DNA from: Ptychodera flava
Taxonomy: Eukaryota; Hemichordata; Enteropneusta; Ptychoderidae
Reading direction: 5' to 3'
Assembly: GCF_041260155.1 (NCBI RefSeq)
Contig: NC_091942.1
Coordinates: 16,686,001 to 16,750,000 of the forward strand
DNA length: 64,000 nucleotides
Both the position numbers and the translations under genes were made by a program. Below the pieces are notes generated by a model. The model saw only the letters and a list, made by a program, of their open reading frames with translations, made no database searches and had not been told where the DNA came from. This document shows positions 1-64,000 of the stretch, in pieces. Within the stretch, counting starts at the first letter, position 1, and each line of letters begins with the position of its first letter.

Positions 1-3000
1 AATTTACCTTGGTACAAACCTTAACAAAACACTGAGTCACAGATAGTATGAAATGACTTCATCTTCACGGGTAAAACGTGTTCCCAGACGTGTTATTTAT
101 CGTACCAGCACATTTGCATTATCCTTGATACATGTAATTGGAGTTTAACTTCGCTGCATTTGTGAAATTTTGATCAGATGGAAGCAGCATATGCAATAAA
201 AGTAAACTACATGTAATGCACTGATTGGGCAGGTACATGTATATGTAGAGCTGCATAAAATCAAATGTTATTCACACATGTACCATGGTTCAAACACAAG
301 CTGGGGACACTAAATTACAGTTATGATCTCAATACATTGGTCATAAATCAGTCATGCTTTCGGTATTTTTAGTTTTTTACAACTACCAATTTACAAATAA
401 TAGGCAGTTACATGTAAGGAATATTCTTCAACAACAAATTCATTCTGCATGGAAGCAAACATTATCTATTGGTGGATCAAATGTTGAAAACACCAGTAGA
501 TTAATGATAAATACCCTTCACCTACTAAGCACAATCTCTTTGTTGACAGATAGTCATTAACAAGCAAAGGGTCAAGCAACTATTTCTAGACAAATACATG
601 TTAGCGCGATTGCAAGCAGTGTATTTACTAGCAGCTATACACCAATCTTGAGCCATAGTTTCAACGATCAATTTCTTGGCTACCTTTCATCTGAGCAAGA
701 ACTCAGTATGAAGACTACATGTAGCATGTGTCAAGAAAGAGAAGGCAGAATTCATTGGACTATTCTTAGAGTGACCCCTAAAGATACTACCAGGTATATA
801 CCCTTTGGATAGCTCTAGATACAGTATGGCTGGTCCATTTACCTTGGGTTGATTATGGTGGTCAATCAAAACACAACCGACCTTTATGACATTGTTTTTT
901 CAGCAGATCTTTCTGATGACTGGCAAAATTGCAAGATTTGAACAGTATACAACATAGTGTATGGAAAGGGAAATAATGGCAGTTCTGTATGATTCAAGCA
1001 CCATTATATTTAAATTTAGCCTATATTGAAGCAATTTTTGAATTTCCATTTACATTACAATACTGGTATATATGAAATACTCAACGGATTTTGTCCACAT
1101 CTGACTGTTTCAATCCTGAAATAATATTATTTTTTTTATTATATGTTATTAATCTGAACCAGGCATCTGTCAAAACAGATGGGGAAAAAAAAAAAGCTTG
1201 GTAATAAGGACACACCTCAAATGAACTGGTCTGCAGTTAGCTTTGGCGGTTGCAGTTAGTCCTGTGTTCCAATGGTTTAAAGACAATTTTTGTTCAAGTT
1301 TGGCTGGACTGGTCTGACTACATGTACATAAGGTGATCACAGCCACAGCACAGCTGAATGAACAGTTTGTAATTCAGTGAACAGACCGTCCGGGTCATGT
1401 GGGACTTCTCTTAGATGCTTGTGTAATTTTTCCATTTCTGATTTCTATTTTACTTGAGATCAGACTTAAGAGACATTCAGTATTGTTTAAACATTCTACT
1501 ATCTTACATTTTCACATGTTAAATATGGAAACACCAATAATATAATTGTGTATTATACATACATACAAACAATTCTCGTACGCTAAACATTAATCAATAC
1601 TTCATTTATAAATGCTCTAAAATTCACCAAATAGATATCTATACAATGCTTTACAATTTAAATCTGTTTTTCATGTTTTCATTTTACATTGCAAAATTCC
1701 ATACAAACATATGTCTTGTGGTCTTTAAATATATGTATGTTTACAGTTTATATGGACTGCCTGTTGTTTTACCAAAGCTCTATTCCAATGAGCAAGGAAA
1801 AGTGTTGCACACTAACCAAAGTTCCTGCTGCTCTGTCAAAATTGAACTTGAAGTTATGCTTTTACATTTTTTTATCTACTCAATCATCCATTGGGCAGAA
1901 CTCTATTGACAAGATGAGGCACCCATCACCTGTTACCCATTGAATCAATGCTCAACGGCACCACGCAATGCGCTAGACTCCAACATGTCTATATTTCACA
2001 GTTTGCACACTCTTCACCTGGCATAAAGCAAACTGAATGATGACCAAAAGTTCTCGACCAAGCTGCTATTAAAAGTTGTATCTCATTCCATGTATTTTCA
2101 AGTATCTTAATACATGTACAATATTCCCACTGAATTTTCTGGATCTTACGATAAGCAATCACAACATGAACTTTTCTCTGATGATGAAGAGGTTTTCCAA
2201 TTTAGTGTACCGTAGCTGTTTTCAATACATATTACCTGCTTTCTGAAATAGCTACCTGAGCCGCCTTTAGAAGATGACTGGTTGAAAATTATCAGTTTAT
2301 ACAGCATAGTTCATCCAGCAACTGACAAATATTCTCTACATCAATTACATGTTATGCAGCTGGCATATCTGTTTCTGATGAAAATTGGTTTTGAACACCG
2401 GCGTTTAAAAAGCACCAGAACAGAAGTAAGCCACAGAAGACTAAACCCTAGTGCCAAGTATAAAGCTAGTTGCATGTTTTTTTTAACAACCAGTATTGTA
2501 GCATTCTGGAGTGAATACGGGCTAAATATAACGTACTATGGCTTTGAAAATTTGTCCTTTAAGTCAGGGACATCGCTTCAGTGCATTTGCATCCATTCAA
2601 CAATTTTCACTGTCATCAACTATCAAGTGAAATCTTGACAATGACAAATGTGCCTCATAATGCCAGTGATCAATATGCACCCCATTCATTTCCAACCCCT
2701 GCCTGATGAAATTCACATGCTTTGATTCTCTGAATGGACATAATACATTGTAAAGGTATTCTGAATAATGTAACAGAAATAAAGTTCATCTAGATTTACA
2801 GGTAACATACAGAAGTATAACTTTTATAATAATACATGTTCTAGTATCTGACTTATAATTATACATGTCATTTCATTGTGTTTAAACTTCTTTGAAATTT
2901 TCTCTGTTTTACATTTTTTCACTTTTAGCAAAATGCGAAGGTACAAAATAGCATATATATTTAAACACGTCAGGATTGTGTCCTACACTATCTCTACACA

Positions 3001-4419
3001 TAGGTCCCTTCCTACCAGACCTCTATGCTACATGCAAGCATTCTTCTTCATTTTTGCTTTCTATTTCCTCCTCCCTCTTTTTAAAGAATCTATTGCATCT
3101 TTCATAGTTTAAAGTGTTTGTATACTATTCATTTCAGAGTATTTAAGAAGGTCCTCTGTGAAGGACTGAAATTTCGAATAAAGATTTTATTTTTGCACCA
3201 GAGTTGTGCTCCTTTTATCATACAAAGAGATATTTTCTTCTTGAAGTCCTTGCTTCTATGGCACCACCAAAGAGCACCAGTTACTGAAATCTGACTGGCT
3301 GTTCATAACTAATCATTAGCCTATACCACACAATATGGCCACGTTTCATGGAATTTCTGTCCTGTTATTACATCTTGCATAAGCCTGAGCCTATGTAATA
3401 CGCATGACCAATGTACTCTTGCTTGCACCTATGCTCTAAAATATACAATTTCACTCAGGGACCTAGTGTTTGAAACAGATAGTACCGGTACAAGAGTATG
3501 ACTGAGATGTAATTCTGACAATATGGTGTCTCATTCATCTGATCATGAGAGTCCTTGATAAATGTTACACAATGCTAATCTCCATATTCCAAACAGTCCT
3601 GTTTACTGTTACCGTCAGCATTTGCGACAATCAAACAACCTGATTCTGATGAATTCTTGTATTTACACATTCTAGAGATTTGATCTTCGAGATTTCAGAG
3701 ATGTTTGTTTACATAAGCACTGTTTGGATTGCACTATCATTATGCTACAAAAGGTGTGCCTACAACTATAAATTTAATTTCTACATTTTATTTTTATTTT
3801 TGGATAGGTCCCCTCTTTGGGAAAGTTCACACCATTCAGTCACTACCAAAATGTGTGCGATTGAATTTTGGAGGAGGACAGACTGTAAGCAGACTAAGTC
3901 ATCATTTATTTGTTTTGTTTGTATGTGAAGTGTGCGACACAAATGCACCCTATTGTATGATAATGCTTACAGGGTCACACTCTGCCACTCTACCCACTTT
4001 GAACATTCAGTTACATAAGCTTTGATGAAATCGGCAGTTTTATCTAGTCAGTTAATAATCTTGAAGCCTTCCTTGCTTGAGCCACAGTCCCACCGAGGGA
4101 CTGTGTTTGAGTGTTATACTCCATGTGGCTCAAAATGAGCAAAATTACAATTACTTGCACAAATTATTCAATTATGTAATTTATCACACAGCTTCTACGT
4201 CTAAGGTGAAAAGTTATAAATTACGGTGATTCATGTAAATAAAAAGTGTTCGAGTCGTGTCCATTCCTCTTGGAGACAATTGTGGGATGTCACTTTTTGA
4301 TGATTTCCTGTTATTCTTAAGCTGTAACGTACATGACATGATAAGTCTGAATGCTCATTCTTCTAGTTCCTAACCACACCATACAAAACAAAAGGGACTG
4401 AAGAAAAGGGTACACTTAC
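1..4419. other. Non-coding stretch, probably first intron of NAA60
   Basis: No exon of a known family was recognised on either strand. The stretch is AT-rich with many ACATGT words and short homopolymers. It lies downstream of the NAA60 first coding exon on the minus strand, and I searched it for the next NAA60 exon (the segment after the WFPxE motif) without finding it, so the intron probably runs off the window. A small perfect stem of nine bases (CACAGTCCC and its complement) sits near 4091-4111 and resembles part of the palindrome near 33.7 kb. Confidence 0.5.
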
Positions 4420-4553
4420 TCCACTGGAAACCAGTCTCTGCAAAGCCTTTTGACTTCGGCTAGATCATCTGAGCACAGAAATCGAAGGTGTACACTGAGA
4501 TTACTTCGTAGGTCCGCGATACTAGCACTACCAGTTTTTGAAATGCATTTCAT
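4420..4553 (-). CDS. NAA60: N-alpha-acetyltransferase 60, first coding exon (partial gene)
   Basis: The exon encodes 44 residues plus two bases. NAA60 is a GNAT-fold enzyme on the cytosolic face of the Golgi that acetylates N-termini of membrane proteins. The visible stretch carries LRFLCSDDLAEVKRLCRDWF followed by PVE, matching the human segment LRLLCHDDIDTVKHLCGDWF at the start of the GNAT domain. The start is the only Met of the frame, 28 residues before the conserved run ends its first strand, similar in placement to the vertebrate protein. The exon ends in GA with a strong GTAAGT donor, phase 2. The catalytic and acetyl-CoA-binding exons are not in the window and presumably lie to the left. 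It is divergent to RRP7A. The identification rests on one exon, but the match is specific. Confidence 0.85.
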
Positions 4554-5247
4554 TGTGCTCCGCTAGGCCAATCGACCAACTCACAGCACAACGATAACAT
4601 TGGTTGGATAGTAAAAACAGATCAAAAATAAAAGTCTGTCCGTTCTGGTGAACGTTCCGACCGCTTTAGAAGGCAGGTCACGCGAAAAGGTGTTGCGACT
4701 ACAGTACTGTACTGCGCTCACATTGTTATCTACCTTCAACTCCCACTGGATCGTGTTTACCGAAACGACGTTGAACGACCTTTCGAGAGCCTTTCACATT
4801 CTCTCAAAGTGTTTCTGGTTGGGAGTAAATGTTGGCAAATTTACCCCTCGCCCGCTTCTTCAGTAAGTTAACATTATTCCCGTTGTCGCTGAGAGAGAAA
4901 TGTGTTCTCCTGGTCGCAATTAGCACGTCAAAATGTGTAATTTCACTGTAGAAAATTTCACCAGAAGACAAATTCACCAAAATAGTAGCGTTGGTCCACG
5001 CAGAATCAGTGACCTTTACCATCGAGGCCTCACAGCTTCACAGCAATTTTTACACCTGAAAAAGAACGATGTTTTACCGGGCAAAAAATTGAAGCTAAAT
5101 CCAATTTTTTCAGCAAATAATTACTTAGTCGAGTATTTTAACTGAATCGTACTATTCTTGACACTATACACTGAATGTAACAGCAAAAACGACGGACGTT
5201 ATTTCTTTTAGTCGAGTTAGGTAGTTTAACAGGACAAGAAAGTCAAA
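4554..5247. promoter_or_regulatory. Shared upstream region between NAA60 and RRP7A
   Basis: About 690 bp separates the two divergent start codons. It holds a CCAAT box on the plus strand near 4567-4572 and an ATTGG (CCAAT on the minus strand) near 4599, both close to the NAA60 start, and is richer in CpG than the surrounding introns. No TATA box is evident. A bidirectional promoter is inferred from the layout only. Confidence 0.5.
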
Positions 5248-8200
5248 ATGGCTGCGCCCTCGATGAATACAGTGTGCGGATTTCGAGGTTTGTTGGAGTT
5301 GTACATTTCGCGTAATCGCGTTGTACAAATTTCGTTTATATCTTTGATAAACGTTATGATCATTATTTATCATTTAGCGGCACAGTCACCTGTGATCGGT
5401 CTATTCCGCTGGTTATCTATGCCCCCATAGTCTATGGGGCATAGACGCCAGTGAATAGACCGATCACAAGTGACTGCGGTATATTTCTCACATTTCAGTA
5501 TGTAGGGTGACCGGACGATTTTTAAAACTGAAATCTTTTGCCAAAATCTTGATGGCATCTGTTGAAAGTGTTGTTATAAAGTCCAAATCTGAAAAAATAA
5601 TTTGGCTAATTAGCATAATCACAATTTGGCAGCCTCTGGAAAATCTCAGTTTCTAAATTCTTTCCTGAGAATATTGTAATGAGGAATAATGAGACAGTGT
5701 GACCAAATATCGGACCAAATATGGTTAAAATAGCTCAAAGATGACTAACTGTACAATAATGAGTCCGGTGAAAGGTGCATTTATAGTTTCCAAATTATTT
5801 CTGTGAGAATATTGTATAAATTGATAAGTTCAGTGAAAGAAAATTGATTCTCCTCACGCTGACCTTTGTGTTTCCAGTATCATGGATACAAGCCATTGTT
5901 TCTGGTCAATGACAGCTGCACAAGGGTGAAAAAGCATGTTGTTTGGGTTCGGCACTATTGCGAACGTTACTTCCTGCTTTTGGAAAACCGTGGGTGCTAA
6001 TTTGCGCTGCATAGCTTAGCCTTTTTAGAGCACAAAACAAGTAGAAAAATATCTAAGGTACAATTTGCTCGCATGGCCATTCCTTCCCTTCTTGGAAAAC
6101 GATGCGAAAAGTCATAGACGTTTCAAAGTAAAAATTTCGTCAGCAGTTTCTCTAAAGAAAAAAGACGTTTTTGGGAAATTTTTGCACTCATCTTGACTTT
6201 CTAGTCTTCACAACATTCACTGTGAAATGCAACTATTTCCGTTCACGCGATCTCTCATAGCGACCATTCGCGTGCAAGTAGACAACTTCCAAGATGGCGT
6301 CCCCTCCGACATTTGTTGACAAAGTTTGTTCATAAACTTCAAGATTTTGTCACCATTACCTTGTTCACAGACATAAATGTGCACAACTGTTGCATACTTA
6401 AGGTGGATTTGTACAATTTATTACTACCTGGGTCCCCCTTTAAGCCTTCGATTTCGAGCAGTCACTCTCAGAAAACTCGTGTCAGCCCCATTGTATGGGA
6501 TAGGAGGGCTTCTCGTCCGGTCACCCTACAGTATGGTCTGGCATTGCAATGTACACCTGTCGTGTAGTAGCCTGCCCTAAATGATACCGCTATCGGCTGA
6601 ACCTAACCTGTATGCTTGCTGCGAAAATGATGGAGGTGGCACACTGTGTGGGACCCCATTCTGTGATCCATACCCCTAAGAATACCTTGATTTTGCCATG
6701 TTAAAGCTTAGCGCAACCAAGGGGGTGATAGTGCTACTGATTGCAGCATGCAGTAGTCTGTATACCTATATAGCAATTAATATGTCATACTCAAATGCAA
6801 GTGGAAAATAGAAGCCCTTCCACGTAAATAGGGGATAGTCAACATAGTACATACAAGTTTTTTTACAACTTCAACAGCACTGTCTCGACTACCCTTAGTC
6901 TAGTCTGATTTAGTTTAGGGAAAGTCAGTACAATTACTATAGTTTATGTGATCACACAATTTCATTCTGACTTCCCATTGTTTGATGCACACAGTTGATT
7001 CTCCACTTTGTTGTCCTATTCCTAGCTGTGGAAATGCAGCTGTCTGTGCTGGGATCAGTTTTGTCTACGTGGGTCATCAAGAAGTCAACCCCACCCCGAA
7101 CAGCTGCAGGCTGTTTCGTAGAAAAAATGGGTAAATTACAATGACCCAACTTTGGTTGGGACTTTGAACAGCAAAATAAACCAAAGTGAGCGTAATTCAG
7201 TAAAATGACCTATACCTGCCTGAACTCTGATTATTGCTCATTCTCCAACTCCTTTTGTGAACTAAATCTCTGGTTTGTTTATGTATTTAGACTGCTTTTC
7301 CAAGGAGTAATCAAGATTTTCTCTCAGGCACTAAAAATAAATTCCATTGACATTCTCAGAGTGAGTGAAAATTTTGAATACTGGAGATGTGAATTTGTTC
7401 AAATGAACATGTCAGTGTAAAAAATATGCAAATGAGGTAAAAAAGGGGGAAATCTATCAAATTGCTAAAACTCTGTAAGCACAGGTCAGATTTGGTTGAA
7501 ACTTTGAATGCAGACTCTTTATATTGACTTAAGTCAGATTTGTTCAAATTGTGGTGAAATTTTGATTGTTGTAGTTTTGGGGCAATTTTTCCCATATTTG
7601 GTCAAAAATCTTCTTTGAAAATGTCTGTCCCATTGCCATGAAACTTAGTATGCATGATCCTAGAGGTAGCCTCTTGTCAGATTTATTCAAATTGTGGTGA
7701 CATTTTCATATTGGTATTTTGGGGGTTATTTTTCCCATTTTTGGTCAAAAAATCATTTTCTCCCAAAGTTCTTATTGGATTGCTTTGAAAGTTACTACTC
7801 TTGATCCTAGGGTTTTCTTCTATCTAATTTGTTAAAATAGTGGTGAAATTTTCATATTTGTATTTTGGTGCAATTTTTTGCACTTTTGGTCAAAAAAAAC
7901 ATGTGAAACTTGGTATGCATGTACCTAGAGGCAACCTTAGTTGAATATCTTCAAATTGTGGTCAAATTTTCATATTTGTATTATTTTTGGGGCAATTTTT
8001 AATATTTTTGACCAAAAAGTCATTTTCTCTGAAATTGCTGGCTGGATTGCTTTGTAACTTTGTATGCATGTTCCAAGGGATAAACTTTTGATCAGTAAAC
8101 TCACTCTTGCCTGCCACATCAAACCAAATGTGAGCCAAGTGTCATTGACGCTATGTTTAAATATTCTTGTAGTCACCAAATAGGTGTGGCAGTGAAGTAC

Positions 8201-11200
8201 ACAAATCCTCAATGCCTAAATGAAGATATTTAGACTTTTCAGATACAGCCTATACTATAGAAAGCTAATGTGCCCATATCTATTGCTGGTTACTGCCCTA
8301 AATGTGAATTATCTTGTGTTCACAGTCAGCGTCATCTTAGTGACCAACATGTTTTTAACTGATGAAAAATCCCATCCAACCACAGCCAGTATTGTATTGT
8401 TTTCATCTCAGCCTTATTTCTCACTGTTCTGTGTTCATGACAAGACTTGAATGATATGCAAACAGGTAATACTTCTATCATGATGAGCTTTCTGCTGTTT
8501 CTGGGTTTCCAGAGCATTTGTCAATATAGAACTGTGGATGGAACATTCTTATTTTGTTCAATCTCCAGGGTGTTTCTTTCACGGTTTAAAACTATGATGG
8601 GAATAGGTTTTCATTTTGTGAAAAATCGATTTTCTAAAATGTAAACCATGGGATGCCCCATGCATTGAATTTTGTCAAAACTTTAGAGAAAAATCATAAT
8701 CTTACAAAACAACTTATTTTGACTTTATCTATACATGTATATTCTCTACCACAGTTATGCCAGTCAAGTTTAATGCAAAGAGTGATGTTGTCCGCTATTT
8801 CTATTACAAAGTACATAATGCAAAACAAGGGGATGACACAAAGCCGGCAGAGAAGACTCTGTTAGTTGTTAATGTACCACCGTACTGTAATGAGGTATGA
8901 CACTATAATGGTAGCTGGTAAATCCTGGATGCCTTTCTCAGCTTTTTGCAGTAAGGCGCTTTAAATGAAATTCTTTGTTTGTCGTCCAAATACTGGTAGG
9001 TTTTAAGAGAAACTTAAGAAAACAAACACAATGTTAACACTATTACAAATAATATATTATTTTTCTAAAGGAAACCAAAATTGAAATAAAAGCTAAGCTT
9101 ATGTTAATACACTTATGTTTTTTTTGTGTGTTTGTTTTTTCTCCTGGCTGTCTGGTATTTATTCAAAAATCCAAGGACGGCAAACAAAGAATTTTCTTTA
9201 AATGGCCTAATTAATACATTTTCAATAGTCTGATCTCTATTCCAGGTTGGCATTTGAAATAAATGGCAATATGGGGCCTTCTACTGTGTACCTTTGATTT
9301 TCTATATGTACTGGTCAAACAAATGTCAAGATAATCCACAGCAACATTGTGTTATAACTCATTTTTACTTCCATAGTCATTGATGAAGATCCGAACATGT
9401 TGGATAGCAAAGCATTGCATTGGTATGTTAAAAGATTGAGTCGGTTAGAAGTTGATATCTCAAAGGTACACGAGTTTGCATGAACAATTATTGGCACCTT
9501 TTCTTTAACTTGGCTTTTTGCTTGCACCATGTTTATTGTCCGATAGGAATGCCTTGAAAGACTTTTTTCTTCTTGTGGAAAAGTGGAACGGGTCCAATTT
9601 CAACAGAGGATAGGACAGGATGATCGAAAACCACAAGCACAGACATTGAAAACTTTTACGGAGAAACATGTCATAAAGGTATGTGTACATAATGTAAAGA
9701 ATATATATTCCTCTTCCTAAGACAAAATTTACAGAAATTGTCATCATGTCAATAATCTGACCACTTTTATTTAAAGCTATTCGTTGTAATTTTCCATTTT
9801 ACAATATTGAATATTTGAATAGAATCACACACATTGTATGTATTAAAAAAAAAACAATGTCAAAAGCATAGTAAGCTGCAGTTGAATAGCAGATTTTGAC
9901 TTCTGTTATCATGTGTTGATTTCTTCATGAATCTTATACCCATGAGTTTTTTACATTGAGTAATATCAGGGAACCTATCTTTTGTGATAAGGATCTTTAG
10001 TAATAAAGAATAGAAAACTGCCATAACCTTTCTTAGGCCGAACAAAAAAGTTGAGCTGTTCCGATAACCCGACCTACCCTATTTTTTACCTGCTGACGCT
10101 TAAGTTTTTAGAGCTATGTAAACACGGAAGTAAAAAAAGAAAGAAAGAAAAAAAACTGTAAAATCAGGCATTTGATTTTTGCTTGAACGAGGATGTCATT
10201 TTTTGTTTTTTTCCTTTTATATGTATGATACATTTTTCTGGAAATGTTGTGGCCAGTGTTTGACCGCCCTGAACCCCTGAAAAATGCATAATTAAGAATA
10301 AAAATATTTTGAAAAAAAAAATTCCTTCAGACCTACCTACCCTATTTTTGAAAACCATGCTATCGGAACAGCACAATTTATTTTTTTTGGCCTTATGACA
10401 AAACGGTATATTTCTTTCCATATAAAGAATCCCATTGGTATCTGAATGTTTCCTGATTTCAGGGCTATAAAGTTGCTTATGTCACATTTGGAAAAGAAAT
10501 AGCACTAAAAAAGGCCAAGGCAATGAAGTATCCAGAACCTCTCTTATTATCTACAGACCAATATCCTGTGTTGACTGGAATGAAAAGTAAGTATAGTAAA
10601 TTCTGCTGTCCTTAGACTTTTTTATGGCTCTCATCTAAAATTGAAAACTGCAAAATATCAATATTGTCAGAGATAGCATTGAGTAACTCATATTATAAAT
10701 GTACACTCATATTTCGAGTCAGGTGCTCAGTGTGTAATATTCATAAGATTGCATTGTTTTCTTGAAAAACCTGTCATTTACTTCCATATCCACAGAGTGG
10801 TGTAAAGATTATTTTGACAGCTGGCCTGATGCTAAAGAAATGCAGAAAGACATTGATCAGTACATGGCAGATTATGATAAACGGAAACTTGAGGTGAGCG
10901 TGTGCATCATTTTCCTGGCTATTTCTGTACTGTGATTTTCCCATGCTGTGTTGAAATATGATGCAGTTATACCTGATAAACATGGGCTGTTTGCCTCACA
11001 GCCATCATCTGTCACTTAAAACATAATTCATTCTCATGGCATGTCTGTCAGTTTCTGGGGAAATGTGGATGGTTGTAGATTTGAATTAGTTTGGAAGCAA
11101 AGAACATTTTGAAGGCAGTACAGCATAGTCGTGCTTTCTGATCCATTCAAAAGATTGACCCTGGACTAAATAACATATTTATACTTAATTATGGTACAGA

Positions 11201-12548
11201 ATGCACGTTCAGTAAAATTTACCCTTTCTAGGCATCCCACAACACCACGTGCAGTGCATTCTGCTGCATCTGCACCTTCACTGTTGAACGGTTTCAAAGG
11301 GCCCATTGGACGAATGCCAGAATATGTCTTGTGCTCTACCCTCTGTACATGTAGTTCACAAGTTATCCAGAAGCGCATCCAAGATGTTCCATACTAGCAC
11401 TATAAATCGGAAGAAAAGTTGTCGACACTGTACAATTAAGGTTAATACTTGACCCTTTTGACACTCCGGTCATGAATGTAAGATGTGTAATAATAAGGTT
11501 ATTACAAAATTACTGCAAAGGACACCGGCAGTGAACATTGCCCTCCGCAATATGCTGTGCCAATGTCCTTGTTTATCCTTTGCAGTATTCTTGTAATAAT
11601 CTCATATTATTGTTGTTTAATAATAGCAGCAACAACGACAACAACAACAATAATGATAACAATAATTATTATTATTATATTATTATTATTATTATTACTC
11701 TTGTTGTTAATTTCATCATCATCATTCCCACCTTTGTCATCCACAGGAAGAGGAACAAGAAGCAGAGGATGAAGGGGTTCCCGATGAAGACGGTTGGGTG
11801 ACAGTCACCAGGAAAGGAAGAAATCCTGGAGTTGCAAGAACTGAGGCAAATCAAAAGAAAGCCATGGCAAAGGAAAAGCAACAGAATCAGAAAAAAGAAT
11901 TACTCAATTTCTACAGGTTCCAGTACAGAGAATCACAAAGAGAACGTAAGCTACACAGCAAATGTGTATGAACAAGTATTTTAGACAATGCCATATGATT
12001 ACCAGTATATATATTTCCGTAGTGTCACAAGTGATGCTTGTCTAATGAAAAGTATGATCATACTACCGGTAGTATTTAAGAGGGCCATGTGACGAACATG
12101 CTTTCCCAGTGTACATTGGTCCACTGCGAGGGCGCTCCCTATACCCCCATCCCTTTAACTGGACTCGGTTTGTGTTCATCCAGTCCAGCAACAAGATATA
12201 AGAGGGATCACAAGAAGCTTAAATGCACAAAAGATGTATATACACATGCTGTGCACAACACATCGATTTACATGCATAACAGCCATTGATAGGGAAAAAT
12301 TGTGTTGTGAAGCTGTTACTTCCCACATACAATCCAATGTTAACCTCACTGAAGCTTTTGAAGGACGGTGAATGTGTTGACTATTCATGCATTGGAAATT
12401 TATAAAGTGTATGAGCAGAAAGATTAGATTTTATATAAACTCCTTTTTTCAACTCTTTTCAGATATTGCCCAGTTGAGGAAGAAGTTTGAAGAAGATAAA
12501 CAGAAGATAGCAAATATGAAGTCTGCCAGAAAATTCAAACCATACTAA
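5248..12548 (+). CDS. RRP7A: Ribosomal RNA processing protein 7 homologue A
   Basis: Seven exons join in frame to 272 residues (human about 280): 5248-5287, 8755-8894, 9547-9678, 10463-10586, 10796-10893, 11747-11945, 12463-12548. The protein acts in the small-subunit processome during 18S rRNA maturation in the nucleolus. Residues 48-55 (TLLVVNVP) and 105-113 (GYKVAYVTF) form the two RNP-like strands of the divergent RRM. An acidic linker (GVPDEDGWVTVTRKGR) leads to the C-terminal Rrp7 domain with ELLNFYRFQYRES, AQLRKKFEEDKQKI and the terminal RKFKPY, all near-identical to human. All introns are GT-AG and phases agree. The start was chosen because the 40-base exon ends in phase 1 at a GT donor and joins to give GFRVMPVKF, the family's N-terminal motif; it is the least certain part. 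Intron 1 spans 3.5 kb. Confidence 0.96.
5378..5481. repeat. Long near-perfect palindrome in RRP7A intron 1
   Basis: Two arms of about 45-50 bases, containing GTGATCGGTCTATTC and its complement, meet at TATGCCCC..GGGGCATA with almost no loop. A few mismatches separate the arms. It looks like a foldback element immediately beside the hAT-like element that starts at 5503; no target duplication was found. Confidence 0.8.
5503..6528. mobile_element. Non-autonomous hAT-like element with 7-bp target duplication
   Basis: The ends are inverted copies of TAGGGTGACCGGACGA. Each end is flanked directly by CAGTATG (5496-5502 and 6529-6535), a perfect 7-bp duplication. The TAGGGTGACC start and near-8-bp duplication suggest the hAT superfamily. 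The roughly 1.0 kb interior has no transposase that I can recognise. It contains a CpG-richer patch near 6230-6310 with CAAGATGGCG, which resembles a YY1 site. Confidence 0.75.
7395..7460 (+). repeat. Dispersed repeat, copy 1 (inverted copy at 18005-18070)
   Basis: About 60 bases containing AACATGTCAGTGT, ATATGCAAATGAGGTAA and GGGGGAAATC recur in inverse orientation in INTS15 intron 2. The octamer ATGCAAAT lies inside. The ends of the family are not defined by two copies. Confidence 0.7.
7480..8095 (+). repeat. Degenerate tandem repeat, about 150-bp unit, four copies
   Basis: Each unit reads roughly: TTCAAATTGTGGTGAAATTT, then TATTTTGGGGCAATTTTTCC, then TTTGGTCAAAAA, then a TTGCTTTGAAACTT-like segment, then TATGCATG followed by CCTAGAGG. 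Copies differ by many substitutions and small gaps, so the array is old. It is not coding in any frame. Confidence 0.75.
10036..10392. mobile_element. Harbinger-like MITE, copy 1
   Basis: A 357-bp element starts and ends with inverted GGCC ends leading into GAGCTGTTCCGATA and TATCGGAACAGCAC. TTA flanks it on both sides (10033-10035 and 10393-10395), the 3-bp duplication typical of PIF/Harbinger. Subterminal GACCTACC..CTATTTTT motifs recur at both ends. A second copy lies at 20623-20959. No coding capacity. Confidence 0.75.
11622..11705 (+). repeat. Trinucleotide microsatellite (AAC/AAT/ATT)
   Basis: Imperfect runs of CAA, AAT and ATT just upstream of the polypyrimidine tract of RRP7A exon 6. 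Confidence 0.85.
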
Positions 12549-12572
12549 TTAATTATACAAAAACATATATGA

Positions 12573-12578
12573 ATTAAA
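12573..12578 (+). terminator. Probable poly(A) signal of RRP7A
   Basis: ATTAAA, the common variant hexamer, lies 25 bases after the stop codon and is followed by a GT/T-rich stretch (TGTATCTGTGTCTGTTTTG). No better hexamer is closer. Confidence 0.5.
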
Positions 12579-13089
12579 GATGCTTTCCACAATTGTATCT
12601 GTGTCTGTTTTGATGTATTATGATTTTAACTATGTGATATTCATTACGAGGAATCTGTATGACATCAGTGTGAAGCACATATCACAGTTACCCTATGCTC
12701 ATGTGCTATATGCTATGTTTTACATTCTTTGATTTCTGTTATGGGGAGGCAAAGTGTTTTACGGAAGGCAGTCGGTAAAACTTGCCAACTGGGGCCATTT
12801 TTCTCACTTTGGATCACAGATCTTACCAAAAGATACCAAAACTAAGGAATTACGTTTCTAGTGTGTCAGCTTTTATGATTGATGAACCCTTAGAGGGCCA
12901 TGCATCGTTTTACCCCTTTCCCCTGTGTACAGGTACATGGCATGGCATCCTTTAACCCAATTTACTTGTGTTGAGGTCCACGCATCCCATTGCAACATTG
13001 CCCTCTGAAGGCGTACAAAAGTAACAGGAATGTACCTAAATCTGATGACAAAAGGGTTAAAGACCACAGCTGATGTCAGATGAGATGTG

Positions 13090-13355
13090 GAGGCACCGTG
13101 GCCCAGTGGTTAGGGTAACGGACTCACGGTCAGAGGGTGGTGATCGAGACCCGGTTCAAGACCTGGTAGGTCCAGAGTAACGGACTCACTGTCGGAGGAC
13201 GGTGAGTTCGAGACTCCAGCACGGTGTTGTGCCCTTGAGCAAGGCACTTTACTCCTCAGTGCTCCATTGGGGGAGTTAGTGGGTTATTACCTCATCCTGT
13301 AATTGGGCTAACGCCTGTTGGATGATGGACTGAATAAAAAAACAAAAAAAAAACC
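13090..13355 (+). mobile_element. tRNA-derived SINE with duplicated head
   Basis: The element begins GGCACCGTGGCCCAGTGGTT (an A-box-like segment) and has B-box-like GTTCGAGACTCC. The segment from TAACGGACTCAC to CGAGAC occurs twice (13116-13152 and 13178-13217), so the tRNA-like head is partly duplicated. The body contains TTGTGCCCTTGAGCAAGGCA, reminiscent of the conserved central domain of Deu/Meta-type SINEs (from memory), and the 3' end is an A-rich tail after GAATAAAAA. It lies between the 3' ends of RRP7A and INTS15. No target duplication was established. Confidence 0.75.
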
Positions 13356-14045
13356 AAACAGATGAGAAACTGAATCAGTTTCAACATCAGGCCTGGTCAT
13401 TAAATCTGAGCTTCACAATGTAGAAAATACTGCAATGTCATGGAATGACATCTGCAATTTCCTTTTGAGGAAAGACATGCAGATACCTTGATGAAGATTA
13501 TTTTTATGTGGTTTGTTGTTACGGATAAATTTATTTAAACGTGCGACTAAAGTTTTTGATATTGCAAAAGTCAGAATGAAAATTCTGATTTCATCAGAGA
13601 CGCACAAGCACAGCAGTCACTCAATCAAGACTTCAAGATCGTGTCAATAAGGTCTTTAATGATAGGAAATCATCTTTCGAAAATGAAAAATTGCAGTTGG
13701 CAGTCACTAAGGAATCTCTGCTAGTCTGCTACTAATAAAAGTGTCCATAAGGACGTCACTGAAAACTGTGTCAAACTCTACTCTCAATATGAAGCAGATC
13801 TTTACTGTCAGTCAGTTAAGAATGGTCTCTAAACACTGAATGCAAACTGTCTAGCAAGGAGAAGACTGCTGGAAGTACTAGTGAATTTCCTTCAATCCAC
13901 CGAAGATTGAGACTTTCAGGCCTAATCTAAATCTGACACTCCCAAGAAGACAATCCTGTGTGTGTTTGGCTTCATCCTGATGACAGATTGCCCTTCTGGA
14001 TTTTCAATGAAAAGTACACAATGGCAGATCCTGGGCTTGATAATC

Positions 14046-17000
14046 TCAATATTCCATTGGCATTCCATGGCTGGCCGGCATCATGGATGTGTTGCCGTCT
14101 CCATATCCAGCCACTTGACTGGCTTCTGTGTGGCTTAACACTATCTGAAGTAGTCTGTTTGGGATAATACAGAGCAGATAATGTAACATCCACTGTATTT
14201 TGTGTACACATACATACCAAGATATACATGCGTGTGTGTGTGTACCGGTGTAATGTTTCTTTCGATGAGCCATTTTTGTAGAATATGAAAACATGCCAGT
14301 ATGTTCCAGGAAAAAAACCCTGATAATTGTAAGGATTACTAAATTTAAGCATAAGTAATGGAGATGGAGTATCTTTTTCCTTACCTGGTTTGTGGCAGTC
14401 CAATACAGATATCCTTCAAATCATCTGCGAAAATATCAATGAAATCACAACAACAGTTTAGAAAAACATTGTGACTGCAAGGTAATTAAGAAGACTCATT
14501 CACTGACACCAATAGGTATGGGACTTCAAAATCTTAAAATTTATCTGTCACAGCTGTTAAAATGAGGTTATTTAAGAGGCAAAGAGAAAACCAAGTACTC
14601 TTAGTCAAGTATTCTCGGTCACACTTTTGGTATTCTTGAGAGTGGCATGTCTTGATTGGCTTGTCAAGGCCAGTACATTGGTCTTTAGCTTCACTGGACC
14701 AATAAAAAATACTGGATTAACAGTTACAACAGTAAATGTTACTGCAGTCTTTTCTTGCAATCTGACTGGTAGCAACACACAGCTAAAGAGGAAGGTACCA
14801 GTGCTCAGTTGATCTTACCTTTGACGCACAACAAAATTCCAGTGGAGAGAGCAACTTGGACAGCCTGTGCAAATCTATCCACTGAAATATCCCCCTGACT
14901 TGGATGAATGTCTTTGTTCAGTTTCTTGACACTGTCACAGATGTCTTTCACCTCCTGAAGACTTACAAGTCCCTTCCTCAAGAGTGATGGGTCAAGCCTG
15001 CGTTCTTGCTGTGCTCCACTGTAGGCAATCATTGTCTCCAACACACTGAGATGCAGTTTGGAATACGTCTGATGGCTTTTCTGTGCAAGGTCTTCTTCAT
15101 TCGACGACAGCAATGGCGCCAACACGCAACAGTTTATCAGTCCAGCTATTGGAGTCACATTTTCTTGAGGCGGATGCTGTTTGTGATATGTTGGAAGTGT
15201 GTTGGGATGCCGGTAGAACAAACTGGACAGACATAACATGGGATCTGCTGATACCCACTCTGTTATCATTTCTAGGAGTGAGGCTGGCATTAAAGACAAC
15301 TTGTCTGAACCTGAAATAGGCAATAAATGAACAACATTTTAGTCATAGTGACAATAAACATGATCAGAAAGGACAGGCACACAGTAAAACTGTCTTTGTT
15401 ACATACATACAGGCAGAGTGACTTTATATATAGTACTTTTACAGCAATTTTCAAGGACCTTTTTAGGGAGAAAATATTATGGTACTAGGTACGATTTTTA
15501 CAACACATTTTATATATTATTTTCACAAAATATCATTTTCTGATTTTTTGAAAATTGCTGGTGGCTTACCAATGCTTCTACTCCAGAATAAAAAGGATTT
15601 GATGTGTTCTACAGCCTTAGTAGGCCCAAAGGATCATGTGATGGCAGTACAAGCAAGCGTGTATGGAAATACACCTATCTCTGTGCATTTGCGCACATGA
15701 GTTTGTTTGTACCGTGGACCGTTCAAATTGCAGGTTTAACCTATTCTCCAGAACCTTCCAGGACTCAATTTCATTTTCAAGGAATTTCAAGGGAGACTTA
15801 AAATTCAAGGAACAAATAACCCTGTATGTGGATAATGTCCATTTCTTTCCAGGGAAAGCGGCTTTTCATGTTTACTTTCATGTTTTGTAGTGGCAAATGT
15901 GAGCAGAGCTAGAAACGTTTTGCTGGAAAATTTCAGATGTACTCCATCAATGGTCATGTCAGTGAGCAGCATTTATTTGATCATACTCGGATTCATGGTC
16001 ATGTCTCTCCCCAAATTCAAGTCCCCCATCCCTCTTTTTGATTCATGAGGTATTACTGTATGACTGAAACAAGGTGTAGAATACTCACCTATTGTGGGTC
16101 TGTACAGCTGTGTGATGGCTGCTAGTAGCTGACATGCGAACATCGGTGAGATGTTGACGACGCTTTGCAAGGTGCCGAGAGAATCTGGTACCAGAAGACA
16201 ATAATCATGAATAATGGCAGATGCAAGATGAGTTACCCAGTACCTTGAAGTCTGTAAGAGAAAAAACACAGCCAACGGTGTTGATGTTCACAGTAAGTCT
16301 ATCTTTCAGTATGATACACAAAGGATACAAATTCAGAGCAAATGCACTTTTGTGAAAGTCAAAATTTAATTTTGCCCCACAGAGTTAACATAGGGATAGC
16401 CATTTTGAATTTCAAGTATCGATAATTTATATTAGTTTGTTTCCATAGAATCAAATTTTGCATGGTGACCCCTGATTTTCATTCTTGACTTCAAAAGGGA
16501 ATGGTTTGAAGTTTCCATAAGGAAATTAGGGGCAAAAGTCTGTGAGCGATGCACACAGAAAGCATTACGGTATTCATCAATGTACAGGTGACTCACAAGC
16601 CAATACTCGGCTGGGGTGTCACATTGATTATTTTTGGTATATTGTTAAGAATTTGTGAGCATGTGTGTGTGTGTGTGTGTTCCTGTGTGTGAATTATGTG
16701 TATGTATGTATGTATGTATGTATGTATGTATGTATGTATGTCTGTCTGTCTGTCTGTATGTGAAACTGTCAGTATTATAAAATACTAACTCAGCGCAAAA
16801 AGTGGGACTATATACACATACTTGTTTTGTCATAAGCACTGCTGCACAGTTCAACACTGAAGTGCACTTGACAGCGACAGCAAGGGAAACAAGTTTACAC
16901 AGAATGCCTCTTTTGTACTCTTCGCCTTGCTGCACTGCAGCTGCACTGAAGAGGACGTCAAATACAGCATTTCGGATGCTGTCTTCCGACTGGTTCTCAA

Positions 17001-20000
17001 AATATCCACAGAACAATTCCAGGAGGTGCAGTTCCTGCTTTGCTGTCAACCTCTGAAAGAATAACAGAGCATAAAATTCTATGAGGTTGCTCATTTTACC
17101 ATTCCAATTTTGGCCACAGTACTGTCAAAACAGATCTAACTGTGGCAAATGACCATAAGCCTTCCTTCAATATTTGTCTGCAGCAATAAAGTTGACCCTA
17201 TATCATGGGAAGAGTTGAATTTAGCTTGATCAATCACTCAAATGATTCCACCAGCAAAACTACTTATTATTTCAACTACTGATAATTTTAGGATATATGG
17301 AAAGTATAATCATCAGTAACGTATCTCATCTTTCTCGATGGTGTTGTGTTTCAATGACATCTGGTACTTTTTCTGTTAGGAAATGTGACAACCAATAACA
17401 TTGCATTGTAGATACTTTATGTTGTGCCATATCACGGAGTCGGTGGGACTGGTAGAAAGATTTATTCATTCATTCAGAAATGACAGAATGTTACTTTATT
17501 GAGCGAGCATAAAATTTAATAAACATAACATTTAGCTACCAACTCTTAATTCTGTCTCCCTACATGTTGCCATCATGTCAATTTTTGGACCATATAGCAA
17601 AAAATACTGCAATTATATGGTGTCGCTCAAATTTGATCAGAATTGGTACATACCAAAGATCAACAATAAGTGTTGTTTCTATCTGTTCAGTGCAGGAAAA
17701 TTTTATGTTGATGTTATGACAATGATTTCTGCTCAGTACAACCAGAAAAACAACAAGAAATATTTAAACCAGAAAAATAAAGAATGACAAAAGTAAATAA
17801 GGTCTAAAACTTTAGGTTCTGGAGGTCAACTTTAGCAACATGCATAGCAGAAACAGCTAGTCCCTCTTAGTTTGAGCATAGACAGTCTTCCCTCTCTACT
17901 GTCTATGGTTTGAGCAGGTCTGTTAATATGTCACAGTTCATAAACAATAACAGGAAATGACTAATTAGCTGTTTCAGTTACTGCCACCACTCCTGCACAT
18001 TTGCAGGATTTCCCCCTTTTCTTACCTAATTTGCATATTTTTGACACTGACATGTTCATTTGAACAACGCCACATTTCAACCCCTGTATCTATCTGTACA
18101 GCAAATACTGTGATGGTAGCTTTGGCGGTATGGGAGCCTTTGCGTGTGACGGACATACATCCGCACATACATACCCACATACATACAGACATACAGACGC
18201 CATCGACTCACCACATAAGCTCTTTTTGGTATTTATATAAATACCAAATATGAGCCACAAACTATGCCACTATGCTGCCAGACATTTTAATTTTAATGTA
18301 GCAATTTCTTGAAATTTCCTCACATCAGCCCTAAACAGTGTATGTGATAATGTAAAATTTCCTCACGTCAGCCTTAAACAGTGCATGTGATGTCAGTCCT
18401 ATACAATACATGTGATACGTAAAATTTCCTCCAGCCAGCCCTAAACAGTGAATATGATGTGTAAAATTTCCTCAAGTCAATCCTATATAGCTCATGTAAT
18501 ATGTAAGATTTCCTCAAGTCAGCCCTATAAAGTGCATATGATATGAAAAATTTCCTACAGTCACTCCTGTATAGCGCATGTAATACTGGCATGTAAAATT
18601 TCCTCAAGTCAACCCTATACAGAGCATGTAATAGGTAAAATTTCCTTAAGTCAGCTTTACAGTTACTGAGTATCTGTGATACGTAAAATTTCCTATAGTC
18701 AGTCCTATATAGCGCATGTACAGTAATATGTTAAATTTCCTCAAGTCAGCCCTGAACAGTGCCTTTGATACATGTGTATGCAAAATTTCCTACAGTCGGT
18801 AGAATTGATGTGGCTTACCTAGCAAACTGAACTATCCCTACGGGTAAGTTTTCCCTAGATGATGCAGAAAGCATCGCAATTTGCAGGCAATGGGTCTTGT
18901 GATTGTTATTTTGCATCATTTCCTTTGTTAAACTGCACTTTGGGAAACCCTAAGAAGCACCTTACCTTCCTAAAATGAGTCAAATTGATAGTGCAACAGA
19001 AGATGAACTCGTCAATAATCCTAACGACGTTCTCAGCATAAGGTAGAGGCTGTTTTGCCGGGTTGTAATTCTTGAAGTAAGAGCTCAGCATCAGAAGTAC
19101 ATCCTTGGCACACTGAGGAAATTCTGCTTTCCCAAGCAATGAGCGTGTTTCTGGCAGTGCTGCGAAGGCTTTCGGATCACCAAGGCGAAGTTCTAGTCAG
19201 AGGAAATGATACACAATAGCATGGCTGTTTAGTTGCATCTTTCACTTGATTGTCTCAACAGCCCAACACAGTATAGAATGTCACTCTGGGGAAATACTTG
19301 TGTGGAGTATCCCTTCCCCATCTGCCAAGTCAGTAATAAGCACTATTAAAACCAAAAGCATGGTATGTACTATTTTCACCCACTCAGCTTGGTCTATTTA
19401 AGCTGCTTTAGTCCCAAAACTGCTTTTACAGTATCTCTGTTTTCAGAGGCCTTCAAATGATCAATATTTTGTTGAAATTTATCATATGAGACACATTGTG
19501 CTTCACTAGTTTTAACCAACTTGACCTGATGGTGAAATATGAACTTGGCAAGATAAGGGGAAGTTCTGTGTTTGGAAATTATACTAAATATTGAATAAAT
19601 AAATAAATAATCAAACTGATAAGGAAGTAAAACATAACGATTCACTGTGTTGAACTAGTCTAGAACACGTAACAGAGAAGGAATCATGACTGGAATGATG
19701 CCCTAAATTGCCCATTATTCATCATTCGTTGTTATTAGTCTGATCCCTCTATCACATGGTTGTACAAACTTCCTTTGTCACATCAATGTGCATGTCCGAC
19801 ACTGCCCTTGACAGCACAGTGCAACAAGGCCCAGTGAAAGGCTTGCGTGACTAGGTGCCTAGGTGACTCACTTTCACATTAAGAACACTACACTTGCATC
19901 TAGACACAGCCTATTGGGTACCATTGGTCAGGCGGGTCGCAATGGTGCAGGAAGTGCTGCAATGTGCCAAGAATTGCTCTTATCAGATTGTTCAACACTT

Positions 20001-21710
20001 CAGCCACAATTTACAGTGTATTAACTTCAACCATGGGTTTCTCATTCATACTCATAGCAAGTACTTTTCCTTTATATGTTACTTGAAGTGCATATCAATA
20101 ACTTCTTAAGGTAGAACGTACCTCGGGGACAGACATTCGGACTCTCAAACTTTTACAGTTCTCTTCTGATATACCACATGTGGGGGTTAATTTTAAAGCT
20201 CATGGTGAAAGAAAACTTTTAACCGGCTTAGTTTTTCGAAATTCGAAAATTTTTATTCTTCGCCATAGAGTTAACACAGGGATGGCGGCCATTTGAATTT
20301 CTAATATCGGTAAATCTTGGGTAATTTGTTTCTCTAGTACCAAAATTTGTGCGGTGACCCCCTATTTTTATTCTTGATTTTGAAAGAGAATGATTGAAAG
20401 ATTCCTTGAGGAAAGTTAGAGCAAAAGTTTAAGTCTTTCACTTTCGAGGTGCATATTACCTTAAACGTGTGTTGAATATATTGTTCCGGATTATACCACA
20501 GTGGTGAACTCGTGTCAAACTTTTAGTATTTTGCATTCAGCAGTGATATGCAATGCCATGTATGGTATACATTGAATCAAAAGACTTGAAGTCTGAGTTC
20601 CCAACTTTTTTATGCACTGTTAGGCCAAATAAAAAAATATGTGCTGTTCCGATTACATGGTTTTCAAAAATAGGGTAGGTAGGTAGGGAATTTTTTTTTT
20701 TTTGCAATTTTTTTTTTATTCCTCAATGTGCATTTTGTACGCGTTCAAACAAACTATCAGTAAATAATTTCCTCATGAAACACACTCAAATTGAATATCA
20801 AACTATTAAAATAAAATAAAATCGCGTGATTCATGCGTTTCATGTTTTTCATATAGTTATGCTTACTTCCTGGTTTATGAAGCTCAAAAAAGTCTAGGGT
20901 CAGAGGATAAAATTGGGGTAGGTCGGGTAATCGGAACAGCACATATTTTTATTTTGGCCTGTTATGATTCATGCTCTGGTGGTCTCCCAAGCTCCACTGA
21001 CTTCAAATTATTGGTTGAACTGATTATTTTTGGCATACTGGACACATCACTTTCAGACTCTACTACCTGCACGGTTGATCTGGCTAAAGTGATGGACCCT
21101 GCAGTTTTCAACAGGCTACATTACAGCTACGAGTAGAAGTATCAATAATGGCTATCCGAACAGTTTGCGTACCAATTACGCATATCACTAATTATAACAC
21201 TAAGATATGTCATTACACTTGTATCTGTTAATTAACTGTCACTTTCAACATTCAATTGAAATTAACATCAGTCAAGTCACTTTTACTTTCAGCATCCTAT
21301 AGAGATGAAGATCATATCATAAACACTTTGCATTCAGCAGCAGAATGACATATCTTCTGTATTTAAGCAGAGGTAAAGCACCATTAAAAACATTGTAACT
21401 GTGCATAGTAGGTGATGCAGTAGTGCGTAAATCTAGGTTAGTGACAAAGCTCTAGCCAGTTTTGGCATTGATATCGATGATACCGGTAAACATACCTGGT
21501 AAATAAAACAAACTACACTGTACACAACACTCAATACACCTATGGGCTATACTGTATACACGTCAAAGTCCTTTTTCCAAAACGCTGCTGCCGCCGTTTC
21601 AGAAATAACAACTCTTCTTCGCACGGACAAAACTTGACACGGTTATGCACATACCTTACTCCTCAAACTAAACAGTTACAATAACACTTACTTTCACTGA
21701 CATTGTCCAT
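14046..21710 (-). CDS. INTS15: Integrator complex subunit 15 (C7orf26 homologue)
   Basis: Seven exons join in frame on the minus strand to 426 residues (human about 449): 21692-21710, 18966-19192, 16822-17052, 16089-16251, 14819-15310, 14385-14424, 14046-14154. INTS15 is a helical-repeat subunit of Integrator, the nuclear complex that cleaves snRNA 3' ends and attenuates transcription; it is known to associate with the INTS10/13/14 arm. Diagnostic matches include LQEL-like KQELHLLELFCGYF, KLVSLAVAV, HDYCLLVPDSLGTL, KLHLSVLETM, SVDRFAQAVQVALSTG and DDLKDICIGLPQTRLLQIVL. The start is a Met in a 19-base exon with a GTAAGT donor in phase 1; it is the weakest exon call. The C-terminus is short and Met/Gly-rich (GYGDGNTSMMPASHGMPMEY) where the human protein has a Pro/His-rich tail. 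Introns hold MITEs, microsatellites and a minisatellite. Convergent with RRP7A. Confidence 0.95.
16350..16550 (-). mobile_element. Diverged relative of the 20106-20464 MITE
   Basis: Shares in the same order AGAGTTAACA.AGGGAT, a CATTTGAATTTC-like run, GGTGACCCC, ATTCTTGA and GGAAA.TTAG..GCAAAAGT with the element in intron 1, but both ends are eroded. Confidence 0.55.
16660..16757 (+). repeat. Compound microsatellite (TG)n(TATG)n(TCTG)n
   Basis: Runs of TG, then about ten TATG and four TCTG units in INTS15 intron 3, next to the exon 3 donor side. Confidence 0.95.
17877..17907. repeat. Short perfect hairpin
   Basis: CATAGACAGT and its exact complement are separated by an 11-base loop in INTS15 intron 2. 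It resembles the core of the palindrome at 5378-5481 (both contain an ATAGAC stem), but the relation is uncertain. Confidence 0.5.
18300..18800 (+). repeat. Minisatellite, 40-60 bp unit
   Basis: About ten copies of a unit built on GTAAAATTTCCTCAAGTCAG followed by CCCTATA.AGTGCATGTGAT. Unit length varies by insertion. The minus strand stays partly open, giving a repetitive LYRxDLRKFY peptide; this is a by-product of the repeat, not a gene. Located in INTS15 intron 2. Confidence 0.85.
20106..20464. mobile_element. MITE with TTAAGGTA inverted ends
   Basis: Ends are inverted: TTAAGGTAGAACGTACCTCG on the left and the complement of TTAAGGTAATATGCACCTCG on the right. Length is 359 bp and there is no coding capacity. 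The TTAA could be the target duplication (piggyBac type) or part of the end itself; two copies in the window do not settle it. Confidence 0.7.
20623..20959. mobile_element. Harbinger-like MITE, copy 2
   Basis: Same family as 10036-10392, in INTS15 intron 1, inverse orientation. Both ends retain GTGCTGTTCCGATTAC-type sequence and GGTAGGT motifs. TTA precedes the left end (20620-20622) but the right flank reads TGT, so the duplication is lost or the end has changed. AT-rich interior. Confidence 0.7.
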
Positions 21711-21900
21711 ATTACGAACTTCATGCAACGAGGTCTCTTTTGGTTCCCTATCCCTTTTCTACCGCTGGGTGCGCTGTGTTCGTCAGGGGCCGGGTCAGGT
21801 CACGGGTCAGATGTATGCGGCATTCTATCCATGGCTGTGATTGGACGACACTATTGAACATGTTGATTGGCTTATAAAGTTTCACGGGCGCAGTCTGCAG
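21711..21900 (-). promoter_or_regulatory. Upstream region of INTS15 with two CCAAT boxes
   Basis: On the minus strand CCAATC occurs twice, at 21839-21844 and 21865-21870, 130-160 bases before the start codon, with GC-rich sequence (CCGGGTCAGGTCACGGG) between. This is the only GC-rich patch near the gene's 5' end. The rest, to the start of the giant element at 22138, holds nothing recognisable. Confidence 0.55.
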
Positions 21901-22137
21901 ACGATCAAACTGGTGTTCTCCTTTGAAAAAAACTCGATTTTGTCATTCAGTAGAAGGTACGCACTTTCGGAAAGCAATCGCCGACGCATTTCACCTCATG
22001 CGTTTTATAATTCAAACCGAAACAGATTGATTTTTTGAAGGCTTGTGTTGATGGTGACTGCCTTGCATAGTTGCCGACCGCCATGTTCCGCATCCCTATC
22101 ATCAGCTAATACCTGTTCCGTACGGTGGCCCCTACAC

Positions 22138-23172
22138 GCCACGGAACTCTATTACTTTTTAATATAAACTCTAATTTTTCTTGACAATATCTTTAATATT
22201 TGTAAGAGATTTTATTTCTCCACCGCAAACTTTTAATTTTGTACGGGCAACTTTATCTTAACATTATCTTAACTTTAACTTCTCGAAAGTAGTTTTAGTT
22301 TTAACCATAAACAAAATATGTTTCTCAAAAGTATTTTTTATTTTGTAAAACAAAAGTAAAATTTTTCAAGATAACAAATTCCCCTACACGTCATGGAAAT
22401 TTATTACTTTTGAACATAAACTCATATTTCTTGACAATATATTTAATATTTGTAAGAAATTTTATTTCTCCACAGCAAACTTTTATTTCTGAACGGGGAA
22501 ACTTTATTTTTGGGGCAAACTGTTTTAAAAACTTTGTACAAAAAAACTTTAACTTTAAAAAATAACTTTAACTTTGAACAAAATATTTGTTTCTCAAAAG
22601 CGTTTTTTATTCGAAAAGAAGTAAAAATTGTTCACAGCAAGAGTTGAAGATTTTTGCTAAGCGCGAACTGAGTTACTTAAATGACATAACCTTATGTCTT
22701 TAGAGCAGAAAACTTAAATTCTTAAAGAAAAGTTTTATTTTCCAAGAGTAAAATTAATTTCTTTATGGAAAAAAGATTTTCTCAGAGCAGCAAATTGAAA
22801 TACAGAGAATAAAACTTTTTTCTCAATGGCGAGAAATTATTTTCTGAAGACAACAAAACTAATTCCTTCAAGATATATTTTCTACATATGAGTGTGGTTT
22901 AAGAATTTGGTAAAACTGAACTGAGAAAGAACGAAAAAGGAAGGATGAAAAAGTCAAACTTACTTTTCTTCAGAGCGAAATTCATTTCTGAGAGGAGAAA
23001 TATTTCATGTGAGGGCGCAATTACCTATAATGCATAGCAAACTCTTTCTAGCGAGAGTAAACATATTTTGGGGAAGAGTAAAACATTTTTCCGACGAGCA
23101 AAACTTTATTTTAACGGCGGCGGAAGTTAAAGTATCCCACCATGCAACACCCAAGTTTGATGACCCAGAGTC
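22138..23172 (+). repeat. Left terminal inverted repeat, outer part
   Basis: Aligns in inverse orientation to 58860-59898 with few small gaps. Begins with two tandem 245-base subrepeats (CCTACACGCCACGGAA at 22131 and CCTACACGTCATGGAA at 22384). The remainder is made of short reiterated A/T-rich blocks alternating AAACTTTTATTT, TTTCTC and GAGAGNAAA. Ends with ATGCAACACCCAAGTTTGAT and CCAGAGT, where the insertion begins. Confidence 0.9.
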
Positions 23173-24457
23173 TCCGAGACAACCATGACTGACTTCATCG
23201 GCGATACAGGCACGCTAGCCCGGCCCTAGCTGCAGTACAGTACCTCGAGGTTTTACCTGGGTATTTGGGTCGGACGGTTTGCCGTACTGTACTGCAGCTA
23301 GCCCGGCCCTACCCTGCCTGCGTACGATGCTGTGTGTTGTGGCCATAACGCCGGGAACACACAGCATCGTATGCAGGGCTATGGGCACGGGCACGCAAAC
23401 GAGTCAGTTCAACAGTTGCCACTTGTCTGAGTCCCCGAAGAACGGTTTTGTGTTTGAGTGATTCGTCCTGACAACAGACGTTGTGCGACTGGATGGACCG
23501 CATTGGGTTCCTTCATTAGCTCTGCATGGGCTGCGTGTTACAAGCGTTATGCGCCAGTCAATGTAAACCCCACTCCCCCCACCTCGGGGTTTAGTGGGGG
23601 ATTTGGAAATTAGTCCTGTGAAATCTGCCAAATGCCCCACCCCCTGGGGCAAGACAATCCGGAAAATCCCCACCTAAACCAAGTAAATCCCCCACATACG
23701 GGGTGGGGAATTTGTAAATTCCTACACACAACCACTCTTTGGAATTTTCATGTCGTAAACAACCTGCATCAATATAAAAAGTTCATGTTCAACTTTAGAA
23801 CAATTTTTATCATTTAAAACCGGGTTTTGTGACATTTATGCTGTTCACAAATGTCTATCACAATCAACACAAATAGATCCAGGAAAATAACATACTTTTT
23901 GCATTTGTTTTTCAGCCACTTATACTGTGACCAGATAAAGTGTTGAGGTGTCACTGTCACGTCACCTATTTTGGAGCAAAAATTTACAATATTTTTCAGT
24001 CTATTTGCTTGTATGTTGTCAGGCATAAACACATTTCAGGCTAGAACAAATGATTTAGTTAGATCGAAACACCAGATGTATCACACAAGACATGTCGCCT
24101 CAATAAACTAATTAAAGCTGATGAACAAGATACATGATGTCCAATCTCACAAGTGCAGCTGTTTTGTCTTCTCGCTCTCATGTTACAAGCACAATTACAA
24201 TTCTACATCAGTCATGCACTGATTTAAAACAAGCAGAGGAATTAAAATTCACAATGATCCGTGTTTATTCATCACAATACACGGCAGAAAGATACTGTGT
24301 AAAACTCAACAGAACAGATGATCAGAATGATCACAATGATGAAACAGAACTGTTTCCCTAGCTATATGGGTCATCATGAATAAATTTGATAATACATTTA
24401 GCGGACATAAAAAGGAATCCCGTCGTGACCGAACATGTTTTCCAAATACACAAGCAA

Positions 24458-24792
24458 TTTAAAGGGACAAAGTCGGCCATTTTTCATGAATTTTGTTTGA
24501 TGTGAGATACTACTTATATTGTTTGACATGTCAAAAGATACCGAAAGAATGGCTGACCATGCTATATTCGACCCCGGTTTTAGACAGGATACATGCAAAC
24601 CATCGCAAAAATGAATTCATGGTCATGACCATTAATTCGTTTTCGCGATGGTTTTACTTAATTTTTATAAAACTGGGGTCGAATATATGTATGGTCACTC
24701 ATTCATTCAGTATCTTTCAACATGTCAAACAAAATATGTAGTATATCGCATCAAACAAAATTCATGAAAAATGACTGACTTTGTCCCTTTAA
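24458..24792. mobile_element. MITE with TTTAAAGGGACAAAGTC ends
   Basis: Inverted ends TTTAAAGGGACAAAGTC and GACTTTGTCCCTTTAA extend inward over more than 100 bases (TTTTTCATGAATTTTGTTTG and complement), so it is nearly a foldback. A degenerate half copy may lie at 48335-48380 (GAAAAATGAGTGACTCTGTT). Confidence 0.8.
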
Positions 24793-25133
24793 GCTTTATC
24801 AAAAATAGAGTTGACCCGGAGGTCATTTTAGTGCTGGACCATGTCGATGACGCATCGTGAACATCCGAAATGTCACGCTCACGTGGGAAAATGTGAGAAA
24901 TTTTGCATATGGTATGTTCAGTTTTCTAAAACATAAGAATACACGGCAGATGAAAATCATTTGTTTAGTTATCGATATTTAAGCCATCAATCACAAATAT
25001 ACTGTCATACACACCTCTGAATATTGCTGCATCGCGTTCATCAATAGCCAGTTGAAAAGCTGCTTACCGGCCCACATGGCCTTGACAGCCACCTTTCGCC
25101 ATGCTACCGCTCTGAACAACAACATACCATTAC

Positions 25134-26302
25134 CAGGGCCTGAAAATTTCTGTTTTTCCCACTGGTCCCAGCACCAGTGACCTGGGTTTTTTTTACTGGT
25201 CCCAAGGTAAAATCCACTGGTCCTCAAAAAATTTGCATAGCAATACAAGAATGATTCATTTCTCATACTCATGTTATATATGCATTTCTATCAGATTTGC
25301 TTGGGATTTACATACAGCATAAACTGCCAATCTTTTTAATACAGACACACTGCATAAACATTTACTTGGTAGTTTTCTCAAGTTCTTTTACACACACTTG
25401 ACATGCTTTTTACTATTGCTATAAAGTTCACTTCATTTTTACAATTGCCCAGCGGTTGATTCTTTTCCATTTAAATTGTAAAAAAATAGGTTGAAAACAC
25501 CAAATATCTGAGAGGGACTTCTTTGTGATAGCAACAGCAAATTGCCATAACGCTGTTTTGACAAGCTAGGCGGTTCTTGTTAAGGTCAACTACAATCGAG
25601 CTAGGGGGTCTTGACTATATAACGAATTCAGCATGGTGACCTTCTAAATTCAGAAGCTTGCTTGCCACGGACGATCGGAAAGTTGTAATGAGACTCCTTC
25701 CAGAGAATTTTACTGCAAAATACTACTTTGATAGACAGAGATATGATATTTTCACACAATTTTGGGGTTGCTGATATTTTTAGCTGAGGCTATGGTCTGG
25801 TTTTTACCACATTAAATTTTACATGTAAAATGAGTACGCGTACGTGGCCCGTCAGTGCAGTGGCTAGTGGACGCACATCGCCTGGCTCATAACATGAATC
25901 GCAAACTGTAATAGAGTAACTGATTTTCCTTTAGAGTTTATGTTGTGATGAAAGAAATAGACTAAATTTTAAATGTTTGATTGACTTAAAGACGCGATAA
26001 TTATTGTAATTTTGTAGCTAAAAGACGTAGTCTCTCAATGGAATGGGCTCTTGGTTTTAGTGTAACTGGCTTAGTGCGTCTCTGCTACCTCCATGGTTTC
26101 AGTAACTTCGGTATTTTGGGGGGACGTAGTTTCTAATTTTTGTGAAAAGACACTAGAACACAATCTGGGAAAGCACTCGACATTCCCTTGCAAAATAAAT
26201 TGGCTCCTTTTTGTATTGGTCTGCGGACTTTTTAGGGGTAATTAGTACTGGTTCGGGATAAAAAATCACTGGTCCGGGACCTCGGGTAATTTTCAGGCCC
26301 TG
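25134..26302. mobile_element. Non-autonomous hAT-like element with CAGGGCCTGAAAATT ends
   Basis: Starts CAGGGCCTGAAAATTTC and ends with the inverse AATTTTCAGGCCCTG. Subterminal ACTGGTCC motifs repeat several times at both ends. The CAGGG start is typical of hAT. The 8 bases on each side do not match, so no target duplication is claimed. About 1.17 kb, no transposase seen. Confidence 0.65.
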
Positions 26303-26540
26303 CATACGTGCGCATGCGTAGTTATTTACGAACATCTTCTGGGCCTGTCCGTCAAAAGAATAGGGGGAGCAAAACGAGGCAATTGCCCCACCCCCTCGGG
26401 CACAGTTTCATGGCACACACGGTCTAATCCCCCACATTTTTCCCGTATCGCCCGAGGTGGGGGGGGGGGGGGGGTTTACATTGACTGGCGCATTATACGG
26501 CCTCCCACCACATAACGCCGGTAACACACAGCCCTGCCAT

Positions 26541-26684
26541 CACAGGCGTACGTTTTCTGGGTAGTTTCTATAAGTGTAGTTTATTCTACGTTTCGACGTT
26601 CTCTTCCGTAGCCTAATCACCTATAACGTCGAAACGTAGAATAAACTACACTTATAGAAACTACCCAGAAAACGTACGCCTGTG
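26541..26684. mobile_element. Pristine 144-bp foldback MITE with 8-bp target duplication
   Basis: Two 60-base arms are perfect inverted copies, starting CACAGGCGTACGTTTTCTGG, around a 24-base loop. CCTGCCAT lies immediately on both sides (26533-26540 and 26685-26692). Perfect arms and duplication imply a recent insertion. The 8-bp duplication and CACAGG start suggest hAT, though KDZ elements are also reported with duplications of this size. Confidence 0.9.
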
Positions 26685-27075
26685 CCTGCCATGCATAGCC
26701 CTGAGTACAGGTCTGTGTGTTCCGGGCGTTATAGACCTGTATGCAGGGCTATGCCATGCAGAGCTAATGAAGAACCCCAATGCGGTCCCATCGCACACCG
26801 TCTGCCGTCAGGACGAATCACTCAAACATAAAACCGTTCTTCGAGGACTCAGACAAGTGGCAACTGACCCGCGTGCCCGTAGCCCTGTGTACGATGTTGT
26901 GAGTTCCCGGCGTTATACGGCCCCAACACACAGCATCGTACGCAGGCAGGGTAGGGCCGGGCTGGCGTGCCCGTATCGCCGATGAAGTCAGTCATGGTTG
27001 TCTCGGAGAGCAGATCGTCCATGTAGCCGACACGAACACGAACTGTCTGATACCGGCTACCAACTCGGAGACTCT

Positions 27076-27169
27076 GGAGGTATGATATTTACCGTTTTCT
27101 GGTCTATACACGCAAATAAGAAACTCGCTCTGATTGGCTAACGAAGTCATTAGAACCTCTAGCTTACTC
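27076..27169 (+). repeat. Left terminal inverted repeat, inner part
   Basis: Continues the arm after the insertion: AGGTATGATA, GGTCT, AGAAACTCGCTCTGATTGG, then AGAACCTCTAGCT.ACTC, all found inverted at 58769-58860. Homology stops here. Confidence 0.85.
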
Positions 27170-27245
27170 GATTTTTCATATATCAGCAGTAAACGACCGG
27201 CAGACGACCAGCAGGACAGCGAACGAGCACGTGGACCTCATACTT
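27130..27245 (+). promoter_or_regulatory. Putative promoter and first non-coding exon at the inner edge of the left arm
   Basis: CTCTGATTGG (inverse CCAAT box) is one of the best conserved words of both arms. In the left arm it is followed by a GC-richer stretch ending TTTAAG with a GTAATT donor-like site at 27240-27246. Transcription inward to the protease gene would read the satellite array as a first intron. This is inference; no transcript evidence is available. Confidence 0.3.
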
Positions 27246-27363
27246 TAAGGTAATTATCACTTCTTTTACATGTTCCGGCATTCTGGGAGCATCCACTGAC
27301 AGCCACAAAAACAATACTTCAAGACAATTTTTCGTTGAAACTATCGGCATAATTATTAAATTA

Positions 27364-27547
27364 GGGACTGGTCAGTTTCTTCGGCCTGGGGGGGGGGGGG
27401 CCGGTGGATTATTTTTTGCCGACGTCAAAAAGTGGCTGACCCCCCCTATTCCAAATTTTGAAAACAGGGTGACCCCCCCTATTCCAAATTTCTAAAACAG
27501 GGTGACCCCCCCCCCCAGGCGCGACAAAGGTAAAACAAAAGATGGAC

Positions 27548-27603
<56 letters not shown>

Positions 27604-28766
27604 TTTACATTTTACATATATTTATATTTTAAATAGTCATTCTATGTTTTAGTGAAATTGTTGACATGTCAGTTGTAAGATAGGAATTTCAAAGTGTCAA
27701 TCTTAAAGTTTAAATACAGTACATTTGAATGAGCTGTATTTTGAATGAGCTGTGAATGTATTTCACACTTTCTCTGCTTAACCAGATGTCCTGAACTGTT
27801 GTACAGAAATGGATGTCAATCATTAATATCAAAGAGGAAAAAGCAGTGAATCAAAAACTTTGATGGGTGTTAAGACTTGCAAACCATCCAATTAAATCTC
27901 CTGAGGAGCCATAGAGAGCTTTTTTAGCCAAATCTGATGTGTACAGTGTCTGAGAGGACCTTTTCTTGTAACACTGAAACCATAAAAGCACAGCTAATAA
28001 TGACAAAAACTGCCTTTTTTAACTGTTATTTTGTTCATAAAAAAGCATCTTTCTACAGAAAACCTATGAAACAAAGGAAAATAATTGCATCAATGAGAAG
28101 GAAAGATATCTTGTCATTTTTCTATCTCTAAAATAAGTCACTGTATCAAATATATATTGTGAAATATTTGTGCATGTTGCTTTCTCATACTGAATTCTCA
28201 CAGAGAGAACAGAAAAGTATCAGGAATTTGTCATCCTTTTCATATGAAATGCAGATTTCATAATGGTACACTTTCACTTAGCAAACATCAAGATATCTCT
28301 GAAAGTATGGCGCCCGAAGGGCGCACCAAAAAATATGAAACATCCTGATATCTCTGATATATATTACTTGTATATTAAAGTCATGCACCTGAAGGGCATG
28401 CTGAAAGATGTATGATATATTAAAGTAATGAGCTTGAAGAGCACGCTGAAAAATATTGAACATACAGATATCTCTGATGTATGTATGCTTGATATGTTAA
28501 AGTTGGGCGTGCTGAAAAATATGACTGATTATTAAAGTTACGCGCCTGAAGGGCGCGCCGAAAAATACAACTGAATGATGAATTTTGTGGCTGACACTAG
28601 CATTTTAGGCAATGATGAGCCATGTCAAAATTCAAAAAACACACTGACCCCCCCTATTGGGCATTTCAAAAACATGGTGACCCCCCCTATCACCAAAGTC
28701 AAAAACAGGGTGACCCCCCCCATGAATCCACCGGCCCCCCCCAGGCTGAAGAAACTGACCAGTCCC
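27364..28766. mobile_element. Non-autonomous Harbinger-like element
   Basis: Inverted ends GGGACTGGTCAGTTTCTTC.GCCTGGGGG with TTA on both sides (27361-27363 and 28767-28769), a 3-bp duplication. Subterminal runs of TGACCCCCCCTATT repeat two to three times at each end. The interior has a (TA)n tract at 27553-27597 and the GGGCGC repeats at 28300-28570. No transposase recognised. Confidence 0.7.
28300..28570 (+). repeat. Five diverged units with a GCGCCTGAAGGGCGCGC core
   Basis: Each unit has a small GC stem (CGCGCCTGAAGGGCGCG at best) set in AT-rich DNA followed by CYGAAAAATAT; ATATTAAAGT usually precedes. Units are 50-75 bp apart and the stem pairing is kept in most despite changes, e.g. ATGCACCTGAAGGGCATGC. 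Confidence 0.75.
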
Positions 28767-28774
28767 TTATTAAT

Positions 28775-31186
28775 AACTTTAATTACCCCTACATAGTCAA
28801 GGTTCTACTCAGACATCAAGGTTCTTACTTTACAGATCCACACAGTTGAAATAAACCCAATGTTCTAAGTGAATATGTTATAAACCATCCTATATTATCA
28901 TTTTTTTTCATTATTAATTATTAATTAATATTTTATTTGCCTTCACAGTGTCAAGGTTCTTAAGTACTGATTTTCATACCAAACGCGAAGGTTCTTACTT
29001 TTCATATACACAAAATTAAATAAACGCAATGATTTAAGTTACTACATTATACAACCATCCCATATTATCATATACACATACAATATTATCATATTTAATC
29101 ATTATCAATCATTAACTATTATTATATTTTGCCGTACATTGTCAAGGTTCTTAAGTACTGATTTTCATACCAAACATCAAGGTACTTTACAGATCCACAC
29201 AAACCCAATGTTTTAAGTGAATATGTTATAAACAAGCCTATATTATCATATTTCTCATTATTAATTATTAATTAATATTTTATTATGCCTTCACATTGTC
29301 AAGGTTCTTAAGTACTGATTTTCATACCAAAAGCGAAGGTTCTTACTTTACAGATCCACAAAATCAAATAAACCCAATGTTTTAAGGTACTACATTATAC
29401 AACCATCCCATATTATCATATACACATACCATATTATCATATTTAATCATTATCAATCATTAATTATTATTATATTTTGCCCCTACTTTGTCAAGGTTCT
29501 TAAGTACTGATTTTCATACCAAAAGCGAAGGTTTTTACTTTACAGATCCACAAAATCAAATAAACCCAATGTTTTAAGGTACTACATTATACAACCATCC
29601 CATATTATCATATACACATACCATATTATCATATTTAATCATTATCAATCATTAATTAATATTATATTTTGCCCCTACATTGTCAAGGTTCTTAAGTACT
29701 GATTTCCATACCAAACGCGAAGGTTCTTACTTTTCATATCCACAAAATCAAATAAACCCAATGATTTAAGTTACTACATTATACAACCATCCCATATTAT
29801 CATATACACATACCATATTATCATTTTTGGTCACTATCAATAATTAATTATCATAATATTTTGCCCCTACATTGTCAAGATTCTTAAGCACTGATTTTCA
29901 TACCAAACATCAAGGTTCTTACTTAACAGATCCACACAGTTGAAATAAACCCAATGTTCTAAGTGACTATATTATAAACCATCCCATGTTATCATATTTC
30001 TCATTATTAGTTATTAATTATTATTTGATTTGCCTTCACAGTGTCAAGGTTCTTAAGCACTGATTTTCATACCAAACATCAAGGTTCTTACTTTACAGAT
30101 CCACACAGTTGAAATAAACTCAATGTTCTAAGTGAATATGTTATAAACCATCCTATATTATCATATTTTCTCATTATTAATTATTAATTAATATTTTATT
30201 ATGCCTTCACATCGTCAAGGTTCTTAAGTACTGATTTTCATACCAAACGCGAAGGTTCTACTTTACAGATCCACAAAATCAAATAAACCCAATGATTTAA
30301 GTTACTACATTATACAACCATCCCATATTATCATATACACATACAATATTATCATATTTAATCATTATCAATCATTAACTATTATTATATTTTGCCGTAC
30401 ATTGTCAAGGTTCTTAAGTACTGATTTTCATACCAAACATCAAGGTTCTTACTTTACAGATCCACACAGTTGAAATAAACCCAATGTTTTAAGTGAATAT
30501 GTTATAAACAAGCCTATATTATCATATTTCTCATTATTAATTATTAATTAATATTTTATTTTGCCTTCACATTGTCAAGGTTCTTAAAAGTACTGATTTT
30601 CATACCGAACATCAAGGTTCTTACTTTACAGATCCACAAAATCAAATAAACCCAAAGTTCTAAGTTACTACATTATACCGGTACAACCATCCTTTATTAT
30701 CATATATACATGCCATATTATCATATCTATTCACTATCAATCGTTAATTAATTATTATTTGCCCCTACAATGTCAAGGTTCTTAAGCACTGATTTCCATA
30801 CCAAACATCAAGGTTCTACTTTACAGATCCACACAGTCAAATAAACCCAATGTTCTAAGTTCCAGTTTTACAACCATCCCATATTATCATATACACATGC
30901 CATATTATCATTTTTAGTCACTATCAATCATTAATTATCATTATATTTTGCCCCTACATTGTCAAGGTTCTTAAGCACTGATTTCCATACCAAACATCAA
31001 GGTTCTTACTTTACAGATCCACACAGTTGAAATAAACCCAATGTTCTAAGTGACTATGTTATAAACCATCCCATGTTATCATATTTCTCATTAATATTTA
31101 TTTATTTATATTATATTTTGCCTTCACACTGTCAAGGTTCTTAAATACTGATTCTCATACCATACATCAAGGTTCTTACTTTACAG
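28775..31186 (+). repeat. Left satellite array, 157-196 bp unit
   Basis: About 13 tandem units, detected by the word TCAAGGTTCTTAAG at 28951, 29142, 29299, 29491, 29683, 29875, 30043, 30215, 30404, 30575, 30771, 30961 and 31131. Each unit holds a pair of CAAGGTTCTTA boxes about 36 bases apart, then TTTACAGATCCACA, CCCAATGTT, ATATTATCATAT and ATTAATTA blocks. Shorter and longer unit types are interspersed. It lies between the left arm and the first protease exon. Confidence 0.95.
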
Positions 31187-31639
31187 TCTTCCCATATAGT
31201 TCTGACACTGATTTTGCAGAAAGACACATCCATCTATCTTGCAAAGTATGAGGGTTATTGCAGAGAAAGACTTACATAATTCACACATGGTTTTTTGCAG
31301 GTGTCATATGAGCACTTTGATAAGTACAATGTTTTCCTGTAGCAAATGATCATGTGAGGCAAGATATGCTCACTATTTTCAAAACACCTGATATCACTTC
31401 CTGGTCTTTGTTCTGTGTGTTTTTTGATTGTCTGTATGGTTTGTGACTGTCTTTGCAACTGGCCATGTAAATATTTGACCTATGAACTTTAGAATATAGA
31501 TGGTAATATATACCTTTTCCATATTTGAATTAACATATTTTATAATTAAGGTCACATACCAATTAATTCTGATCAGACACATCTGATCAACTGAAGGTTA
31601 TCTGGTTATAATGCAATTTAATTTTTTGTCGTTATTTAG

Positions 31640-34600
31640 ATATTTATACAATGTTGCGTCTTGACTTTGCCAAGAAACGTCGAAAAGACAGTGACAATTG
31701 GAAAAGAATTTTGAACAGAGTGAGTATTAAGTACTGTAACAGATAAAGTCTAAGTATTGTAAATGGTATGCTTACAGTGACACTAGTTTACAAGCTCTGA
31801 AATCATTGATAATTTCCATCATTTTATGCATCTCCAACATTATTACTGCCTTTATGTCATTGCAAACATGCTCTTAGTAACCGTAGTTTATTGTATTTGT
31901 TTTGCTGAGTCATAATAAGAAAAAAAACAGAAAAAATAACAAAATCCAACCTACCGTCCCCTATTATATATTATTGCCTGAATACATGGGTTAGGTGCCC
32001 GCCGAGAGCAGGTGACAATTTGCCCGACGCCAAAAGGGTAAATTGTCTCCTGCTGCGAGGGCACATCAACCCATGTATTCAGGCAATAATATTTTTATTA
32101 CATGCCTCTTCAAAGTTAATGCTATATGACATTTAGTTACAAGCAGGGCATTTTCAAACAATTTTACCATTATCAACCAGCGTCAAACAGATTTTAACGA
32201 AAGTCAAAATAGCAGTGCGCGCATGGATATTTTACATGTAGCGTTAAGCGTCTACTTTGACGTCGAAAACATCGAAAGGCTTCACTGGCCCGGGTAACCA
32301 TGGAAACCGGTCAGTACATCGTTCACCGGCCCGCTTACATCCCGGATGTTCCTATTCAAAACAATGCACTGATTTGCATTCACCTCAAGGCATGTAATAA
32401 CTCATATTGGAATCGCAGTCGAGATTGTAATAAAATTGTATTGATAATTAATTACTCATTGTTTTCCTCAAGGTAAAGAAGTTGGTTGACACAGGTGCTA
32501 ACGCCTGTGTCATTTACCAGAAAACAGGCCATAAAGCAGGCATTTATTTGAAGGTAGGCCATATATTATATTAAAGTAAGTAAGTGTAACAAAATTTTCA
32601 ATAATAGTTGCATCATTCCGTAATCTTACACTGACACAGGCAGAGGTTGCCAGCATTTATCCCATGCACAAAATTGTTGGCTCAGTAATGGAATTTACAA
32701 GGTATTTGGACTATATAACTTTGTCTTGATATTGTTGGTCCACCATGTTAATTTGCAGTTATGGGACTACTGGAAGAAAACCCCAGCAATGAATTTGTGC
32801 AGTGTATAAAACTTAGACAAATGATATGGTTATTCTGTCTGTTTATCTGTGTCTGTGAGAAAACCTTGTGAATAGAATCCAAAACAAACTAATTTCTTGT
32901 TTTTTTCATGTATATAGAATTGATAAAAATAGGTAGTAATCTACATTGTTAAATAACCAGTTAACATATTTATGAAATTTTTCCTGTAATTTCACGTTTT
33001 GTCTTTAACTTTTATCTTGCAATTGATTTCAACAATATCTGAAATATATTAATACTGATGGGAAACATTTAACGCATGGTTACTATTTGGTTCTTATCTG
33101 TAAATGTGTGTTAAATTGCACTTTCACATACATCTAGAAGAGAAGTGGATCAGTTAAAAATAACAGTTATGATACAAGTAATCACATAACTTTATAACAC
33201 ACCTCATCCACAGTCTGTGTTCTAATTCGCCAATTGATAGTCACGTGGGATGCGTTCTTTTTGTGCTGATCCACGTAAACGACGTCATCAGGCATCATTT
33301 GTCGGAACTGTTGCCTGCCAGGCATCAGTTCCGAAAAATGATGCCCGCTGACGTCAAAAAAAACATTGGCGCATGCGCGAACTGGAATGTAAACAGAGAT
33401 GTCGTCTGCGGCCGAGCGAAACGATAGTCGAGAAATTTCTCGGTTTATCCTACTTTCTGAAAAAGAACTGAATGCTCTGGTTTCCAACAAGGACTCGAAA
33501 CGAACGAAAACTATAATCAAAGGTGCATTGAACGTTTTGCAGAAGTATTGCGACCCTGTCGGGAAAACTTTTTTTGCCGAACCACTTCAACATATTACAT
33601 CATTCATGCGACAAGTTTTGTGTATAGTACGTTCTTATGCATGGCTACGGATGAGGTGTGTTATAAAACACATATTGACTGGCCATGCGGGCAACAGCAT
33701 ACGTCTGTACCCCGAGGGACTGTGAGTCACCCCCAAAAACAGACTGTTTCCCTCGGCCTACGGCCTCGGGAAACAGTCTGTTTTTGGGGGTGACTCACAG
33801 TCCCTCAGGGTACAGACGTATGCTGTTGCCCTCATGGCCAGTCAATATGTGTATACTGTTTCAAAAGCCTTGATTCAGAAGTAATAATTTAATGGGTACT
33901 ATACAAACAAAGAGCGGAAGCTATTTGAGAGTGAATTTCATTTCTTGATTCTCTTAACAGCATCTTCATGCATGATTTTCAGTCAGTACTTGATCTATCA
34001 CCAAATGTCTGATTGTACCAGTAGGAAGGTCATAATACCACAGGATTTACCTGAAAAGCTCTTTGTTTTACCTGTGTGTAAGAGGTAAGTACTTGTTTGT
34101 GAAGTTCCTGTTTTAATCTCTACATTCAATAGGGTTGTTATCTTGTTGTTTTTGTTTGTTTTTTTATTTTATTTTATTTTATTTTCTCATCAACAGCGCC
34201 ATCAGGCAGCCACTTACAGACAAGAAAATAAAAAAAAAGGTAAAATACGCTAAAATTTAAACAAACAAAAAAGCACTCTAAAAATCAAACAATATTGACA
34301 AAAACAAATTAACATGTCTTTAAAAAGTTGAATGAGATTCTTCAAAAACATCGACATCGCAAACCTTATCAATCAGATCATTAAAAAGTCGTGACGTACG
34401 TCCAATCAGGCCATTTTGTGTAACATCAACTCTACAATAAGGGATATGTAATAGAGGTCTATGTCTAGCAGAGTATCTAGGTACGCATAGACCATAAAAA
34501 CAATTGTTTTTGTTCTATATGAAATTAATTTTATTCTCTACTAAAGATATATTTTATATTTATATTGCTAATATTCTCTATTTCTACGTATTCTCAGTAT

Positions 34601-37600
34601 CTTGACAATTGACAAGATGTTTAGGATGTTTCTCTTGGCTAGTGTTTTTCTCAACAACATTCTTTTTTCTGGTGCTAAAAGTTTTAACCTCTGTTGAAAG
34701 ACCTGTAAAACTGGTCAGCTATAAGGGGTGTATGGACAGGTTTGATACAGGTTTGGCATTACAGGAATGTATACAGTAACGTAATTTCTGTCTGTATGTA
34801 GTTTTGTTACCACATGTACTATAACTGAAATACCGGATTTTGGACAGTAGTGTGTCAGTGTTTAATTTACGTAGGCGGCCTGATACTTTTTCTGAAAATT
34901 TCATGAATGTATTAAAGAAAAATGTGTCAGTTTTTAATGAGAGAGGTAAATACAGAAATAAATGTGTGTACATTCTGTACTGAGTCCTGTTCATACAGTG
35001 ACGAGACAGACAGAAATTTTAAGTGACTTTGCCCACAGCGCTGGCCACAGACCTAGTCAGCTCTAGCCGTCACAGCAATGGGACGTCTTTGCTGAGACAG
35101 ATCTGTAACACAGGGTTGTATTAGAGCCTGCCACAGGGACAAATTTCTTTTTTTCTGTTTTATCCCAAAGTTGAGAGCAATAAATACTAGTCCATAATGA
35201 GACCTTAACTTGTCCTTGCACATTTATTAGAAACAAAATTTTGTACAAGTCAATCAACTTTGTATCAGTATATGACCTGGATAAATGTAAAAGAGAAGTA
35301 TAAGGCACATGCTTTGTTATATTTGAAGATGTGACTCTAAGATAAATCTTAAAACTAATATTGCATTACTTCATGCTGATTTGTATATCAACTGTTAAAA
35401 ATACTATAATATTTGTTGTCTTATTTGTCAAATTCCTTAATTAGCTTTAATGACTAAAATAACTCTGTATTTGTTTCATTTTCCCTTCCACTTTTGTTGA
35501 GTTTGTAATTATGTGCTGCTTTCAATACCCGTCTGAAGCCAGAACTGTAAATCTTTTCTATTTATAGCCACCATTGGTTTCTAGCAGTTTTTCAAGGCAA
35601 CAGGTTAGTTTCTTTTAATTTGTAACTCTTTCAGATATAAAACAATACAAGCTTTAAGAGTATGATACATGTAAAGAGATAATGCAATTGTGTGATTGTA
35701 CCATGATGAAAACCTGTTTCTACTTTCACTACTATCAGAACTTGAGGAAACTGAATTACTTGTTTGCTGCTGTTTCACTCTTGGACTATGATTTCTAACT
35801 AAAAGGAAATGTGTATCTAAGGGCTTTAATTTTCCAGAAAAAATAGTTTCAAATACTCCCTTATTCTCAAACGTATATTTTTAATGTATATGGAAAATTT
35901 GATTGATGGAATTGCAGTATGCTACAAGTCATGGCAAGTGTTTTCAATTCTTGAATTGAGAAAAAACTTTAAGGATTAAAAACATAACATGTAGATGTAC
36001 TGGCAGTATTGCACAATTCACATTTTGTGCCTGTGTGTGTCTGTCTGTCCAACACTTTTGACATTAGTGAACCATGTCATAAAATGTACCATGTTTTCTT
36101 TTCCAGTGCAACAAGTCTGGCTTAATATGTATGGTAGAAAAATGCAAATAGCAATTTTCCATGGCAAACAAACTTGAATGACATGTGCTATTAAAGTCAT
36201 ATCTGTTTGATTACTCAGCAAAAGAGCAGGGTGCAATCTTTATTGAAAAAAATACTGTGTTTCAGTCATGATTTCCATACAGTAACATTAGATAAACAGT
36301 AAGTAATTCTGTTGCTGTAAACGTACTTGTATAATGTGGACTGATTTCTCTTTTACATGTGATTGCAGTAAAGTGCTGTTCATGGATAGTTTAATCCAGT
36401 CACAGACCATTGATACATACCAGTATGTGGCAAGTAAATTTTGCAGGTAGGTTTATCTAACTTTGCCAGTTACCAATACTCATCTCTTCCCACATCAGCT
36501 GTCTCTCAGAGACAGGAGAGTAGCTCTCATACATCAACTTTATGGTTGTTACAGCCATGCATTCACAAAATAGTATTATTTTACTATTTCGTAAAAAATG
36601 CAACTATGAAAATGACACCCGTTTAATTAAAACTAAGAAATATATTTTCTGTTAAAAAAAAAGATGAGACTCATAGTTAGCTACTTTATAAGTGCAACAC
36701 TCTAATGTATTTTAGTGGTTGATTTCATATGGTATGGGTCAGAAAATAGCACTTGATCATTTTCCTAGACCAAGAGAAGTACATTGAGATAATAGATTGT
36801 TTGTCATCTACTGAAATTTGTTGAATGTCACATTTGTAAATGACAGTGTGCAAATAACAAAAATGAATTGTTTCCAAGAATCGTTTGCATAATATACATA
36901 GCAAAAAGAAAAATTCAATCTTCCTATCTTGCGTAGCAGACTCGCCCTATCATTACCATGTTAAACATTTTCATTACATTGAAAGGTTATGTGAATGGTT
37001 GTTATCATGTAGCAGTGAAATAATAATACATTCTGTATTGTACATGTTGATTATGTGAAATAACACTTCCATGAAAGATGTTGTATATATCATCATGAAT
37101 TGCATTTTTTTCCAGTGGAATGCAATTCCGATCACAGTAGCAAAGGTACATCTACTGTCTTTTTGGATTTAATTTGATGTTGTGATATTACCATTTTGGA
37201 GACCTATGGCAATTATTTATATCTTCCTTGTTGTCACACATTCTTTTATTTCTACCAATTAACCCTTTGAGTGCTGTAATTTTTCCGACCAGAATTTAGT
37301 GCAACATTTTAACAATTTTTTGAATTTTTCTGTAATTTTTTGATAATTTTGGTCCGAACGGACACCACATTTCATTGACTACAGTTTTTATCAAATTTTA
37401 GCAAAAATCTGGAAAAGTGGACTTGGGTACATTTTATAAAGGCGACAAAAATTGACTTGGCACTCAAAGGGTTACGGGTTCATGGACACATATATTTTCA
37501 CTAACAATTTTCACATAAAATATGGGGTTACACACCCAACATGCGGTATATTTCTGTAAGGTGTATATTTGATATTGATTCCAAGGTTAAAGCAGGCCAT

Positions 37601-39005
37601 AAAATTTGGCAATTGGAGAAGAGCTAAAATAAAAGACACGCAGAAATTGGCCTGTTTGTATAATGTTTAGTGGAAAAGATTGATATAAAGTAAATATAAT
37701 CGAAATTTTAACAATTTATTTCTGAATTGCTCTGTTTGATGAGCTGTGGACATCAAATACATTGCAGTCAATATACATGCACCCATATTTTTATTTCTCT
37801 ACTAGAGAAAATGAGAATTAGTGGGCAAGCAAATGTAAAGCACCAACTTACATTTTTGATCAAGCAGAATATAACTTTCATGTAAATTTTCCCCTTGTCC
37901 GGTCAGGCAACCGGGACTAGCTTTTCACTTGCCCGGACGTGACTTTCCCTGCCCCAGGCAACCTGACAACCCTTGTCTTTCCCTGTTTATCCATTAAGAT
38001 AATAAGATTGGATCACCAAAACTAAAAAGTCCAAAACAAAATAGTGAACCAACTTTGTCATTTAATATTTTTCAGCTTACTAAGTGTCAGCAGACAAACG
38101 TGCAAGATTGTGGAGTCTACTGCCTGTACTTCATGAACACTGTACTGAAGGTATGTACTTTATAAATAGCTTAACTGTAAAGTATGTAGTTGGGACAGAT
38201 TTATGTGAACATATTGTTTTCTATTAGACTTATACATTGTACATTTCGTGTGTGTTTGGTTAAAAAGAAGCTCAGACACTTTGTATTGATTTGTTTACAC
38301 AGATACATGTGCCTTGGACCTCTATAGGTATCTCAAAAAAACTTTGAACAGGGTCAATGTATATTGACATGTATATTAAGATAAATTTGTTCTGTGAAGT
38401 TATCCAAAATGGATAAAAGGCACCTTATTTTTCAAATTTGACAATGTTTTAGCATGTGCATGAATTGATTTCCTTCAAACTTAAGGACAAATAACTATAT
38501 TAGCTTTCAGTGGCAAGTTTTTTTCATAATGTGATTTTCCGTACCCATCTGATAGCAATTCAGAGATGATTTGTTTTCTTTTCACAAGTAATTACTTTGT
38601 ACTGGTAAGCTTACTTTTTAAATTGTTGTGATGACTGGATTGGAAAATTCATGGCACAAACATTGCTTGTTTCAAATGAAAGTTCCCTTACACTCGTTTA
38701 TTTCTAAGGATTACATCTTTCACGCAGTTGTATACAACTGTTGCCAATATATTACAAAGTTACAAAAAGTGATATCATCCCAATATTAAAAATCAAGCTT
38801 TTCAAAAAGTGTACTTTGTCCAATATTTATGTGTTTCCCATGCAAGCAAAAGAACAGTAAATGAAACATTGTTACAAGTTTACTAAACTATATAATCTAT
38901 CATCAAGGTCTTCATTTTGAGTTCATATTCAACCTAAAAGATAGGTGTTAACATAAGTCTCCTCACATGTTTCTTTTTCAGTACTTAGAAGAAGATCATG
39001 CATGA
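31640..39005 (+). CDS. Ulp1/SENP-type cysteine protease of the giant element, spliced, 5' end uncertain
   Basis: Candidate exons: 31640-31719, 32473-32553, 32640-32701, 33983-34084, 35568-35603, 36369-36446, 37116-37145, 38076-38150, 38982-39005. Five junctions keep phase. The catalytic set of a C48 peptidase is in order: HHWFLAVF (His), VLFMDSL (Asp) and QQTNVQDCGVY (oxyanion Gln six residues before Cys). Such enzymes cleave SUMO-type conjugates or act as processing proteases, and are known as partners in several large DNA transposon families. The N-terminal exons (FAKKRRKDSDNWKRILNRVK, GANACVIYQKTGH) are basic and unassigned. The junction before 37116 does not keep frame with the sites I chose, so a site is missed or this copy is degenerate. 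The catalytic part is compact compared with the usual 200 residues. Upstream exons may exist beyond the satellite array. Confidence 0.65.
31970..32402. repeat. Foldback repeat in the first protease intron
   Basis: A 121-base palindrome (31970-32090) pairs ATTATTGCCTGAATACATGG with its inverse. It is followed by a second inverted pair, TTATTACATGCCT at 32095 and AGGCATGTAATAA near 32390-32402. The GC-rich DNA in between contains ATGGAAACCGG and CCGGG. Probably one complex MITE. Confidence 0.75.
33188..33851. repeat. Cluster of nested inverted repeats in protease intron 3
   Basis: Three inverted pairs are stacked: TTATAACACACCTCATCC at 33190 with its inverse at 33651; a hairpin at 33281-33355 (GACGTCATCAGGCATCATTT and diverged inverse); and a 183-base palindrome at 33669-33851 whose arms include GACTGTGAGTCACCCCCAAA. 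The region is GC-rich against AT-rich surroundings and looks inserted as a unit. Confidence 0.85.
33399..33725 (+). CDS. N-terminal fragment resembling KIAA1958/QRICH1-type (DUF3504, Crypton-derived) proteins
   Basis: An open frame starts MSSAAERND and runs through RFILLSEKELNALVSNKDSK and TIIKGALNVLQKYC. The pattern of a phenylalanine segment, then EKELNxL, then KDSKxT, then a helix is the N-terminus commonly seen in metazoan DUF3504 proteins descended from Crypton tyrosine recombinases. The recombinase core is absent; the frame soon enters the palindrome and becomes meaningless. It may be a first exon with its own promoter (GC-rich, GCATGCGC just upstream) carried between inverted repeats. 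It is not obviously part of the protease gene, whose intron contains it. Confidence 0.45.
   Translation: MSSAAERNDSREISRFILLSEKELNALVSNKDSKRTKTIIKGALNVLQKYCDPVGKTFFAEPLQHITSFMRQVLCIVRSYAWLRMRCVIKHILTGHAGNSIRLYPEGL
34085..35567. other. Protease intron 4, no feature recognised
   Basis: AT-rich, with a (TTTTA)n-like run near 34163-34185. Open frames here match nothing I know. Confidence 0.4.
37263..37471. mobile_element. piggyBac-type MITE with CCCTTTGAGTGC ends
   Basis: Inverted ends CCCTTTGAGTGC (left) and GCACTCAAAGGG (right). TTAA precedes the left end; the right flank is TTAC, one change from TTAA. Length 209 bp, no coding capacity. Lies in a protease intron. Confidence 0.8.
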
Positions 39006-40964
39006 TGAATGACAGATTCATCCAATACGTAGAGGAGAGAGAGCTGACATACAGAAAAGCTACTAATTTCAGAGGCTTCCTTCTAGATATTGTATTTGAC
39101 AATCGTGAAAATGCGAGCAACACTACCCATTGATGATGGTTTTTGTTGAATAGCTGTCTTGAAAAATGGCAAATTGGAGATTTAACAAGTTATACACCAG
39201 TTTTCAAATGACACTTCTATAAACCATGTGTAACATCATATGGAATATTGTAACTTTGCTTATAGTCTGTTTAAATATATATTGTGCGACAATATGCTTG
39301 TAGAGAGACAATAGACTTCTGGACAACTTTACTTGTGGTTGTAATATTGCATAAATATTTCTGGTATGTGATGAAGCTGCAGATATTACAGACAATTATA
39401 CATGTATCCATGATGCTGTCACTTGTGCCCAATTTTTCACACTTCCAGGAATTTTAAGAAGGTGTTCATGACATTTTAAAGGCCTATGAGCTGCAACTCT
39501 GCGAAATTTGTCAAACCTCAAGGTTCCTCCAATTTCCTCAGATATCCATTGCAATTTGAAAATTGAATGATATATTTATTAACTATGCCTCAACAATGTT
39601 TGCTTGTGGCAGAATGGGCAAGAAATTTAGCAGATTATCGTTCATTTTAAATTTCCCACCATTTTCAAAATTTTGGCATGTTATGTGAAAAGTGGAGACC
39701 TTTTTGTCAAAGTGGACTGAATCCCTTTCCAGTCCTTTCAGAATTAAGTAGATTGCATCATGTTGTATTTGTAAAGATTCAAATGTGTACATGCCCCATT
39801 TGCGCTGTTTATCATGTAGTTGTATGGAGACGGCCATATTTGGGCATTGCACCTATTTATTATCTGTCATACTGAAACCACCCCATGCAGTCTCACTCAG
39901 TGTATAATTATGCTTGAGTAAATATCTTTGAGTAAGAACATTTCTATGAACTAATTTTAATCTAAATACAAAATCATGAAAATAATGCCAAAAGTTGCAG
40001 CCCATGTGCCTTTAATGCTGTCCTTCTAATTGCCTCTGAGTAATTAATTAGCTTTTATCATGTTGCCGATTACTATACAGAAGGGGCTTCATGACCACAC
40101 ACAGTGAGTAAGGTTTTGCAAAAGCTGATTCCTCCAAAATAATATTGTTGTGCATTTATTGATGACAAATATTTTACACGAAAAAGAGCACAAGAAGTTT
40201 TCTTTTTATGCAGCTTATAAGCAAATGCTCAATTTTGGTAATTTGTTTCAATATCTTTGACATGTACTCTGCCAATATTGTTACAAATTCACTACAGCAA
40301 CGGCTGATCTTGTTCATTGGTGCTTAATTTTGTGGTTAAATCTGTTTGGTTGGTTTCTCCAGATCAGGACATTTAATTGGTACATCAAGACATTGATGGT
40401 CAGCTAATGTCACTTTTACATCTTTCTAATTTTGCCATAACTCAAAACTTTGAAGATCACTAAGTTTAAGGACTAGTACAAAGAAGTTATTTTTAAAATA
40501 AAAAAATGACTTAAAATTTAAACATACAATTTGCTGAATTTTAATCATGGTATTCACCCTGATGTCATTGGTGCAGTTGGTTTTTATTCTGTTATTTTGT
40601 AAGGTAATAGCAGTTGATTTCCCTTGTTTACTGTAATTTTGTAGTTCTTTCGGATTGATCCAAACAATTACTTTAACATTACAGTGCATAGCTTGTCATA
40701 CAGTATTCTACAGTATTCCACTTTGATTGCACTTAGTCTTTGCCTTATATTTGACACATATCACCAGGAATTGTGAAATGTAGAAGTGTTTAAAACTTCA
40801 ATGTGATTGTTTTAGTTATTAAAGATTTGTTTACATTGTTTTCAAAACAGAGTATTTGTTATTCTTGATTATACTTGTCTGTGCATGTAAGAACATAATC
40901 AGTCCTGGCTTTTCTTTTGTCCTATTGCACCATTAATTTGGTAAATCATGTACAGTAACCTCCT

Positions 40965-41340
40965 GAATTCACATCCCCCCGGGTCAAGGTCTGAATGACC
41001 TTGATGATGAATCCATCCTGAGAGGCCAAAATGTGGGAAAGGAGTGGAATTCCCGAGAAATGGGGGTCAGGATGGAATCCAAAGCCCGAACACTTGAGAG
41101 AATGGGAAAAAGAGAGGAGGAGAAAGGGGATGGCGGTGGGATAGGCAGAGCTGGTATGACATGAGCCAAGCGGATGAATGAATGAATGAATGAATGAATG
41201 AATGAATGAATGAATGGGAGCGATTAGACAAGGGCGAATGATGCTGTGTTGTGTGCATAAGTGGCCGATTGCCCGGGAAGGAAGATTGATAACGGTCACA
41301 GGTAGAAGAGCTGATTGGCTAAGGGAATTAAGGTGAAGAT
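40965..41340. repeat. GC-rich island with (GAAT)n microsatellite
   Basis: About 370 bases of markedly higher GC with CCCCCCGGGTC, purine-rich GAGAGGAGGAGAAAGGGG and a run of GAAT units at 41174-41216. Composition differs sharply from its surroundings. Open frames exist on both strands but match nothing I know. Likely the remnant of an inserted element. Confidence 0.5.
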
Positions 41341-41451
41341 GTCGGGTAGGCAGATTAGCTAGGTGTATTCACAAAACACATCTGTGATAAAACACAGATT
41401 CCACTTTAAAATACCTTTTCTTGAATGTAACAGTGCGACAATGTCATAAAT

Positions 41452-41635
41452 TTAACCATCCATATAAATGTAATATAACGGAAATTTTTGTAAGAAAAAA
41501 ATTTCAATTCTCTTGATATGCTGCCATTTTACATTTGTTTCTACAAACATCCCGTCCCGAGGTTCTAACTGATGAAATTTCACAAAATGCAAGGGATGAT
41601 ATGATATATCACCACAGCTTTTTCCTGCCTCAGGA
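41452..41635 (-). CDS. Possible unassigned coding exon
   Basis: After a CAG acceptor-like site at 41636 the minus strand stays open for about 60 codons and reads HPLHFVKFHQLEPRDGMFV followed by ETNVKWQHIKRIE. The amino-acid mix looks coding rather than random, but I cannot assign a family and see no partner exon. It might belong to the minus-strand transposase transcription unit or be chance. Confidence 0.25.
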
Positions 41636-42719
41636 GATTTCATTTTCATAAATGTAACAATTGTAACAAAATGCAACCAATTTTATCTGAAATACATCAC
41701 ATACAACAATAAATTCAACACTATTAACATGTGTTCAGGAGAAAAAATTGTAAATACCAGTGTGACGCTGACTTAGATAACAAGTGTAGTACTATACTGC
41801 TGCTGTCGGTTAATGATGGAAGGAATGATAATAAGTAGAAAAGTGGGACACCATCAAAGAACTATGGTTTAAGTTGTCCAAAAGTACAGAAATTAGTGAG
41901 CATGTAGTTATCTGCCAATTCAGAATGATAAATTATGAAAAGCTTCCATTTCTATGTACAAGAAAAAAATCTACTCACATTGATTCAAACATTAAAGACA
42001 TAGTATCGGTGACTTTGGGCCATTTTTCTTTATTTTTTGTTCTGTGGGATTTCCATTATACTCCTTGGCATTCTACTAGCATGATAAATTCCAAGTCTCA
42101 AGATGAAACATAGCCTTCATATGAATGACTACTGTTATTGTTGACAAATACGGTACATGAAATCGGAACTAGTATTTTGTTTGCAATATTGATATTGATG
42201 TTTGTACACTAAACAGGTAAACGGCTGTGTTGAGAAACTGTGCATCATGCTTTTGGGAATCGTACAAACACTGTAGGTAACTACTAAATGGGACCGAAAT
42301 ACAGAAACTATCCTAAAGTTATTGTTCCTGCGATCACAAGGCAATTGCCAGCTGATATCATGGTTAAATTTCATGATTACCTGTAACATTAAATAAAAGA
42401 ATACAATCACCTTTAATTTACATATTCGCATATGATTAAGAAGCATGTCTAAGTCTTCTATGTTGTGGCGCACTTCTTTACGTGGCTACCCTATAAAATT
42501 TGTGATTGGCTATATTCCCATTTTCCATGGTAACAGAGGCTAAATTTGCATATGTGACCGTATACCTTTAAGGATGAGAGGTACCTTTAACGATACTTAC
42601 ATGTTTATATTTTGAATCCAGTATTTTTTGTAAATGTGTTTGTTTTCCAATATATCTGTGCGTGTCTTTGTTTTGGTCAAAACACGTTTTTTTAGGTTTT
42701 TACTAAAAATAGTCTATAA

Positions 42720-42835
42720 TTACAGAGGAGTGTGCCGATTGGTTATCTGTAAACAGCAATCAACAGTAGGGTACCTTAGGGATAACACCGAGTCTCAGAA
42801 TTTTAAATTCTTTCCGTTTTTGTGCGTGCAGTAAA
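42720..42835 (+). repeat. Dispersed repeat related to 47035-47275
   Basis: Shares GTGTGCC.ATT, TCTGT.AACAGCA, CAGTAG.GTA.CTTAG.GAT and TCTCAGAATTTTAAATTCTTT with the element at 47035. Confidence 0.6.
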
Positions 42836-42904
42836 TGGTAATGATAACGAACGGTAATTTATTAAACAAACACAGGGTAGTCACTTTCACACCCTATTGT
42901 ACAA

Positions 42905-44240
42905 AAATCGAAGGCATAATTTAAAAACTTGAATACGGTGGCTGTGAAATGTCATTGATAATTGACCGGGCTTTATAGTGAAGCAAGAACTTGTGCAGAT
43001 CAGACAGATCACGGCGTTGGGTTTGTCTTTTTCCGATTATTTTCCCTGTCATATTAACAATAACAATGAGTTCAGTTCTATAGTAGCCAACACTTAGGTT
43101 GCCGTAGCACACGGAGATGTTAAAAGTGAGTACATTTTCAATGATGCTGTTGTAGACCTTTGCGAGAACATTTTAAGCATTTTAACTGATACCAAAGCTT
43201 TTCAGCCTTCTTAATAAAGACATACGTTTTGTGGCCTTCTTAACTATGTAAAAAGTGTTGTCGTTAAACAGTATCTATATGCGTCTCAAGGTATTTGAAA
43301 CACTCAGCAATTTCATCGGTCTGATTGTTCAATACAATCAATGCAATACTGACATTCACGGCTATTATTAGTTTTACTAGCGTTCAAATCCATTAAACTT
43401 GACTTGCAGCAGTTTTGCAAAGTCGTTACATGGTCGAGATACACGGTTTTAAGAATTCGCTCTCTCAGAAGACAAACAAGCGCCATATCATCAAATTTAC
43501 AACTGTGTTTGGGATTTGCATTTTATCTTTATTGAGATAACAGTGCAGTTGACAGAATGAAGCACCTGTAGTGTGTTAAAGACATCGACAAACGTATCTG
43601 AAAATTTGCCATCCTGCAACAATCTCTGTGGTCTGTTAAGAAAATCTCGAATCAAGTGTAAGCTTATGACATACTCATTTACATTTCAAATTTATTTAAA
43701 AATAAAGAAAACGTAAGACTTCATGTGTTAAACTAGGAGGTAACATCGATAAATAAAATACGCACATTCGTTTCGGGGTAATTTTCAATCGTGTTAAACT
43801 AGATGACAGTAGCGTCATCAGTGCCTGTATGTGCTGTATAGGCGAATTGCAAAGGATCAAACTGGGCCGACAATGAAGATCGTAGATGTTTGCTCGTTAC
43901 GGGCCTTTCCATAGATTTGTCAAGAAGAGAGGTAAGAGCTACTGGCCTTAAATCATTGAATGAATAGCTTTTGGGCACAGGCATTACACTGGACACTTTC
44001 AAATAATTTGAAACAGTGCCGCTATCGTAAGAGCTGTAAAGCTATTTTTAATAAAAACTATACCGTTTCAGCAGTGCAACATAGACTTTTAACACTTTTC
44101 CCTGTAGGCCATCAGAACCAGGTGTTTTGCGTGAGTTACATAGCGATCTCATCCTCTGTCAGCTGTAAAAGCTGACACAATGGTGTATTCTCGCACAGCG
44201 AACTACAGTCCCTGTCCACAGTACCTCCACCCACCCTGTC
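42905..44240 (-). mobile_element. Degenerate LINE (L2/CR1-like) reverse transcriptase
   Basis: Minus-strand fragments occur in the right order for a non-LTR reverse transcriptase: KTPGSDGLQGKVLK, then SVMPVPKSYSFNDLRPVALT and FDPLQFAY, then LLQDGKFSDTFV, then FDDMALVCLL (a changed form of the YADD box), then KKATKRMSLLRRLKSF and ENVLTFNISVCYGNL near the C-terminus. The frame is interrupted many times and the catalytic box is altered, so it is a dead copy. Neither 5' end nor poly-A tail was located. Confidence 0.85.
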
Positions 44241-45439
44241 GTAATCAATATTATCAAATCTGCAATGGGACCGATTCAAATCATTTGCAAAATTAAATTT
44301 GTACTGTAAAAGGTTTGTGTGTTGCTTTCGTTTCTGCTCCCAATCATATTTTGCATTACCAAAATAAAGACACTGCTCAAACTAATCATTGTGTCGAACG
44401 TTGTTGTTTGTTGTTAGGGAAAAATAAACTCTTTCTTAATAATATTACTTTCGCAAAATTGAATATAAGAATTTACTTCATCTGTCAGCTCGTGAATATC
44501 ACCACAAGAATAAAATAATTATTGGCATTCTATTGACTCAAAACAGTATCTCATTCCGTCTATAGTCTTCTGTCAAAACTGCACAGGCACTGACTTTGTT
44601 TTGGGTTTACCATATTTCACTTTTTGTCTATATCTTGGTAATAGATGTATAACATTGAGGTCCGATTTTCCAAATGGAAGACTACAAAGGGTTTTATAAG
44701 CATCGTTGATGGTAACATACTGTTGCAAAGATTACAAATGTCCGTAAATATCGCATGTCTTGAAGTCGCAGAGAATAAATACAAGCTGATCCACTGGACG
44801 AGAGTGCATTGTTATTATCGCTGGCAACGTTCAAAACACGCACTTTTGCTCGTGAAAAAATTACTGTTCCGTTGTTTCCTAATTACGGATTTTCGAGTCA
44901 TCGTATTTTTAAAATGTTCAAAACCGTTAAACTCTGTCAATTTTCAAACAATTATGATTTTTGGTAAAATTATTGAAGCTATTGAGGAAAATATAGATAA
45001 GCATGCGTTTCTAAAAATTCAGCACCGTTTATAAGATGTCGCCGGTTTCAAATTTTCTCAAAATTAAGATTTGCTTTTAAAAAAACCGTTTGTACTTCAA
45101 AAGACAACGGAATCAATGGTAGAGGCTCTTAACAGATATCTCAAATGTTAAATTTTGAAATAATCGACAGTTTTGTGAAAATTTGTAGGAGTTGAAACGT
45201 TTTAAAATAGAGCTGCGAACATTTTCATGTGTAACATCACTGCCCAATGGAGCAAAAACTTGCGTCTTTTGGAATTGTGTGGTCCTGTAATCTTTATTAT
45301 GCAAAGAAAATAATGATATATATTGAAAATTGCCCCTATTAACAGTTCCTTAGCAATTTGAATCCTTCGCATCGCCTTGAGCTTACATTAGTTTATTTGA
45401 CAGAATTCTCGTGACAGATAAAATGGGATGAAAAATAAT
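44241..45439. other. Unassigned stretch between LINE and middle satellite block
   Basis: AT-rich. A 129-codon plus-strand open frame at 44645-45034 has no recognisable domain and lies in low-complexity AT-rich DNA. Nothing else seen. Confidence 0.4.
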
Positions 45440-46868
45440 ATTTCATAGTTCCTACTTTACCGATCCATATAGTCAAATAAATCTAATTTTCAAAGTGAAT
45501 ATTGTACAACCATCCCAGATTATCATATTTACTCATTATTAGTTATTAATTATTAGTATGTTTTGTTTAGTATGTACATTGTCAAGGTTCTTAAGTACTG
45601 ATTTCCGTACCAAACATCAAGGTTCTTACTTTACAGACCCACACACACAAATTAACCCAATGCTCTAAGTGACTAAATTACACAACCACCCCATAATATC
45701 ATATTCCTAAATGTAAATTATTATTTGTTATTATTATATTTTGCCTTACAATGTCAAGGTTCTTAAGTACTGATTTCCATACCAAACATCAAGGTTCTTA
45801 CTTTACAGATCCACACAGTTGAAATAACCCAATGTTTTAAGTGAATATGTTATAAACAAGCCTATATTATCATATTTCTCATTATTAATTATTAATTAAT
45901 ATTTGATTTTGCCTTCACAGTGTCAAGGTTCTTAAGCACTGATTTCCATAACAAACATCAAGCTTCTTACTTTACAGATCCACACAGTTGAAATAAACCC
46001 AATGTTTTAAGTGAATATGTTATAAACAAGCCTATATTTTCATATTTCTCATTATTAATTATTAATTAATATTTGATTTTGCTTCAACATTGTCAAGGTT
46101 CTTAAGTACTGAATTTCATACAAACGCGAAGGTTCTACTTTTCATATCCACAAAATCAAATAAACCCAATGATTTAAGTTACTACATTATACAACCATCC
46201 CATATTATCATATACACATACAATATTATCATATTTAATCATTATCAATCATTAACTATTATTATATTTTGCCGTACATCGTCAAGGTTCTTAAGTACTG
46301 ATTTCCATACCAAACATCAAGGTTCTTACTTTACAGATCCACACAGACAAATCAACCCAATGTTCAAAGGTACAACGTTATACAACCATCCCATGTTATC
46401 ATATGTACACATTATTAATTATTAATTATCATACTTTTTCTCCATGATATTACCAAGGTTTTTACGGTACCCATTTTCATACCAAATATAAAGGTTCTTA
46501 TTTTTACAGGCCTACAAAGTCAAATCAACTCAATGTTCTACGTTACAAAATCAAATTATAATCGATGTGATGATAATCATTCATTATTAATTATAAATCA
46601 TCATATTTTATCTCCCTAATATGATCAAGGTTCTTAAGGTACCCATTTTTAGACCCGATGTCAAGATTCTTATTTTACATATCTACAGATTCAAATCAAG
46701 TACAGGTTCTATGTTACAAAGTTATATTTATATTCAATGTGATGAGAATTACTCATTATAATTAATTATCGTAATTATCTCCCCAATACCATCTAGGTTC
46801 TTAAGGTACCTTCTTTCATACCAGATATCAAGATTCTTATTTTACAGATCTACTAAGTCACATCATTT
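45440..46868 (+). repeat. Middle satellite block
   Basis: About seven units of the same satellite as 28775-31186, same orientation, with CAAGGTTCTTA box pairs. Units become increasingly diverged to the right, where TTAAGGTACC replaces the box spacing; these resemble the right-hand array type, suggesting a link between the two array types. Confidence 0.9.
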
Positions 46869-47034
46869 GAAGGTGTGCGAATTACAAGGCTGTGCTAGGC
46901 TGCATTCAAAAAATATGGCGAGGGGGACTCTACAATTTCGGTCCCCTGTTACCTTTTTTGCATTTTCCAATTCTAAGGTCTGTTAAGGTAATTTAGTAAA
47001 AAAATGTTAGTAATAATAAACAAATCTACAATTT

Positions 47035-47275
47035 TCTAGGGTAGAATGGGTGTGCCAATTTGTATTCTGTGAACAGCATTCTACAGTAGAGTATCTTAGA
47101 GATAAAACTATCTCTCAGAATGTTAAAATTCCTTTTAGTTTATATACAATGGGGTGTGAAATTACCAACATGTTTTTTAAATAAATACCGCATTTTTGAG
47201 CATTTTAATTTACTACACAAAAACTAAAAGGAATTTAAAATTCTGAGACTTGCTTTTATCCCTAATGCACAAACA
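47035..47275. mobile_element. MITE-like inverted repeat
   Basis: TCTCAGAATGTTAAAATTCC on the left is matched in inverse by GGAATTTAAAATTCTGAGA on the right, with TTAGAGATAA and TTATCCCTAA further out. Related sequence at 42720-42835. Confidence 0.6.
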
Positions 47276-47575
47276 CAAATTAATAAGTGTAGTAGTATTT
47301 TATTGCATTATATTAATAAGTGTTAACCAATAATAAAATAAATTACTTATGTTACAAAAGTAAGATTGAAATTTCATGAAACCTTAATCATCTCATTAGC
47401 AATTTAACTTAGACAATCGGCTGCTGCTAGAACACCAGAACACCACTGTCTGATTTCTCATCACTGTTTGTATTCTAAATGTCCTGTTTTTCTGGTATAC
47501 TTTTTACTGTATTGTTCACCACCTTAAGATGTTGTTTTTGCATGGCATATGGAAGGCTTAATAAAAGAAATAAAT

Positions 47576-47612
47576 TATTATTATTATTACTATTATTATT
47601 ATTATTATTATT
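47576..47612 (+). repeat. (ATT)n microsatellite
   Basis: About twelve ATT units with one AC interruption, right after an AATAAAAGAAATAAA run that may be the A-rich tail of an older element. Confidence 0.9.
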
Positions 47613-47819
47613 GTCACTGACCAAAGTAATGCACGTCTATGTGAACTAAATCAAACACATGGTTTGACTCGCGTCATAATTTGTAACTATAAACCAGTGA
47701 CTTCAAATTCTGAACGTCGAATCTTTATGACTTCTGATTCTGTGATTTGAAAGAATTATCTCCTTGATTGAAGGTCTATTAAAATGCAAAAAAGCTACAT
47801 ATTTTTCTGATAGGCAAAT

Positions 47820-48180
47820 CAATTCTCAACGTTATCCCCCACTTTGAAGTATTGTAATGGGAGGTTAGACGTTAATAATCTAAATGGAACACAAATATCA
47901 TGACTTCGTGCATTCTTTCTTGAAACTTGCATTTGATTTCGCTGTGTTCTAATACATCCCGTGTAAAGTTTCATCAATTTCGTTTCATTCGTAATATTGC
48001 TATAGGACCACAATAGCTTCCTCACCTACATCCTTGTGCTCCAAGGGATTTTACAATGAGATCTTTCTCTCACATAAACACGACTATATGGAATACTGTT
48101 CCTTATGATCTTCGTCATTCCAAGTCTCCAATATCTTGTCGCCATGAAATCAACACTTACCTCTTTAAAACATGACTTTG
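47820..48180 (+). mobile_element. LINE 3' coding remnant
   Basis: Plus-strand frame ends SFSHINTTIWNTVPYDLRHS, then ISCRHEINTYLFKT and stop. This is the usual C-terminal pattern of L2/CR1-type ORF2 proteins (LWNSLP..IR, FK..LKTYLF). Only the last 60 or so codons are convincing; upstream is worn. Confidence 0.6.
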
Positions 48181-48584
48181 TAAACAATTTTTTTCAAATT
48201 GTATATTGTCAAATGTCTGTGAACTAAGATTTTTTTACAAGTTATTCCGTGTTTTATGCTAATCATCCTGCATGGCTCATTTATTTCTAAAATTATCAGT
48301 CTTGCATCTATACAGCTTGCATCAACATATTTGTGCATCAAAAAGAATGTGAAAAATGAGTGACTCTGTTCCTTTAATGGTTGTTTTGTTTAGTACATTT
48401 ACGGTTTAAATTATAAAATTTATGGGTGGTATTACATTTATGGAGATCAGTACATTTATGGGGTTACATAGGACCACCTCAAAAAATAGGATGGTGAACC
48501 ATCCTTTTGTTTTTGGCTGTTAAAATGAACCAAAGCACATCATTTGCAAAACTCATAAAAATGGAAATGTTCCCAACTTTTTTT

Positions 48585-49240
48585 TTGGTATTGTATTTTA
48601 TTTATTAACGTTTCCTATGTGGACTGAAAGTATACATATGTGAGCAGACTTAATACAAATGTTAGTGAATCTTGTCACATCCAGCCCCTTGGGCTTGTAC
48701 GGCAAAAAACAAATTCATTGTGAAATAAACAGATAAACAAATAAAATAACATTTTGTAAGTGCGAGAAGTTTATCTTACAAATTTACATTATATCCTTTG
48801 TTATAAGCAACAAGTCAGGTGTTTTGAGCATCAATAGTTCAATGTTATCGATGATATGAAGAGCAATGAATTCTGGGTATAAATCAGATACTTTTCCAAA
48901 TAATGTATCTCTTTGGGAAATATACATACAACAATCCAAAAGGAAATGTTTCTCAATTTCAATTTCTGACCCTTAACAAAAATTACAAGTTCTGTCTTTC
49001 ACTGGCAACTGCTGAAGTCTGCCTGATCATCTTTCTACTTTCAAAGGTAAAATACCATTTTATACTTGAGCAATAGTTGCAGTGAATAACAATTCTCTGT
49101 TCCATATTTTTTCTTACAATATACATATGTTCTTAACGTGGGTTTTCTACACACATCAGTAAACCACTTTTTCACAGTTATCTTTTAACTTACAAAAGGC
49201 ATTATCCAAATTTACAGTTTAAAGATTTGAAAAGTTTTGG
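48585..49240 (-). mobile_element. 5'-truncated LINE, C-terminal and 3' UTR remnant
   Basis: Minus-strand reading gives LQQLPVKDRTCNFC, then IEIEKHFLLDCCMY and RDTLFGKVSDLYPEF, the cysteine-containing C-terminal pattern seen in several LINE clades. A 3' UTR with GCCCAAGGGGCTGGATGTGA follows and ends in AATAAATAAAATACAATACC. At least one internal stop shows it is dead. Confidence 0.65.
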
Positions 49241-49258
49241 ACATGCGTTTACTGTAAA

Positions 49259-49738
49259 CACGATTGGAACTAATTTGGGATAATTGGATGGTGAAATAAT
49301 GCCGATTTAATCTACAACTGTAATCTCATCCGCTTTTCTTTTTGCATTACACACTTGTTTTTATGAGTAAGGCAAAAGTAATTAAATTCTTTCTTTTGCG
49401 TCCACCCTAAATGAGAAAAGGTACGCGTCTAAGCGGCTGAAAAACACACACAAGAAAATTAACACAATGTAATTTGATTGCAGCAAATAAAAAATTTGTA
49501 ACAAAATTTTAGTTCAGAAAAGCTAAGCGGTCATGTCCTAAAATTTCCTATTCAAATAAATTGTGTCTGTTTTTCATGAAAACCTTAAAAACCTAAGCGG
49601 GTGGGAACGCAAAACAAAGAATTTAATTACTTTGGCCTAATTTGTATTATTGCAACATTCAACTATCTGGCACCTAACACTTTGAGAAATTTAAAAAATA
49701 TGAAAATCAAATTGTCCCAAATTAGTTCCAATCGTGTT
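49259..49738. mobile_element. MITE with ATTGGAACTAATTTGGGA ends, copy 1
   Basis: Inverted ends at 49261-49287 and 49709-49736. A further inner inverted pair (AAAGTAATTAAATTCTTT at 49374 and complement at 49614) makes it nearly a foldback. A shorter copy lies at 60518-60716; the segment with GATTTAATCTACAACTGTAA and AGCGGATG-like sequence is common to both. Confidence 0.75.
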
Positions 49739-50921
49739 TGTAGTCAAATTGGATATGGCAGGACTGCCTACCTTAAAAAGTATGATGAAGAAATCTGGTT
49801 TTTTTTTAATTTTTTTGTACAAAAATTGATCAGAGCACATCTTATGCACATATCAGAGAGATGGCAGTACTTTTGAGTAAACCATGACCTTGTCTTTGAA
49901 AATTTTTATCATGACAGCCCTCATTACAAATAACTTGCCGTTTTTAACAAAATCAGATGTCTTTCAAATGCATCACCTGTAAATTCCTGCCTTCATTGTG
50001 ATTCAAAAAGCTAAAGAAATATCAAAGAAATATGTATAAATGTGAGGGAACTCCCATGAAAAGCTCATGCATTTCAAGAAATTTACATTTGGCTATATCA
50101 GTTTGTGCCAATGCTGTAGTAAATAGTTGTGATATCTTTATAATAACTAACATTTGAGATATTGACAATCCTAAGATTGTGGCGTTGAAAAATGTAATTT
50201 GAAACAGACATTTAGACAACTTTTTAGATTGATCATGGATGATGATTGTAATAACATAATTAAACAATTTTGTGACAAGTTAATTTTTGCATGATGCCAT
50301 TTATTATTCAGTTACATACAAATAAAATATCAACAAATTCTCAATATTTAACATCCTTAATCTCTAAAACAAGCAAAACATAATGAAATTCCAGATGCAA
50401 AAAAGCCAAACACACACATTCAAACAAAAAGAATAATTGATAAAATGACTCCTACACTACCACGCAAATCAATGTTGTGCTGGGTGCTTTTAATAAATGA
50501 AAGTCACCATAGGTTACAATACTGAAAATTTTGTACAACAGCCATTACTCCACATTTTGAGTACAAAATTTCATAGTTCTTATTTGTGAAATTACTATAA
50601 CTTGACATAAATTGACCTCTATATAAAAATAATGATGTAGTGTACTTGTCCTACAGCTTGTTTTCAATCTCTTTATGTTAAGAGAAGTCAAAGTAACTAT
50701 TGTTAACTTGATGCCATCATTTCCCATTGACAGAATATTGTAACATTGCAGAGTACATACACAGAAGTATGAGTGGGACAGGTCAAGGGTTGAGTATGTC
50801 TGAGACCAAGACCACAAGCATACTAAAAGGTTAAACACTTATGAAAATCAACCTCAAAAGTTCACCGACGATCAGTTTATACTAGCAGTTCATGCGCAGT
50901 CCTTATATTCAAAATTTTGCC
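49739..50921. other. Unassigned stretch 3' of the transposase-like gene
   Basis: AT-rich. No exon or repeat recognised. Confidence 0.4.
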
Positions 50922-54298
<3,377 letters not shown>

Positions 54299-54919
54299 CT
54301 TGAAACCAGATCACGCCTTGTCCTTTTCATTACTATGTAAATAAAATTAGAAAACATTCATGTACCTGAAAAGTGTGCTCATTATGTAGTTTAATTTATA
54401 AAATATACATGAACCTTCTGCTAAAAAATGAGATTGCAACATTTCTGCCAAGAATACATAACTTAGGAATGGAACTTTGATGTACAAGTCAACAATCATC
54501 ATTTATGTGATGATATGATGAAGGTGTAATTGTATGGATCAACTAACTATTAGTAAAGCAATGTATATTAAAGGGATACTATTTGTAACTTTGGGTTATC
54601 TTTTTTAGTGTCATCAACTGCAATTTCTCTTTCAGTGCCCTACAGAATAGTAAAATTCCCAATGTACCGTTTGCCTGTACATGTGTGATAACCATTGTAA
54701 CAGTAATTGTTATTGTTGTTAAAGTCCGGACAGTTTTTCACAAAAAATATGCCATTGTACAAATGCCATCTCAATTGAAGAGCTAAATACTGGGAATTTC
54801 ATCCTGACTCAGGGAAATGAAAAAGAAAGTGCCGGTAACACACACTACAGAAATAATGAAAAAATAGCGTTGTTACAGATGAAAAAACTTTAAGAGATGA
54901 ACAGATGTTTACTTAAATT

Positions 54920-57900
54920 TATTTGATTTTGTAGATCTGTAAAGTAAAACTCTTGATATCTAGCATGAAAACAGGTACCTCAAGAACATTGATGGGATCA
55001 GGGAGGTAAACTATGATAATTCATAATTAATAATGAGTAATTATCATCACATTGAATGTTAATGTGACTTAATTTGTAGTTAACCTAGAATCTTGAGTTG
55101 ATTTGACTTTGTGTACCTGTAAATAAAACCTTGATATCTGATCTGAAAAAGTACCCTAAGAACCTTGAGGATTTTGTGGAGATATAAAATATGATAATTC
55201 ATGATTAATAATGAGCGATTATCATCACACTGAAACTACATATGACTTTGCAACCAAGAACTTTGAGTTGATTTGACTTTGACCATCTTTACAAATTACA
55301 ACCTCTTTATCTGGTCTGAAAAAGGATACCTTAAGAACCTTGAGGATATTGCTGAGATAAAAAATGATAAATCAAAATAAAAAATGAGTAATTATCATCA
55401 TATTGAATATAAATGTGACTTTGTAACTCACAACCATGACTTGATTTGACTTTGTATGCTATTGTAAGGGTGAAAAAATAAGAACTTGGTATTTGGTATC
55501 TGAGAAAATAAGAACCTTGGTATTTGGTATCTGAGAAATTAAGAACCTTGATATCTGGTCTGGAAATAGGTACCTAAGAACCTTGATGATATCAGGGAGG
55601 TAAAATATGATAATTCTAATTAATAATGAGTTATTATCATAATTAAATATAAGTATTACTTCTTGTAACCTAGAACCTAGAGTTGATTTGACTTTATAGT
55701 TCTGTAAAAATAAGAACCTTGGTATTTGGTGACTCAGAAAAAAGGAACCTTGATCAGGTCTGGAAATAGTTACCTAAGAACCTTGATGGTATCATTGAGG
55801 TAAAATATGATAATTCATAATTATTAACGAGTTATTATCATAATTGGATATAAATATGACTTCTTTGTAAACTAGAACCTTGAGTTGATTTGACTTTGTA
55901 GTTCTGTAAAAAATAAGAAGCTAGATATATGGTCTGGAAATCAGTACCTTAAGAACCATGATGGTATCAGGGAGATAAAATCTGATAATGCATAATAAAT
56001 AATACGTAATCAGTAACACACTGAATACAGGTATGACTTTTTGACCGGAAAACCTTGAGTTGATTTGACTTTATTGGTCTGTTAAATTAAGAATCTTGAT
56101 ATTTTAATGAAAATGGCACCTTTAGAACCTTGATGGTGTAAGGGAAATGAAATATGATCATTAATAATTAATAAAATTGATTATAAGCACATTGATATAA
56201 ATATGAATTTGTGTTAAGAAAGAAGAGTTGATTTGACTTTGTAGGGCTGTAAAAATAAGAACCTTGGTATTTGGTATCTGAGAAAATAAGAACCTTGGTA
56301 TTTGGTATCTGAGAAAATAAGAACCTTGGTATTTGGTATCTGGAAATAGGTACCTAAGAACCTTGATGATATCAGGGATATGATAATTCATAGTTAATTA
56401 TAATGAATTATTATCATATTGGAATATAAATATGACCAATCCGTAACCTAGATCCTTGAGTTGATTTGACTTTGTAGGTCTGTAAAAATAAGAACCTTGG
56501 TAATTGGTATCTGAGAAAATAAGAACCTTGATATCTTGTCTGGAAATAGGTACCTTAAGAACCTTGATGATATCAGGGAGGTAAATATGATAATTCCTAA
56601 TTAATAATGAGTTATTATCATAATTGAATATAAATATGACTTCTTTGTAAACTAGAACCTTGAGCTGATTTGACTTTGTAGTTCTGTAAAATTAAGAACC
56701 TTGATATATGGTCTGGAAATCATTACCTTAAGAACCTTGATGGTGTAAGGGAAATTAAATATGATCATTAATAATTAATAAAATTAATTATTAGCACACT
56801 GAATATAAATATGAATTAGTGTTTAAGAGAGAAGACTTGATTTGACTTTGTAGGTCTGTAAAAATAAGAACCTTGGTATTTGGTATCTGAGAAAATAAGA
56901 ACCTTGATATCTTGTCTGGAAATAGGTACCTAAGAACCTTGATTGTATCAGGGAGGTAAAATATGATCATTCATAATTAATAATGACTTATTTTCATGTT
57001 GGAATATAAATATGACCACTTTGTAACCTAGAACCTTGAGTAAACTTCACTTTGTATAAGAACCTTGATCTCTGGTCTGGAAATAGGTACATAAGAACCT
57101 TGACAGTATCAGTGATGTGAAATATGATAATTCATAATTAATAATGATTATTTTCACATTTGAATATAAATATGACTACTTTGTAACCTAGAACCTTGAG
57201 TTAATATCACTTTGTATAAGAACCTTGATATCTGATCTGGAAATAGGTCTATAAGAACCTTGACAGTATCAGGGAGGCAAAATATGATAATTCATAATTA
57301 ATATTGAGTTATTATCATATTGGAATGTAAATATGTCCTCTTTGTAATCTAGAACCTTGAGAATTTCACTTTGTAGGTCTGTAATAATAAGAACCTTGAT
57401 ATTTGGTCTGGAAATCGGTACCTTAAGAACCTTGATGGTGTAAGGGAAATGAACTATGATCATTAATAACTAATACAAATTAATTATAAGCACACTGAAT
57501 ATAAATATGAATTTGTATTTAAGAAAGAAGAGTTGATTTGACTTTGTAGGTCTGTAAAAATAAGAACCTTGGTATTTGGTATCTGAGAAAATAAGAACCT
57601 TGGTATTTGGTATCTGAGAAAATAAGAACCTTGATATCTTGTCTGGAATTAGGTACGTAAGAACCTTGATAGTATCAGGGAGGAAAAATATGATAATTCA
57701 TAATTAATAATGACTTATTTTCATGTTGGAATATAAATATGACCACTTTGTAACCTATAACCTTGAGTTAATTTCACTTTGTACAAGAACCTTGATCTCT
57801 GGTCTGGAAATAGTTACATAAGAACCTTGATAGTATCAGGGAGGCAATTATTTTAAAATATGATAATTCTTAATTAATAATGAATTATTTCATGTTGGAA

Positions 57901-58515
57901 TATAGATAGGACCACTTTGTAACCTAGAACCTGGAGTTAATTTCACTTCGTATGAGAACCTTGATATCTGGTCTGGAAATAGGCACATAAGAACCTTGAT
58001 GGTATCAGGGAGGCAAAATATGATAATTCATAATTAATATTGAGTTATTATCGTATTGGAATATAAATATGACCTCTTTGTAACCTACTAACCTTGAGAA
58101 TTTCACTTTGTAGGCGATCTGTAAAAATAAGAACCCTAGGTACCTGAAAAAATAAGAACCTTGATATCTGGTTTGAAAATGGTACCATAAGCACCTTCAT
58201 GATATGAGGAAGATAAAATATGATCATTAGTAATTAATAACAAGTAATTATTAGCACACTGAATATAAATATGACTTTATGACTAAGAACCTTGAGTTGA
58301 TTTTACTTTGAAGGTCTGTAAAAATAAGAAACTTTACATCTGGTATTAAAATGGTACCTTAAGGACCTTGATGGTATCAGGGAGATAAAATATTATAATT
58401 CATAATTAATAATGAGTGATTATTAGCACACTGAATGTAAATATGACTTTGATTTGACTGAAAATAATTACCTTGAAATCTGTAGCTTTCGAACCTCGAT
58501 ATCAGTAAGATAATA
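54920..58515 (-). repeat. Right satellite array, inverted relative to the left array
   Basis: About 20 units of 165-195 bp. Units read TAAGAACCTTG, then ATATCTGGTCTGGAAATAGG, TACCTTAAGAACCTTGATGG, TATCAGGGAGGTAAAATATG, ATAATTCATAATTAATAATG and a TTGATTTGACTTTGTAG.TCT block, which is the inverse of the left array's order. Paired AAGAACCTTG boxes are about 37 bases apart, with extra local triplications of AAGAACCTTGGTATTTGGTA near 55490-55530, 56255-56345 and 57560-57620. Confidence 0.93.
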
Positions 58516-58768
58516 GTAATACTGGTTGTCTATATGGTTGTCTTAGGAATCTGTGTACGACCCGACAATAGTAAAAAGAAACAAAGTCAATATCATGATT
58601 TTGTTAATACTTGGTTATAGATGCAGATGACTGTATGTGATTGGCAATCTGGATAACGAAAAGCAAGGTATATTACCGTGTATGGGCCGCTCACACTGTC
58701 CTATGTGCTTATCGATCTTGTAGAATCAGTCACAGCATGGTCACATGACACGTTAGCTGTCATTTATT

Positions 58769-59898
58769 GAGTGAGCTAGAGGTTCTTAATATATCCTCAA
58801 CCAATCAGAGCGAGTTTCTAAATGGAGTGGACAGACCGGAATGTGGTAGGTATCATACCTCCTACTCTGGGTCATCAAACTTGGGTGTTGCATGGTGGGA
58901 TACTTTAACTTCCGCCGCCGTTAAAATAGTTTTGCTCGTCGGAAAAAATGTTTTACTCTTCCCAAAAATATGTTTACTCTCGCTAGAAAGAGTTTGCTAT
59001 GCATTATAGGTAATTGCGCCCTCACATGAAATATTTCTCCTCTCAGAAATAAATTTCGCTCTGAAGAAAAGTAAGTTTGACTTTTTCATCCCTTTTTCGT
59101 TCTTTCTCAGTTCAGTTTTACCAAATTCTTAAACCACACTCTCATATGTAGAAAATATATCTTGAAGGAATTAGTTTTGTTGTCTTCAGAAAATAATTTC
59201 TCGCCATTGAGAAAAAAGTTTTATTCACTATATTTCAATTTGCTGCTCTGAGAAAATCTTTTTTCCATAAAGAAATTAATTTTACTCTTGGAAAAATAAA
59301 ACTTTTCTTTAAGAATTTAAGTTTTCTGCTCTAAAGACATAAGGTTATGTCATTTAAGTAACTCAGTTCGCGCTTAGCAAAAATCTTCAACTCTTGCTGT
59401 GAACAATTTTTGCTTCTTTTCGAAATAAAAAACGTTTTTGAGAAACAAATATTTTGTTCAAAGTAAAAGTTATTTTTTAAAAGTTAAAGTTTTTTTGTTA
59501 AAAGTTTTTAAAAACAGTTTACCCCAAAAATAAAGTTTCCCCGTTCAGAAATAAAAGTTTGCTGTGGAGAAATAAAATTTCTTACAAATATTAAATATAT
59601 TGCCAAGAAATATGAGTTTATGTTCAAAAGTAATAAATTTCCATGACGTGTAGGAGTCTGTTATCTTGAAAAAATTTTACGTTTGTTTTACAAAATAAAA
59701 AATACTTTTGAGAAACATATTTTGTTTATGGTTAAAACTAAAACTACTTTCGAGAAGTTAAAGTTAAGATAATGTTAAGATAAAGTTACCCGTACAAAAT
59801 TAAAAGTTTGCGGTGGAGAAATAAAATCTCTTACAAATATTAAAGATATTGTCAAGAAAAATTAGAGTTTATATTCAAAAGTAATAGAGTTCCGTGGC
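58769..59898 (-). repeat. Right terminal inverted repeat, uninterrupted
   Basis: Inverse of 22138-23172 plus 27076-27169. Being unbroken, it shows the pre-insertion form of the arm: CCAGAGT joined to AGGAGGTATGATACC. Contains CCAATCAGAG (CCAAT box) at 58800-58809. Homology ends at GTTCCGTGGC. Confidence 0.9.
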
Positions 59899-62800
59899 AT
59901 ATGTTCTGACACATGTCAAAAAATATTTAAATGTGTAAAATATTATCGGAAAATTCCGGGAGGGCGTACTATTTAAAAACATAAATGTACAGAAAAATAC
60001 TCAATTTGAGCCGTCTTTTGCAAAATTGTGCCCAAGGAAACATAAGCTTAGTGATTAGAAAACTTTAATGTGATTCGTAACAAGGTCTTTTCCGAAGAAA
60101 AACCTCGAAACTTAGTAATTGAAATATAACCACGATTTATCCATGTGAAATACCATGCAGAAATGACATAACATCCAAAAGAGGTGATTATACTTAATCA
60201 TAGAATTCAATTTCACGATGTAAACATGGGGGAACTTGTTAGGGACGATACAGACAACGCACGTCCGCTATAGCTGATTGTGGTCGTTGTGAAAATGAAA
60301 CGTAGAATTAGGCTGAAATTGATTCCTCATACGACTGATAATCAGAACTGACTTTTAAATTTGTTTTTATTATATTTCTGAACGTTTTTAAAGACACTCG
60401 TTTCTCGTTACTGATTTCTCCAAATGTAGAAATTATTTCGCTTTTTTATTGATTTGATTTTGGCCAGTGATCTCGTCCATTTTTATTTGAGTAGGCCTAA
60501 AACCAGTCTATGTGGAACATGGTTGGAATAATTTGGGATGATTGGATCTTTATATTTTTAAAATTTCTAGGTGTTCTATAGCTGAATGTTGTGATATTAC
60601 AAATCACTGATAGAAACAAGTGTGTAACTTAAAAAGAAAAGCAGATGAGGTTACATTTGTAGATTATATCGACATTACTTCACCATCCAATTATCCCAAA
60701 ATAGTTCCAATCGTGATGTGGATAGCCGAGATATTAGGATATATGAAGTTCAATGTCTTAACGTTGCATATTGAACAAATTTATAAATGGGAACCATACA
60801 ATATTTGACAATTTATAAGGACAGAATCGATTTGAACAACTGTCAACAATAAGCAGCAGGGAGGAAAATGTAAGTGATTCTCGTGATAATATTTCAACAT
60901 AAAACTTCCAAAATGTATATTTCCAAGATCTTTCATAATAGATGCATCTTTGAAGTTAGGGTTACTGGTGATATTGAATTTCTTCCTACATGGCGAAAAA
61001 ATTATGCCTGTTTCAAGTCTTCGTATACTACCCGACATTTTATTTTCAAAAATACTTCTTGAAGTACATGTTGTTTTGTTTTAATGACTGCCAAATCTGA
61101 TACTTTACATGACACGACACAACATACATAGTAGTAGTACAGCTGTGTGCATGGCGATGCTTCACAGAACGTTTTCCTTTGTCCGATTTAGGCCTACACA
61201 GCAAAAAATAGGTAAAATTTGCGACTTGAAGAAACAGTGGCTGCGTGTTCGGCTGTGTGGATTTAATAAAAACTATCGTTTTCGCGATTAATATCGCGCT
61301 CTGCGAAAAATAACATATCAATAGAAAGGAAAATCAAATGAAAGAAAGAAAACATAGCAGACAATACAGCTTTAAGGTTAGAGTCCTATCAGTAACTATC
61401 AACCAACCAACATAATTCTTTACGGGCCCGGGGAAAAGTCGTAGCGTTTCATATCAAACAAAGCCATTAAAACAGTCTCTAGGTTATCGACTATATCCCC
61501 ATTAGTTTACAATAAAAGCACGATGTTCGAGAATAGTTCCCGACAAACCAAACAATGAAGTATACGTATGGTAAAATATTTTAATTAAACGAATATTTCC
61601 TTGATACTTTTCAGTGCTGGCTTTTCAGGTAGCAGCGTATAGATGCAACTCAGACTGGGCGTAAAATAAAAGATACGAGAAGGTCCTATGCTTTCTCATT
61701 TTTCATAATTCTCATCTGGATTTAGAAGGGTGTCCCTTTGACATGAATATGTTGAGATGATGTGGATTCTAATATTACAATAAAACCAAATGCAGTGTGG
61801 TCTTTATTTGGCAAGTAAATACGACAATATAATCGTTTTATCAAAGTTAGACCCATTATTTTACGAAATAGTAGAAATAAAATATAGATCACCAGGAAAT
61901 AATCAAATATTTATTTCGACGCAAACCTCTGCGATTTTTCGTCTATTGTACCAAGAATCTCTTGAATTGGAGAATACCAAACAGCTGCAAGTATTGAGTT
62001 CTGGCATAGCTCCTTACAAGGGAGCCGTCATTATTTACGCCCTGGGGGAGGAGGAATCTGAGGGGGGGGGGGTCGCTCAAAAATTGAGAGTTACAAGGGA
62101 GGGGGTGCTCAAAGTCTGGAGAGGAAGGAGGGAAGGCTACTAAATTTTTAGAAAATATATTCAGTGCAGTCATGAAATTGTACAAATTTAGAAGAAAAGA
62201 ATTTTATAAAAACATGGTATACTAGTAATTTTATATGTATGTATACCGAGTATATTGACTATCATCACTAAACGAATAATTTTTCCGTATTTCCTGATAA
62301 AAAAATGGTATACTTGCCTGATCAAGCATGAAACATCTCCTCTCCATTCTAGTATAGGGTACTGATTATTTGAGAGAATGTGTAAAGAAAGCTAATTATA
62401 CAAAGTCATTGGACTGCCTCAATAATAAACCCATCGGAAAATAATTTGTCATAGTCCAAAAATACCAGAGCAACAGAGATTTCTTTTAGCTTTCAACCAA
62501 ATGTAAATTTTATCACTTTATTAAATTTTGTTTGTCTTGTTTATTTTCTCTGTCCTCTTTGATGTAAGTTTTGGCAATCTCTTGATAAACATAATATTGC
62601 AGAAACACAGTTTCGATACCCTATATGAATAAAATGCATTCTATGCATACAAATGAATATCTGGTGAAGTAGGCCTATATTTCACTCTTAAAATGTTTAA
62701 TGTAAAGAGGAGGTCATGGAGGAATACTCTCTGCAGATACCATTATTAGCACACAGGATCTTGGACAAAAACTGAGCTGTTGTGAATTCATCCTTTATTA

Positions 62801-64000
62801 ACACAGCAACATGCATTTTAATTGAAATAAATCAAATAACCATTTTGACGTTTAACCACACCGTATTATCAGACTTTTCATGAGAAGCAAGCAGTCAGAG
62901 AAATTGCACCGCTGGTGGGGTCATTTCTCCAGCTGTAAAGTTACAAGCACATAATGAATGGATTATGAAAAATACGGACTCTGACTGTTGGTCCATTAAC
63001 ATCGTTTACAGAAATGTAAGATTTTGCAAATGACACAATAAAAATTGCAGATTTGTCATTCCTGCACGTTCTTTGATCTGAAATCTCATGCAAACTGAGA
63101 ACTTTTTTCACCAGGTACGAAATGTATTGTCATTGTTTGATTGTTTAATATTGTGATGCAAACACTGATCATGCAAAAGATGTAACGAAACACCTCTCAG
63201 ATTGCACACTTTCACACATCTTTTTCTCAAACTTTTCCGTGTATGAGAGGACACACCCACCTTTGGCACTCTCCCCCTCAGACCCTCACATTCTCCCCTG
63301 TGCTTTCAAAATCTTCCTGTCAGATATCCTGGTGAAAACCCTGTCATGATACCCATCATATTAAAAAATACTACATGGTTGAATATTGATTATAGTGTGA
63401 GCAATTTCAAATCTATATTTTGTTGTAACTTTGAATTTCATTTTGTTGGCTTCACCTTTTTCAATCGTCATGAGGCAACTGATGATAATCTAACAGGGTA
63501 AAGCAGGATTTGAAAGGTCTTTACTATTGCTGTATTTTTCTAATTTTACAAATGCATGTATTGCTATTTAACATTCCTAAGTTTGGTGGGGGGGAGGGGG
63601 CAGTGTCAGTCAAAATTTCCGTGTTAGAGAGGGGGTTACTCAACTTTATCATGGTTGGCTTGGGCTGTTGTTATTTCTCTGACCCCTACACAATAAATAA
63701 TGACAGCTCCCTAATTCCTTACATTACCACAGAGTAAATACTGTATTTTTTAAAATAAATGCTGTATTATTTAAAATTATTTTCCATTTTTCTATTGTGA
63801 CTTTCAAATATATACTAATATCACCAGTGATTTTTTTGGGGGTCCAGCGGTCTCAAATTTTTTTGGGAGATCTATTGATTTCTTCAATTTTCCTGTGTTT
63901 GTTGGTTTCACATATAAGGTCATAAAAAACAACCATTCTGAGGAATTATATCTTCCAAACAATATATATGAATCTAACTGCAGAACCAATCACAATTTTC
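59899..64000. other. Right flank, no gene recognised
   Basis: AT-rich DNA. One MITE copy (60518-60716). G-rich patches at 62043-62135 and 63585-63640 (GGGGGAGGAGG, GGTGGGGGGGAGGGGG) look like low-complexity remnants. Open frames up to 117 codons match nothing I know. Confidence 0.45.
60518..60716. mobile_element. MITE, copy 2 of the 49259-49738 family
   Basis: Left end GGTTGGAATAATTTGGGATG, right end TCCCAAAATAGTTCCAATCG, inverted and diverged. Inner AAAGCAGATGAGGTTACATT is the inverse of AATGTAACCTCATCTGCTTT-like sequence in copy 1. Lies outside the giant element, so this family has moved independently of it. Confidence 0.7.

Follow-up and report, generated by a model that had tools for sequence, protein, structure and literature searches.

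In a 64,000-nucleotide stretch of contig NC_091942.1 of Ptychodera flava (the window), about 38 kb are enclosed by inverted arms, which raises the question of what kind of element this locus holds and how much of the 38 kb belongs to it. A sequence-only reading had taken the full 38 kb as the element's own size, arranged bilaterally as arm, array, gene, gene, array and arm. We give roughly even chances that the locus is one copy of a large, decayed foldback-type terminal-inverted-repeat (TIR) transposon, with a plan like that of Galileo or Tetris but larger. The original, presumably mobile, would have measured ~18 kb, with an inverted arm of ~1.1 kb, an array of 3.5-3.8 kb whose units of ~170-190 bp face inward, a core of ~8 kb, and the mirrored array and arm in that probable order. 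Its growth to 38 kb would be due to three later insertions on the left side, measuring ~3.9, ~1.4 and ~14.2 kb, the insertions and their order being our reconstruction; ~19.6 kb of the present element thus looks like later additions and not like its own sequence.

Terminal arms and probable left subterminal inserts

The following features define the two ends of the element.

22138-23171, plus strand: left terminal inverted-repeat arm, 97% identical over 1042 columns to 59898-58864
58864-59898, minus strand: right terminal inverted-repeat arm, from its alignment to the left arm
23172-27075: insert 1, ~3.9 kb, at which arm identity drops
27076-27172, plus strand: left-arm continuation inward of insert 1, 77% identical to 58862-58766
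58766-58862, minus strand: mirror continuation of the right arm, from its alignment to 27076-27172
27364-28766: insert 2, ~1.4 kb, with inverted ends GGGACTGGTCAGTTTCTTC and TTA flanking both sides, as read from the sequence

The inverted arms noticed earlier were recovered with their outer ends at 22138 and 59898, and 1011 of 1042 aligned positions are identical (97%), with 16 substitutions and 16 gap columns. The left arm includes two tandem subunits (22129-22259 resembles 22381-22510 at 86%). The outermost ~8 bases of the left terminus are perhaps missing at the right terminus. Searches with exact arm patterns against viral contigs and genome contigs, and with 22138-26138 against phages, gave no related locus. 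The flanks were considered as extra arm copies and rejected, their scores lying inside the shuffled range. Also discarded was a first exon mirrored on the two sides with AAGGTAATTA as its splice donor, the two copies being misaligned in position and a third copy occurring at 14479.

Measured per 75 columns, arm identity is 0.92-1.0 outside insert 1 and then falls to 0.75, 0.60 and 0.44. The continuation beyond insert 1 contains CTCGCTCTGATTGG, which we take to be CCAAT-box-like, mirrored at the right and found nowhere else in the window. Since the arms continue at 77% and the mirrored arrays described below have a mean identity of 0.655, the symmetry appears to be older than the 97% arms suggest. 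Gene conversion may have homogenised the arms as far as the heterology made by insert 1, and, if this is true, the drop in identity would mark cleanly where gene conversion between the inverted arms came to a halt at a heterology. Insert 1 has inverted ends of its own (23297-23529 and 26754-26966, 83%), and insert 2 is presumably Harbinger-like.

Mirrored box arrays

Between the arms, the repeat arrays and the regions that they delimit are as follows.

28798-31189, plus strand: array A1, cut into units of 154-198 bp and probably the left array's outer part
31201-45446: putative insert 3 of ~14.2 kb, splitting the left array
45448-46874, plus strand: array A2, probably the left array's inner part, with an inner edge placed to within some tens of bases
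46875-54850: core, ~8 kb, between the inner array ends, right edge at ~54850 to 54910
54911-58451, minus strand: array R, the right array, in mirror orientation with ~31-bp sub-repeats, weak similarity perhaps reaching ~54850

Allowing at most one mismatch, the box CAAGGTTCTTA has 78 matches in the window, where about 1 would be expected by chance (our own arithmetic, assuming uniform bases). All except one at 7764 fall into three arrays, each confined to a single strand: 23 at 28817-31168 (plus), 15 at 45583-46829 (plus) and 39 at 55157-58360 (minus), so that polarity is plus for 38/38 boxes in A1 and A2 and minus for 39/39 in R. At least two such boxes occur in 36 of the 43 units as cut, often spaced by ~35 bp. 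Mean unit identity between A1 and R is 0.655. For three of the A2 units, identity to units of A1 is 0.959-0.976, and the inner units of A2 are nearer to R (0.821, 0.792) than to A1 (0.756, 0.716). The summed left array (~3.8 kb) is about as long as the right one (~3.5 kb). No related locus was obtained with the array pattern against viral contigs.

These data are in agreement with a single inverted-repeat element having mirrored, inward-facing satellites, as first proposed, except that the arrays number three instead of two, A2 having been missed; the bilateral plan likewise holds for arms and arrays, with a left side interrupted by inserts. The boxes may be repeated binding sites for the transposase of the element, so that each end would offer the same kind of polar landing zone with many sites, a help in pairing distant ends, by analogy with what has partly been shown for Galileo. 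If confirmed, the locus would offer a natural case for asking whether subterminal satellites are multi-site transposase landing zones offsetting length.

The element combines long TIRs (~1.03 kb, 97%, with older homology beyond) with mirror-oriented tandem repeats in or beside them (77/78 boxes in three single-strand arrays, the sides diverged). The target-site duplication that the sequence-only reading hoped to define was not found at the element ends, and for this reason we describe the element as built like a foldback and do not file it as a proven member; the duplication could have been lost, the right terminus looking shortened.

The 14.2 kb block

A stretch of 26-29 bp is common to the end of A1 and the outer end of A2, and it includes a rare 9-mer, CCATATAGT, which on the plus strand occurs only at 31192 and 45465 (one minus-strand copy lies at 48083). 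Because the two ends have these sequences in common, we infer a single left array split by a ~14.2 kb insertion carrying the Ulp1-like exons described below. The phases of the units point the same way: in 15 of 28 in-register alignments A1 breaks off within the unit at +53/+54, in 10 of 12 A2 begins 130-140 bp ahead of its next box, and the unit rejoined across the block would be 174-176 bp long, the halves being complementary. The duplication flanking the block is imperfect. A coincidence of the inner ends of A2 and R, suggested by 82 aligned bp, was dropped, since a mutual alignment must end both together and an independent check disagreed: similarity to single units ends between +51 and +123 for A2, and for R between +51 and +208, with +140 or thereabouts the commonest end.

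Coding segments

Five exon-like segments were considered, four on the left and one in the core.

33961-34084, plus strand: tentative exon of the Ulp1 gene (..EKLFVLPVCK) between a good acceptor and a good donor, end aligned to an Ulp1-like protease
35568-35603, plus strand: tentative micro-exon of the Ulp1 gene (HHWFLAVFQGN, with a candidate catalytic His), its phase agreeing with that of the exon before it
36902-36985, plus strand: tentative Ulp1-gene exon (..VADSPYHYHVKHFHYIE, candidate Asp), placed by eye, weak acceptor
38076-38150, plus strand: Ulp1-type exon with active-site motif (LTKCQQTNVQDCGVYCLYFMNTVLK), intact splice sites, Peptidase_C48 E 0.0076, below the Pfam cut-off
50960-51124, minus strand: exon-like segment (..CSKAYNLDIYPQWRHLNSQVVEQANSHVKKLKAMLSYMKSQTFMTHCKLFFYDN), possibly KDZ-like by motif resemblance

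Two inward-facing spliced genes had been announced; one good Ulp1-type exon and one KDZ-looking segment stand, and neither gene could be completed. The Ulp1 label of the left exons is weakly supported. Their top Pfam family is Peptidase_C48, below cut-off (E 0.0032-0.0076). Joining the exons added nothing, since the joined exons score 16.8 bits, compared with 16.5 for the exon alone and 17.8 for its 63-residue frame. Their sole PDB match is an Ulp1-like protease at E 1.3, the His and Asp exons being tentative, and there was no PDB match for one plus-strand frame of 31202-46201 or for the 25-residue exon alone. A protein search with the Ulp1-type exon gave no candidate. With hand-set splice-site weights, used also in scoring exons listed above, exon-like candidates on the plus strand of the block show no excess (10 versus a control mean of 9.1), while its minus strand has 14 versus 7.2, and its top score, 21.1, exceeds the 95% level (17.3).

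In the core, the minus-strand segment 51124-50960, the one exon-like segment seen that might belong to a multi-exon transposase gene, looks KDZ-like in its motif, and a KDZ transposase is possible. The KDZ domain (PF18758) was absent from the Pfam scans, whose limits were E 0.1 for the scanned regions and E 5 and 10 for the exon, so that the KDZ label was not confirmed. The same scans gave no transposase domain of whatever kind, including a P-type transposase or THAP domain and a Ginger1-type integrase, only the Ulp1-like exons; nor did they reveal the hallmarks of Polinton/Maverick elements, namely DNA polymerase B and a retroviral-type integrase. They ran on frames with X for stop codons, in which short single exons can be missed, and covered the element inward of the left arm, on the plus strand to ~29400 and from ~31200 to 55200 and on the minus strand to 54998, leaving the right array and its arm outside. 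As a control, host INTS15 was recovered in 2 of 3 frames, a gene with long exons in frames of 1,100 residues compared with up to 5,000 in the scans. NCBIfam gave nothing for three segments, a motif search for a KDZ exon upstream of 51124 found none, a protein search with the KDZ-like exon gave no candidate, and its four pattern matches in viral contigs included no relative. Rfam at gathering cut-offs and a tRNA search yielded nothing; a loose cut-off on 46800-61000 let through four matches below threshold, to three microRNA models and to a plant-virus RNA model, each of them at or close to an ACAT repeat at 53.4 kb.

Alternative explanations

That the 14.2 kb block is original, A2 being an additional interior array homogenised with A1, is an unlikely reading that nevertheless merits weight, and it overlaps with the KDZ-type reading below. 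The near identity of three A2 units to A1 units would follow from it, no terminal repeats were detected that would mark the block as a mobile insert, and the inner ends of A2 and R show no independent coincidence; against it stand the same 26-29 bp with its rare 9-mer at both junctions and the complementary unit phases. Highly improbable in our view is an origin without any transposon, as a segmental inverted duplication or a palindrome-forming satellite locus. The lack of a target-site duplication at the ends would suit it, but homology at 77% past insert 1 and arrays as old as their divergence implies fit poorly with arms made by a recent segmental inverted duplication, and repeated arm subunits with subterminal arrays are described for foldback elements in the excerpted text of PMC4079207.

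A giant KDZ-type (Kyakuja-Dileera-Zisupton) transposon, whose Ulp1-like and KDZ-like genes would both be its own and face inward, is improbable. Besides the KDZ-like look of the core segment, acceptor-bounded candidates on the core minus strand exceed the Markov control (12 versus a mean of 4.7), and Zisupton genes are multi-exonic according to the part of PMC9297572 drawn on here. Against this, the top core score of 17.1 misses the control 95% level of 17.6, no KDZ family appeared in the Pfam scans, no 8-bp duplication of the kind Zisupton makes (PMC12730594, in excerpt) was found at the ends, and the Ulp1-like exons appear to sit in the largest later insertion, outside any bilateral plan of two genes. 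Still more doubtful is that the locus represents a new DNA transposon lineage, made up of very large animal elements that encode a multi-exon KDZ-like transposase together with a SUMO-protease-like partner; the transposase would then read tens of polar boxes in the mirrored arrays, and satellite amplification would tune the end recognition of a long element. The enlarged, decayed foldback-type transposon is the reading compared below with known systems.

Comparison with known transposons

The comparisons draw on excerpts of the cited papers. Zisupton/KDZ elements are multi-exon DNA transposons found in animals, with exon numbers of 18 and 31 for two families of Pristionchus (PMC9297572) and, for Zisupton, an 8-bp target duplication (PMC12730594), and one exon here looks KDZ-like by its motif; unlike them, the present element has neither a PF18758 match in the regions scanned nor an 8-bp duplication at its ends, and the excerpts of both papers do not mention long repetitive TIRs for KDZ. 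An Ulp1 protease domain occurs in Ginger1 and in animal Mutator elements, some with introns (PMC2836005), a likeness limited here by the weak support for the Ulp1 label. The Ginger1 entries compared here range from 2.6 to 7.1 kb, have TIRs of 44-270 bp and carry Ulp1 as the C-terminal domain of an integrase-like transposase (PMC2836005), whereas no such transposase domain appeared in our Pfam scans.

The layout, for which the sequence-only reading knew no named family, has counterparts in Galileo and Tetris, both described as having long TIRs that contain tandem arrays (PMC3688188, PMC4079207). Galileo, of the P superfamily in Drosophila, has TIRs >1 kb whose internal tandem repeats carry extra transposase binding sites, bound by its THAP domain (PMC3688188). 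TIRs >1 kb and tandem repeats are common to both, and the differences are 77 boxes here versus three sites shown for Galileo, and Pfam scans here without THAP or P-type transposase. In Tetris of Drosophila virilis, the foldback TIRs reach 1.7 kb and consist of an outer flanking domain followed by tandem ~220 bp AT-rich units, which became satellite-like, around a middle without apparent coding capacity (PMC4079207). A target duplication of 8-10 bp has been regarded as Mutator-like for Tetris. The general foldback build is already known, and neither its enlargement nor the gene-conversion footprint would overturn present knowledge. The element described here shares with Tetris long TIRs in which an outer domain precedes a tandem array, and differs in its arrays of 3.5-3.8 kb per side, diverged between sides, around a ~8 kb core; confirmation would carry the foldback plan over to a much larger element that has a core region.

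Termini, arms and inserts

The anatomy of the element at 22138-59898 is real and unusual in size, and the reading that fits best is a DNA transposon of foldback type, now decayed, that grew by nested insertions. The inverted arms claimed by the sequence-only reading were confirmed by pairwise alignment, with 1011 of 1042 aligned positions identical between 22138-23171 and 59898-58864. Each arm contains two tandem subunits of about 86% identity, and likeness to the inner subunit extends the left end outward by a few bases (CCCCTACACG). Since the right end has no counterpart to this extension, the right terminus is, from its sequence, probably slightly shortened. Common words of 5-10 bases around both ends revealed no target-site duplication; the only such word outside both arms is the 5-mer TGTTC, at a distance of 24 bases on the left and 4 bases on the right. 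At 22114-22147, the left flank GTTCCGTACGGTGGC stands opposite the arm-terminal GCCACGGAAC in an imperfect palindrome, beyond which longer similarity between left flank and arm is absent.

Inserts 1 and 2, both on the left side, and the three arrays are placed as follows:

about 23172-27075: insert 1, following the left arm, with CCAGAGTCTCCGAG and CTCGGAGACTCTGG as its boundaries
27364-28766: insert 2, with inverted ends and TTA at each side
28798-31189 (+): array A1
45448-46874 (+): array A2
54911-58451 (-): right array R

In steps of 75 columns, the two arms are 0.92-1.0 identical as far as insert 1, after which identity falls to 0.75, 0.60 and 0.44. This drop points to gene conversion, which would have run between the arms and stopped at the heterology of insert 1. 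Beyond this insert, the segment 27076-27172 is 77% identical to 58862-58766, where the right arm continues. Within these otherwise divergent continuations, the 14-mer CTCGCTCTGATTGG occurs at the mirror positions 27124 and 58801, its only copies in the window, and is a possible candidate for a promoter element in each arm.

Long self-complementary hairpins at 24459-24792 (84%), 26541-26684 (90%), 33668-33852 (94%) and 31968-32092 (79%) are probably MITE-like inserts inside the element. A 110-bp sequence at 49259-49368, in the core between A2 and R, has an inverted 89% copy at 60606-60715, just beyond the element, and is likely a short dispersed repeat.

Arrays and a proposed split of the left array

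When at most one mismatch is allowed, the window contains 78 copies of the box CAAGGTTCTTA, of which 23 lie in A1, 15 in A2, 39 in R and one elsewhere; all array copies are on the + strand in A1 and A2 and on the - strand in R. The mirror-image satellites proposed earlier thus stand as regards opposite box strands on left and right, but the third array, A2, was missing from that description. With at most two mismatches, 33, 15 and 54 boxes are found in A1, A2 and R, respectively, many at 35-37 bp spacing, and R also shows steps of about 31 bp. Unit lengths as cut span 154-198 bp (A1), 158-189 bp (A2) and 42-243 bp (R). Among units of 120-260 bp, mean identity is 0.789 within A1, 0.743 for A1-A2, 0.675 for A2-R and 0.655 for A1-R; the mirror symmetry of the arrays is thus old, in contrast to the 97% arms. 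The lone non-array box, at 7764, falls in a repeat stretch outside the element (7534-8095, units of about 143 bp); another such stretch lies at 18312-18797 (about 42/84 bp).

Three outer units of A2 show 0.959-0.976 identity to A1 units. Two of its three innermost units are nearer R (0.821 and 0.792, versus 0.756 and 0.716 to A1), the last being almost undecided between R and A1 (0.669 versus 0.649). The A1 end (GTTCTTACTTTACAG..CCATATAGT) and the A2 start (GTTCCTACTTTACCG..CCATATAGT) have 26-29 bp in common, mismatches and gaps included; on the + strand CCATATAGT is found only there, and on the - strand once in the window, at 48083. Of 34 units tried for A1, 28 aligned in register, and in 15 of these A1 exits the repeat at +53 or +54, counted from its first box; of 31 tried for A2, 12 alignments counted, and in 10 of these the entry point lies 130-140 bp ahead of the next A2 box, so that the two halves jointly complete one unit of 174-176 bp. 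From this common junction stretch and the complementary unit halves, we propose that A1 and A2 were a single left array, which would have been split by an insertion of about 14.2 kb (insert 3, 31201-45446). Terminal repeats of this insertion were looked for at the block and none were found. The 38 kb is not borne out as the original size, as subtraction of the three inserts leaves about 18.2 kb. A common inner end of A2 and R was also considered: the two give an 82 bp mutual alignment, but their unit-by-unit similarity ends differ, and this candidate was rejected.

Coding signals

The candidate exons are as follows:

33961-34084 (+), 35568-35603 (+) and 36902-36985 (+): further candidate exons of a putative Ulp1 gene, by eye and phase
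38076-38150 (+): Ulp1-type exon with clean splice sites and the pattern Q-x-N-x-x-D-C-G
51124-50960 (-): exon-like segment in the core, whose acceptor is strong and whose donor is weak

We take Q-x-N-x-x-D-C-G to be the pattern of Ulp1-type proteases. The best Pfam family for 38076-38150 is Peptidase_C48 (E 0.0076, under the curated cut-off), and joining the exons brought no meaningful rise in Pfam score. Searched against PDB (E up to 10), the joined exons gave a sole match, an Ulp1-like SUMO protease (E 1.3), with the His-Trp and Gln/Cys motifs aligned. The phase from 36902-36985 to 38076-38150 closes only with another exon or donor. The two-gene plan suggested before is not established. The same holds for the KDZ assignment: the likeness of 51124-50960 to KDZ transposases is putative, and KDZ is absent from the Pfam results for this segment.

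Exon-like candidates were compared with a control of 30 Markov resamples. On the - strand they number 12 versus 4.7 in the core (46875-54850) and 14 versus 7.2 in 31200-45440, where the best score lies above the control's 95% level and a family was recognised for none. On the + strand, the core has 3 versus 2.7 and the block 10 versus 9.1. The INTS15 gene, as a positive control, gave 15 versus 2.0. Three of 10 open frames tested, on the - strand in 14808-17124, match Integrator complex subunit 15 (E 6.3e-33, 5.7e-12 and 3.2e-20) and are host gene exons about 5 kb from the element. This neighbouring gene makes a metazoan origin of the window probable. At 43799-44041 (-), an open frame of 80 residues (..NDLRPVALTSLLDKSMER..) presumably resembles a non-LTR reverse transcriptase fragment; Pfam and NCBIfam gave no match to it.

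Comparison with known transposons

A limited full-text search, with most subscription papers outside its reach, found no description of this element, and a full-text literature search found no paper combining Zisupton with Ulp1. In a review of giant eukaryotic transposons (PMC6431247), a term search of the text found neither KDZ, Zisupton nor Ulp1. Other papers report multi-exonic genes in Zisupton (PMC9297572) and the presence of Ulp1 both in Ginger1 and in hydra and lancelet Mutator elements (PMC2836005). Long TIRs made of an outer domain and tandem repeats are described for Tetris (PMC4079207) and Galileo (PMC3688188), and for Galileo binding assays demonstrated extra transposase sites within the tandem repeats (PMC3688188).
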